From: Pegea sp. RAD2-039
Taxonomy: Eukaryota > Chordata > Thaliacea > Salpida > Salpidae
Direction: 5' to 3'
DNA length: 64,000 bases
Assembly: GCA_034620365.1 (NCBI GenBank)
Contig: JAQGEQ010000297.1
Location: 124,001 to 188,000, forward strand
Shown: piece after piece, positions 1 through 64,000 of the stretch
Numbering within the stretch: position 1 is the first letter of the stretch
How the letters are laid out: the number at the start of each line of letters is the position of its first letter
The notes under the pieces: model-generated
The model's database searches: none
Told to the model about the DNA's origin: nothing
Seen by the model: the letters and a program-made list of their open reading frames with translations, nothing else
Program-made: the position numbers and the translations under genes

Positions 1-275
1 ATTTTCAACAACAGCTTCATTGTTATTTTTCTAAAATAAACACAATATTATTAAAACGAAGTATAAGAGACATCATAAAGCTAACTAAATACTTTCATCA
101 AAAATTATCAAAAGATGTTAAAAACACAACTATTAGATTCATTCTAATTCAAACATAACTCAATTATTTGCAACTTACGATTTCTAATTTCCAGGTAGAA
201 AATAATCTTCACAATAAGTCCAAAGATTTTTGATATAGATTTCAAAAACACTCTAATAAATTCGTATAAGAACTG
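1..275 (-). CDS. Secreted-protein gene copy A, 5' end only
   Basis: Only the start of the gene lies in the window. Bases 1-20 are the beginning of the coding exon (ATG complement at 18-20), bases 21-30 are 5' UTR up to a TTTTAG acceptor, and the 5' UTR exon runs from 179 to a predicted start near 275, with a GTAAGT donor. A TATA box lies at 298-307. The rest is cut off by the window edge. By homology with copies B-D it should encode a 117-aa secreted protein. Confidence 0.8.
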
Positions 276-297
276 TACATTCTTCTTCTAGCCACTT

Positions 298-307
298 CTT
301 TATATAG
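298..307 (-). promoter_or_regulatory. TATA box of secreted gene copy A
   Basis: Reads CTATATAAAG on the minus strand, about 25-30 bp before the predicted 5' UTR exon. The same box occurs at the equivalent place in the three other copies. Confidence 0.75.
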
Positions 308-424
308 AACTTTATCTTTTTTTAAAAAAAAATAAATCTCCCTTTCTCGATCTGTAGCTATCATTTATCATTATTAATTGTCGCAGAAGCTTCCTGTTAA
401 ACTCTTATTGTTTGAACAAAAGGT

Positions 425-530
425 AAATTATTCAATTAATCAAACAAACTATTTATGATTCATAGTGTAATACCTTTTAAATGGTTGATTCATTTGGGAA
501 AATAATGATTCATGTAGTATGACTGATAAA
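425..530. promoter_or_regulatory. TGATTCA cluster behind copy A promoter
   Basis: Three TGATTCA heptamers at 456-462, 486-492 and 506-512, with related ATTCA half-motifs before them. TGATTCA has the TGA-N-TCA form bound by bZIP dimers of the AP-1/CREB type. It lies 120-210 bp upstream of the minus-strand TATA box and far upstream of gene a, so it could serve the secreted gene as an enhancer. Binding is inferred. Confidence 0.5.
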
Positions 531-539
531 ACGTAACTA

Positions 540-2100
540 ATTATGATAAAAATGTAAACAAATTTGATATCAAGAGATTGTATGTCAAAAATGACTCTCT
601 GTTGTTAAGTATTTTATTCTTTTAATCAATGAAGAATAGAAATAGGAAGTCATAAAAGTTTAAAAATTCCAAGTATTTTCTCAAAAAAGTTTGTAACATA
701 TTTTAAACTCTTAATGTATTTTTTAATTATATCTATAAACTAAACATAATTTAAGTTAAAGAATTGTAGAGTATTTGATTCAATTTAAAAAGGATAATAA
801 TTCAGATTACTTTTATCTTCAGTATTTTTATTTTTGAAATGTTATACTGTTTGTGGGAACATAGAAATTGATCCAAATCAATAGAACATGATAAAAATAG
901 TGTTTCCGTGAATGTATTGTTTACTTGTGAGTAAGCTAATAAAGAAGATGAAAATTTGTTTGATGAACTTATTTCAGTTTTATCTAATCTTCATCTACGT
1001 TTGCATAGTCCAAGTTAGTTTATAAAACAAAATCCACCTTATTTTGAACATAATGATATTCAAATAAAATCAGTCTTGCAGAAAATTGCAATAATATAAT
1101 TATATGTATATCATATTATCATACATTCATAAGTATTTATATTATTCCTGTAATAGCACTAGTTTCTTATGTTCATGTAAAAATTAATACTGGAGAGTAG
1201 TTTTTTATCTTGTAATCTGAGAATTAGGAACTTTGACATTCTTATTTTGCTTGGTAAATGTTTAAAAAGTATTATTTATGGGTATACTTTTGACGTAGTA
1301 GACATTATTATCCTAAATATCAGATTGTATGTGATTAGTTTTTTTTCAACTTTTGAACTGAAAAAAGTTATTTAGTCTTTAATGTTAAAAATAGTTAAAC
1401 GTTTATCCAGTAAACTATTCAAAAGTAATAAAGTAATGTTAACTTTGTTCTAAACAATATCTTTTAACCGATATAGGTGTGTATAATGACTACTTTATAT
1501 CATTTTCGCTGATAATAAACACTTAAGTTTGTCAATCATTTGTAAACTTTCGATCTTATTCGTTACTACAGTGATAAATTTACAAAAGACAAAAAATGTT
1601 ATTAAAATGAATTACATAAAAAAGTTTTACATAAAAAATTAAAGTTTTACTACAGGTATATTGCTGTTAAATCAAGAATTTACTAGTTTAAAATAGTTTT
1701 CAGTTACACACATTTGTTGTCAACCATACACCAAATTTTTCTATTTTTAATGGAAAGTGTAATCACAAAAAGCTAGTTCTAAAAGATATATTACAATCAT
1801 TCTAAAAGGAACTTCTTATCTGCAGAATATTTCAATTATCCTAATGATGGAATAAATACTTAACAAAAATTATGTATAGGTCTTAATGATCTAGCTTATG
1901 ATTGCAACAGTGCTTTTTATAATAAATAATTCAACTTCGCTAAAAAAAAGTTATCAAAATTAATTTTTGAGGATATATAATGTTTAGTGATTTTCTAACC
2001 AAGAGAAGAACAAATTCTTGTAAAGTATCAAAATTTTATAAAACTGTTATTCCTTAGTGGTTCCCTTTTTTAAAGATTGTTAAACATTGATTATTCATCT
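540..2100. other. Intra-unit spacer, no gene seen
   Basis: AT-rich sequence between the TGATTCA cluster and the promoter of gene a. I found no open frame or splice pattern that suggests a gene. It is conserved with 9590-11160 and more weakly with 3640-5330 and 19250-20660 because it is part of the duplicated unit. Confidence 0.6.
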
Positions 2101-2112
2101 TACAACAGGATG

Positions 2113-2193
2113 TGACGTCTTTAGTTGGTTTAAAACAAATTAGCACGAATCATAGTCTTTTTTCTTTTTTTTTCTACCAGTTTACTATTTAAG
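2113..2193 (+). promoter_or_regulatory. Core promoter of gene a: CRE-like site plus TATTTAA box
   Basis: TGACGTCT at 2113-2120 is followed 65 bp later by TATTTAAG at 2186-2193. The spacing and flanking words (GGATG before the site, GCARAGT after the box) are kept in all five array genes. The last base of the CRE is T here and in gene c, A elsewhere. Transcription probably starts near 2220. Confidence 0.65.
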
Positions 2194-2276
2194 CAAAGTC
2201 TCTACTAAGGAAGTTACATTCTTAAAAGATTTTACAATTTAAGATTTAGTAAAAGTTTAAAACCATTAACTTCGTC

Positions 2277-2510
2277 ATGAGTTGGGCTATTCTCCCGTCA
2301 CCACAACAATTACAACTAGAAGAACAAGCAAGACAACGACGTTTGTTACAAGAAGCAAGAGATCGACAACAAGAAGAATATCGCCGACAAGCAGATGAAG
2401 CGCTTTTCCAACGACAGGAGGCTGAGAAACGTCGTCAAGAAGAACAAAAACGTCAACAGGAAGAAAGAGATAGAAATGGTGGAAACAACGGAAATAATGG
2501 AAATAAGTAA
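2277..2510 (+). CDS. Small E/Q/R-rich helical protein, gene a
   Basis: Single-exon gene for 77 aa, starting MSWAILPSP. Residues 10-67 are nearly all Glu, Gln, Arg, Ala and Leu with heptad-like spacing, as in a stable single helix or coiled coil. The last ten residues are a Gly/Asn tail (GGNNGNNGNK). There is no signal peptide, membrane segment or cysteine. The start is supported by conservation of the ATG and following codons in copies a-d, and by a promoter about 60-90 bp upstream. An AATAAA at 2725-2730 fits a transcript of about 0.5 kb. The protein is identical to that of gene c. Function is unknown; the composition suggests a structural or cross-linked (transglutaminase-type) substrate, which is inference. 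Confidence 0.8.
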   Translation: MSWAILPSPQQLQLEEQARQRRLLQEARDRQQEEYRRQADEALFQRQEAEKRRQEEQKRQQEERDRNGGNNGNNGNK

Positions 2511-2724
2511 TCAGTTCCAATCTGGCAACATTTTCAAATATTATTTGATAACAGCAGACTGGTTTATAATTTTAGTGCTTTTAAGGTTTATATTCAAAGC
2601 CAACTAAACATTGGTTTCATAGAACCATAAAACACTTTAGTTTTTTTTTACCATAAAGTTTTGCTTTATCTTTGTTATTTGCATTTTTGTTGTCAATGTT
2701 TGTTGTTTCTGTATTTCACCTTGA

Positions 2725-2730
2725 AATAAA
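2725..2730 (+). terminator. Polyadenylation signal of gene a
   Basis: AATAAA 215 bp after the stop. The earlier site used in b, d and e is mutated here (AACTAAAC), so this is the first usable signal. Confidence 0.6.
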
Positions 2731-2759
2731 AAAGATATTTTAAACTGCGTATTATTTTC

Positions 2760-5330
2760 TTAGTAATGTTTCAAACAGATGCTGTTGGTTATAATTAATA
2801 ATTGTATTAACATTTGAATATATTTATATTTCATTGTTTTTTTTAAAGATTTTAGACAAATGATTAAAGTTTATATTAATGTAAAATGATGGAGACTATT
2901 AACTAAGGATAGATTTGTATTCAGCTGGCAACATACATTTATGCCTTTAATTATCTCTTGAAGTCTCTGTTAATTTTTTTTTTCTGACAAACAATGTTTT
3001 TATGCTTTTACTTTCAGGAAATTTATCAATTTAGTTGGATTAATCTTAGTAGAGATGCAACTCGTAAATGTTACTTTCTTGATTATGGTTTCCTTTCCAC
3101 TAAAATATTTGGCATTATACACTTCTGGAATATCTTTATCTTTAGTCAACTATGTTTTATACAATGTGTAGATTTTATTTTCAAAATAATGAGTTAAACC
3201 AGTTTATTAACTTTGTCATTATCTTGGGAAATGATTAATATAGAATGAGTTTGTTGTAAAGATTTAAGTCTAAGAAAATTAAGGGACTAATATAATTTTT
3301 ATTGTTTTTAGATATTTAATGCTAGTCACATAAAATATACAATATTAGTATTTATTTATATAATAAAGTATTTTTGAGGGATGTTACCTAAACCGAGCAC
3401 CTTCTATGGCACTTTATATAGAAACTTAACTGTTTTTGACGAAAAAAAAAACTTTCTTGCTCGATGTGTAACTATTATTCGTCACTATTAAATTTTGCTG
3501 AAACTTCCAGTTATATTCTTCTTATTTGAACAAAACATAAATCATTCAACAATTTATGCAAAGTGTTTATTAATCATATTATAACACTTTCTAAACGGTT
3601 GATTCATTTTGGAAAGTTATAGTTCATTTGGTATGAATTGAGAAACTTAACTAATTATGATAAAGATTAAAAGAAAATTAGATATGAACAGATCGTATCT
3701 CGAAAATGACTTGCAGTGGTTAAGTAGTTTTTTTTATTTGAATCAATAAATGATAGAAAAAGGAAACCTAACTAAATTTAAATCTCTTAAGTATATTTCA
3801 GAATAAATTGGTTAACATCTTAGAATCACTTGATATATATTTTTTAATATTCCTTAACTAAACATAATTTAATTTAAGGAGTTGTAGAAGAATTCATTTA
3901 TATAAACACCCTTAAATTAAATTTAACTTGATTTAAAAAAAATTTGATCTGAAGAGTTTTTATCTCAAAAATGACTCTGTGCTGTTAAGTATTAAATTTT
4001 TTTCATAAATAAAGCATAGATATAGGAAGTCATAAAATTTTAAAAATTTCAATTATTTTCAAAGAAAGTTTTCAACATTTTTCAAACTGTCAATATATTT
4101 TTTAATCATATCTCGAAATAAACATAATTTAAGTTAAAGAATTGTAGAGGATTTCACTTACTTGAAAAGGGGTGATTAATCAGATTATAATTATCTTTAA
4201 TATTTTTATTTTTGAAATGTTAAACTGTTTGTGGGATCATATAAATTGATCCAAAGGAATAGAACATAATAAAAATGGTGTTTCGTGCATGAATGTATTG
4301 TTAACTTGTGAGTAAGCTAATAAATAAGATGAAAATTTGTTTGATGAACATATTTCAGTTTTATCTAATCTTCTTCTACGTTTGCATAGTCCAACTACGT
4401 TTTCAAAGCAAAATCCACCATATTTATAATTTTACAATTTTCAAATGCAATCAGTCTTGCAAAAAATTGCAATAATATAATTATATGCATATCACAAAAT
4501 CATAATTTCATAAGTATATATATTATTTCTGTATTAGCACTAATTTCTTATGTTCATGTAAAAAAAAGATGATATTGGACGGTAGTTTTTATCTTGTAGT
4601 CTGAAGATTAGGAACTTTTATGTTCTTATTTTGCTTGGTAAATGTTTAATTAGTATTATGTATGGATTTTCTTTTGACGTAGTAAACATTATTATCTTAA
4701 AGATCAGATTGTATGCGAAAAGTCGTTTCAACTTTTGAACTCACTGAAGTAATTTAGCGATAATTGTAAAAGGTAGTTAAAAGTTTAGAAAGTCAACCAT
4801 TCAAAAGTCAGAAACTAATGTTAATTATAGTTTAAATTACAAGTAAAAGTGTTTTTCACAAAATTAAAATTTTTATTCCTGATAATATTGCTGTAACATC
4901 GAAAAATTACCTTAGTTTAGTTTAAAAGAGTTTCTAGTTACATACTTTCGTTGTAAACAATATAAAAAATTTTGCCAGTTTTAATTAAAAACTTAATCAC
5001 TAACGGGATAGTTCTAAAAGATATACTATAATCATCATAAAACAATGTTTCAATAGCAGAAAATGTCAATTATCCAAATAATAGAATAATGACTTAACAA
5101 CAATTATGTGTCTTAGTGATCTAGCTTATGATTGCAACAATGCTTTTTACAATAAATAATTCCAGTTTGTTAAAAAAATTTCACAAAATAAAGTTTATTG
5201 ATAGTCTCTGGTGAATTTCTAAACAAGAGATGAACAATTAGTAAAAAATACTATAATATTGTAAGATAGTTATTCATTAGTTGTTTCTTTTTTCTAAAAG
5301 GATTGGTAATCATTGATTCGTGATCTTAGA
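2760..5330. other. Spacer between genes a and b
   Basis: Holds the tail of the first half-unit and the head of the second. The junction lies near 3400, where the sequence starts to resemble about 310 onward. A weak TGATTCA module sits at 3535-3640. A polypyrimidine-CAG motif at about 3003-3018 recurs after every E/Q/R-rich gene and resembles a splice acceptor, but no convincing exon follows it. No gene is called. Confidence 0.55.
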
Positions 5331-5338
5331 ACAGGATG

Positions 5339-5411
5339 TGACGTCATTAGTTGGTTTAAAACAGATTAACACGAAATTTAGTCCTTTTTTTCTACCAGTT
5401 TACTATTTAAG
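5339..5411 (+). promoter_or_regulatory. Core promoter of gene b: TGACGTCA plus TATTTAA box
   Basis: Perfect palindromic CRE TGACGTCA at 5339-5346 and TATTTAAG at 5404-5411, 58 bp apart. Same arrangement as gene a. Confidence 0.7.
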
Positions 5412-5494
5412 CAGAGTTTCTACACAGAAAGTTAGATTCCTCAAATATTTTGCAACTTCAGATTTTGTATAGCCGAAAAAGAACTAACTTCGCT

Positions 5495-5908
5495 ATGAGT
5501 TGGGCTATCCTCCAATCACCAATGCAATTGCAACTAGAAGAGCAAGCAAGACAACGATATTTGTTCCCACAAGCAAGAGACCGAGAACAAGAAGAATCGC
5601 TTTTTCAACGACAGGAAGCAGAGAGACGTCGTGAAGTAGAACAAAGACAACTACAAGAAGATATACGACGACGAGAAGAGAGACGTCGAATAGAAGAAAG
5701 TCGTCAACGACAACAAAGACGTGAACAAGAAGAAAGACGTAGACGAGAAGAAAGACGTGAACGAGAAGAAAGACGTCAACGAGATAAAAGACTTCAAGAT
5801 GCAGAAAGAGCACGGCACGAAAGAAATTTACGAGAACTAGAAGAAAGACGTCGACGAGAAGAAAGAGATAGAAATGGTGGAAACAATGGAAATAATGGAA
5901 AGAAGTAA
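5495..5908 (+). CDS. E/Q/R-rich helical protein, gene b (long form)
   Basis: Single-exon gene for 137 aa. The ATG at 5495 is chosen because it aligns with the MSWAIL start of the other copies; an in-frame extension upstream has no ATG. The N-terminus and the GGNNGNNGK tail match gene a. The middle is expanded by arrays of RREER/REREER units encoded by 15-18 bp repeats (about 5630-5860). The chain is strongly charged and predicted helical throughout, with no cysteine, signal peptide or membrane segment. It lacks the EEYRRQADEA stretch of gene a. The AATAAA at 6001-6006 is the nearest poly(A) signal. Same family as gene a; role unknown. Confidence 0.8.
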   Translation: MSWAILQSPMQLQLEEQARQRYLFPQARDREQEESLFQRQEAERRREVEQRQLQEDIRRREERRRIEESRQRQQRREQEERRRREERREREERRQRDKRLQDAERARHERNLRELEERRRREERDRNGGNNGNNGKK

Positions 5909-6000
5909 TCAGTTCTATTCTGGCAACATTCTCAACTAATATTTGATAACGGCAGACTGCTCTAAAATTCTAGTGCTTTTAACTTTTATAATCAAAGCCA

Positions 6001-6006
6001 AATAAA
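6001..6006 (+). terminator. Polyadenylation signal of gene b
   Basis: AATAAA 93 bp after the stop, with a second at 6223-6228. Confidence 0.6.
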
Positions 6007-6239
6007 AATTGGATTTTCAAAACAATATAACAATTTGCATTTATTTACAATTAAAGTTTTGCTTTATCTTTGTCGATCGTTTCAAATATTAATTTTAAGC
6101 TGAAAATAATCTTTCGAGCAATTTAATTTCTTCATGTGACTGTAATAATGATACAAATTAGACGTTTTTAGTTGTTTGCCAATTTGTTGTCAAAACTTAT
6201 TGCTTCTGTATATCACCATGAAAATAAAACAAAATTATT

Positions 6240-7335
6240 TTAAACTGTATTTTAATTTCTTAGTAATATTTCAATCACTTTTTTTCTGTATCTATTAATT
6301 TGATTACAATAGGAATATATTTTATATAATGTATGTTTTTTTCAAGATTTCAGAGAAATAATTAAAGTTTAATATAATGTAAATTAATGTAAATTGAAGG
6401 AGACTATTAACTAAAGATAAAAGTGTATTCAGCTGGCAACATAATTTTATTTTTTTTATTATTACTTGAAGTTTCTTCTGAATCTTTTTCTGATAAACAA
6501 TCATTTTATGCTTTTACTTTCAGGAAATTTATAAATTTTGTTGAATTAATGTTATTAAGGGTGCAACTCTTAAATGTCAGTTTCTTGATTAAGGTTTTCT
6601 TTTCATTTAAATATTTAGCATTATACAGGTCTGGGATACTTATAGTCAATTATACCTTAAACAATGTGTAGGTTGTTTTATCAAAGTAATAAGTTACACC
6701 AGTTTATTAAGTTTGTCAATTGCTTAAGAAATGATTCATATAGAATGAATTTTGTTGAAAAGATTTAAGTCTAACAACATTAAAGCACTGGTATATTTTC
6801 ATTGTCTATAGATATTTAAGGCTAGTCACACAAGATATACAATATTAGTATTTATTTATATATTACACTATATGCAACGATGATACTTAAAATAAGCACC
6901 TTATAAAGCACTTCATATAGAAAATTATCTGTATTTGACAAAAAAAGAAATCTTTCTCACTTGGTGTGTAACTACTATACATCACTATTAATTTATGCTT
7001 AAGCTTCTAGTTAAACTATTCTCATTTGAACAAAACGTCAATGATTCATCAACTTATTCTAAGTGTCTATGAATCATAGTATAACACATTCCACATGGTT
7101 GATTCAATTGGAAAAATAATGATTCTTATCTTATGACTTGTTAAACGTAAATAATTACCATAATTTTCTTTTAATAGATATTAAGACATTGTATCTCAAA
7201 AATGACTCTTAGTTATTAAGTAGTTTCTTTTATTTTAATTAAATAAGTGTAGAAAATAAAGCTATCAAAATTTAAACCTTTCAAGAATGTTTAAAAACAA
7301 ATTGATTTACAGTTTTCAATCATTTATTATATTTT
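6240..7335. other. Tail of second half-unit and start of a truncated third
   Basis: AT-rich, without a supported gene. A third copy of the half-unit head starts near 6900 and breaks off near 7345. A TGATTCA module lies at 7035-7140 (7042, 7070 as TGAATCA, 7100). The frames readable here are poorly conserved between units. Confidence 0.5.
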
Positions 7336-7518
7336 TTAATAATATCCAAATATAATAATATGATATGACATATATGAACTAACATTGATATCGAGATTTC
7401 GACGTACGTAAAATTTGAAAATATTGATGAAAATGTTTAGATAGTTAGAATCAATGGCCTTAATAATAAAGTAGACGAGATAGATTATTTTTCCAAAGAT
7501 TTTGAAAGTATGATTCTG
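7336..7518 (-). pseudogene. Truncated copy of the hidden minus-strand frame (unit 1)
   Basis: Sixty codons open on the minus strand, matching the first half of the 105-codon frames at 16872-17189 and 23034-23351. The match stops at the deletion junction near 7385, so the cysteine-bearing second half and its AATAAA are missing. It keeps the YVRRNLDINVS segment. It is therefore a broken copy, whatever the original was. Confidence 0.5.
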
Positions 7519-7519
7519 C

Positions 7520-8460
7520 TATTTAAAGTCAGATGACAGAGTAATGCCAAGGTGTAGGGCCTAAGATATTTGTTGAATAATAAATCCATTTAAGGAGTAT
7601 TGCTTAAAGGAATTTGCACCTGGTTCACGGGAAAAATTTATAAGATCAGACTTTTTCTTATATAATTCAAATTAAATTATATTAACTAGATTTTAGACAA
7701 CTCTGATATATTACGTTAATAAACAAAACATTTAACTTTTTGTTAGCTAAACGTCTTACACTATTAAAACATTATTTTAAAATTATTATGATTTCTAAAA
7801 GTTTTTGTTGAAAAAAATTGTTAAACTAGTTTAATTACAATGAAAGTTTATTGCTAACACATCAAATCTGTGAAAAATTCACATGAAATGTAATCGTATT
7901 TCTTTAAGTTAAAGTTTTATATTAAGAATACTAAAATATAAAACTTTTGATTTAATGACTCAATCTGCACATATGTAAAATATATTGCCAGTATTTTATG
8001 TGATATTTTCTACGTTGATTTTATTATTTTTATAAAAAAGGATTGATTTATAACTGTTCAAATACATTTTGTCGACTTTTTGTTTCTAGATAAATATAAT
8101 TTTTTACTTTATGTTGTGTTTAAAATTTTCAAATATGATCTATCTTATACTTAAGCTGAAACAGGATTCTAATTTGAAAAAACAAATTTTAGTACTAATT
8201 CTTAGACACAACTTTCAGTTAACAATTGACAAAAATAGTGTTTGTTATTGCTAGGAATATTCTACTATATAAACATAAGCTTTCTAAATTACATTTAGTC
8301 GTTGCAGTTATCAATTTTGAAATAAATCAACAGACAAAAGTAATTAACAAAAGTCAGTAATTTACAAGCAACACATTTCAAAAATTTTTTTTAATCATCA
8401 CGATAGAATTATACATTTATATAGAAAACAACTACATATCGAAATTGTAAATCGACAGAA
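7520..8460. other. Spacer downstream of secreted gene copy B
   Basis: No gene is called. A minus-strand frame of about 33 codons (KKSDLINFSREPGANSF) near 7590-7680 looks protein-like and recurs in units 2 and 3, but lacks clear splice sites. A plus-strand TATATAAA at 8266-8273 faces the 3' end of the secreted gene and is kept in all units. Confidence 0.45.
8266..8273 (+). promoter_or_regulatory. Possible convergent TATA box (unit 1)
   Basis: TATATAAA on the plus strand about 240 bp beyond the secreted-gene stop, conserved at 17937-17944 and 24097-24104. It could start an antisense or non-coding transcript. In an AT-rich genome it may also be chance. Confidence 0.25.
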
Positions 8461-8514
8461 CTATTTTTATGATTTAATGATTATCCGTTATTCTTCTAAT
8501 TAGATGCAATGGAG

Positions 8515-9325
8515 TTAGAAATTTTGTCCATTTTTAAGATTTCTGGGGTTAAAGTAGTCGTTGATTTGTCTTTCTTTATACCAGTCGTCGGTTGATTTAG
8601 TAGCTTTTCTAATTGCACCTGCTTCTGGTTCGATTACAACCTTGTTTACATTATTATCACAAAGAACTGACGCAATATCCTCTGGGTCGTTCCCTTGTTT
8701 TGTGAAGATTTTAATGAGTTCCTTTAAAGCAATCAAATAGGTATAAAGTTAAAAGAAAAAATACAAGCTTACTTCTTTTGACAAAACATCTCCAACATTG
8801 AAATCGTCGGGGGTATTGTTATTTGCAGATTCTCCTACACTAACTGGATAAGCCTAAAAGGTTTAAAATAAAAAGATTTGTTTATTGTTTAATGATAAAA
8901 ATGAAAAAACTTCCACTATAATTCTTTTAATAAATTTACAGAATATATCTGAATCTAAATCAGTCGGTTAAATTAACAAACGATTGTTTTTGTAGCATTA
9001 AATACCTGACAGATTGAAATACTCATAAACATAATCATCGCCAAAATAAAGATTTTCAACAACAGCTTCATTGTTATTTTTCTAAAATAAACACAATATT
9101 ATTAAAACGAAGTATAAGACACATCATAAAACTAACTAAATACTTTCATCAAAAATAATCAAAAGATGTTAAAAACACAACTATTAGATTCATTCTAATT
9201 CAAACATAACTCAATTATTTGCAACTTACGATTTCTAATTTCCAGGTAGAAAATAATCTTCACAATAAGTCCAAAGATTTTTGATATAGATTTCAAAAAC
9301 ACTCTAATAAATTCGTATAAGAACT
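8515..9325 (-). CDS. Small secreted protein, copy B (four exons)
   Basis: Coding exons on the minus strand are 9006-9071, 8773-8853 and 8515-8721, giving 22 + 27 + 68 = 117 aa. A non-coding first exon runs from about 9325 to 9240. All junctions are GT...AG and introns 2 and 3 are in phase 0. The introns are 158, 152 and 51 bp. Exon 1 encodes a signal peptide (MKLLLKIFILAMIMFMSISIC), with likely cleavage after CQA. The mature part, about 94 aa, is hydrophilic, starts with a short acidic Asn-rich stretch and ends DWYKERQINDYFNPRNLKNG. Residue 70 is Cys here, Arg in copies C and D (CGT to TGT). The TATA box is at 9349-9358, and ATTAAA at 8473-8478 may be the poly(A) signal. Family not recognised; a secreted peptide, effector or matrix protein are all possible. 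Confidence 0.82.
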
Positions 9326-9348
9326 GTACATTCTTCTTCTAGCTACTT

Positions 9349-9358
9349 CTTTATATAG
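9349..9358 (-). promoter_or_regulatory. TATA box of secreted gene copy B
   Basis: CTATATAAAG on the minus strand, about 30 bp before the predicted start of the 5' UTR exon. Confidence 0.75.
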
Positions 9359-9479
9359 AACTTTATCTTTTTAAAAAAAAAAAGAAATCTCCCTTTCTCG
9401 ATCTGTAGCTATCATTTATCATTATTAATTGTCGCGGAAGCTTCCTGTTAAACTCTTATTGTTTGAACAAAAGGTAAAT

Positions 9480-9580
9480 TATTCAATTAATCAAACAAAC
9501 TATTTATGATTCATAGTGTAATACCTTTTAAATGGTTGATTCATTTGGGAAAATAATGATTCATTTAGTATGACTGATAA
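9480..9580. promoter_or_regulatory. TGATTCA cluster behind copy B promoter
   Basis: TGATTCA at 9507-9513, 9537-9543 and 9557-9563, in the same arrangement as at 456-512. Confidence 0.5.
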
Positions 9581-9589
9581 AACGTAACT

Positions 9590-11160
9590 AATTATGATAA
9601 AAATTTAGAAAAATTTGATATCAAGAGATTGTATGTCAAAAATGACTCTCTGTTGTTAAGTATTTTATTCTTTTAATCAATGAAGCATAGAAATAGGAAG
9701 TCATAAAAGTTTAAAAATTCCAAGTATTTTCTCAAAAAAGTTTGTAACATATTTTAAACTCTTAATGTATCTTTTAATTATATCTATAAAATAAACATAA
9801 TTTAAGTTAAAGAATTGTAGAGGATTTGATTCAATTTAAAAAGGATAATAATTCAGATTACTTTTATCTTCAGTATTTTTATTTTTGAAATGTTATAATG
9901 TTTGTGGGAACCTAGAAATTGATCCAAATGAATAGAACATGATAAAAATAGTGTTTCTGTGTATGAATGTATTGTTTACTTGTGAGTAAGCTAATAAAGA
10001 AGATGAAAATTTGTTTGATGAACTTATTTCAGTTTTATCTAATCTTCATCTACGTTTGCATAGTCCAAGTTAGTTTATAAAGCAAAATCCACCTTATTTT
10101 GAACATAATGATATTCAAATAAAATCAGTCTTGCAGAAAATTGCAATAATATAATTATATGTATATCATTTTATCATACATTCATAAGTATTTATATTAT
10201 TCCTGTAAGAGCAATAGTTTCTAATGTTCATGTAAAAAATAATACTGGAGAGTAATTTTTTATCTTGTAATCTGAGAATTAGGAACTTTGATATTCTTAT
10301 TTTGCTTGGTAAATGTTTAAAAAGTATTATTTATGGGTATTCTTTTGACGTAGTAGACATTATTATCCTAAATATCAGATTGTATGTGATTAGTTTTTTT
10401 TCAACTTTTGAACTGAAAAAAGTTATTTAGTCTTTAATGTTAAAGGTAGTTAAAAGTTTATCCAGTAAACTATTCAAAAGTAATAAAGTAATGTTAACTT
10501 TGCTCTAAACAATATCTTTTAACCGATATAGGTGTGTATAATGACTACTTTATATCATTTTCGCTGATAATAAACACTTAAGTTTGTCAATCATTTGTAA
10601 ACTTTCGATCTTATTCGTTACTACAGTGATAAATTTACAAAAGACAAAAAAGATTATTAAAATGAATTACATAAAAAAGTTTTACATAAAAAATTAAAGT
10701 TTTTCTACAAGTATATTGCTGTTAAATCAAGAATTTACTAGTTTAAAATAGTTTTCAGTTACATACATTTGTTGTCAACCATAACCCAAATTTTTATATT
10801 TTTAATTGAAAGTGTAATCACAAAAAGCTAGTTCTAAAAGATATATTACGATCATTCTAAAAGGAACTTCTTATCTGCAGAATATTTCAATTATCCTAAT
10901 GATGGAATACATACTTAACAACAATTATGTATAGGTCTTAATGATCTAGCTTATGATTGCAACAGTGCTTTTTATAATAATTAATTCAACTTCGCTAAAA
11001 AAAAGTTATTAAAATTAATTTTTGAGGATATATAATGTTTAGTGATTTTCTAACCAAGAGAAGAACAAATTCTTGTAAAGTATCAAAATTTTATAAAACT
11101 GTTATTCCTTAGTGGTTCCCTTTTTTAAAGATTGTTAAACATTGATTATTCATCTTATAA
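9590..11160. other. Spacer upstream of gene c, no gene seen
   Basis: Counterpart of 540-2100 with few differences. I see nothing in it that supports a gene. Confidence 0.55.
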
Positions 11161-11167
11161 CAGGATG

Positions 11168-11248
11168 TGACGTCTTTAGTTGGTTTAAAACAAATTAGCA
11201 CGAATCATAGTCTTTTTTCTTTTTTTTTCTACCAGTTTACTATTTAAA
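11168..11248 (+). promoter_or_regulatory. Core promoter of gene c
   Basis: TGACGTCT at 11168-11175 and TATTTAAA at 11241-11248. The base after the box is A rather than the G seen in the other copies. Confidence 0.6.
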
Positions 11249-11331
11249 CAAAGTCTCTACTAAGGAAGTTACATTCTTAAAAGATTTTACAATTTAAGAT
11301 TTAGTAAAAGTTTAAAACCATTAACTTCGTC

Positions 11332-11565
11332 ATGAGTTGGGCTATTCTCCCGTCACCACAACAATTACAACTAGAAGAACAAGCAAGACAACGACGTTTG
11401 TTACAAGAAGCAAGAGATCGACAACAAGAAGAATATCGCCGACAAGCAGATGAAGCGCTTTTCCAACGACAGGAGGCTGAGAAACGTCGTCAAGAAGAAC
11501 AAAAACGTCAACAGGAAGAAAGAGATAGAAATGGTGGAAACAACGGAAATAATGGAAATAAGTAA
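11332..11565 (+). CDS. Small E/Q/R-rich helical protein, gene c
   Basis: Protein identical to that of gene a (77 aa) and single exon, with the same start context and Gly/Asn tail. AATAAA at 11781-11786 is the likely poly(A) signal. Because the flanks are also almost identical, the identity reflects recent duplication and says little about selection. Confidence 0.8.
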   Translation: MSWAILPSPQQLQLEEQARQRRLLQEARDRQQEEYRRQADEALFQRQEAEKRRQEEQKRQQEERDRNGGNNGNNGNK

Positions 11566-11780
11566 TCAGTTCCAATCTGGCAACATTTTCAAATATTATT
11601 TGATAACAGCAGACTGGTTTATAATTTTAGTGCTTTTAAGGTTTATATTCAAAGCCAACTAAACATTGGTTTCATAGAACCATAAAACACTTTAGTTTTT
11701 TTTTTACCATAAAGTTTTGCTTTATCTTTGTTATTTGCATTTTTGTTGTCAATGTTTGTTGTTTCTGTATTTCACCTTGA

Positions 11781-11786
11781 AATAAA
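11781..11786 (+). terminator. Polyadenylation signal of gene c
   Basis: AATAAA 215 bp after the stop, as in gene a. Confidence 0.6.
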
Positions 11787-11799
11787 AAAGATATTTTAA

Positions 11800-14390
11800 A
11801 CTGCGTATTATTTTCTTAGTAATGTTTCAAACAGATGCTGTTGGTTATAATTAATAATTGTATTAACATTTGAATATATTTATATTTCATTGTTTTTTTT
11901 AAAGATTTTAGACAAATGATTAAAGTTTATATTAATGTAAATTGATAGAAACTATTAACTAAGGATAGATTTGTATTCAGCTGATAACATACATTTATGC
12001 CTTTATTTATCTCTTGAAGTCTCTGTTAATTTTTTTTTTCTGACAAACAATGTTTTTATGCTTTTACTTTCAGGAAATTTATCAATTTAGTTGGATTAAT
12101 CTTAGTAGAGATGCAACTCGTAAATGTTACTTTCTTGATTATGGTTTCTTTTCCACTAAAATATTTGGCATTATACACGTCCGGGATATCTTTATCTTTA
12201 GTCAACTATGTTTTATACAATGTGTAGATTTTATTTTCAAAATAATGAGTTAAGCCAGTTTATTAACTTTGTCATTATCTTGGGAAATGATTAATATAGA
12301 ATGAGTTTGTTGTAAAGATTTAAGTCTAAGAAAATTAAGGGACTGATGAAGTTTTTATTGTTTTTAGATATTTAATGCTAGTCACATAAAATATACAATA
12401 TTAGTATTTATTTATATAATAAAGTATTTTTGAGGGATGTTGCCTAAACAGAGCACCTTCTATGGCACTTTATATTGAAAACTAACGGTTTTTGAAAAAA
12501 ATAAATAAATCTTTATCGGTTAGTGTGTAACTATTATTCATCACTATTAATATTTGCTGAAACTTTCAGTTATATTCTCCTCATTTGAACAAAACATAAA
12601 TCATTCAACAATTTTATGCAAAGTGTTTATGAATCATATTATAACACTTTCCAAACGGTTGATTCATTTTGGAAAGTTATAGTTCATTTGGTATGAATTG
12701 AGAAACTTAACTAATTATGATAAAGATTAAAAGAAAATTAGATATGAACAGATCGTATCTCGAAAATGACTTGCAGTGGTTAAGTAGTTTTTTTATTTGA
12801 ATCAATAAACGGTAGAAAAAGAAACCTAACTAAATTTAAATCTCTTAAGTATATTTCAGAATAAATTGGTTAACATCTTAGAATCACTTGATATATTTTT
12901 TTTTATTAATATTCCTTAACTAAACATAATTTAATTTAAGGAGTTGTAGAAGAATTCATTTATATAAAAAGCTTTAATTTTACATTTAACTTGATTAAAA
13001 AAAATTTAGTCTGAAGAGTTTGTATCTCAAAAATGACTCTTTGCTGTTAAGTATTTTATTCTTTTAATAAATAAAGCATAGATATAGGAAGTCATAAAAG
13101 TTTAAAAATTTTAAATATTTCCAAAAAAAATTTTCAACATTTTTCTAACTGTTAATATATTTTTTAATAACATCTGTAAACTAAACATAATTTAAGTTAA
13201 AGAATCGTAGAGGATTTCACTTACTTGAAAAGGGGTAATTAATCAGATTATAATATTCTTTAATATTTTTATTTTTGAAATGTTAAACTGTTTGTGGGAT
13301 CATAGAAATTGATCCAAAGGAATAGAACATAATAAAAATGGTGTTTCGTGCATGAATGTATTGTTAACTTGTGAGTAAGCTAATAAATAAGATGAAAATT
13401 TGTTTGTTGAACATATTTCAGTTTTATCTAATCTTCATCTACGTTTGCATAGTCCAACTACGTTCTTAAAGTAAAATCCACCATATTTACAATTTTACAA
13501 TTTTCAAATGCAATCAGTCTTGCAAAAAATTGCAATAATATAATTATATGCATATCACAAAATCATAATTTCATAAGTATATATATTATTTCTGTATTAG
13601 CACTAATTTCTTATGTTCATGTAAAAAAAAGATGATATTGGACGGTAGTTTTTATCTTGTAGTCTGAAGATTAGGAACTTTTATGTTCTTAGTTTGCTTG
13701 GTAAATGTTTAATTAGTATTATGTATGGATTTTCTTTTGACGTAGTAAACATTATTATCTTAAAGATCAGATTGTATGCGAAAAGTCGTTTCAACTTTTG
13801 AACTCACTGAAGTAATTTAGCGATAATTGTTAAAGGTAGTTAAAAGTTTAGAAAGTCAACCATTCAAAAGTCAGAAACTAATGTTAATTATAGTTTAAAT
13901 TAAAAGTAAAAGTGTTCTTTACAAAATTAAAATTTTTCTTCCTGATATTATTGCTGTAACATCGAAAAATTACCAGTTTAGTTTAAAATAGTTTCTAGTT
14001 ACATACTTTCGTTGTAAACCATATAAAAAATTTTGCCAGTTTTAATTAAAAACTTAATCACTAACGGGATAGTTCTAAAAGATATACTATAATCATCATA
14101 AAACAATGTTTCAATAGCAGAAAATGTCAATTATCCAAATAATAGAATAATGACTTAACAACAATTATGTGTCTTAGTGATCTAGCTTATGATTGCAACA
14201 ATGCTTTTTACAATAAATAATTCCAGTTTGTTAAAAAAATTTCTTAAAATAAAGTTTATTGATAGTCTCTGGTGAATTTCTAAACAAGAGATGAACAATT
14301 AGTAAAAAATACTATAATATTGTAAGATAGTTATTCATTAGTTGTTTCTTTTTTCTAAAAGGATTGGTAATCATTGATTCGTGATCTTAG
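11800..14390. other. Spacer between genes c and d
   Basis: Counterpart of 2760-5330, including a weak TGATTCA module at about 12600-12700. No supported gene. Confidence 0.5.
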
Positions 14391-14399
14391 AACAGGATG

Positions 14400-14472
14400 T
14401 GACGTCATTAGTTGGTTTAAAACAGATTAACACGAAACTTAGTCCTTTTTTTCTACCAGTTTACTATTTAAG
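14400..14472 (+). promoter_or_regulatory. Core promoter of gene d: TGACGTCA plus TATTTAA box
   Basis: TGACGTCA at 14400-14407 and TATTTAAG at 14465-14472, with the same spacing as gene b. Confidence 0.7.
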
Positions 14473-14555
14473 CAGAGTTTCTACACAGAAAGTTAGATTC
14501 CTCAAATATTTTGCAACTTCAGATTTTGTATAGCCGAAAAAGAACTAACTTCGCT

Positions 14556-14987
14556 ATGAGTTGGGCTATCCTCCAATCACCAATGCAATTGCAACTAGAA
14601 GAGCAAGCAAGACAACGATATTTGTTCCCACAAGCAAGAGATCGAGAACAAGAAGAATCGCTTTTTCAACGACAGGAAGCAGAGAGACGTCGTGAAGTAG
14701 AACAAAGACAACTACAAGAAGATATACGACGACGAGAAGAGAGACGTCGAATAGAAGAAAGTCGTCAACGACAACAAAGACGTGAACAAGAAGAAAGACG
14801 TAGACGAGAAGAAAGACGTGAACGAGAAGAAAGACGTGAACGAGAAGAAAGACGTCAACGAGATAAAAGACTTCAAGATGCAGAAAGAGCACGGCACGAA
14901 AGAAATTTACGAGAACTAGAAGAAAGACGTCGACGAGAAGAAAGAGATAGAAATGGTGGAAACAATGGAAATAATGGAAAGAAGTAA
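14556..14987 (+). CDS. E/Q/R-rich helical protein, gene d (longest array copy)
   Basis: Single-exon gene for 143 aa. It matches gene b except for one extra in-frame 18-bp repeat at about 14819-14846, adding six residues of the RREREE type. The start at 14556 is set by alignment with the MSWAIL start of the other copies. The Gly/Asn tail is intact. AATAAA at 15080-15085 is the nearest poly(A) signal. The length change shows that the coding minisatellite is still active after the large duplication. Confidence 0.8.
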   Translation: MSWAILQSPMQLQLEEQARQRYLFPQARDREQEESLFQRQEAERRREVEQRQLQEDIRRREERRRIEESRQRQQRREQEERRRREERREREERREREERRQRDKRLQDAERARHERNLRELEERRRREERDRNGGNNGNNGKK

Positions 14988-15079
14988 TCAGTTCTATTCT
15001 GGCAACATTCTCAGCTAATATTTGATAACGGCAGACTGCTCTAAAATTCTAGTGCTTTTAAGTTTTATAATCAAAGCCA

Positions 15080-15085
15080 AATAAA
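15080..15085 (+). terminator. Polyadenylation signal of gene d
   Basis: AATAAA 93 bp after the stop, as in gene b. Confidence 0.6.
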
Positions 15086-15089
15086 AATT

Positions 15090-16440
15090 GGATTTTCAGA
15101 ATAATATAACAATTTGCATTTATTTACAATTAAAGTTTTGATTTATCTTTGTCGATCGTTTCAAATATCAATTGTAAGCTGAAAATAATCTTTCGAGCAA
15201 TTTAATTTCTTCATGTGACTGTAATAATGATACAAATTAGACGTTTTTAGTTGTTTGCCAATTTGTTGTCAAAGCTTATTGCTTCTGTATATCACCATGA
15301 AAATAAAACAAAATTATTTTAAACTGTATTTTAATTTCTTAGTAATGTTTCAATCACTTTTTTTCTGTATCTATTAATTTGATTACAATAGGAATAATTT
15401 TATATATCATATGTTTTTTTCAAGATTTCAGAGAAATAATTAAAGTTTAATATAATGTAAATTAATGTAAATTGAAGGAGACTATTAACTAAAGATAAAT
15501 GTGTATTCAGCTGGCAACATACTTTTATTCTTTTTATTATTACTTGAAGTTTCTTCTGAATCTTTTTCTGATAAACAATCATTTTATGCTTTTACTTTCA
15601 GGAAATTTATAAGTTTTGTAGAATTAATGTTATTAAGGGTGCAACTCTTAAATGTCAGTTTCTTGATTAAGGTTTTCATTTTCATTTAAATATTTAGCAT
15701 TATACAGGTTTGCGATACCTATATTCAACTATACCTTAAACAATGTGTAGGTTGTTTTATCAAAGTAATAAGTTACACCAGTTTATTAAGTTTGTCAATT
15801 GCTTAAGAAATGATTCATATAGAATGAATTTTGTTGAAAAGATTTAAGTCTAACAACATTAAAGCACTGGTATATTTTCATTGTCTATAGATATTTAAGG
15901 CTAGTCACACAAGATATACAATATTAGTATTTATTTATATATTACACTATATGCAACGATGATACTTAAAATAAGCACCTTATAAAGCACTTCATATAGA
16001 AAATTATCTGTATTTGACAAAAAAAGAAATCTTTCTCACTGGGTGTGTAACTACTATACATCACTATTAATTTCTGTTTAAGCTTCTAGTTAAACTATTC
16101 TCATTTGAACAAAACGTCAATGATTCATCAACTTATTCTAAGTGTCTATGAATCATAGTATAACACATTCCACATGGTTGATTCAATTGGAAAAATAATG
16201 ATTCTTATCTTATGACTTGTTAAACGTAAATAATTACCATAATATTTTTTTAAATAGATATTAAGAGATTGTATCTCAAAAATGACTCTTAGTTATTAAG
16301 TAGTTTCTTTTATTTTAATTAAATAAGTGTAGAAAATAAAGCTATCAAAATTTAAACCTTTCAAGAATGTTTAAAAACAAATTGATTTACAGTTTTCAAT
16401 CATTTATTATATTTTTTAATAATATCCCTCAACTAAACAT
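15090..16440. other. Tail of half-unit and head of truncated third half-unit
   Basis: Counterpart of 6010-7340. A TGATTCA module lies at about 16100-16200 (16121, 16149 as TGAATCA, 16179). No gene is supported. Confidence 0.5.
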
Positions 16441-16450
16441 AATTTAAATT

Positions 16451-16663
16451 ATGGAGTCGAGGAAGAATTCATTTACTATAAACAGCCTTACTAATCGGTT
16501 TATTGTTTATCTAAAATATTTATTAGATTTTGAATGTTTACGTGTCGCCGAGTCTCTTTGCAAGAAGCTGCACCATGCAAGCAGTTTTATTGGAATCAGA
16601 ATCATTGACCACCGAGGCCCATGTAACAAGTATTTTTGTAGAAGCACCCAGTTTATCGATTGA
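16451..16663 (+). pseudogene. Unrecognised plus-strand frame, decayed copy (unit 2)
   Basis: Seventy codons open from an ATG, with a segment (FIGIRIIDHRGPC) shared with unit 3 at 22677-22931. In unit 3 the frame continues about 22 codons further; here it stops early and the following stretch carries a deletion. The composition is protein-like (mixed hydrophobic and charged, two Cys near the end). Absent from unit 1. I cannot name a family. It may be an exon of a lost gene, or noise opposite a minus-strand gene. Confidence 0.35.
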
Positions 16664-16871
16664 TTCAGACTAACCAGAAAAATTTTGTTTATCTTGGAAA
16701 CAATGTTCATATTTCAGATTTAAATTTGGCCAACTCAGCGATTATAGATTTGCTTATGTCAGACAATAGGTTGGATTCAAAATTGGAGTAAGTGGATATT
16801 CTGTCCATGGTTCTACATTAAATGAAGTACACTTAAATCCTATTTATTTCATCTGGAGGTTTTCATATAAT

Positions 16872-17189
16872 TCATAAATCTTTGTTGCTGACATCACTAC
16901 AGGTGAGATAAAACCAAAGGAGGCGTTTAATAAAATCTTTTGCCGGATCTTCACCAGAGAAACTTTTATTGCAAGATTGGTAATTGCCATTACAAGCTTG
17001 TTTAGATAAAATTGGTTTGTCATTATGATGATGATATGACATCCATGCACTAACATTGATATCGAGATTTCGACGTACGTAAAATTTGAAAATATTGATG
17101 AAAATGTATAGATAGTTAGAATCAATGGTCTTAATAACAAAGTAGACGAGATTGATTATTTTTCCAAAGATTTTGAAAGTTTGATTCTG
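16872..17189 (-). pseudogene. Hidden 105-codon minus-strand frame with terminal-exon features (unit 2)
   Basis: Open from CAG at 17189 (just after a possible ATAGCAG acceptor) to TGA at 16872-16874, with AATAAA at 16843-16848, about 25 bp beyond the stop. That is the layout of a terminal exon. The second half is hydrophilic with four cysteines (SKQACNGNYQSC, later LTCSD). Unit 3 keeps exactly the same length. Two Asp in unit 3 are Tyr or His here, so this copy may be the degraded one. There is no ATG at the start and no complete upstream exon could be built. Parts of the opposite strand are also open, so the coding strand is not certain. Confidence 0.4.
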
Positions 17190-17199
17190 CTATTTAAAG

Positions 17200-18130
17200 T
17201 CAGATGACAGAGTAATGCCGAGGTGTAGAGCCTAAGATATTTATTGAATAATAAATCCATTTAAGGAGTATTGCTTAAAGGAATTTGCACCTGGTTCACG
17301 GGAAAAATTTATAAGATCAGACTTTTTCTTATATAATTCAAATTAAATTATATTAACTAGATTTTAGACAACTCTGATATATTACGTTAATAAACAAAAC
17401 ATTTAACTTTTTGTTAGCTAAACGTTTTACACTATTAAAACATTATTTTAAAATTATTATGATTTCTAAAAGTTTTTGTTGAAAACAATTGTTAAACTAG
17501 TTTAATTACAATGAAAGTTTATTGCTAACACATCAAATCTGTGAAAAATTCACATGAAATGTAATCGTATTTCTTTAAGTTAAAGTTTTATATTAAGAAT
17601 ACTAAAATATAAAACTTTTGATTTAATGACTCAATCTGCACATATGTAGAATATATTGCCAGTATTTTATATGATATTTTCTACGTTGTTTTTATTATTT
17701 TTATAAAAAAGGATTGATTTATAACTGTTCAATTACATTTTATCGACTTTTTGTTTCTAGATAAATATTAGTTTTTACTTTATGTTGTGTTTAAAATTTT
17801 CAAATATGATCTATCTTATACTTAAGCTGAAACAGGATTCTAATTTGAAAAAACAAGTTTTAGTACTAATTCGTAGACACAAATTTCAGTTAACAATTGA
17901 CAAAAATAGTGTTTGTTATTGCTAGGAATATTCTACTATATAAACATAAGCTTTCTAAATTACATTTAGTCGTTGCAGTTATCAATTTTGAAATAAATCA
18001 ACAGACAAAAGTAATTAACAAAAGTCAGTAATTTCCAAGCAGAACATTTCAAAAATTTTGTTTAATCATCACGATAGAATTATACATTTATATAGAAAAG
18101 AACTACATATCGAAATTGTAAATCGACAGA
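17200..18130. other. Spacer downstream of secreted gene copy C
   Basis: Counterpart of 7520-8460. Contains the same short SREPGANSF-type frame and the plus-strand TATATAAA at 17937-17944. No complete gene. Confidence 0.45.
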
Positions 18131-18185
18131 ACTATTTTTATGATTTAATGATTATCCGTTATTATTTTATTTAGATGCAATGGAG

Positions 18186-19000
18186 TTAGAAATTTTGTCC
18201 ATTTTTAAGATTTCTGGGGTTAAAGTAGTCGTTGATTTGTCTTTCTTTATACCAGTCGTCGGTTGATTTAGTAGCTTTTCTAATTGCACCTGCTTCTGGT
18301 TCGATTACAACCTTGTTTACATTATTATCACGAAGAACTGACGCAATATCCTCTGGGTCGTTCCCTTGTTTAGTGAAGATTTTAATGAGTTCCTTTAAAG
18401 CAATCAAATAGGTATAAAGTTAAAAGAAAAAATACAAGTTTACTTCTTTTGACAGAACGTCTCCAACATTGAAATCGTCGGGGGTATTGTTATTTTTAGC
18501 TTCTCCTCCACTAACTGGATAAGCCTATGAAATTAAAAAATATAAAGATTTGTTAACTTTTGAATGATAAAAATGGAAAAAAAGCCTTTATTAAATTTAT
18601 CTTACTATATATGCAGAATGTAACTGAATATAAATCAGTCGGTTAAATTAACAAACGATTGTTTTTGTAGCATTAAATACCTGACAGATTGAAATACTCA
18701 TAAACATAATCATCGCCAAAATAAAGATTTTCAACAACAGCTTCATTCTTATTTTTCTAAAATAAACACAATATTATTAAAACGAAGTATAAGACACATC
18801 ATAAAACTAACTAAATACTTTCATCAAAAATAATCAAAAATTGTTAAAAACACAACTATTAGATTCATTCTAATTCAAACATAACTCAATTATTTGCAAC
18901 TTACGATTTCTAATTTCCAGGTAGAAAATAATCGTCACAATAAGTCCAAAGATTTTTTATATAGATTTCAAAAACACTCTAATAAAATCGTATAAGAACT
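18186..19000 (-). CDS. Small secreted protein, copy C (four exons)
   Basis: Coding exons are 18681-18746, 18444-18524 and 18186-18392 (117 aa), preceded by a 5' UTR exon from about 19000 to 18905. Acceptor and donor sites match copy B. The signal peptide is unchanged. The start of the mature protein differs from copy B (SGGEAKNNN against SVGESANNN), while the last 68 residues are the same except Arg70. The TATA box at 19024-19033 reads CTATAAAAAG. Function unknown. A full set of splice sites and an intact frame argue that it is expressed. Confidence 0.82.
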
Positions 19001-19023
19001 GTACATTCTTCTTCTAGCCAACC

Positions 19024-19033
19024 CTTTTTATAG
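19024..19033 (-). promoter_or_regulatory. TATA box of secreted gene copy C
   Basis: CTATAAAAAG on the minus strand. It is a variant of the CTATATAAAG in the other copies but still a good TATA box. Confidence 0.7.
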
Positions 19034-19149
19034 AACTTTATCTCTTTTTGACAAAAGAAGAAATCTCCCTTTCTCGATGTGCAGCTATCATTTATCATTA
19101 TTAATTGTCGCAGAAGCTTCCTGTTAAACTCTTATTGTTTGAACAAAAG

Positions 19150-19245
19150 GTAAATGATTCAATTAATCAAACAAACTCTTTATGATTCATAGTCTAAGAC
19201 ATTATAAATGGTTGACTCATTTGGGAAAAAAATGATTCATTTGGT
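19150..19245. promoter_or_regulatory. TGATTCA/TGACTCA cluster behind copy C promoter
   Basis: TGATTCA at 19155-19161, 19183-19189 and 19233-19239, plus a canonical AP-1 heptamer TGACTCA at 19213-19219. The AP-1 match occupies the slot that is TGATTCA in other copies, which supports a bZIP reading of the whole cluster. Confidence 0.55.
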
Positions 19246-19249
19246 ATGA

Positions 19250-20660
19250 CTGGAAAGATTTAACTATTTATCACAAAGATTTAAAAAAAATTGATATAAA
19301 GAGATTATATTTTAAATATGATTTTCTGTTGTTAAGTATTTTATTCTTTCAATATATGAAGCATAGATATAGGAAGTCATAAAAATTAGAAAATTCCTGT
19401 TAATTTTATAAGAAAGTTTTCAATTTTTTTCACACACTTAATATGTTTCTTAATTTTATCTCTAAACTAAACATAAATTAAGTTAAAGAATTGTAGAGGA
19501 TTTCACTCACTTTAAAAAGGATAATAGATAATATTATATTTATCTTTAATATATTATTTTTTGAAATGTTAAACTGTTTGTATGAATTGATCCAAATCAT
19601 CAGGATATGATTAAAATAGTGTTTCCGTCTATGAATTAATTGTTTACTTGTGAGTATGCTATTAAAGAAGATGTAAATTTGTTTGTTAAACTTTTTCAGT
19701 TTTTTTTTTTAATCTTCATCTACTTTTGCATAGTCCAACTTCGTTGTTAGTTAAAATCCACCTTGTTTTTAGCCTAACAATTTTCAAATAAAATCATTCT
19801 TGCAAAAAAATCCAATAATACAATTAAATGTATATCATAATATCACATTTTCATAGCTATATGTATTATTCCTGTATTAGCACTAATTTCTTTTTTGCAT
19901 AAAAAAAAAGATTTTGGACGGTAGTTATTTTTCTTGTAATTTGAATATTAGGGACTTTTATGTGCTTATTTTGCTCGGTAAAACTTTAATTAGTTATATT
20001 TATGGATTTTCTTGTGACGTAGTAGACTTTATTATCATAATAATCAGATTGTATGTGATTAATTGTTTCAGCTTTTTAACTTAATGAAGTACTTTAATCA
20101 CAACTTTTAAAGGTATTTAATAGTTCATAAAGTGATTCATTCAAAATTGAGAAAATAATATTAATTATAGTTTCATTACAAGAAAAAGTTTTATGTACAA
20201 AATTAAATTTTTTTACTACTGCTATAGTTCCTATACAATCGAAAAATTATCAGTTTAAAATATATTTTAGTTACTAACATTCGTTGTTAACCATACACCA
20301 ATTTTTTTTTTAATTTTGATAAAAAATTTAGTCACTAACTGTATAGTATTAAAAGATATATTATAATCATCTAAAAACAATTTTTTTATGGGCATAAAAT
20401 TTCAATTATCTTAATGATGGAATACAAACTTAACAACAATTATGTATAAGTCTTAGTGATCTAGCTTATATGCTTTTACAATAAATAATTCAAATTTGTT
20501 TAAAAAAAATTTTCAAAATTAATTTTTAACCATTTAAAGTGTTAGGCGATTTTCTAACCAAGAGACGAATAATTAGTTTTAAAATACCAAAATTTTGTAA
20601 ATCTGATGTTCTTCAGTTGTTCCTTTTTTCCGGAAAGATTAGTAACCTTTCATTATTCAT
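19250..20660. other. Spacer upstream of gene e, no gene seen
   Basis: Diverged counterpart of 540-2100. Open frames are short and not conserved. Confidence 0.5.
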
Positions 20661-20674
20661 CTTACAAAAGGATG

Positions 20675-20750
20675 TGACGTCATTAGTTTGTTTAAAACAA
20701 ATTCACTTGAAACATAGTCTTCTTTTTTTTCTACTAATTTACTATTTAAG
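20675..20750 (+). promoter_or_regulatory. Core promoter of gene e: TGACGTCA plus TATTTAA box
   Basis: TGACGTCA at 20675-20682 and TATTTAAG at 20743-20750. Both are kept although the surrounding spacer has diverged more than elsewhere in the array, which supports function. Confidence 0.75.
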
Positions 20751-20833
20751 CAGAGTTTCTAGAAAGAAAGTTACATTCCTCAAAGATTTCATAATTTAAA
20801 ATTTAGTAAAAGTGTAAATTGATCATCTTTGTC

Positions 20834-21157
20834 ATGACTTGGCCGTTTCCCCCATCACCAATGCAATTGCGACTAGAAGAACAAGCCAGACAACGACGTT
20901 TGTTACAAGAAGCAAGAGATCGACAACAAGAAGAATATCGTCGACAAGCAGATGAAGCGCTTTTCCAACGACAGGAAGCAGAGAGACGTCGTCAAGAAGA
21001 ACAAAGCCGTCAACAGGAAGAAAGTCGTCGACAAGAAGAAAGACGACGACAAGAAGAAAGACGACGACAAGAGGAAAGACGACGACAAGATGAAAGACGT
21101 CGAGAAGAAGGAGGAGATGGAAATGGTGGAAACAATGGAAATAATGGAAAAAACTAA
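20834..21157 (+). CDS. E/Q/R-rich helical protein, gene e
   Basis: Single-exon gene for 107 aa. The ATG at 20834 aligns with the other copies (MTWPFPPSP in place of MSWAILPSP). The first 50 residues follow gene a, including EEYRRQADEALFQRQEAE. A repeat block then resembles the expansion in b and d but with the unit RRQEER, encoded by three tandem 18-bp repeats at 21041-21094. The tail is GGDGNGGNNGNNGKN. AATAAA at 21250-21255. It is the most diverged array member yet keeps start, frame, tail and promoter, the best sign in this window that the family is under selection. Confidence 0.83.
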   Translation: MTWPFPPSPMQLRLEEQARQRRLLQEARDRQQEEYRRQADEALFQRQEAERRRQEEQSRQQEESRRQEERRRQEERRRQEERRRQDERRREEGGDGNGGNNGNNGKN

Positions 21158-21249
21158 TCAGTTTTATTCTGGCTACATTATCAACTAATATTTGATAACG
21201 GCAGATTGCTTTATATTTCTTGTGTTTTTAAGTTTTATAATCAATGCCA

Positions 21250-21255
21250 AATAAA
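21250..21255 (+). terminator. Polyadenylation signal of gene e
   Basis: AATAAA 93 bp after the stop, at the same place as in b and d. Confidence 0.6.
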
Positions 21256-21259
21256 AATT

Positions 21260-22560
21260 GGCTTTTTAGAACCATAAAATACTTTGGATTTATTTACCAT
21301 AAAAGTCTTACTTTATATTTTTCGATCATTTCAAACATTGATTGTAGGCTGAAAATAATCTTTCAGGCATTTTAATTTCTTCAAGTAGTTCAAATGACAA
21401 ATCTAGTTTGACTTTTTCAGTTGTTTACCAATTTGTTGTCAAAGTTTCTTGTTTCTGTATTCAGCGTTGGAAATAAAAAATATATTTGAAACTGTATATT
21501 AATTTTCTAGTAATCTTTTAAACACTTGTTCTTACTTATAACCAGTAATTTGATGAAAATAGGAATATTTTAATCTTTTAGATGTTTTCTTTAGATTTCA
21601 GACAAATGATTAAAGATTATATTAATGTAAATTTATGGAGACTCTAGGTAAAAGATAGATTTGTATTCAACTGGCAACATACTTTACTTTTTTTTATTAA
21701 ATCTTAAAGTTTTTTTAATGTTTTTTTGATAAATTCTTTTTATGCTATTACCTTCAGGAAATTTATCTATCTGGTTGAAATAATGTTAGTAAAGAACGAT
21801 ATTGTAAATGTTAGTTTCTTGATTAATGTTTTCTTTTTCATTCAAATATTCAGCATTATAAAGGTCTCAGATATTTGTAGTCAACTATAATTTAAACAAT
21901 GTGTAAATTTTTTTTCAAAGTAATAAGTCACACCATTTTTATAACTTTGTCCATAACTGTAGAAATAATTCATATAAAATGAGTTTTGTTGAAAAGATTT
22001 AAGCCTAACAACGTTAACGGACTGATATAATTTTCATGGTTTATAGATTTTTAAGGCTAGTCACACAAAATATACAATATTAGTATTTATTTATATGTTA
22101 CATATATGCAAGGAAAATACTTAAAATAAGCACCTTATTTAGCACTTTATAAAAAAATTTACTGTTTTTGCCAAAAAAAATAAATCTTTCTCGCTCGGTG
22201 TGTAACTATCTTTCATCACTATTAATTTATGCTAAATCTTCCAGTTAAATTCTTCTTACTAGAAAAACGTAAATCATTCAACAATTTATGAAACGTGTTT
22301 ATGAATCATAGTATTACACATTCGAAATGGTTGATTAATTTGAGAAACTTGTAGTTCATTTGTTATGACTAGAGAAACCTAACTTATTATGATGAAAATT
22401 TACAGAAAATTAGATATGAACACATCATATCTGAAAAATGAGTCGCAGTTCTTAACTAATTTTTTTATATTTTAATCAATAAAATTGGTTATCAAAATTT
22501 AAAACGTTTAAGTATGGTTCAAAAAAATCGGTCAACATTTTTTCAATCAATTGTTATAAT
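21260..22560. other. Half-unit tail and truncated next half-unit
   Basis: AT-rich. A weak TGATTCA-type module lies near 22270-22370. No gene is supported. Confidence 0.5.
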
Positions 22561-22676
22561 TTTTATATAATATCCCTCAATTAAACATAATTTAAAATAA
22601 GAAGTCGTAGAAGAATTCATTTACGATAAAGAGCCTTACTAATCGGTTTATTGTTTATCTAAAATATTTATTAGAT

Positions 22677-22931
22677 TTGGAACGTTTGCGTGTCGCCGAC
22701 TTTCTTGGCAAGAAGCTGAAACATACAAGCAGTTTTATTGGAATCAGAATCATCGACCACCGAGGCCCATGTTACAAGTATTTTTCTAGAAGCATTCAGT
22801 TCATCCATCGTCTCAGACTTACTACAAAAAATTTGATTGATCGTGGCAACACAGTATTTAGCAACAACAAAAATTTAGGATTTAAATTTGGCCAAATCAG
22901 TAGATATAGATTTGCTGATGTCGGACATTAG
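22677..22931 (+). pseudogene. Unrecognised plus-strand frame, better preserved copy (unit 3)
   Basis: Eighty-four codons open on the plus strand with balanced, protein-like composition (IGIRIIDHRGPCYKYFSRS, then NLGFKFGQISRYRFADVGH). There is no ATG at the start, and the frame can be read further upstream. After the stop at 22929-22931 the same frame stays open for another 22 codons (VGIEIRVSGCSVHGSTLYE), so the TAG may be a disabling change. Family not recognised. The neighbouring region also has a plus-strand frame (GEIKPEEAFNKIFCRIF) overlapping the minus-strand candidate at 23034-23351. Confidence 0.4.
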
Positions 22932-23033
22932 GTTGGAATCGAAATTAGAGTTAGTGGATGTTCTGTCCATGGTTCTACATTATATGAATAACACTTAAAT
23001 CGTATTTATTTCATCTGGAGGTTTTCATATGTT

Positions 23034-23351
23034 TCATAAATCTTTGTTGCTGACATCACTACAGGTGAGATCAAACCAGAGGAGGCGTTTAATAAAATCT
23101 TTTGCCGGATCTTCACCAGAGAAACTTTTATTGCAAGATTGGTAATTGCCATTACAAGCTTGTTTAGATAAAATTGGTTTGTCATTATGATGATCATATG
23201 ACATCCATGCACTAACATTGATATCAAGATTTCGACGTACGTAAGATTTGAAAATATTGATGAAAATGTATAGATAGTTAGAATCAATGGTCTTAATAAC
23301 AAAGTAGACGAGATTGATTATTTTTCCAAAGATTTCGAAAGTTTGATTCTG
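23034..23351 (-). pseudogene. Hidden 105-codon minus-strand frame (unit 3)
   Basis: Same length and borders as 16872-17189, ending TGA at 23034-23036. Reads NVSAWMSYDHHNDKPILSK, then four Cys and KRLLWFDLTCSDVSNKDL. It differs from unit 2 at a handful of codons. Possibly the last exon of a cysteine-bearing extracellular protein. An upstream frame beginning ATG-Asp-Leu-Leu near 23400 could carry the start, but no donor joins it in frame. Confidence 0.4.
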
Positions 23352-23359
23352 CTATTTAA

Positions 23360-24300
23360 AGTCAGATGACAGAGTAATGCCGAGGTAGGCCTAAGATATT
23401 TATTAAATAATAAATCCATTTAAGGAGTATTGCTTAAAGGAATTTGCACCTGGTTCACGGGAAAAATTTATAAGATCAGACTTTTTCTTATATGATTCAA
23501 ATTAAATTATATTAACTAGATTTTAGACAACTCTGATATATTACGTTAATAAACACCACATTTAACTTTTTGTTAGCTAAACGTTTTACACTATTAAAAC
23601 ATTATTTTAAAATTATTATGATTTCTAAAAGTTTTTGTTGAAAAAAATTGTTAAACTAGTTTAATTACAATGAAAGTTTATTGCTAACACATCAAATCTG
23701 TGAAAAATTCACATGAAATGTCATCGTATTTCTTTAAGTTAAAGTTTTATATTAAGAATACTAAAATATAAAACTTTTGATTAAATGACTCATCCTGCAC
23801 ATATGTAGAATATATTGGCAGTATTTTATATGATATTTTCTACGTTGTTTTTATTATTTTTTTAAAAAAGGATTGATTTATAACTGTTCAATTACATTTT
23901 ATCTGCTTTTTGTTTCTAGATAAATATACTTTTTTACTTTATGTTGTGTTTAAAATATTCAAATATGATCTATCTTATACTTAAGCTGAAACAGGATTCT
24001 AATTTGAAAAAAACAAGTTTTAGTACTAATTCGTAGACACAACTTTCAGTTAACAATTGACAAAAATAGTGTTTGCTATTGCTAGGAATATTCTACTATA
24101 TAAACATAAGCTTTCTAAATTACATTTAGTCGTTGCAGTTATCAATATTGAAATAAATCAACAGACAAAAGTAATTAACAAAAGTCAGTAATTTACAAGC
24201 AACACATTTCAAAAATTTTTTTTAATCATCACGATAGAATTATACATTTATATAGAAAACAACTACATATCGAAATTGTAAATCGACAGAACTATTTTTA
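23360..24300. other. Spacer downstream of secreted gene copy D
   Basis: Counterpart of 7520-8460 and 17200-18130, almost identical. Plus-strand TATATAAA at 24097-24104. No complete gene. Confidence 0.45.
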
Positions 24301-24345
24301 TGATTTAATGATTATCCGTTATTCTTCTAATTAGATGCAATGGAG

Positions 24346-25160
24346 TTAGAAATTTTGTCCATTTTTAAGATTTCTGGGGTTAAAGAAGTCGTTGATTTGT
24401 CTTTCTTTATACCAGTCGTCGGTTGATTTAGTAGCTTTTCTAATTGCACCTGCTTCTGGTTCGATTACAACCTTGTTTACATTATTATCACGAAGAACTG
24501 ACGCAATATCCTCTGGGTCATTCCCTTGTTTTGTGAAGATTTTAATGAGTTCCTTTAAAGCAATCAAATAGGTGTAAAGTTAAAAGAAAAAATACAAGCT
24601 TACTTCTTTTGACAAAACATCTCCAACATTGAAATCGTCGGGAATATTATTATTTGCAGCTTCTTCTCCACTAACTGGATAAGCCTATGAAATTAAAAAA
24701 TGAAAAGATTTGTTAATTTTTGAATGATAGAAATGGAAAAAAAGCCTTCATTAAATTTATCTTACTATATATGCAGAATGTAACTGAATATAAATCAGTC
24801 GGTTAAATTAACAAACGATTGTTTTTGTAGCATTAAATACCTGACAGATTGAAATACTCATAAACATAATCATCGCCAAAATAAAGATTTTCAACAACAG
24901 CTTCATTGTTATTTTTCTAAAATAAACACAATATTATTAAAACGAAGTATAAGAGACATCATAAAACTAACTAAATACTTTCATCAAAAATAACCAAAAG
25001 ATGTTAAAAACACAACTATTAGATTCATTCTAATTCAAACATAACTCAATTATTTGCAACTTACGATTTCTAATTTCCAGGTAGAAAATAATCGTCACAA
25101 TAAGTCCAAAGATTTTTGATATAGATTTCAAAAACACTCTAATAAATTCGTATAAGAACT
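24346..25160 (-). CDS. Small secreted protein, copy D (four exons)
   Basis: Coding exons are 24841-24906, 24604-24684 and 24346-24552 (117 aa), with a 5' UTR exon from about 25160 to 25065. The signal peptide matches the other copies. The mature N-terminus differs again (SGEEAANNNIPDD). In the last exon only Tyr105 is changed, to Phe. The TATA box at 25184-25193 reads CTATATAAAG. Together the three complete copies show changes concentrated in coding exon 2. Confidence 0.82.
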
Positions 25161-25183
25161 GTACATTCTTCTTCTAGCCACTT

Positions 25184-25193
25184 CTTTATATAG
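25184..25193 (-). promoter_or_regulatory. TATA box of secreted gene copy D
   Basis: CTATATAAAG on the minus strand, at the same distance from the donor of exon 0 as in the other copies. Confidence 0.75.
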
Positions 25194-25309
25194 AAATTTA
25201 TCTCTTTTTGACAAAAAAAGAAATCTCCCTTTCTCGATGTGTAGCTGTCATTTGTCATTACTAATTGTTTCTGAAGCCTCCTGTTAGATTATTATTGTTT
25301 TAACAAAAG

Positions 25310-25405
25310 GTAAATGATTCAATTAGTCCATCGAACTCTCTATGATTCATAGTGTAATACCTTTTAAATGGTTGATTCATTTGGAAAAATAATGATTCAT
25401 TTAGT
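25310..25405. promoter_or_regulatory. TGATTCA cluster with four copies behind copy D promoter
   Basis: TGATTCA at 25315-25321, 25343-25349, 25373-25379 and 25393-25399, the densest cluster in the array. A further degraded module with TGATTCA at 25822 and 25850 lies at the array edge. Confidence 0.55.
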
Positions 25406-25949
25406 ATGACTGATAAAACGTAACTAATTATAATAAAAAAATTAAAAAATTTCGATATGAAGAGATTGTATCTCAGAAATGACTCTCTGTTGTTAAGTAT
25501 TTTATTCTTTCAATAAATGAAGCATAGAAACTGAAACTCATAAAAGTTAAAAAATTTCACTTATTTTCATAAAAAAGTTTTCAAATTTTAGAAACTGTTT
25601 AGATATTTTTAAAAAAATATCTCCACCTATGTATGTGCATATCTTTACTTGTGAGTAAGCTATTAAAAGAAAAAAGGTACTTATGCTTGATTAAATTTTT
25701 CTTAGCTTTACCTAATGTTTTTGATCAAAATATTTCTTACTTGAATTGTATCAATCATTTGTCATTATTAATTGTTGTTGAAGTTTCTTGTTTAATTCTT
25801 ATTGTTTGAACACAGGGTAAATGATTCAATTATTTAAACAAACTATTTCTGATTCATAGTGTAAGATAATATAAATGGTAGACTCATTTCGGAAAATAAT
25901 GATTTGTTTGGTATGACTGGAAAAACCTTACTAATTAAAAACGGTATTA

Positions 25950-27280
25950 GAAACTGTTAAATTGAATTCTGTAAATCTCTTTTTTATCTATTAAGGTTAC
26001 CTATATAATATACTTAGTCAAAACTGTTACAATTAAAACTTTTTTTTTAAATCATTTTTTTCAAGGCTTGTGATAAGAGAGATTATTTCAAATTTAATTC
26101 TGTGATGAGTTTTGAGATCGCTCCTTTGCCAAATAATATTTCAAATATGCAAATAATTGCAAAAATTTTAACTTTAAGGACCTTTTTGACTTTGTTACTC
26201 GTATGTTACGTTTTTATCTATGTTATACTTTTATCCAGTCTGTCGATTTTGCTCTTTCGTAGACATGAAAAATAGTTAAACAAAAATAATCCACAATTTT
26301 AAGAACTAGTTGATTTATTCTTCTGCTGTTACATTCGATTTCACAAAATAATCTCTGGTAAATACAAAAGTCGGGTATTGATTAACAATTTTATTAATTT
26401 GTTACTTCTTAAAAAAATAAACTGCAAGATTATTTCATTTGGTTGTTAACATTTTATAATAATAATTAAAAAGTTTATCACTTCTGATTTAATCTCTAGA
26501 TTTCTTAACTTGTGAATTGCTTAAAAGCTCTAAAGATTTTCGTATAGTATCTTGTTAAAGAGATTTTTTTTAATCTTTCATTATATTTTAACATAAAGAA
26601 AATATCTTCCTAATGTGATGGTAGAGATTGTAGAGTAAAATAAGAACTTATATTAAATATATTATACTCATTTTAAGATAAAACAAAATAAATATTTTTT
26701 CTAGAAGTCACTATTTATTAACAGTTTGTTTTAAAATCTGATATTAAACAAAAGTATTAAGAATTAATACAATTTATCAAAACTAATATTTTTTTGCAAT
26801 CATAATAGTTTTCTGTCGAAACATAGTTTCTTAGACTTTTGTCGGCAAAACTTTATATGTCATAAATATTAATATGACAGTTACTATACATTAAGTTAAC
26901 TGCTAGCTATGAACTGATTTAGTTAATTGTGGGTTTCAGCTTTATATAATTTACAGCTACAATGCATCCATCTTCCACTGAATTTTATTAGTTTAGTATC
27001 AATTTTTGTTTCTTATATATTTTAGCCAAATAAATATTTTCAATTGAATTAAAACATTGAATAAGAAATAATAAATAATTGAAAAGGGAACAATTTTGTC
27101 TTATTGTAAAGTTTTACCATTTTCGTAAATTTGTACTTTTTACAACTAATGCGTCATACTAGGATTAATTTTCTTTAGAAAAAGTAAAGAATCATTTATG
27201 ACTATATTGACTAAGCAATTAGTCATATTAAAAGTGCTTCCTTTTTCTTGATTCTAGCTACACATTTAAGGATAAACTTA
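25950..27280. other. Unique AT-rich region between array and 630-aa gene
   Basis: No match to the array units and no supported gene. A TATATAA followed by a nine-codon ATG frame near 26940-26990 is too short to call. Confidence 0.5.
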
Positions 27281-27289
27281 TTAAAATAT

Positions 27290-27456
27290 TGACGTCATAC
27301 CAACTAATAGGTCAGAAAACACTAGACAGATCTTAAATTTAATCATGTGTTCTTAAGTAAGGCTATTTAAATTTGTGATTAGAACAAGATTTGTTGTTTT
27401 AGTGTAAACTGAGTCAGCGATTAATTTTTTGGCTTGTTGCTACTAGTATATAAAAG
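27290..27456 (+). promoter_or_regulatory. Promoter of the 630-aa gene: TGACGTCA, TGAGTCA and TATATAAAAG
   Basis: TGACGTCA at 27290-27297, TGAGTCAGC (AP-1, half of a Maf element) at 27410-27418 and TATATAAAAG at 27447-27456. Transcription should start near 27480, giving a 5' UTR of about 105 bases. The order CRE then TATA is the same as in the small E/Q/R-rich genes, although the rest of the promoter is unrelated. Confidence 0.7.
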
Positions 27457-27587
27457 AAGTGGTACTCATTCACATCAACTCATTTTATAAAATACAGGTT
27501 TTCATCAAATAAGTTCTTTCAAAGAAAACAGCCTACTGAGGTTTTAAGTAAAATCTAGAGAATTAGAGTTAGCTTCACTACAACAAA

Positions 27588-29480
27588 ATGAAACGCAGTG
27601 GTTGTCAAACACGACAACAAAGTCTTTCTGAAAGAGTAACCAGAAGATCTCTTCGACTACAGAAAATGAATGAAGATGGAGAAAAAGAAAGAAAAATTCG
27701 ACGACAAGACGCTTCACACTACGGTCGAGAAGATACTCAAATTCAACAACAGCAACAACAACAAGAACGAGAAAATAAAATCCGTCTAGACCAGCAAAAG
27801 CATCAGAAAGAAAAATTTTGTAAACAACAAGAAAGAACTCATCGGTTGCCGCCGAAACAAGAAGAAAAAGAACGTCGTCGACGACAGGAAGAAGAAAAGT
27901 GCGTTAAGCATCAAGAAGAAAGACGACGTGAAGAGGAACAAATAAAAGCTGCTCGTCGAAAACAAGAAGAATGGCGTCGTCAGATCAAACAACAGCAAGA
28001 AAAAGAACTTCAGTGTGCGATTCAAAAACACCGAGAAAATCTTGATGCAAAACGAAAAGAAAGATTAGAGAAAAGTCATCAAAAGCAACAAGAAGAAACT
28101 ATTCGTCGACAGCAAGAGATAAAACGCAATCAAGAAAAGCAGCAAAAAACGCTTAATCAAAAACAAATCGAAAAAAATTCTCGGGAGCAAAAACAGAAGA
28201 ATCTTTACGAAAATCAAGAAAGAAAATTTCGGTTGCCGCCAAAGCAGGAAGAAAAAGAAAAGCGTCGTCGACAAAAAGAAGAAAATGTATTTCAGCAACA
28301 GAAACAAAAACTTCAACAAGAACAAACATTTCGTCAACAGCAAGAAGAAAAACGACGTCAGCAATTGCAAGACGAAGCGCTTTGTAGACAATTAGAAAAA
28401 GTAAATATTCAAGAACAACAACGAAAAGAAAAACTTTCACAAGAGCAAAAACATCAACAACAAAAGAATCAGTATAAGACAGAAAAAATCCGATTTAGAC
28501 AACCCCCAAAACAAGAAGAAAAAGAAAGGCGTCGTCGAGAAGAAGAAGAAATTACTCGTCAGCAACAGAAAGAAAAGCGAAATCAGCAACAGCAACAGGA
28601 AGGGTTTTGTCGACAAATAAAAAAAAGAGATTTTCAAGAGCAGCAACAACGAACACAAAAACAGCAGCAGCTAATAGTTCAGAATGAAACAAAAAAAATA
28701 CCATTTAGACTACCACCAAAACAAGAAGAAAATGAACGGCGTCGTCGAGAAGAACAAGAACTTATTCATCAGCAGCAGAAAGAAAAGCGTCTTCAAAAAC
28801 AACAGCAAGAAAAAATTTTTCGTCAAGAGCAAGAAGAAAAACAAGAAACGCTTCGTCGACAACAAGAAGAAAGAAATATTCAACAACGGCAATTACAAAA
28901 ACAGAAGCAACAAACAGCTCAGTTTCAAGCAGAAAAAATAGGATTTCAATTGCAACCAAAACAAGAAGAAGTAGAACAGCGTCGTCGACAACAACAACAA
29001 GAAATTTGTCGACAGCTAAAGCAAGAAAAATTTGTTCAAACGATAAAACTGCGAGAATTTTATCGTCGCAAACAATTAGATACACTAAAAGACCAACAAA
29101 TACAGCAAGACAAGCAGCGACAGTTACAGGAAAAAGCCCGTACTGCAAAGCAAGAAAGAGAACGAAAACAACAAGAACAATTACAACGACAACAAGAAAA
29201 AAAACAACGACTGCGTCAACAAAAAGAAAAGGAAGAAAGACAAAATGAACGTGTTTTTAAATTTTTGGAACAACAAGCTCTAATAAATCGACATCAGCGA
29301 GAATTGAGAGAAGAGCAACAAAAAGAGCAACAAAAACAGGAAAAACTCAGGCAAGAAGAGCGACGACTTTATTTGCAAAAACAGAATAAAGAAAGAAATC
29401 GTTTGAGAAACCTAGAAAGAAGTCGAATTCGAAGAGAGAACAAAAAATCTCGAAACAAGGAAACAACAAAAGAAGACTAG
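27588..29480 (+). CDS. Trichohyalin-like E/Q/R/K-rich repeat protein, 630 aa
   Basis: Single long exon. The start MKRSGCQTRQQ follows a canonical TATA promoter and is the first ATG of the frame. Residues 1-50 are basic and not repetitive. A Gln run lies at about 53-59. A repeated motif of the type FRLPPKQEEKERRRR begins at residues 85, 214, 303, 373 and 453, separated by 70-129 residues of Gln/Glu/Arg/Lys with predicted helix or coiled coil. The last 100 residues are Arg/Lys/Glu-rich. There are few Cys and no signal peptide or membrane segment. Poly(A) signals lie at 29534-29539 and 29679-29684. Composition recalls trichohyalin and other cross-linked cytoplasmic matrix proteins, but low complexity makes homology unsafe. 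It probably belongs with the array genes by composition, promoter and position. Confidence 0.85.
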   Translation: MKRSGCQTRQQSLSERVTRRSLRLQKMNEDGEKERKIRRQDASHYGREDTQIQQQQQQQERENKIRLDQQKHQKEKFCKQQERTHRLPPKQEEKERRRRQEEEKCVKHQEERRREEEQIKAARRKQEEWRRQIKQQQEKELQCAIQKHRENLDAKRKERLEKSHQKQQEETIRRQQEIKRNQEKQQKTLNQKQIEKNSREQKQKNLYENQERKFRLPPKQEEKEKRRRQKEENVFQQQKQKLQQEQTFRQQQEEKRRQQLQDEALCRQLEKVNIQEQQRKEKLSQEQKHQQQKNQYKTEKIRFRQPPKQEEKERRRREEEEITRQQQKEKRNQQQQQEGFCRQIKKRDFQEQQQRTQKQQQLIVQNETKKIPFRLPPKQEENERRRREEQELIHQQQKEKRLQKQQQEKIFRQEQEEKQETLRRQQEERNIQQRQLQKQKQQTAQFQAEKIGFQLQPKQEEVEQRRRQQQQEICRQLKQEKFVQTIKLREFYRRKQLDTLKDQQIQQDKQRQLQEKARTAKQERERKQQEQLQRQQEKKQRLRQQKEKEERQNERVFKFLEQQALINRHQRELREEQQKEQQKQEKLRQEERRLYLQKQNKERNRLRNLERSRIRRENKKSRNKETTKED

Positions 29481-29533
29481 CTGTCGACAAGTTGAAAAAA
29501 ATAAGATACGATGAATTTAACTAGTAGTAGGAA

Positions 29534-29684
29534 AATAAAACAGAACTTGTTTCTATTTATTCCAAATGAAATTTTATAACCAATCAGCTGAATTTTAATT
29601 AAAATTTAAGTATATCTGATTATCTATTATATCTGTTCATTTAATGTAAATATTTTCTGGTGCTTTTATATAATTTGTAATAAA
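29534..29684 (+). terminator. Two polyadenylation signals of the 630-aa gene
   Basis: AATAAA at 29534-29539 and 29679-29684, 54 and 199 bp after the stop. The second is followed by a T-rich and TG-rich stretch, typical of a cleavage site. Confidence 0.6.
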
Positions 29685-29699
29685 TTGTTTTTTGTATGT

Positions 29700-30830
29700 T
29701 GGTTTGTCTTAGTTTTTGTAAGTAGTAAAACAACAAAGAATGATATAGTTTTGTAATTATTTTTGAAATTAAAAAAAAACATTTTAAGAAATTATTTCAA
29801 AGTTTTAAAAGACTTAACATGTCTTATTAAAAGAAACCACTAGAAATCTAAACTGGAAAGCCCTTTTTAACTGTTCTCATTATCATCGAATTTATTACAT
29901 CAAAGTTTAAATACTACATTCATTTGTAATCTAAAAACTTAGTAAGCTATATGGTTTAATGTTTGATTTGATGATGACTCGGCTTTTATTATTTTAATTT
30001 TTTTGGGATTTCGCAGTTCATAATCAAAAAATACTTTGGTGAAATCAATTTGTCATCTACCAGGAATAAATACTAAATAGAAGATTTATACAATAAAAAA
30101 AAAACTAATCAAAAACTATAATTTCTTCAAATTTTTTTTAAAGTAACTAATATAATTTAATGAAAAGTTTCTTGAAAAGTAGTTTCTAGCTTACAAACTC
30201 TAATTTAAATTTAAATTATTTCCTTAAAGTCAAAGTATTTAATACTATATTATAATAGTACTATTCAAACTAGACAATATCATAACTACGATTTGGTTCG
30301 ATTTTATTTGAAATGAATTAGGTCATTTACTTATTTTATTAACACATAAGCTGCACTGATATTTAATAAAAAATTGAGATTTGTCAACTCAATAATCTCT
30401 TTTATTATCAGTTACAATCTTTAAAAGAACAAGTTTTACAGCTGCAAAAAAGTTAGAATATGTTTTCAACTATAGTTTCCTTTAACTTGTGTTTTTAATA
30501 GATCATATGACAATCAATTGGCCCTTTAGAACAATTCTTTAACAAAGCTTACTGTATAAATAAAAGGGATATGTTTATACATCACTAATTAAAAAAAGCT
30601 ATTTCAAATACAGCACTAATTTAATATATCAAACCTAAAATAAGGAATCTTTCATGCATTTTATTTTGAAACCACAATGTCCCTAAGCTATAAGAAAAAC
30701 TCTAAGTCCATAAATTTTAACAGTTTTTTTTCGTTTACAAATACTCATTTTTGTTTATTATTTGTTTTTATTAAAGTATGAAACTTAAATATATTTGAAA
30801 AGCGACTATTTAAACAGCGTTTATACAAGC
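29700..30830. other. AT-rich region, nothing found
   Basis: No supported gene, no match to the array and no clear match to the repeat modules further right. Confidence 0.5.
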
Positions 30831-30837
30831 AGAAACT

Positions 30838-30909
30838 GTCTCCATAGCTAAATGGTAAACAGCGCTGCCTAAAAAGCAAACGAGCCGGGTTCAACTCCTG
30901 GGTGGGGCA
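30838..30909 (+). ncRNA. tRNA-derived sequence (tRNA pseudogene or SINE head)
   Basis: A box TAGCTAAATGG at 30845-30855 and B box GGTTCAACTCC at 30888-30898 both match the RNA polymerase III consensus perfectly, at tRNA-like spacing. A T arm (CCGGG/CCTGG) and D arm (GCT/AGC) can form. The acceptor stem needs a shifted CTCCAT/GTGGGG pairing with G-U pairs. The anticodon arm has only three pairs around a CTAAAAA loop. No intact tRNA is likely. A short CAACAAAATGTTGTTG inverted repeat follows at about 30998-31014. Confidence 0.65.
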
Positions 30910-30914
30910 AAGTT

Positions 30915-31520
30915 AGTATTAAACCCTTACCAGGTGGCAAACATCTCTTCAAACCGCAGAAACTTCAAAATATTCTCAAATAGTCTCAAAAAACCACAAC
31001 AAAATGTTGTTGTGTAACCATTTTACTAAAATTGTTTTGAAATAATAATACCAAGAAATATATTTTTTCAATTTTTCATTAACTGTTTTCAGTTATTGCC
31101 AAAATTCCGAATTACCACTACAATATAGTTATAAACTTTTGAAAGTTAAACAAAACATATATTATGATAGTTTTCAGTATTAGTTTAAATAATTAGTTAT
31201 TTAAAAATAACTTCTAGTAGATATTCTTTAAAGCGAATTTCAAAAACCTCATCATCTGTAAAAATATTGCTTCGAACAAAGTTTTCTTAAATACTTAATT
31301 AGTGATTTCAATTAGCTTTTTATGAAAGAAAAAGTAAGTTTTATATTATTCCTGAAAAAATTGAAGCTTTTATAAATTTTTGCTATGATTAAAATTAACA
31401 AAATAAACAAATTATCTCATTTTCAATTTCATAAATTACAGCAAAACTAAGTTAATATAATAATCAGTGATTATAGTTGCACCACTAAAACCAAGAAATC
31501 CCTGTTTTTCTGATGAGTCG
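30915..31520. other. Sequence after the tRNA-like element
   Basis: Possibly the body of a SINE for the first 100 bp, but no second copy is visible in this window to prove it. Otherwise AT-rich with no gene. Confidence 0.35.
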
Positions 31521-31527
31521 TTTAATT

Positions 31528-31770
31528 TTAGCTTTCAGTATTATGGCCAATGCCTGCAGAAGTAGCTTGAACAGGTAAGTTGCTTAAGATTGGAACGACA
31601 AAACTATTTTTAGAATGTGTTTAATTCAGAAATATTTCTTTGCTAACAGTAGGCTTGTACTAAATAAAATAGTCTGCCTAAATTTTTCTCTTTATAAAAG
31701 CTCATTGTTTATTTTTCTGGTTAGATTTGACCATTTGTGTGTTGCGCAATCATTTATTATTAGTATTAAT
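31528..31770 (+). repeat. P module copy 1 (TATA-bearing repeat)
   Basis: First of nine copies. Shared order: CAGTATTATGGCCAA, a CCTGC...AACAGGTA hairpin, GTACGATAAGACTA, GGTAGTCTTGT, TTTATAAAAGC and TTGCGCAATC. The last matches the C/EBP-type palindrome RTTGCGCAAY at about 31743-31752. A promoter role is an inference. Confidence 0.65.
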
Positions 31771-31899
31771 GAAACATTATTCTTGGATAGACTTTCTACT
31801 TAGTATAAACCAATGGTGTCTAGTTCTTCTTAACCAAAATATGTTAGTGGGTAGTACATATGTATACTAGAGGTTATACTTTAATGGTTAAAGATGAAA

Positions 31900-32145
31900 A
31901 GGTTATGCTTTCGTCTTTTTATCAAAAAATCATTGCAGGCTCTCCTGTAAACCAAACATGATCAGTTTGATTATACATGAATGAGCAGGTTTATGTTTAA
32001 ATACAATTACGTTTGCAAAGTTTAGTCTTAGAGAAGTAGAAGAGAATGACAAGGAATGAACCATGGTACAATTTTCGATACATATAATGATATCACATAC
32101 TAAAAAGCGATTGTTTTTATTAAACAAATGGTTAAACATTCTTTA
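31900..32145 (+). repeat. Diverged flank module
   Basis: Resembles 58575-58790 and 63195-63410 (forward), and 36720-36900, 46000-46150 and 53890-54050 (inverted). A minus-strand frame of 69 codons lies here but is not kept in the other copies, so I treat it as repeat and not a gene. Confidence 0.5.
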
Positions 32146-32559
32146 AAAATAATTTATCTTTTTCCATTTAATTCAGTGACATTTTAATGGTTTTTGTAAA
32201 CATTTTTAGATATAAGAAAATGCCTAAAAGACATAACCTCTAGGATGGTTATTTTAAATTTGTATTTGGCTTTGTATAGCTTTCACCCTAAATTACTTTA
32301 GTTAATCGAATTTTTATAGCGTTTATTAAGTATTTCTTTTTTGAAAATTAAAACAACTGCTGATTTAGACTTAGTTTTCGTTTTACATTTACAATGAATT
32401 TTATTTGTAAAAGCAATTGGACAAAATAAGACTGGTTTTCATTTCATGTAGTTCTAATTTACAAAAGTTTGGGAAAAATTTACAAAAGTTTTGAAAATTA
32501 AAGACACTTAGGTTAGTAAAATCTCAGACAGCTAAGACTCAAACAAACTACAGGTTATT

Positions 32560-33090
32560 TTATTTTTAAGTTGCTAAGCAACATTATTATATTTGATATT
32601 TGTTTTGATCACCATCAACTTAAAAGATATATGATAAATTATGGCCATAAGACAGATAGTATTGAAGAACTATACAATTGTACAATCATTTGATTCAGCT
32701 ATGTAACATTTCCAAACATAGATTTTCAATCTTTTTTATCAAAGTTTAGGAACTTATAAATATAAATATTTAGAAACATCAACAGAAAACAATAAAATCA
32801 CCTTACTTTAACAAGTAACATCCTGAATGAAGAACAAAACATTAACAATGTCAAAGTTATGCTTTGGTAGAAATCATAATAATTTAATACTTTCTTATAT
32901 AGTTTATTTTCAAGTAAAGCTGGTTTCTTTATATAAAATCAAACTTTGTTTACTTTTAAGTTCTATTTTAGAAGATGAAAAATAAAGAAACTTATTCCAT
33001 TTCTAACAAATATTTAAGCTGTTTAACTTTTTTTGATAAAATGTCTAATGTAAAAGAAGCAAAAGATGAAAAGATTATTTGACTAATGTA
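32560..33090 (+). repeat. T module, forward copy
   Basis: Matches 40780-41140 in the same orientation and 54580-55010 inverted (shared words CCAGATAGTATTAAAGAACTA and CAGCTATGTAA). No coding signal. Confidence 0.55.
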
Positions 33091-33094
33091 TATC

Positions 33095-33640
33095 ACCGAG
33101 CTGTAAATCGGGTCAAAAATCTATTAAACAAGCAGCTGGCTATGAAAGACTAGTTTATTGAGTCCAAAGCGAGGGAGAAGTGTGTGTTTGTTGTTTTACA
33201 GCCGTGTGTGTGCTACACGCTTTTTGTTAATGTGCATGACTTAATGAGCCATAACTATGAAAAAGCCCGCTAAAATGTTGTCTTGGCTTTTTTAGTTTTC
33301 GCTTTTTCTTTTTTCTTTTTTCTCTAACAGATTCATTTAAAAAACCAACTTTGTAACTTTACTTTCTTTTCTGTAGTCATCATCAAACTGGCTTCAACTG
33401 TTTTAAGCGCTGTTTGAACTAGTAAGTAGAGAAATATCTGCTTCTCACTCTGAGTATTTGTATCAATGGTAACTTGGACTCACTAGAATTCTTGTCAATA
33501 CATGAACATCTGTATCGGCAATAATTTTAGTGGAATCAGGTTCAACCAAAGGCTTCTTAGAAACAGCATATGATTTTGATAGGAACTATGACTTCTGTTT
33601 TCATCAAGAAGTTTTCTAACATTCATAAGCAGTAAATCAC
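33095..33640 (+). repeat. S module copy 1
   Basis: Six good copies exist. This one has the hairpin GCCGTGTGTGTGCTACACGC at 33201-33220, a minus-strand frame starting MMTTEKKVKL near 33380 that stops after about 16 codons, and the later GGACTCACTAGAATTCTTGTC...TTTTAGTGGAATCAGGTT stem. The frame is broken in this copy. Confidence 0.65.
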
Positions 33641-34159
33641 ACTCATCCTATTAGAACACATAAAGAAGCCAGGCAGTTTATATTTAATAAATTCAAAAAG
33701 ATTTTGAGACCAAGGAGAGAAGAAGATAACTACAAAAAGCAAACATTAATCAAAGTGGTAAATGCTTTTAAGATTCTCTATATCCCACTTAAGTGAACAA
33801 ATCGACTAAAAAACACATAAAACCACATTTTTATGCAACCTATTTAGTTCTTAATAGTTTTTGTTTGCAATATAAAACCCCTAAAATTTTTAAGTTTTTG
33901 CACCACGGATAAATAAAATATCTAAATGGTTTTGGGCCAGGAATTAGAAATCTCGATTCATGCTTTTACAAATATGATTTATAATAAGAAAACTATGGTT
34001 GCTAAGGTCGTTTAAGCTTGTTTAGTATATTATCTGAAAATACAATCTTGATGTTTAGCAGCTAGTAATTTCTTTGAAGAACAAGAAAATTCTCTTTCTA
34101 CCATTTGACAAACTTGTAGCTATGTTCGAATTATGCTATGAATAAATTTTTAAGAATAA

Positions 34160-34745
34160 ATCATTACACTTTGTATACACAAATATAAATGATATTAATA
34201 TTATTGTTGATAATTACAAAATTTTTATTTTGAAAGTTTACGATTTTATCAACAAATTTCATTTTTCTTACAATATAATTCAAAAAAAACATTCTTACTT
34301 GAATTTTTCTTTCTACTTGACTTTTGGACGATTTATGTTTTAATATATATATCAAAAATTATTTTCTGTATTTAACTTTCTCAAGCTTTTAGAACAAGGA
34401 CTTCGCTTGTTTAACTTTATATAGCGTTTATTAAATGATTGTTTTGGAAAAAATGATCGAGCTCATTTGCAGATGAAGTGTTTGATTATAGTTTTAAAAT
34501 ATTTTTTTTCGATAAATGTGGAACTGATCGCAAAGAAAAAACAACATTTTAGGCAATTTTTAAATGTTTTTTAGAATTGTTTTGGAACATTGTACAAGTA
34601 TTTATTAGTATAATCTCATATAACGTAAATTCAAACATTTTATATGATTTTTATGTTCATGCTTTGCAACAAATCCAAAAACTATAAAAACCAAACATTA
34701 TGGTTACATCTTTCATACCAAGAAAATTTATGGCTTTCTGATCAC
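34160..34745 (+). repeat. Diverged internal repeat segment
   Basis: Resembles 47410-47580 (ACAAAAGTT...GTTTTGTCAACAAAT) for the first part and 41350-41600 for the second, the latter also present inverted at 52610-53080. Nothing coding is supported. Confidence 0.45.
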
Positions 34746-34751
34746 TTATCG

Positions 34752-34985
34752 GATTTTAGCTGTCAATATTATGGCACACACCTGCGCAAAGTGCTTGAAC
34801 AGGTAGTTGACTTAAGATTGGTACGATAAGACTATTTTGAACTCAGAAATATTTCGATTCTAGCGGTAGTCTTGTGCTATAAAGAAATAGTGCGCCCCAG
34901 GTTATGTATTTATAAAAGCTGTTTTTTTTCCTTTTCCGGTTTAGTGTAACCATTTGCCTGTTGCGCAATCTTTTAAATTTTGTAA
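34752..34985 (+). repeat. P module copy 2
   Basis: Well-preserved copy, including the AAGACTA/TAGTCTT inverted pair, TTTATAAAAGC at about 34909 and TTGCGCAATC at about 34969-34978. Homology with 50705-51240 continues to about 35320. Confidence 0.65.
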
Positions 34986-35779
34986 TAATATAACTTTGTT
35001 CTTCGATAAATCCTGTATTTAATTATAAATCAATTTTGCCCAACTCTTTTTGCCCAATAAATGTTAATGGGTAGTTATTTGCAATTCACTTTTCTTTCTA
35101 AATAATCTAAGATAGTGGATTATATACTTATCTTTAATTTAAACGGACGTCTGTGTTAGTTATAAGTATCTGTTATGTAATGACAATGGTTTTTCTGGCA
35201 AACATAGGCCATAAGCTAATAGGTATTTCTAAATCTCAAGCATTTGTTGGGCAAAGCTTTTATTTTCTACAATGAAAGCTTAAGTGAAGGTTTTACTTTC
35301 ACAGTTAGTTTTGATTTTTCAGTAATACAATCTAAAAATAAAATTTAAAAAATAAAGTTGTTAATACTTATGTTTGTTAAAAAATCCCTTAAACAGTTGA
35401 GTAAAAGATTTTTTTTTAAAAGAGGGATTTGTGCTTAAATGTTGTTGGTAAAATAAAATAAAAATTTTAAACTAAAATTACTTTCTACAAATTAGTTTAA
35501 AAACAATTTTGCGGTAAAGTACTTTAACTGTCAGGTCTTATATGTTGTAGGCAATCAAAAAGTTACAGCATGAATACACCTCAACAAAAGTACTCTTTAC
35601 TGAAAATCAGTTCTTTACATTAAACGAATATCGATTAAAGTCTAGTAATATCAGTTAATATTGCAATTGTCATAACTATTATTAAAAAAATTGTGAATCG
35701 TTGAATCGTTTAAATTGCAGTAAACTACAAACGGAAATGACAACTTCCATCAAATATTTTTACTTAGTTTATTTACTTT

Positions 35780-35990
35780 AACATGACATCATAACCGACG
35801 TTTCATCTTTGAAAGGTATGTTGATATCATGAAATAATAGCACCCCCATTATGCTGTGATCATGTCACAGATAATAAACTAAAACAACAAACAGATGTCA
35901 TGAAAATGTATTGCCTAATTCAGATAACCTAATACCATCAAACACTCATGCAACTGATCTACTAAACGTCAAAAGATTTGCCAATAGCTC
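35780..35990 (+). repeat. V module copy 1
   Basis: Shared words: GACATCATAACCGACGTTTC, TCTTTGAAAGG, ATAGCACCCCCATTATGCTG and GATAACCTAATACCA. Other copies lie at 44405-44620 and 56725-56930 (forward) and 41885-42085, 48280-48480 and 60395-60560 (inverted). Confidence 0.6.
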
Positions 35991-36364
35991 TTCATTTTAG
36001 AAAACAATTTTTCTATAATTTATTTTATTAGAAAATTCAAAATTTTATGGAAATTGCTTCCTTTTAGTGTGTACTAGTATTAATAAAATATTTTTTCCGT
36101 ATGCATTTTACGTTATAGCATTTATCTTTATTATTAACAACAAATTTTTGAGTATATCAATATGAAAATTGTATTTGTAATTGATAGCGTATTGTGCTCT
36201 TGAGAATCCCAACTACAAAGGGTGAAACAACTTTGGATATTGTCCCAAATTTTCATTTATTTCATTTCAGGTAGTTTGAGAAATTAAATTTATTAAATAG
36301 ATTTACACACAAATTGATTAACACTTAAATGAAAGTTTTGTCAAGGTAAATTGTTATACTTTTA

Positions 36365-36590
36365 CCGAAATTGAATGATTGCGCAACACATATATACTTA
36401 CATTTAATGAGAAATTGCAAAAAAAATTATTTATAAGTAGATGACTATTCTTGTTTAACACAAGACCACTGTTAAGATAGGAATATTTCTGAACTGAAAC
36501 TTTAAAATCATTTTATCGTAACAATCTTATGTCAACTACCTGTTCGCACAGTTTGTGCAGGTGTTTACCATAAAACATTTGCAACTTTAA
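36365..36590 (-). repeat. P module copy 3
   Basis: Inverted copy in the outer left arm. ATTGCGCAA near 36378 and CCTGTTCGCACAGTTTGTGCAGG near 36540. The TATA region is degraded. Confidence 0.6.
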
Positions 36591-36939
36591 TAAAATTTCT
36601 TATGATTTAAGAAACTTACAAGAATCATTAGAGTGAAACAACACTGAACAATTAAATTTATATTATTTGTTTAAGAATATATTATGATTTTACTTAACGA
36701 AAACTATCACTTTTGTAAGTGACCTCATTAATTTTGGAAAACTTGTCACCATGACACACACTACTAGCCATTTATCCCTTGTTATCCTCTTGCAATCAAT
36801 ATTGGAAACTTTATATCATTAAGACATAGTCCGGTTTATTAATGTACAGTCAAGTTTTACGTCTATGTTCTGCAGTACATTTGTGCAATGAATAATTGAG
36901 AAGCAAACGATCTATAAACTCTACCATGTTATACCGTTT

Positions 36940-37315
36940 TAGTAGTTCATCTAATTCTCATATGTTGTTTCTAAGAAGAGTTTGGCTGAACCTGATACCA
37001 CTGGAACTCTTGTCAGTACAGACCTTCATATATTGACAAGAACTCTAGTGAGTCCAAGCTACCATTAATACAAATAATCATAGTAAGAAGCAGATATTTT
37101 ATTACTTATAATCCTAAATATTGCACAAAACAGATGAAGCCAGTTTGATAATGACTACAGAAAATAAAGTAAAGTTACTAAATTGGATTTTTAAAGCTTT
37201 CAGCAAAAGATAAAGGAAGAAGGGAAATTTAGTTAGCGTTTTTCATAGTTATGACTCAGTAGGTCGTGTACAAAATCAAAAAGCGCGTGGCTCACACACG
37301 GCTGTATAACAATGT
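36940..37315 (-). repeat. S module copy 2
   Basis: Contains the CACTGGAACTCTTGTCA / TGACAAGAACTCTAGTG imperfect stem (about 37000-37055) and the hairpin GCGCGTGGCTCACACACGGC at 37283-37302. The plus-strand frame MTTENKVKLLNWIFK near 37151 ends after about 20 codons. Confidence 0.65.
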
Positions 37316-37775
37316 TCAAAGGTCTACCGCTCTCTTCATACAATAAATTAGCCTGCCGCTATGAGTGACGTCACCACCACTCACCACGTCCAGTAGGATT
37401 CTAGAAAGCACCTCCAAATTTATGAACATTTTTGACAGAAACTCCTCATATTTTTTGTAAAACGACGAACCCCTATGCCACTAATCCTTTTGTTTCTTTG
37501 ATCAAAGTCAGAAGTCTTCGTGGGTCAGTTAAAATCCCAGGTTTCTCATAAGACAATGATTCAATTAACTAAATTAATTTTCAAAGGAAGCATTTCGTTC
37601 ACTATCTTAAAAGAGAAAAACAGAGTTTAATTTTTATGTTTAACTTGACATTTAAGGATCCTCTACAATGAAGTTCCTTATTTAATCGTGTTTGAATGTT
37701 GGAAGACTTCATTTCAGCTCTAAATAATATGTGATTGGCAGAATGAAGAATCAAATCAAAGGTTAAGCATCTTAA
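37300..37775 (-). pseudogene. Near-identical block with coding-like frames, left copy
   Basis: Nearly every base matches the inverted copy at 62385-62793, while the flanks have diverged. On the minus strand 37316-37480 is open for 54 codons (KYEEFLSKMFINLEVLSRIL, then GGDVTHSGRLIYC). An adjacent frame gives LTDPRRLLTLIKETKGLVA, and one further upstream gives LILHSANHILFRAEMK. The frames are offset and separated by stops, so this is more likely a decayed gene or exons of unknown structure than a working gene. It contains GTGACGTCAC at about 37365-37374. Family not recognised. Confidence 0.45.
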
Positions 37776-37904
37776 CAAATTTTAATTATTGGAAACATAC
37801 CGGAGTTTATCCAAGTGATGATTTCATGGTATTAGTGAATGTGAAAATACGATGAAATCTAAAAAAATAATTGATGAAAAGAAAGACTTAAATAAAAAGT
37901 TTTA

Positions 37905-38102
37905 TCAAAAGTTGGCAGATTTATTTTTGTTATAAATTAAAACTAAAAAAAAAAACTTTCCGAGTTCAAATTTTGATATCTGTTCTAACAGATTGTTGAT
38001 GTTTCTTATGTTTAGCCATTTTTCACTTTTTAAGTTTAACTGTTTGTTATCTACGATGTTGGCAATCTCTAATCTTTTTTCAATATAGACAAATGATAAC
38101 AT
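37905..38102 (-). pseudogene. Copy 1 of a short recurring frame (LEITNIVDNKQLN type)
   Basis: Sixty-five codons from ATG. The first 28 match the frames at 56458-56595 and 62029-62187 (RLEIANIVDNKQLNLKS here). A one-base deletion after SEK shifts the rest. Synonymous differences such as CAA/CAG occur among the copies. Probably a remnant of the element's own coding region. Confidence 0.4.
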
Positions 38103-39683
38103 TTCCGTCTGTTTTTATATTTTTTATTTATTACAATAAATGCTATGGAGGGTGCCTGAATAAAGCACCTCTCGGTAACACACAGTTAGACAAATAACAT
38201 CTAATTAGTCAACAATATAGAAACAAAGGATGTAACACATGGCACCTCGGTAGCCCTCAAAGCATGCAATAGAGAAGAATTACATATAAGGGAAAATTCA
38301 AAGCTTGGAAATGACAATTGTGGCAATTATAACTACTTCTTGAACAACATATTGAACTAAAGATTCCCGCTCTGCTATTTGGCAGCCTTGTAGCTCTTTT
38401 AGGTTTATGTCACTAATTACATATTTTTATCTGTGATTTCAGAAAAGTTCAAAGTAATGCAATCAAGATAAAAATATTATGCAAAGATTCTGTGAAAATG
38501 AAATTTACAATATTAAAAATAGTTTTTACAAACTTTTGGTTCAAAATGATTTTTAATTAATTTCTATCGTTAAAAGTCAATATTTTTATAAGCCAGCTGA
38601 AAAATATCAAGTTGATTTACTTTTCATCATCTTAACGTACAAGAAAATAGCTAAGCCATTTGGTAGTGAGTTTGAATACTTCAAAGTTTTAAATTAATGT
38701 GCCAGGTATTGAAAGTTTCTCTGATTCATGCTTTCATCTGATTCATAGTAAGAGATAAACGGTGGTTAAAGTATTATAAAAATATTCAGTAATTTGTATG
38801 AAAAATGAATTTTTTTTTATCAAATCAGAACCAAGGTGTTGATGACTTCTTTTGAACCAGTCCTTGATTTTATCATTGTTCTTTTCAAAAGTTTGTAGTG
38901 CATTATCGATTATCTTAAGCTTTACTTACCAAGAAACACGTTAATGATGTTAACCTTTTAATTAGAGTTAAAATCTGTAAAACATTTTCTGGAGCTCGCA
39001 TTGCCTGATTGTGTAAACGCATTTTATTATAAAACACTTTGTAAGCTTACTCTTAATATATATTTATGAAAAAAGTAAAAAATCATTTTTTAACTGTAAA
39101 ACGCATCTATGTAAAACTGTAAAATGCATCTTGACATAACCATATATTTATTGCCATGGAAAATTCCTAATCACTTTTGATTTGTCATTTTTGATAAATA
39201 TTTGGAACTCATTCTCTTACTAACTTGTTATCGCTGTGTGCTTGTTAAGCTTATGTGCCCACGTTACCAGAGTGATGACTGGTAATAAGACGTTCTAATT
39301 TCCCAGAAAAAAAAAGACGACATAATAATAAATTTCTACAAATATAACCAACAAATAGTCTATTCTTATAGAAATAAAATAAAATAGGAGACACAGCGAT
39401 TCTGGCACTTTTTTTCAGCATATAAATAAACTATTTTGTTTTGAAAAAAATTTCGGTATCGCTAGATGGCGTAATTACATTGCAAGTTTATATTAACTAA
39501 GTTTTTATACCTTGTAGTTGATTAACCAGTGGATAATACAAACTTCGTTCTGATTAAATTGCTTAGGTTTTTTTGAATAAAAATGTCACTGATTATCTAT
39601 TTTATTTGTAATTTACCGAAATATGAAAATTTATTTATGAAAATTGGTGAAAAATATAACTAATTTAAACTTTTTGACGATAG

Positions 39684-39958
39684 AAAAGCGAAATTACAAT
39701 CAAAAACGCTTCTTTAATAAAAGATTTTAATATATAAGTCAACAAATGCTAATTGTTGACAGAACCAGAATATTAATAAAAAAAGAAATTTCTAATTATT
39801 ACTTTAAGTTCAAAAACATCAAAAAATTATATTAATTAATTTCAACCACAATTTGTTAAAACTTAAAAATGTAGTTCTCTAGTTTTATATTGATAACATA
39901 AGTTTGATTTAATCTGAACCCTATGAAGCGTTTTACAATTTTCGCTTCTACTACCGCC
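39684..39958. mobile_element. MITE-like segment, left copy
   Basis: About 275 bp bounded by inverted ends AAAAGCGAAATTACAATC...AAACGC and GCGTTTTACAATTTTCGCTTC, followed by CTACTACCGCC. The same unit is found inverted at 55279-55556. No target duplication could be confirmed. Confidence 0.45.
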
Positions 39959-40079
39959 AAAAATTATAAGTGTTATTTCTTGTAAAAAATCTTGAAGTAT
40001 TATCAAAGCTTTATACATTTATACGAAATGAAAAATATATATTTAAAAAATTGATGTTTCAAAACAATATATGAATCAG

Positions 40080-40590
40080 TTACAACAAACATAATTTAAT
40101 AAATGCTACAAAAATTACGATAACATCTTTCACTCTTTGTTATGATGCAGTAAGTTAAAAACCAGTTGTTTGTGGTATTTGGTAAGAAAACGTAATTGTT
40201 CTAGTTATTTATTGATATTCCATAGTTTAATAATTAAAAACTTAGAAAGTAAATTAGAAAACCATTTTCTTAATATAAAGAAGATATTAACACATTTAAT
40301 AACTTGGAAATATAGAAAAAAACATTTGATGTCTTATGAAGATTTCTGCTTATCTGAGTAAATACACGTGTACATATCTGACACAAGTCTCTTCAAGAAT
40401 TAACATCTATAGTCATCCAGAGTTGTATTGATTAATAATAAAACTACTTTTTAATCTTTATAATTAGAAGACGAATAAATATCTTGATGGTAATCATCAG
40501 TTTTATAACATCAAAATAAATTTTACAAAAATAATTGCGTTAAAACATTAGATACAACATTTTGACAACAATTTTACCCGACTAAATTTG
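40080..40590. other. Extra segment in the left copy
   Basis: About 500 bp present here but absent from the inverted counterpart at 55160-55280, hence an insertion here or a deletion there. A 63-codon frame at 40170-40361 lies inside it, with no ATG context or homologue, so no gene is called. Confidence 0.4.
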
Positions 40591-40599
40591 ATTTAGTAT

Positions 40600-41345
40600 A
40601 CAACTGGTTATTTTAATAATTTTCTAGCTAACTTAGGAAATAATCCTGAAATTTTAGATAGGAACAAAAAGTTTATAACCACCACAATATTGAAGCTACA
40701 ATTTCAAATTATACATTTTTTACTTATCATTAGGACTAGAAACAATTTAATGGTAAAAAAAACTATAAGATTTCACCATCTACTTAAGAGATATATAATC
40801 AATTAGGGCTTTAAGCCAGATAGTATTAAAGAACTATACTCATTTAAGTATCTATTTAGTTCACTCATTTAATACAGCTATGTAAATTTAAAACCAAAAT
40901 TATTTTATATTTATTGCAAATTTTTTGAAATTATAAACATAAATATTTAAAAACAACAACAGAAAATAGAAAAATTGGTATAGTTTAACCGATATTAACC
41001 TGACTGCAGAACAATATAAACGGTTTGTTTATTTAACGTCTAATTATGCTTTGCCTTTAAATTCTATTTAATTTTTTGAAAAAAAAGAATTAGTTATTCG
41101 ATTTTTATCAAATATTATAAATTTTTTAAAATAATGTCAAAAAGTAGATAATCTCAAAGAAGCAAAAGATGGAAATATTGTTTGACTAATGTATATCGCC
41201 GAACTATAAATCGAGTCAAAATTCTATTAAACAAGCAACTGGCTATGACAGGCTAGTTAGTTGGGTCCAATGAGAGAGAGGTGGTTGTACTTATAAGGCC
41301 GTGTATGTGCTACACCCTTTTTGATTTTGTGCATGACTTGCTGCG
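40600..41345 (+). repeat. T and partial S module
   Basis: Continues the inverted match to 54400-55160. The S part (41195-41345) keeps the GGCCGTGTATGTGCTACACCC hairpin region only and lacks the rest of the S module. Confidence 0.55.
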
Positions 41346-41604
41346 CCACCTTACCTTTATAACATTTTTTTACATAAATGTAGAAATGATTGGAAAGAAA
41401 AAAAACATCTGAGTCATTTTCTAATTCTCAATTATAACAATTTTGGAAAATTATACAGGCATTAATTAGTATATTCCCATATAACCTAAAATCAATTAAT
41501 TTATATGATTTAAGTTTTCATTCATCGCAGTTAAATTTAAAAAAAAATAATTTTCATGGTTACATGTTTTATACCAAGAATTTTTGTAAAATCCGATAAA
41601 TTAT

Positions 41605-41850
41605 CTGATAGTGGTTGTCATTATTATAGCTAACGCCTGCACAAACAGCGCGAACGCTCAGGTGACTTACTATTGGCACGATAAAGCTAATTTTATATTT
41701 AGTTTAGAAATACTTTTCTTCTCTTGATAGGTTTTTGCTAAATAAAAACAATGTGCCCCCAGGTAGTTTATTTATAAAAGATCTTTGTTTATCTTTCTGG
41801 TTATTTTTGACCATTTACCTGGTGTGCAATCAATTAATTTCTGTAATAGT
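41605..41850 (+). repeat. P module copy 4
   Basis: Diverged copy with TTTATAAAAGATC near 41770 and the end GTGTGCAATCA, where the C/EBP-like core is mutated. Confidence 0.55.
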
Positions 41851-41884
41851 ATAACATTTTTGATTGACGAAACTTTTTATTATG

Positions 41885-42085
41885 GTTATAAATTTTGACG
41901 TGTGCTAAATCAGTTGCAAGAGTGCTTCATGGTATTAGGTTATCTGATTGAAGCAATACATTTTCATGATATCTGTTTGTTGTCTTAGTATATTATCAGT
42001 GACATCATCACAGCATAATCAGGGTCATATTAATTGATGATTTCAACATACCTTTCAAAGATGAAACGTCGGTTATGATGTCATG
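41885..42085 (-). repeat. V module copy 2
   Basis: Inverted relative to copy 1; CTTTGAAAGATGAAACGTCGGTTATGATGTC block reads on the plus strand near 42055-42083. Confidence 0.55.
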
Positions 42086-42614
42086 TTATAATAGAAAAAC
42101 TAAGCAAAAATAAGTATTGATGGTCATCATTTCCATTTTTACTTTGATCTCTCAAATAATCAAAATTTTTAATTTACTATCTACACTCTTGTTCGATTAC
42201 CTAACAGTGATGGTGATGTCACTGAACGTCGTACAGATCATCAGATAGATGACAAAAACTTTACAAAATATACAGTTATTTTAAATAGCTTTTAATATAG
42301 TTTAAAGTTCGACTTAGTAACTTGGAAAACTGTTAAAGCTCTAGAAACACTAGTTGGCACATTGAAAATCAGCCCCTTGATAAGTAAATGTCATTTCCAA
42401 GAAATTTTTATAATCAAATAGAGACTTATAGTCATGTTGTTAATCGTCAGTTATATCATATCAAGTTACAATTTAGAAGAAAAACCTTGCGAAAAAATAT
42501 TATATAACATAATTTACACTAAACTTTTAACTTACTACACTAACATTGATTTAGAATCCATCTTGTTATCGTAATAAACATGTACCAGCATTTGAAAAAT
42601 CATCCTGTCGAAAA

Positions 42615-45600
42615 AACGATAATTGATTTTAGGCGGTAGTATAAATGCGAAAAAATAGAAACCCATTAAAGTATTTGTTTTTTATTAAACTTTAATCTTA
42701 ATAAAGCAAAAAATTATTCTATTTTGTTTGAAAAAAATAAACTTTAAACAGATTTCTATTGTGGTAGAAAAAAATATTACTAGCAAATTTTATAATTTTT
42801 GAACATAAACCATTCAATAAGAATTGAATTTGTCATCAAATTTATACTCTTATCAACAAATAACTGTTTGTATATAAAATAATTTTAAACAAGTATTCCA
42901 TCTATTATTATTTTTTGTACTTTACTTTTAGTCTTAAAATGTTTAACAAAATAGAAAAAAGTTCTTTTTAAAATTCTCCTTTTTTTGATTTATCACAGGT
43001 AAAAGCATTTTCATTTAAATATTAATAGGGTTTTTAAACTGATTTTTTGAAGTTAAAAAGATAGAGGTCATTTTTAGACGAAGTCTTCGTTGTTTCTTTT
43101 ACAATATTTGTTTAGATAAATATAGAAATGATTTCAGAGAAAAACAAAAAAAAGACTCAATTTTTAAATTTTATTTGTTAAAATTGTGGACCATTATACA
43201 AGCATTTATAAGTATAATCTCAGATTAGTCAAGATCAAGCAAATTCTATTATTTTCTTCTTTTGTATTATAGCAGAACCAAATAAATATAAAAATCAGTC
43301 ACTAAGGTTACATTTTCCGCAAGAATTTTTTAATTTTCATCTAAATCACTCGATTTTAGAAGTCAGTATTATGCCCAACACTGGGAGAAACATTCTAAAG
43401 CTCATGCAATCGACTCCGGCAAAACTATTATTCTTTACAGTCATAAGTTATGTTAAAATTCTGCTTTCACAATTAGTTCTGATTTGACTAGAACTATTTA
43501 AAAAATCAAGATTGAAAGATGAACTTGATAATACTTTGATTTGTTAAAAATCCTTTAACTAGTAGATTAACAGATATTATTAGCAAATAATTGAAGGATT
43601 TGTACTTAAATATTGAAGAAAAACAATCTACGTTAAACACAGTTCCTTATAATAAACGAATATCAAAAGAAGTCTACTAATAGCTGTTAACATTTCAATT
43701 TTTGATATTTCTAATAATTAATAAAAGTTTAAATATGAAAATGTAGCGATATGTAAACTTGGTTATTCTCATGTGCTGTTGGTAAATTTTTGTGACTTTT
43801 TATTCTTTATAAAAATTTTCAAAATGATGCTAGATAATTATTCAGATAACAACGTGGATAGTAAAGAGACTTAAATTAGTGCACCTTCTGAAAAATAATT
43901 TTTATAATTTTTCACGCAAAGCTTTGTTTTTTATATCTATCTTGAATTTATAAAACTGATGATTATCATCACTATATTAATTATCTTTCTTATTATGGAC
44001 TTTAAGTTGCAGTTTTTTAATTAGCAGAAGTTCTGGGCAACTATTGATATTAATCATCAAAAGGGTGGTTTCCAAGTGTCGTCTATAAACCTTTAACAGT
44101 TTTTATGTGATTTGTAAAATTTATTAAATGTATTAGAATGTACTATTAAATAAGTGATGGTTTTCAATTAACATACCAATTTACTAAATGATACCTTAGA
44201 CTATATTAGTAATTATTTAAAAAAGATGTTATATTTAAAAAAACTTTGTCATCTATCTGATGATCAGGGCAACGATCAGTAATGTCAACACAATTCTCAG
44301 GTATTCGAAAAGGAGTGTAGATAGTAAATTAAAAAATTTAGATTATTCGAGAAATCAAAGTAAAAATGGAAATGCTGACCGACAATATTTATTTTAGCTC
44401 AGTATATCTACTTTAACATGACATCATAACCGAAGTTTCATCTTTGAAAGAAATGTTGATATCATCAAATAATAGCACCCCCATTATGCTGTGAAAATAA
44501 TAAACAAATCTTATGAAAATATAATGCTTCAATCAGATAACCTAATACCACGAAACACTTTTGCATCTGATTTACCACGCGTCAAAAGATTTTCCAACAG
44601 CACTTCATCTTATATAATATTTTCTGTAAGTTATTTTAATAAGAATAACAATTTAATTAGATTTGCTTTTTGTTTAGTTTATGTTAGTATAAAGATACTT
44701 ACCGTTTGAAGTATTACTGTCAACAAAACTATTATTCTTGACAGTTGAGGTTATACCTACAGGATGTTATAACTAATACCGATACTTTTTTCAACAAAAA
44801 AGAAGAAAAACTTTAATAATTGATTTATATTGGAATAAGTGATTTACAATCTACTACACTTTTATTTAAAGAAATATACAGTAAGCGAAGAGCGTTTATA
44901 AATAGATGAACTGGAGCACACTATTCTTTTTCAGAACAAGACTACCGGTAGAATAAAAATTTTTCTGATTTTAAATTTCAAAATAGTTTCATCGTACCAG
45001 TCTTAACTCATCTACCTGTTTATTCAGTTTCAGCAGGTATTGGCAATAATACTAACTCTAAAATTAGATGATTTATCACAAGTTTACTAAAATTATTAAT
45101 AACAAAGTTAAAGAAATAATGACTGATTATAATTTTTATAAGATTTTGTTGTAATGTGCAAAATTGAAAATCATATAATTTGTTCGATTCTAAGTAATAT
45201 TATATTATATAAATTTACCCTTGTATAATAATGCAAAAGTTTTATAAATAAAAATTAAGAACTTTTAGCATTAGTGTGTGAAATCTTCAACAAGTAAAAT
45301 TCTGAGATGATTGTTTTCAATTTTGCGAAATATAAATCAACCAAAAATTTAATACAGAAAAAATCAATTCAGAATATTAGATTGAATATATTTTATAGAA
45401 AAGATGATATTTGTCGACAAAACGATAAAATCTGCAAAAAATGTTTGTAATTATATATAATAATCATAACATTTGTAAGTTTGTTTGCAAACTTCAAGGA
45501 TTTATTTTTAAAGTTTAAGTATAAAATAAATCAAATAAAGTTAAAGGTTTCTAAATTGGTAAATAGAGGGCTTTGTGGCTTTAAAGTCATTTTTTAATCA

Positions 45601-46035
45601 TCAACTCTAAACTGAATAACTTTTTTATGTGTTTTAATATAAAGAATTTTAATAAAAGTAAGGATCTACTGGATAATTATATTAATAATAATATATTAAT
45701 AAACTTTTCGGTGATAGCAGTATTCTTAAAATAATTATGAAGATTAACAACAACTCTTATAATCATGTTTATAAGCTATAAAAATTTATTTTTAAAGCTT
45801 AACTACTATATAAATCGAATACAGCTACAATATTCTCAAATGGTTAAAATAGATTTTTTTAGTTCATTTTAGAAAAACACAAGATATGATAAAAAAAAAC
45901 TGTATTTAATATAATACAGTCAACATGTTTATAATAGTTTAACGGCCATAGTTCACCTATAAATCATATATCTAAACCCATGACTAAACATTCTTTACTT
46001 GCTTTCAACTTCATTTTGAATTGGAGTTTATCTCT
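42615..46035 (+). mobile_element. Giant foldback element, left arm (about 3.4 kb)
   Basis: Matches 46845-50295 as its reverse complement over the whole length. Examples are 43200-43270 with 49660-49740, 44270-44470 with 48420-48620, and 45060-45530 with 47370-47830. The outer end reads TTGATTTTAGGCGGTAGTA. It carries V copy 3 (44405-44620) and P copy 5 (44885-45070). No transposase frame is seen, so the element is non-autonomous or fossil. Confidence 0.8.
44885..45070 (-). repeat. P module copy 5 (in foldback left arm)
   Basis: Inverted copy lacking the terminal TTGCGCAA part. The mirror copy is at 47820-48000. Confidence 0.55.
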
Positions 46036-46844
46036 TCTACTCCTCTTAGACTCAACATTGGAAATCTTATGGTATTTAGACACAAACTTGTTGATTCATT
46101 TACAATAAAACGTATTTGATTTACGGTAGAGTTGTGCCATGAATCATTGATAAGCAAACGACTTCAAAACTTTATAATTTCATATTACTTTAATACTTCC
46201 TAACATAATCATATGACATTTCTAAGAAGTTTATGGTCGAACCTGATACCACTAAAATTGTTGTCGATACAGATGTTCATGTATTGACAAGAGCCTTAGT
46301 GAGTCCAAGTTACCATTAAAACAAATATCTTTAGTGAGAAGCTGATATTTCTCTTCTTACTAGTTCAAATGGAGTGGTAAAAGAAATGAAGTCAGTTTAA
46401 TGATCACTACAGAAAAGAAAGTAAAGTTAGTAAGTTGGCTATTTAAAGGTTTCTGCAAAAGCAAAAAGAGAAAGCAAAAGCGAAAACTATGCGAGCTAAA
46501 ACATTTTTGCGGGTTTTTTGATAGTTTTGGCTCAGTAAGTCATGCACAAAATCAAAAAGCGTGTGCACACACACGATTGTATAACAAAAAACACACATGT
46601 TTCTCTTTCCCTTTGGACTCAGCAAAATAACGAAAAAACATATGTCTTTCTTTTCCTATGGACTCTATAAACTAGCTCATCTTAACCATTTGCTGAGTTA
46701 AAGAGCGACACTTTAATAGTTCCTGTAGGATTTTAAATTAATAAAAAAAGCCTGAAAAAAAGAATCTTGGATACTTTTATTCGATTTGTATATTACATTT
46801 TGAATTGTGTTTTCCCAATAAGTATTCTAACTTTTATAAATAGA
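46036..46844. mobile_element. Foldback spacer with S module copy 3
   Basis: About 0.8 kb between the two long arms. Holds an S module in minus orientation (46180-46690) with hairpin GCGTGTGCACACACACGAT at 46559-46577. At 58070-60890 the same kind of S module lies in the opposite orientation beside the same arm sequence, so the spacer appears able to invert. Confidence 0.65.
46400..46630 (+). pseudogene. S-module reading frame, longest-type copy (76 codons)
   Basis: Starts MITTEKKVKLVSWLFKGF, continues with a Lys/Arg-rich stretch (KSKKRKQKRK) and ends with a block HAQNQKACAHTRLYN that recurs in two other S copies. Two other copies keep 74 and 85 codons and the rest are broken early. It could be a small ancestral coding sequence or simply an open stretch in a conserved repeat. 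No known domain. Confidence 0.3.
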
Positions 46845-49800
46845 CTAAAATCAAATTCAAAATGAATTTGAATCCAAGTAAAGAATGTTTATTCATGGTT
46901 TTAGATATATGATTTATAGGTGAATTATGGCCGTTAAACTCTTATAAACATGTTGAGTGTAATATTTTAAACATAGTTTTTTTTATTAATATCTTGTGTT
47001 TTTCTAAAATCAACTAAAAAACTCTATTTCGACCATTTGAGAATCTTGTCGCTGTATTCGATTTATATAGTAGTTAAACTTTAAAAATAAATCTGTATAG
47101 CATGTAAACATGATTATAAAAGTTGTTGTTAATCTTCATAATTATTTTAAGAATACTGCTTACATCAAGAAGTTTATTAATATATTATTATTATTAATAT
47201 AATTATCCAGTATATACTTACTATTATTGAAACACTTTATTTTGAAACACATAAAAAAGTAACTCAGTTTACAGTTAATGAATAAAAAGCCACAAATTTT
47301 AAAGCCAGAAAATCCTTTTTCTACCAAATGAGAAACCTCTAGTTTTATCAGGTTTTATTTTATAATTTAACTTTAAAAATAATTCCTTGAAGTTTGTAAA
47401 CAAACTTACAAACATTATTATTATTGATGATGATTACAAAAGTTGTATACTTAAATTTTATGGTTTTGTCGACAAATATCATCTTTTCTATAAAATATAT
47501 TCAATCAAATATTATAACTTGAATTTTTTTGATTTTTAGGCGATTTGTACCTTGCAAAATTGAAAACAATCTTCTCAGAATTTTACTTGTTAAAAATTTC
47601 ACACCCTAATGCTAAAGATTCTTAATTTTTATTTATATGCATCATTATTTTTGCATCATTATACAAGAGTTAATTTCTCTAATGTAATATTACTTAGAAT
47701 CGAACAAATTATACGATTTTCAATTTTGCACATTACAACAAAATCCTTTAAATATTATAATCAGTCATTATGGCTGTAACTTCCATATTAATAATTTTAG
47801 TAAACTTCTGATAAATCATCTAATTTTAGAGTTAGTATTATTGCCAATACCTGCTGAAACTGAATAAACAGGTAGATGAGTTAAGACTGGTACGATGAAA
47901 CTATTTTGAAATTTAAAATCAGAAAAACTTTTATTCTACCGGTAGTCTTGTTCTGAATAAAAATAGTGTGCTCCAGGTCATCTATTTATAAACGTTATTT
48001 GCTTACTGTGTATTTCTTTAAATAGAAGTGTAGTAGAATGCAATACAGTTATTCTAATATAAATTATCTATTAAAGTTTTTCTTCTTTATTGTTGAAAAA
48101 TGTATCGGTATAAGTTATGATATCATGTAAGTATAACCTTAACTGTCAAGAATAATAGTTTTGCTGGCAGTAATACTTCAAACGGTAATTGTCCTTATAC
48201 TGACATAAACTAAACAAAAAGCAATCATAATTATATTTTGAGATTATTTATTACAATAACTTACAGAAAATATTATATAAGATGAAGTGCTGTTAGCAAA
48301 TCTTTTGTAAATCACTTGCATAAGTGTTTCATGGTATTAGGTTATCTTATTGAAGTATTACATTTTAATAAGATCTGTTTGTTGTTTTAACAACATAATG
48401 AGGATGCTATTAATTGATTATATGGACATACGTTTCAAAGATGAAACTTCGGTTATGAAGTCATATTAAAATAGATACACTAAGCAAAAATAAATATGGG
48501 CGGGCATCATTTCCTTTTTACTTTGATTTTTCGAATAATCAACATTTTAAATCTACTATCTACACTCTTGTTCGACTACCTGACATTTGTGTTGACGTTA
48601 CTGATCGTAGTCCAGATCATCAGATAGATGACAAAATTTTTTAAATATAACATCTATTTTAAATAATTATTAATATAGTTTAATAGGTATGACTCAGTAA
48701 ATTGAAGAGTTAATTGAAAACCATCTCTTATCAAAGAGTACATTCTAATACATTTAATAAATTTTTAAAATCACATAAAAACTGTTAAAGCTTTAGAAAC
48801 GACAGTTGTAAACCACCCTTTTGATGACTAATATCAATTGTTGCCAAGAACTTCTGCTGATTAAAAAAATACAATTTAATGTCCAAAATAAGAAAGATAA
48901 TTAATATAGTGATGATAATCATCAGTTTTATAATATCAAGTTAGAGATTAAGAAAAAAACTTTGCGTGAAAAATTATTAAAAGTATTTTATAGAAGGTGC
49001 ACTCATATACGTCTGATTTACTATCCACGTTGTTATCTGAATAAATATTTAGCATCAACCGGAAAAATATTGTGAAAAATAGAAAGTCACAAAAATTTAC
49101 CAATACCACATGAGAGTAAGCAAGTTTACATATCGCTACATTTTATATTTAAACTTTTATTAAACATTAGAAACATCAAAAATTGAAATTTTATCAGCTA
49201 ATAGTAGACTTCATTTGATATTCGTTTATTATAAGTAACTGTGTTTTATTAAGATTATTTTTCTTCAAAATTTAAGTACAAATCCTTAAATTGTTTTCTA
49301 ATAAAATCTGTTAATCTACTAGTTAAAGGATTTTTAACAAATCAAACTATCATCAGGTTCATCTTTTAATGCTGATTTTTTAAATAGTTTTAGTCAAATC
49401 AAAACTAATTGTGAGAGTTGAATTTTAACATAACCTATGACTTTAAAGAATAATAGTTTTGCCGGAGTCGATTGCATGAGCTTTAGAATGTTTCTGGAAG
49501 TGTTGGCCATAATACTGACATCTAAAATCAAATAATTTAGATGAAAATAAAAATATTCTTGCGGGAAAATGTAACCATAGTGACTTATTTTTACATTTAT
49601 TTCGTTGTGCTGTAATAGTGAAGCAAATAATTATAAAACTCTGCTATTATACAAAAGAAGAAAATAATAGAATTTGTTTGATCTTAATTAATCTGAGATT
49701 ATACTTATAAATGCTTGTATATTGGTCCACAATTTTAACAAATAAAATTTAAAAATTGAGTATTTTTTTTTGTTTTTCTCTGAAATCATTTCTATATTTA

Positions 49801-50295
49801 TCTAAACAAATATTGTAAAAGTAACAACGAAGACTTCGTCTAAAAATGACCTCTATCATTTTAACTTCAAAAATCAATTTAAAAACCCTATTAATATTTA
49901 ATTGAAAATGCTTTTACCTGTGATAAATCAGAAAAAGGAGAATTTTTTTCTATTTTGTTAAACATTTTAAGACTAAAAGTAAAGTACAAAAATTAATAAT
50001 AGATGGAATACTTGTTTAAAAATATTTTATATACAAAAAGTTATTTGTTGATAAAAGTATAAAATTTGAAGATTAATTCATTTCTTAATGAATGGTTTAT
50101 GTTCGAAAATTACAAAATTTGCTAGTAATATTTTTTTCTACTACCATAGAAATATGTTTAAAGTTTAATTTTTTTCAAACAAAAAGGAATAATTTCTTTG
50201 CTTTATAATGATTAAAGTTTGATAAAATAAAAATTGTTCAATGCGTTTCCATATTTTCGCTTTGTACTACCACTAAAAATCAAATATGTTTTTTT
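46845..50295 (-). mobile_element. Giant foldback element, right arm (about 3.45 kb)
   Basis: Reverse complement of the left arm. The outer end on this side reads TACTACCACTAAAAATCAA, the inverse of the left terminus with one change. A further direct copy of its inner 2 kb is at 58816-60890. P copy 6 lies at 47820-48000 and V copy 4 at 48280-48480. No open frame of note. Confidence 0.8.
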
Positions 50296-50299
50296 TTAA

Positions 50300-50700
50300 A
50301 GGAGTATTCAACAATCAAAAAACCTTCCATACAAACTAACTAGAGCAGATTTTATATTGAAATCTTTGCTGAAAGCTTTTGTATAGTTTATAAAAAATAT
50401 AATTCAAGTTTTTGTTCAGGAATAAAAAATATCTTTACAAACCAAATACTTAGAAGTACTTTTTAAAATATAGATCTTTGTTATCTTTATTTAACTTTTC
50501 TAAATAAGTTTACAGCCCTATATGAAGGTAATACTCCTTTTGACATCAATATTTTGTATTGGGCAAATGTTTTGATCTCACATAAGAAGATCATTATTAT
50601 TTTTGATAATGTTAAATTCAGCACATTCAGTGTAAACTGGGTTGAAGATTAGTTATCAAGCAGTTTCTAAAAAAATCTTTTTGAGATATCTAGTTTCTAA
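50300..50700. other. Gap right of the foldback element
   Basis: AT-rich, no gene. The first bases (CCTTCCATACAAACTAACTA) are the inverse of a word found at 55840-55860, so element sequence continues a little past the terminus. Confidence 0.4.
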
Positions 50701-50704
50701 ACTA

Positions 50705-51240
50705 TTATCTGATAGTGGTTGTCCGTATTATGGCCAATTTCTGCACAAACTGTGCAAACAGTCAGGTGATTTACTATTGCTACAATAAAGCTAATTTTCT
50801 ATTTCAATTTAGAAATATTCCCATTCTATTGGTATTATTGTGCTAAAAAATTTTTTCCATGGGTCATTTATTTATAGAAGCTCTCTGTTAATTTGTCTTG
50901 TTAAATTTAACCAACTGCCCGGTGTGCAACCACTTAATTTATGTAGAAAATAATGGTAGAAAATTTTTTGTAAAAAAACTTTGTATTATTTTAAAAATTT
51001 TTTACTTACTTTTTGTTGAAAAAAGTTTGTTTATACAAAGTTTCATTGTTAGTTATTAGCTTATGTCATATAAGGACAATGGATTTTTAGCAAACATAGG
51101 CCATAAATTAAAATGTAATATTAATTTTATTCCATTCGCTGGTCATAACTTTATTGAGTTTAAGGAAAGCTTAATCGAAGGTTCCACTTTTGCAGTAAGA
51201 TTTAAATTGCGTTTAAATAAGTAAAATTATTTAAGAAATC
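50705..51240 (+). repeat. P module copy 7 with its downstream flank
   Basis: Matches 34752-35320, including the flank word AACATAGGCCATAA. The TATA region reads TTTATAGAAGC, weaker than in other copies. Confidence 0.55.
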
Positions 51241-51589
51241 AAAGTTTAAAGGTGAACATGACATTACCACTGTTTGTTAAAATTCCAAGATCATGAAGAC
51301 AATTATATCTAAATAAAAAATTAGAAACTCTCCGATAAAATAAATTTCAAAACAAAGATAAATTTGCTGATTTTCCATATATATAAGACAATTATGAACT
51401 TATTGTCTGTGATGAAATCAAAACCTTGAGCCTTATCAAAATGTTTGATACTAAAAACAGTATTACTTTCATGATGGGCTGTAAACCTAATTAGAAAGTT
51501 AAAATGTTGATAAAAGGAAGATCAACATTTTAAAAGGCATTTATAAATATGTGGCTTGTAAGGATACGACAGCACTTTCCATGACATAT

Positions 51590-52520
51590 TCTGCTTTAGT
51601 TAGTTTTTATAGAAGGTTTTATGAATGTTTTAAATTCCTTACGAAAAAGATCATATCTGATTTATGGCGGTATTACAAATCTAAAATATTGAAACGCATT
51701 AAGAAGCTTATTGTTTATGTGTTTTTAAAATTTAAACAATAAGTAGATTTCTAATGTTGTATAAAATATTATTATTAACCATTTTCTATAGTTTTTTAAA
51801 ATAAACTAATTAATATGAATTTCCTTTGTTTTAAAAATTTATGTTTTTGTCAACAATTCAATTTTTCTATATAATATACTTCCAAACAAATATTCTTTCT
51901 AATATTTTTGTGTACTATACCTTTAGGCTTGTAAGATTTAACAAAATAGAAAAAAATGATTTTGATTTATTGCTTTACCTAATCTTTTACAGGAAAAAGT
52001 TTTTTCATGAGTTTTCATAATGCGTTTTTCAATTGTTTATTTATTTTAGTAAAAATGATCAAGTTTATTTTTAGACGAAGTGTTTGTTATTACTTATAAA
52101 ACAGTTTTTTAGAGAAATGTAGAAGTGATTGCAGAGCAAAGAAAAAAAAGTAACCCATTTTTCAAATTGTATTTATAAAGGTTTTGGAATAATACTATAA
52201 TAGGACTAATCAGTATGATCTCAGATTACTTAGAATCAAGCAAATTCTATGATTATTTTTTCTTTTATTACAGCACAGCCAAATAAATATAGGAATCAGT
52301 CACTATGGTTATACTCCTTATACCAATAATTTTGTGATAAATCAATTGACTTTGGATGTCAGTATTATGGCAGAAGCTTGTAGAAACATTCTAAAGGCCA
52401 TGCATTCGCCAAGCATAAATATTAATATTTACCCTGATAACTTAAGTGATGGTTCTATTTTCTCAAGTAGTTTCGATTTCTGTAATATTATATAAAAAAT
52501 CAAATTTAATTAATGAACAA
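51590..52520 (+). repeat. Partial copy of the foldback arm's outer 900 bp
   Basis: Aligns with 42620-43420. The terminus-like ATGGCGGTATTACAAATC lies at about 51665. A frame of 63 codons (51551-51742) runs across it but has a GTG start and stops occur in the other copies, so it is not called as a gene. Confidence 0.6.
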
Positions 52521-52609
52521 GACAATATTTCAATTAGTTTAAAATCCATTAAGCGGTAGAGGATTAAAAATTATTTACAAAATTGAGCGATCTTTATTAA
52601 TCTATCTAT

Positions 52610-53560
52610 CATAAATTATCTATCAGATAATTTATCGGATTTTACAAAAATTCTTGGTATAAAAGATGTAACCATTGTGAATGATTTCTTTTGTTTTTTT
52701 ATTCAAATGCGATGAATGAAAGTTAAAATCATATAATTTAATTGAATTTATGTTATTCAGGATTATACTAATAAATGCCTGTATAATATTCCAAAATTTT
52801 AATAAACAAGAACTAGAAGTAGACTAAAACGTGTTTTTATTCTTTCTTTGCAATCAGCTCTAGATTTATCTAAAAAAATATTAAAAAAGTAAAGAAAAAG
52901 ACTTGATCCACAAGTCAGCTAGATCATTTTTTCCGAAAAAAATCACTTTGTAAACCCTATAAAAAGTTCAATACAAGAACCATTTTCGTGTAAAGCCTGA
53001 GAAACTAAATTACTGAAATCAATTTTGTTGGATTTTGTAAAACAAAAACTGCATAAGAGTCAAGTAGAAACATAACCTCAAGTAAGAATATTTATTTTGA
53101 ATTATATTGTTTACAAAAATTAAATTTGTTGACAAAACCATAAATGTTCATAATAAAACTTTTGTGACTGTCAACAATAATACTATTATCATTTATAATG
53201 GTGTATACAAACTCTAATGATTTATTTTTAAAAGTTTAAAAACCTAAACCTACCAAAAAACCAAAACTGTATTTACAGACAATGTACTCAAAAGGTTTAT
53301 AAGATGTTAAAGAACATGGGTTTCTTATTATTTAACCTATATCTAAAAGCATGAGTTAACGAGACATCTAATACCTTACGCAAACTTTTTTTGATATCTA
53401 TTGATTCCTAGTGTGAAAAACCATAACAATTTAGAGGTTTTATACTGCAAACAGAAATAAATAACGAACAAACATAAAAGGTACATAAAAATAGTCTATT
53501 GTATGCGTTTTTAACTCAATTTGTTCATTTACGTGGGGGTATACAAAAATTGACAGTTTG
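52610..53560 (-). repeat. Inverted copy of 41350-41600 and other arm fragments
   Basis: The start (TCAGATAATTTATCGGATTTTACAAAAATTC) is the exact inverse of the 41600 region. From 53080 a segment resembling 45400-45540 follows. Nothing coding. Confidence 0.45.
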
Positions 53561-54089
53561 ATTAATGTTTGATTTAGTCTTCTTCTTCTTATCTTGGTTT
53601 CAAAATCATTTTGAATAATTTAACTATAATCTACTTTGCGTACTCATCTGTTTTAATAGGAGAAGCTTAGCTCCTGCTTATAAAAATTAGAAAACTTATT
53701 GATGAAAGCACATTTTATAATTTAATCTGCAAATTTAATAAGTTATCAAAGAATTTTCGTCATTCATGCCTTTTTTATTGATTAAGAAACTTATAAGAAC
53801 TATTGGAATATCAAATATAAGAAATATTGTTAGATTAAGACTGTTTTCTATTTAACTGAACAAAAACTATCACATTTCCAAGTGACTTCATTATTTGTAG
53901 AAAACATGTCGTCATGACAAACACTTCTTGTCATTTTCCCTTCTACTCAAAAATATAACCTAATGGCATTTAGACACAAACCTGTTTATTGATGTATAAT
54001 CGAACTTTTCATCTTTGATGTACGGCAGAGTTGTGCAATAAATAACTTAGAAGAAAACGTTCTAAAAAGTCTATGATATTAGCCTGTGT

Positions 54090-54560
54090 AAATAGTTCCT
54101 ATCATAATCATATGGTGTCTCTATGAAGCCTTTGGTTGAACCTGATACCACTAAAATTGCTGTCGATACAGATGTTCATGTATTGACAAGAATTGTAGTG
54201 AGTCCAAGTTACCAATAATATAAGTAATTAAAGTGAGAAGCAGATATTTCTTTACTTACTAGGTCAAAAGATGCGGAAATAAATGAAGCCAGTTTGATGA
54301 TCACTACAGAAAATAAAGCAAAGTTATTAAGTCGGCCTTTTTATAGCATTCAGCGAAAGAGAAAGAAGGAAAAACCGAAAACTATGAAAGCCAAGACAAT
54401 ATTTTGGTGGGGTTTTCATTGTTATGGCTCAGTAAGTCATGCACAAAATCAAAAAGCGTGTGCACACACACGGCTGTATAACGATAAATACATGTCTCTC
54501 TCTCCCTTTGGACTCAATAAACTAGCTTGTCATAACCAGTTATTTATATAATAGATTTTT
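54090..54560 (-). repeat. S module copy 4
   Basis: Hairpin GCGTGTGCACACACACGGC at 54456-54474. It carries an 85-codon plus-strand frame at 54294-54551 beginning MMITTENKAKLL and containing the HAQNQKACAHTRLYN block. Confidence 0.65.
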
Positions 54561-55278
54561 GACTCGATTTGGAGTTCGGCGATAGACAATAGTAAAAAAG
54601 TATGCCATCTTTTGCTTTCTTCAAGATTATCTACAATTTTACATTATCTTAAAAAATTTCAAATCTTTAATAAAAATCGAATAACCCATTTTTTCAGTAT
54701 ATTAAATAGAATTTAAAAGCAAAACAAAATTGGACGTTATATAAACAAACCACCTATATTGTTCTTCAGTCATGGTGTTATCGGTTAAAGTAGAACATTC
54801 TTAATGTTTTCTGTTGATGTTTTTGAATATTTATATTTATAACTTCAAAAACTATGAAAAAAAAGATAAAATAATTTTGTGTGTAAATGTTACATAGCTG
54901 CATTAAATGATTTTACAAATGTATAGTTCTTTAACACTAGATGTCTTAGGGACTAATTGATCATCTATCTTTCAAGCGGATGGTGAAATATAATAGTTTT
55001 TGACCATTTAAGTTTTTAGCCCTAACGATTAGAAAAAATGTAAAATCTGAAAGTGTAGCTTCATAATAGTGGTGTTAATAAAATTTTGTTTATATCTAAA
55101 TCTTCAGAATGATATCCCAAATTAGCTAGAAATTTATTAGAATAATATAAGAGTAACTAATTCCTATATCGTTTTAAAACATAAGTTTTTTGAAATATTT
55201 TTTTGTTTTTTATGAGATTATATGTAAAACATTGATAATACTTCAAAAGTTTTTACAAGAAATAACACTTATAATTTT

Positions 55279-55556
55279 TGGCGGTAGTAAAAGCGAAATT
55301 GTAAAACGCTTCATAGTTTCCGATTAAATCAAACTTATGTTATCAATATTAAACTAGAAAACTACATTTTTAAGTTTGAACATGTTAATTGTGGTTGAAA
55401 ACAATTAATATAATTTTTTGATGTTTTTGAACATAAAGTATTAATTAGAAATTTATTTTTTTATTAATATTTTGGTTTTGTCAACAAATAACATTTGTTG
55501 ATTTATATATCAAAATCATTTATTAAAGAAGCGTTTTTGATTGTAATTTCGCTTTT
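55279..55556. mobile_element. MITE-like segment, right copy
   Basis: Starts GGCGGTAGTAAAAGCGAAATT and ends GAAGCGTTTTTGATTGTAATT followed by TCGCTTTT, an inverted pair around about 220 bp. A 3' part only is left at 60950-61142. Confidence 0.45.
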
Positions 55557-56457
55557 ATTTTGTAAAAAGTATAAATTATATATACTTTTCACCAATCTTT
55601 ATAATTATATTTTTGTTTTTAGGTTAATTACATGTAAAATATTTAATCAGTGACATTATTATTAATAAAAACTTAAGCAATGTAATCAGAACGATGTTTG
55701 TATTATCAACAGGCTAATCAATTACAGAGTACAGAACTTAGTTAAAATAAACTCAGTATATAAAAAGCCAGCAAGCAATACTAACATTTTTATAAATAAA
55801 AAATTAGTATACTTATACAAACTTACTCTTTAGTTAGTTTGTATGGAAGGTTTTTTTAATGTTGTTAATTCCTTACAAAAAAACATATTTCATTTTTTGA
55901 GGAAGTACAAAGTTTAAATATAGAAACACATTGAAGAGTTTATTTGTTGATCAAACTTTAATCTATATGATTAATAAAACTATTATGTTTTGCTTTAATA
56001 AATTAAACTTTAAAAATCTTTCTAAATTGGTAGAATGCATTTTTTAGTTTTTCAACATAAACCAAATAATATTAATATACATCTTTAAGCTGATTATGCT
56101 TATCTTTTCTACAATCACAGATACGAATCCGTGATTAGTAACATAAACCTAAAGCTGCTACAATTCTGCTACATAGCAGAGGGAGAATTTTTAGTTCAAG
56201 ATGTAGTTCAAGAAGAAGTTGAATCGTTATACAATTGCCACAATTGTCATTTCTAAAGTCTGAATTTCCCATTCTAGGTAATTGTTCTCTGTTGTATGCT
56301 TTGAGGGCTACCGAAGTACCATGTGTTGCATCATTTGTTTTCCATATTGTTGGCTAAATAGATGTTATTTGTCTAAATGTGTGTTAGCAAGACGTTCTTC
56401 TTCACGCACGCTCCTTAGCATTTGTTGTAATAAATTAAAAATATAAAACAGACAGAA

Positions 56458-56595
56458 ATGTTACTATTGGTCGATATTGACGAAGGATTGGAGATTACTA
56501 ACATAGTAGATAACAAACAATTAAACATAAAGAGTGACAAAAGAGCTAAACATAAGAAAGATCAAAAATCTGTAAGAGCACATATGAAAATATAA
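56458..56595 (+). pseudogene. Copy 2 of the recurring LEITNIVDNKQLN frame
   Basis: Forty-five codons from ATG (MLLLVDIDEGLEITNIVDN), shared middle KQLNIKSDKRAKHKK, then divergence and a stop. See also 37905-38102 and 62029-62187. Confidence 0.4.
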
Positions 56596-56724
56596 ACTCG
56601 GAAAGTTTTCGTTTTAGATGACTTCTTTTTAAATATTTTATTTTATTTTTAGACAATGTCTTTTTTTTGTTTTAAAATAACTGTTTAGACAAATATAGAA
56701 ATGCAAAAAGATTTGTATCTTAAT

Positions 56725-56930
56725 AAGACATCATAACAGCCTTTTCATCTTTAAAAAATATGTTGATATCATTTCAAGATACCATCCCTATAGTATGCTG
56801 TGACGACATAACAGATCTTATAGATATATGATTTTTGAATAAGATAAGATAGTATCATGAAGCAATTGTGCAAATGATTTACTATACGTCAAAATTTGAT
56901 TCAAAAGGTCTTTTTCCCAAATTTTTTTTT
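56725..56930 (+). repeat. V module copy 5
   Basis: The most diverged V copy: AAGACATCATAACAGCC and ATACCATCCCTATAGTATGCTG are recognisable. Confidence 0.45.
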
Positions 56931-58060
56931 TCTTGTATTTAATTTTATTAAAACTATAAAAAAAGTAAAAAATATATACTTTAATTTATGTATGATATGC
57001 ATTTACGTTTCAGCATTTGTCTAATTTCTAAAATATAAATCTCTTATTATATCAATAATTATGTACTACACTGTAAATGGTGCTCTTTTAATAAAGTTAA
57101 TTTTTCATCACAATAAAGAAAACTGTTTTTTTTTTGTAAAAATTAAGCTTTAGTTTTTTTATGCTTTGATTAAAAAAATATTTTTTTTTTCTAAATAAAA
57201 TTTTGTAAATAAAAAAGTTTTGTTTTCTTATATTCAGTCTAACAGGGAAAATACTCTTTGTTAATAATATCTTTTAAAACAAACATACTAGCTGAAAACT
57301 ACTTGTTGTGGTTAAAGTTTGGTTATTTTTGTTTCACACAAAAGCAAACAAATGTTTTGTATATTTTGGTTCTTAAAGGTGGTTATACTTTTAATTAATA
57401 TATTCATTGAAAATGTTATACCATTTATTAAATGATGTTTTTTGACAACTGAACCAATTGCTGCTTTGGATGAACAGTTTGTTTTAATTTTACAGAACAT
57501 TTTATTATTTGTAAAAGTGATTTCACAGATATAAAAAAACTTTTTTCTCGTTTTAGTTTTAACATACAAAACTTTTAGAAAATATCCAATCATATATTAG
57601 TATAATCCCAAATAATTCAGTATCCTACAAATAAATTTTTTTTTAAGCGAGTCAGCAACTCCACTATATATTTAAGATAAGTCACTATATTTGTTATATC
57701 TTCTGGAGAACATCAAGAAAGAAAACAAATTATTACCTACGGCTTCAATACAGGTTGTAGTATAGAACTAAACATTTCTAAACTTTTAATTATAGAACCA
57801 TGTCACTCTATGAAACAAAATAATTTTATCATTTTTCTCTTAGAATTGGATCTTAGAAATATTTAAAAACATCAACAACAAAGAGTAAAAAATGGTCTAT
57901 TTTAGCCGAGAAAACCCTTACTGAAGAATAGTGCATTAACCAAAACTAAGTTTTTGATTTCCAGAAACATAAAAATTAAAAATTTTTTAAAATAGTTTAA
58001 ATCAAATCAGAGATGGTCTGTTTATACAACATTTATTTTTGTTATGCTCTCAACTCTAAT
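56931..58060. other. AT-rich segment with weak repeat similarity
   Basis: A minus-strand frame of 93 codons at 57312-57593 is rich in Lys, Ile and Asn, has no homologue in the window and no promoter or splice support. I leave it uncalled. Confidence 0.4.
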
Positions 58061-58069
58061 CGAGTCAAA

Positions 58070-58815
58070 AATCTATTAAACAAGCAACTGGCTAGGACAA
58101 GGTAGTTTATGGAGTCTTAAGGGAGAGAGAGACATGTGTTTTTCCGTTATACAGCCGTGTGTGTGCACACGCTTTTGATTTTATACAGAACCTACTGAGC
58201 CATAACCATAACAACCCGCTAAAATGTTTTGGCTCGTATATTTTTCGATTTCTCTTTCTCTTTTTGCTCTTGCAGAAACCTTTAAATAGCCAACTTACTA
58301 ACTTTACTTTCTTTTCTGTAGTGATCATCAAACTGACTTCATTTCTTTTACCACTCCATTTGAACTAGTAAGTAGAGAAATATCAGCTTCTCACTAAAGA
58401 TATTTCTTTTAATGGTAACTTGGACTCACTAAGGTTCTTGTCAATACATGAACATCTGTATCGACAACAATTTTAGTGGTATCAGGTTCTACCACAAACT
58501 TCTTAGAAATATCATATGATTATGATTAGAAGTACTATAATGTTATGAAGTTATAGAGTTTTGAAATCGTTTGCTTCTCAAGGATTCTTTGCACGTTCAA
58601 AATGTTTGATTGTACATGGATAAATAAGTTTGTGTCTAAGTACAATAAGATTTCTAATGTTGATTCTAAGAGGAGTAGAAAAGATAATTGAAGAAAAGTA
58701 ATGTGTGTCATGACGAGAATTTTTCCACAAATAATATGGTCACATGCAAGAGTGATAGTTTTCGTTAAAAAAGCCTAACAGGTCAACTTTTAGGCAAACA
58801 AATTATTTTAGTGTG
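58070..58815 (+). repeat. S module copy 5 with flank, inverted relative to the foldback spacer
   Basis: Hairpin GCCGTGTGTGTGCACACGC at 58153-58171, the most symmetrical of the set. A 74-codon minus-strand frame lies at 58107-58331 (MMITTEKKVKLVSWLFKGF). Confidence 0.7.
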
Positions 58816-60890
58816 GCGACACTTCAATGGTTCCTGTAGGTTTTTAAATTACTAAAAATGACCTGAAAAAAAGAATCTTTCATACTTTTATTCGATTTGC
58901 ACATTAAATTCTGAATTGTGTTTTCATCAATAAGTATTTTAATATTTATTTATAGTAGACCAAACTCCAATTCAAAATAAATTTGAAACCAGGTAAAGAA
59001 TGTTTATTCATGGTTTTAGATATATGATTTATAGGTGAACTATGGCCGTTAAACTCTTATAAACATGTTGAGTGTATTAAATACAGTTTTTTTTTATCAT
59101 ATCTCGTGTTTTTCTAAAATGAACTTAAAAAATCTTTTCCAATCATTTGAGAATAGTGTAGCTGTATCCGATTTATATAGTAGTTAAACTTTAAAAATAA
59201 ATCTTTATAGCTTATAAACATGATTATAAAAGTTGTTGTTAATCTTCATAATTATCTTAAGAATACTGCTATCACCGAAAAGTTTATTAATATATTATTA
59301 TTAATATAATTATCCAGCAGATCTTTACTATTATTGAAACACTTTATATTAAAACACATAAAAAAGTGACTCAGTTAAGAGTTAATGATTGAATAATGAT
59401 TTAAAGCCACAAAACCCTTTTTCTACCGTTTGAGAAACCTCTAGCCTTATTAGATTTATTTTATTATTTAACTTTTAAAAATAATTTCTTGTAGTTTGCA
59501 AACAAATATACAAACATTTTTTTTAGTAATGTAATTACAAAAGTTTTACTTTCAAATTTTGTGGTTTTGTCGACAAATATAATCTTTTCTATAAAATCAA
59601 TTCAATCAAATATTTTTACTTGAATTTTTTTCTATTTGATTCTTAGGCGATTTATATTTCGCAAAATTGAAAACAATCATCTCAGAATTTTACTTGTTGA
59701 AGATTTCACACACTAATGCTAAAAGTTCTTAATTTTTATTTATAAAACTTTTACATTATTATACAAGAGTTATTTTCTCTAATGTAATATTACTTAGAAT
59801 CGAACAAATTATATGATTTTCAATTTTGCACCTTACAACAAAATCCTATAAATATTATAATCAGTCATTATGGCTGTAACTTTCATATTAAGAATTTTAG
59901 TAAACTTCTGATAAGTCATCTAATTTTAGAGCCAGTATTATTGCCAATACCTGCTGAAACTGAATAAACAGGTAGTTGAGTTAAAACTGGTCCAATAAGA
60001 CTCTTATGAAATTTAAAATAAGAAATATTTTTATTCTACCGGTAGTCTTGTCATGAATAAAAATAGTGCGCTCCAGGTCATCTATTTTTAAACCCTCTTT
60101 GTTTACTGTGTATTTCTTTAAATAAAAGTGTAATAGATTGCAATTGACTTTTTCCAAGAGAAATCATTTGTTAAAATTTTTCTTATTTTTGGTTGAAAAA
60201 AGTATCCGTATTAGTTATAACATCATGTAAGTATAACCTCAACTGTCAAGAATAATAGTTTTTCTGACAGTAATACTTCAAACGGTGAGTATCCTTATAC
60301 TAACATAAACTAAACAAAAAGCAAAAATAAATAAATTTTGATATTTTGTATTAAAATAATTTACAAAAAATACCATTGGAAAATTTTATGACGCGTTGTA
60401 AATCACTTGCATAAGTGTTTCATGGTATTAGGTTATATGATTGAAGCATTACATTTTCATAAGATCTGTTGTTATTTTCACAACATAATGGGGGTGCTAT
60501 TATTTGATGATATCAACATACCGTTCAGAGATGAAACCTCAGTTATGATGTCATGTTTAAATAGATACACTAAGCAAAAATAAATATTGGCGGTCATCAT
60601 TTCCATTTTTACTTTGATTTGTCTAAAAATCAACATTATAAATTTACTATCTACACTCTTGTTCGACTACCTGACAGTGGTGGTGACGTTACTGATCGTG
60701 GTCCAAATCATCAGATAGATGACAAAGTTTTTTAAGTATAACATTTATTTTAAATAACTACCAATAGAGTTTAAGGTATGACTCAGTAAATTGAAAAGTT
60801 AATTGAAAACCCTCTCCTATCAAAGAGTACATTCTAATACATTTAATAAATTTTTAAAATCACATAAAAACTGTTAAAGCTTTGGAAACG
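58816..60890 (-). repeat. Second copy of the foldback right arm, inner 2 kb
   Basis: Direct match to 46705-48810, starting with GCGACACTTCAATGGTTCCTGTAGG and ending GTTAAAGCTTTGGAAACGACAGTT. The break at 60890 leads straight into the R segment. Contains P copy 8 (59925-60110) and V copy 6 (60395-60560). Confidence 0.75.
59925..60110 (+). repeat. P module copy 8
   Basis: ACCTGCTGAAACTG...AACAGGTAG stem near 59950, CGGTAGTCTTGTC near 60040. The TATA position is degraded to CTATTTTTAAACC. Confidence 0.6.
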
Positions 60891-62028
60891 ACAGTTATAT
60901 AAAACTTTAATAACTTATCAAACTTTTGTTATATTTATAAAACTAGAAAATTGCATTACTAAGTTTGAACAAATTAATTGTGGTTAAAATCAATTAATAT
61001 AATTTTTGATGTTTCTAAAAATAAAGTAATAATTAGAAATTTGTTTTTATTGATATTCTGGTTTTGTCAACAATTAACATTTATTGATTTACCTATTAAA
61101 GTTTTTAATATGAAAGCGTTTTTGATTTAAATTTCGCTTTTCTATCTTCAAAAAGTTTAAATTATTTATATTTCTCACCAATTTTAATAATTATCTTTTT
61201 ATATTTTGGTAAATTACCCATAAAAGAGGTAATCAGTGACGTTATTATGAAGAAAAACTTAAGCAATGTAATCAGAATGAAGTTTGTATTATCAACAGGT
61301 TAATCAACTAAAAAGTGCAAAACTTAGTCAAAATAAACTCATCATATAATAATGCCATTAAGCAATGGGAAAATTTTTTTAAAGCATTATTAATTTACTT
61401 ATATAAACTTACTCATTAGTCAGTTTGTTTTGAAGGTTTTTTAAATTTTGTTAATTCCTTGCAAAAAACATATTTGATTTTTTGAGGTAGTACAATATAG
61501 AAACACATTGAAGAGGGTATATGTTTATCAAACTTTAATCTATATGACTGATAAAATTATTCTGTTTTGTTTTAATAAATTAAACTTTAAAAATCTTTCT
61601 AAACTGGTAAAAAATTGTTTAGTTTTTCAACTTAAACCAAATAATATGAATATGCATCTTTAAGATGATTATGTTTACCTTTTCTATAATCACAGATAAA
61701 ATTCCGTAATCAGTAACAAAAACCTAAAACAGCCACAAATATGTAAATAGGAAAGCGAGAATTTTTAGTTCAATATGTTGCTCAGGAAGAAGTTGAATCG
61801 TTATACAATTGCCACAATTGTCATTTCTAAACTATGAATTTTCCATTCTATGTAATTGTTCTCAGTTGCATTCTTTGAGGACTACCGAAGTGCCATGTGT
61901 TACATCCTTTGTTTCTATATCGTTAATAAATTAGATGATATTTGTCTAAATTTGTGTTAGCAAGACGTTCTTCTTCATGCACCTTCCTTAGCCTTTGTTG
62001 TAATAAATAAATATAGAAACAGACGGAA

Positions 62029-62187
62029 ATGTTTGTATTTGTCAATATTGAAAAAGTATTGGAGATTACCAACATCGTAGATAACAAACAATTAAACATA
62101 AAGAGTGACAAAAGAGCTAAACATAAGAAACATCAACTATCTGAACTGGAAAAGTTTTTGTTTCAGTATATGTTTACAAAAAAATAA
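62029..62187 (+). pseudogene. Copy 3 of the recurring LEITNIVDNKQLN frame
   Basis: Fifty-two codons, the longest copy that stays in frame (MFVFVNIEKVLEITNIVDN, then KRAKHKKHQLSELEKFLFQY). The composition is hydrophilic and helix-prone. Followed 200 bp on by the near-identical block at 62385-62793, so they may once have been exons of one gene. Confidence 0.4.
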
Positions 62188-62384
62188 ATCTACCGACTTT
62201 TGAAAAAACTTTTTACTTAAGTCTTTCTTTTCATCAAGTATCTTTTTTAGATTTCATCGTATTTTCACATTCACTAATACCATGAAATCATCACTTCGAT
62301 AAATTCCGACATTTTTCGAATAACTAAAATTTGTTAATATGCTTAACATTTGATTTGATTCTTCATTCTGCCAATCACATATTA

Positions 62385-62793
62385 TTTAGAGCTGAAATGA
62401 AGTCTTCCAACATTCAAACACGATTAAATAAGGAACTTCATTGTAGAGGATCCTTAAATGTCAAGTTAAACATAAAAATTAAACTCCGTTTTTCTCTTTT
62501 AAGATAGTGAACGAAATGCTTCCTTTGAAAATTAATTTAGTTAATTGAATCATTGTTTTATGAGAAACTTGGGATTTTAACTGACCCACGAAGACTTCTG
62601 ACTTTGATCAAAGAAACAAAAGGATTAGTGGCATAGGGGTTCGTCGTTTTACAAAAAATATGAAGAGTTTCTGTCAAAAATGTTCATAAATTTGGAGGTG
62701 CTTTCTAGAATCCTACTGGACGTGGTGAGTGGTGGTGACGTCACTCATAGCGGCAGGCTAATTTATTGTATGAAGAGAGCGGTAGACCTTTGA
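62385..62793 (+). pseudogene. Near-identical block with coding-like frames, right copy
   Basis: Inverted copy of 37316-37770 with very few differences. Frames: 62541-62636 (31 codons, LTDPRRLLTLIKETKGLVA) and 62629-62793 (54 codons, KYEEFLSKMFINLEVLSRIL). They overlap in different frames, so an intact product would need a frameshift or unseen splicing. A TTTTTCTCTTTTAAG acceptor-like stretch lies near 62505. GTGACGTCAC at 62735-62744. Confidence 0.45.
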
Positions 62794-63170
62794 ACATTGT
62801 TATCCAGCCGTGTGTGAGCCACTCGCTTTTTGATTTTGTACACGACTTGCTAAACCATAACAATGAAAAAACTAAATTTCCCTTCTTCCTTTATCTTTTG
62901 CTGAACGCTTTAAAAAGTCAATTTAGTAACTTTACTTTATTTTCTGTAGTTAATATTAAACTGGCTTCATCTGTTTTATGCAGTATTTAGGATTACAAGT
63001 GATAAAATATCTGCTTCTTACTCTGATCATTTGTATTAATGGTAGCTTGGACTCACTAGAGTTCTTGTCAATATATGAAGATCTGTAATGACAAGAGTTC
63101 CAGTGGTATCAGGTTCAGTCATAGTCTTCGTAGAAACAACATATGAGAATGAGAGGAACTACTATAACGG
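62794..63170 (+). repeat. S module copy 6
   Basis: Hairpin region GCCGTGTGTGAGCCACTCGC at 62807-62826 and the CACTAGAGTTCTTGTCA / TGACAAGAGTTCCAGTG stem at about 63054-63105. The MITTE frame is degraded. Confidence 0.65.
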
Positions 63171-63534
63171 TATAACATGGTAGAATTTAGAGATCGTTTG
63201 CTTTTCAATTATTCATTGCACAAACGTACTGTACGATAAAGACGAAAAATATGATTGTACATTAATAAACCGGCTTATGTCTTAATGATATAAGGTTACC
63301 GATATTGATTGCAAGAGGAGAACAAGGGATAAATGGCTGGTAGTGTGTGTTATGGCGACAAGTTTTCTAAAATTAATGAGGTCACTTACAAGAGTGATAG
63401 TTTTCGTAAAGTAAAATCGTAAAATAGTCTTGAACATACAATCTATATTTAATTGTTTAGTTTTGCTTCACTCTAGTAATTCTTGTTAGTTTCTTAAATA
63501 ATAAGAAATGTTGATAAATTTGCACAAGTATTCT

Positions 63535-63735
63535 GTTCAACACCTGCACAAACTGTGCGAACAGGTAGTTGACTTTAGATTAGTACGATAAGACTACTTT
63601 AAAGTTTCAGTTCAGAAATATTCTTATCTTAACGGTAGTCTTGTGCTAAACAAGAATAGTCATCTATTTATAAAAGCTTTTTGCTGAATTTTATCATTAA
63701 ATGTAACCATATGTGTGTTGTGCAATCATTAAATT
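63535..63735 (+). repeat. P module copy 9
   Basis: CACCTGCACAAACTGTGCGAACAGGTAG hairpin near 63541, AAGACTAC/GTAGTCTT pair, TTTATAAAAGC near 63669 and TTGTGCAATC near 63719. Confidence 0.65.
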
Positions 63736-64000
63736 TCAGTAAAATTATAACAATTTTCTTTTACAAAACTTTCATTTAAGTGTTAATCAATTGTGTGTAA
63801 ATCTATTTAATAAATTTAATGTCTCAAACTACCTGAAATGAAATAAATGAAAATTTGGGACAATATCCAAAGTTGTTTCACCCTTTGTAGTTGGGATTCT
63901 CAAGAGCACAATACGCTATCAATTAAAGATACAATTTTCATATTGATATACTCAAAAATTTGTTGTTAATAATAAAGATAAATGCTATAATATAAAATGC

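Follow-up and report, generated by a model that had tools for sequence, protein, structure and literature searches.

A compound tandem array of ~68 kb has its right-hand part in the window (the whole 64,000-nucleotide stretch that was analysed, C260:124001-188000). In this array unrelated genes are repeated jointly and head-to-tail as mostly intact copies with near-identical coding parts. The leftward limit of the array is at ~C260:81860, outside the window, and further array DNA was found on a separate contig (C111, 27,431 bp), which appears to be array throughout. Self-comparison of the window gave identities of 97.2% (1-7347 vs 9052-16427), 88.4% (14825-19428 vs 20998-25589) and 94.6% (7360-9743 vs 23193-25580), with units starting near 1, 9052, 18727 and 24887. 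Judging by these repeats, the leftward extension and the second contig, the tandem array proposed in the original prediction is real, and larger than first described. The GC content of the window is ~26%, and the assembly amounts to 105.7 Mb, values consistent with a monogonont rotifer but not specific to one: Brachionus plicatilis is given as 106.9 Mb with 26.75% GC, and newly assembled monogononts span 24.95-31.14% GC (PMC11954553). The assembly gave no match to COX1, to insect odorant receptors (PF02949) or to an arthropod cuticle domain (PF00379); the two domains were not detected in any control genome either, which makes their absence weak evidence.

Two types of gene alternate on opposite strands of the array, one for a predicted secreted protein and the other for short proteins rich in E, Q and R (Table 1). 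The window holds three complete secreted-protein genes, the start of a fourth and five E/Q/R-rich genes, all open, in keeping with the predicted open genes on opposite strands. Over both contigs there are 13 secreted-protein genes, 12 of them complete and open, and 20 E/Q/R-rich genes, of which 18 are likewise complete with open frames. The claim that the copies are intact thus holds throughout the window and fails at two places elsewhere, the secreted-protein gene C111:15458, broken by a TAG at codon 96, and the E/Q/R-rich gene C260:95243, disrupted by an early TGA. Between consecutive secreted-protein genes, each of the 11 gaps (11/11) contains one to three E/Q/R-rich genes, whose make-up differs by unit (ABC, AB, C or A), indicating that the two gene types are partly independent in duplication.

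Table 1. Features of the window (positions are those of the window; aa, amino acids)
Feature	Position	Strand	Details
Secreted-protein gene, first 20 bases of exon 1	1..20	-	Open frame; rest left of window (C260:124020)
E/Q/R-rich gene, type A	2277..2510	+	77 aa; single open frame; belongs to the nine copies whose coding sequence is identical
CRE-like palindrome TGACGTCA	5339..5346	+	156 bp upstream of type-B ATG
TATTTAAG box	5404..5411	+	91 bp upstream of type-B ATG
E/Q/R-rich gene, type B	5495..5908	+	137 aa; open
Secreted-protein gene, copy 1	8515..9071	-	117 aa; GT/AG splice sites, open frame; introns 152 and 51 bp, both phase 0
Copy 1, coding exons	9006-9071 (leader, by eye), 8773-8853, 8515-8721 (including stop)	-	
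TATATAAA box	9350..9357	-	286 bp upstream of secreted-gene ATG
E/Q/R-rich gene, type A	11332..11565	+	77 aa; open
E/Q/R-rich gene, type B	14556..14987	+	143 aa; open
Secreted-protein gene, copy 2	18186..18746	-	117 aa; introns 156 and 51 bp; GT-AG, open
E/Q/R-rich gene, type C	20834..21157	+	107 aa; open
Secreted-protein gene, copy 3	24346..24906	-	117 aa; introns 156 and 51 bp; GT-AG, open
Last partial unit, right end of array	24887..26011	.	Self-comparison of window
Large E/Q/R/K-rich single open frame, just past array	27588..29480	+	630 aa from given ATG

The secreted-protein gene has three coding exons, and its exons and splice sites are intact in the array. Coding variation is low: 24 of 354 exon sites vary, compared to 54 of 203 intron sites (Fisher p 3e-10, which is rough because the gene copies are related), and the mean pairwise dN/dS among the 12 open copies is 0.20 (66 pairs). 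A TATA-like box is present upstream of 13/13 secreted-protein genes. At the regular position it reads TATATAAA in 11 of these and TATAAAAA in C260:142746 and C111:15458, the former of which also carries TATATAAA at -217. Loss of the TATA box in the broken C111:15458 copy was considered and rejected, its regular-place box being TATAAAAA. The gene probably also has an intron in its 5'-UTR, with a donor CGTAAGT at -159 and an acceptor TTATTTTAG at -19.

The E/Q/R-rich promoters are equally regular, with TATTTAAG/A, which is TATA-like, at -91 in 20/20 genes and a CRE-like TGACGTC(A/T) at -156 to -164 in 18/20; conserved promoters had been predicted, and both the TATA-like boxes and the upstream block are indeed kept. 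Within the array the CRE-like site was found at E/Q/R-rich genes only, and no clear motif is common to the promoters of the two gene types; the 8-mers that they share (four on one strand, two on the opposite one) are mostly A/T-rich. The large open frame adjoining the array carries TATATAAA at -141 and TGACGTCA at -298 from its ATG, and its 630-aa product has no match in Pfam.

Neither family had been recognised in the original prediction, and database comparison gave the same outcome. For the secreted protein there was no significant match in Pfam (best E 0.013, below its cut-off) or among PDB sequences (best E 0.022), and none in NCBIfam. For the E/Q/R-rich products, no significant match was obtained with Pfam (types A, B and C), NCBIfam or, for type B, PDB sequences.

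The complete E/Q/R-rich copies would encode products of 77-152 aa, in which a hydrophobic leader is absent by eye. These predicted proteins space their charges as a single alpha-helix does: in a single copy from each of types A-C, pairs of opposite charge are enriched 3 and 4 residues apart (z 3.3-6.7 against residue shuffles), and hydrophobic residues make up just 15-22%. They also have GGNNGNNG-type tails. That the frames are low-complexity DNA rather than genes is scarcely credible: their composition is of low complexity and the opposite-strand frames are also open in places, but the i+3/i+4 charge spacing, a positioned TATA-like box in every copy, an invariant type-A coding sequence and an excess of dS over dN between types A and C (0.24 vs 0.065 in a 57-codon comparison, rough Fisher p 0.01) all argue for genes. 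Together with the low exon variation of the secreted-protein gene, the patterns suggest that both gene types are still under selection.

The sameness of the E/Q/R-rich copies could instead be the product of recent gene conversion or expansion. A stretch of 331 bp that takes in the entire coding sequence is the same in nine type-A copies, and exchange is expected to homogenise arrays. The identity holds even at synonymous positions, on either contig; had these varied as fast as nearby DNA, 4.7 of them would be expected to differ in type A, and the probability of seeing none is ~0.009, which counts against protein-only selection and leaves room for conversion. However, in nine copies with different neighbours the invariant block has promoter and coding sequence at its centre, variable sites increase on either side, and the next longest invariant run in the type-A 2-kb stretch is only ~40 bp. 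Coding-part diversity is also low in type B (5/6 copies used) and type C (5/5). Given this pattern, and the divergence between types A and C, we consider conversion or expansion in place of selection unlikely.

The central proposal of the original prediction was that constant pairing reflects joint use of the two products. Pairing within the array is expected from segment duplication, and is therefore by itself no evidence of joint use, so that the other loci of the two families carry the argument. In the genome analysed the secreted family was found at four loci, the array, C43, C245 and C322. At C43, a secreted paralogue of 49% identity lies between two opposite-strand E/Q/R-rich genes (492 and 514 aa), repeating the layout of the array. 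In contrast, no E/Q/R-rich ORF accompanies the C245 paralogue within the 17 kb examined, and C322 is left with degenerate relics of such genes alone, about 75 and 96 kb off, so that two of the three non-array loci are devoid of an intact E/Q/R-rich gene nearby. A further E/Q/R locus, C23, has no detected relative of the secreted protein. The proposal therefore stands in part, with the C43 layout and the apparent constraint on both genes in its favour and the loci at which no intact partner was found against it. The secreted proteins of C43 and C245 have a longer C-terminus than the array proteins, of which no convincing remnant was found downstream of the array stop.

How often such a neighbour would arise by chance was estimated from the frequency of dense E/Q/R clusters. 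By eye there are two of these, or four if Q/S- and Q/E/S-rich clusters are counted, in at least 24.8 Mb, as drawn from the first 100 places listed; the pattern had 722 matches in all against 849 in the reversed control, and hence only dense clusters were used. Since they are apparently rare, chance should place one no more than 7 kb from any particular gene about 0.1-0.2% of the time, as estimated post hoc. When the 492-aa C43 protein served as query against the genome, C43 places alone were listed at E 1e-6, and the E/Q/R-rich genes of the window were missed, so that this search did not provide a base rate. Comparison did not demonstrate that the E/Q/R proteins of the array are homologous to the C43 or C23 ones or to the product of the 630-aa frame: the array vs C43 score was equalled by dipeptide shuffles in 15/400, and the unlinked C23 protein is a better match to the array than that of C43.

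A rival reading is passive co-amplification, according to which unrelated functional neighbours were copied by unequal crossing-over and their pairing is uninformative on function. We regard this as a serious possibility, if not one that we would expect to prove correct. Duplication alone yields the pairing inside the array, the unit make-up varies, and no intact partner was found at the remaining loci other than C43; the same arrangement at C43, at 49% protein identity, and the low expected frequency of chance neighbours speak against it. A more tentative reading, and a somewhat doubtful one, is that the orphan secreted protein and the charged single-helix proteins act as a functional pair, which kept its opposite-strand linkage across an old duplication (C43 and the C260 array) and was later amplified in dose to make a clade-specific structural or secretory material.

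A dN/dS near 1 across more diverged copies in related species had been named beforehand as an outcome that would count against the prediction, and for the paralogues in this genome the result was mixed. Between the array and C322 the ratio is 0.45-0.72, indistinguishable from 1 (rough Fisher p 0.15), whereas it lies below 1 for C43 (~0.3, p 0.0014) and C245 (~0.5, p 0.03), in both cases with dS near saturation. We also considered a selfish or antagonistic pair, such as a secreted effector and an intracellular partner kept in many copies through conflict, which would suit orphan families, changes in copy number and a faster-changing linker in the secreted protein (dN 0.15, residues 23-48 vs C322). 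It is very improbable, as dN did not exceed dS, pairwise or regionally, in any of the comparisons made, and Pfam gave no toxin-like or inhibitor-like match above its cut-off.

The best reading, to which we assign a probability of roughly 0.5, is that two orphan families, linked to each other, were amplified for dosage, which would provide a high dose of both products. Repeated exchange would have amplified a segment with two unrelated small gene families on opposite strands, and the TATA-like and CRE-like promoters may drive strong, cell-type-specific and co-regulated transcription. The E/Q/R-rich products would then be single-alpha-helix, trichohyalin-like intracellular rods, while the mature part of the other protein (~95 aa) might perhaps be exported. 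Conceivably, one tissue makes both for a single structure or secretion, such as a cuticle, an egg envelope or a gland product.

Histone gene clusters are likewise compound tandem arrays, with a repeated unit of unrelated small genes on both strands, near-identical copies and TATA promoters; the present array differs in its orphan proteins, its variable unit make-up and the introns of the secreted-protein gene. Trichohyalin is built of repeats in which E, Q and R dominate and from which a charged single helix is expected; trichohyalin proper has an N-terminal S100 EF-hand and is cross-linked by transglutaminase in a hardened structure. The array proteins are similarly dominated by E, Q and R, with Q and R in amounts that would favour cross-linking or modification, but they are short, and Pfam found no EF-hand domain in types A, B and C or in the 630-aa protein. 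Single-alpha-helix (ER/K) proteins, in which opposite charges lie 3-4 residues apart and hydrophobic residues are few, share both properties with the array products, which are in addition Q-rich and would be short stand-alone proteins, not linkers within motor proteins.

If the two products cooperate, the array would supply a clade-specific two-part product at high dose, and a natural model for orphan genes that gain dosage while keeping their identity. Should the pairing prove passive, the 33 gene copies of the array would still allow selection to be compared with homogenisation on short charged-helix proteins, and the array adds an uncharacterised secreted family. A search of the open-licence literature found nothing dealing with the secreted or E/Q/R-rich proteins of the array. 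In an EST survey of Brachionus plicatilis, abundant transcripts were reported for which neither Pfam nor BLAST gave relatives, and a trans-spliced leader was absent (PMC1925144); the part of the survey consulted describes neither array protein. The spliced-leader sequence of bdelloids was likewise not detected in the genome analysed, and monogononts are reported in that survey to be without it.

A possible third gene per unit, a short leader-like ORF (window positions 948 and 4329), was not counted: among the 13 copies found by the start pattern of the script, a 13-bp deletion breaks two and nine end after 25 aa. This ORF sits in a block conserved between the A and B modules.

The secreted-protein genes (S) and the genes for E/Q/R-rich products (types A, B and C) form a compound tandem array; both families are orphans, and variation within their coding parts is low. 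In the assembly (105.7 Mb, 387 contigs), the array repeats start at ~81860 of contig C260, of which the window (GC ~26%) covers 124001-188000, and end at window position ~26011. Another contig, C111 (27,431 bp), appears to be composed of array units; its long matches to C260 are at 89-97% identity, which makes C111 either a continuation of the array or a second haplotype. Mapping of the gene order on both contigs confirmed the originally predicted tandem pairing on opposite strands, with one to three E/Q/R genes between successive S genes in all 11 gaps. Dosage amplification is the best-supported reading of the array.

Searches of Pfam, NCBIfam and the PDB returned nothing that passed the cut-off or had a convincing E-value for the secreted and E/Q/R proteins (for the latter, the PDB search covered type B and the NCBIfam search types B and C and the 630-aa protein), bearing out the statement that neither family was recognised. 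The protein strings tried were not found in a literature search. Genome and transcript context was drawn from passages of PMC1925144 and PMC11954553; passages of PMC8447722 contributed nothing relevant.

The secreted-protein gene has coding exons of 66, 81 and 207 nt, the first encoding a hydrophobic leader as judged by eye, and two phase 0 GT-AG introns. A donor word at -159/-158 in 12/13 copies, together with an acceptor word at -19 in 13/13, suggests an additional intron in the 5'-UTR, and a TATA-like box lies regularly at ~-286 (TATATAAA in 11/13 copies, TATAAAAA in 2/13). Variable sites number 24/354 in exons versus 54/203 in introns. The 13 copies show 10 synonymous changes at 72 sites versus 15 non-synonymous changes, including one stop, at 279 sites (rough Fisher p 0.02), and the mean pairwise dN/dS of the 12 open copies is 0.20.

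Of the 20 array E/Q/R genes, nine are type A, all encoding 77 aa with the same coding DNA. Type B has six copies (137-152 aa), one of them truncated where its contig ends, and type C has five, of 101-113 aa apart from one that stops early at 80 aa. Over 2 kb compared, the type A copies have no variable site from -78 to +252, and 37/400 and 22/200 in the flanks (-600 to -200 and 234 to 434). Opposite charges are over-represented at spacings 3 and 4 and hydrophobic residues are scarce, as would be expected of a single charged helix. A TATA-like box lies at -91 in 20/20 genes and TGACGTC(A/T) at -156 to -164 in 18, nine of which carry the exact CRE palindrome TGACGTCA, a CREB/ATF site. Of the nine exact palindromes in 124 kb of C260, six lie in E/Q/R promoters, one precedes the 630-aa gene by 298 bp and two are elsewhere; the 18.5-kb region of the C43 secreted gene contained none. 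A ~900-bp block upstream of types A and B (window ~556-1442 and 3936-4824, ~84% alike) is possibly regulatory, and contains a short leader-like ORF, broken in some copies.

Protein searches of the genome placed the secreted family at four loci: the array and contigs C322, C43 and C245. A further contig, C281, partially duplicates C322 (94-99% identical) and is probably the other haplotype of that part. The C43 and C245 paralogues share the array exon layout with a longer C-terminus. Compared with C322, array genes show dS of 0.11-0.18 and dN of 0.07-0.08; compared with C43 and C245, dN (about 0.35 and 0.56, respectively) falls below a dS that is close to saturation.

Features of the array and related loci
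Contig	Feature	Position	Strand	Details
C260	Gene order		S minus; A/B/C plus	A, S, A, B, C, S, A, B, S, C, S, C, S, A, S, A, B, S, A, B, S, C, S, then 630-aa E/Q/R gene
C111	Gene order			S, A, B, S, A, S, C, S, A, B (last B cut)
C260	630-aa open frame	window 27588-29480	plus	E/Q/R/K-rich; adjoins array; own TATA box and CRE palindrome; several repeats with PPKQEE-like motifs
C322	Secreted paralogue			84% identity to array protein
C322	Broken E/Q/R relics	234853; 256711
C43	Secreted paralogue	421994-422673	plus	49% identity; 157 aa; flanked on both sides by E/Q/R-rich frames
C43	E/Q/R-rich frame	413787-415433	minus	549 codons stop to stop, 514 from ATG
C43	E/Q/R-rich frame	425630-427105	minus	492 aa
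C43	E/Q/R-rich fragment	440683-440994	plus
C245	Secreted paralogue			33% identity; 159 aa
C23	E/Q/R-rich open frame	within 483901-487000	minus	497 aa
C23	E/Q/R pattern cluster	508288-508857	plus	~23 kb from 497-aa frame
C260	Duplicated ORFs	window 16844-17189; 23006-23351	minus	by eye resemble C281 repeat-element ORFs
C281	Repeat-element ORFs	12190-12402; 33367-33609	minus	by-eye likeness to window ORFs

The original prediction took constant pairing to suggest joint use of the two products, which is plausible but unproven. Linkage is seen at 2/4 secreted loci. It is not obligatory, since C245 has no E/Q/R-rich ORF in the 17 kb examined, C322 has only relics, and for the E/Q/R-rich frames of C23 no secreted relative was found. 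No ORF of >=60 aa with 45% E+Q+R was found in 118.6 kb taken from C260:64-82 kb, C322, C281 and C245, where the C281 and C322 portions overlap as near-duplicates. A genome pattern search gave, among the first 100 matches listed (on C1-C23, which span at least 24.8 Mb when the largest coordinates are added up), at least two dense E/Q/R clusters, both on C23, and also a Q/S-rich and a Q/E/S-rich cluster. Because dense clusters are so few, chance is an unlikely source of the C43 neighbours by a post hoc estimate; homology between array and C43 E/Q/R proteins could not be demonstrated by sequence comparison.

The duplicated window ORFs probably belong to a retrotransposon fragment that was in place before the units last duplicated. 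Reverse-transcriptase-like ORFs are also present on C281 and C322, and C281 carries a seeming tandem repeat of repetitive ORFs at ~14.1-16.9 kb. In window 30000-64000, ORF fragments that resemble one another turn up repeatedly on both strands (for example ~46364-46655, 54237-54551, 58096-58368 and 62751-62987), which suggests dispersed repeats.
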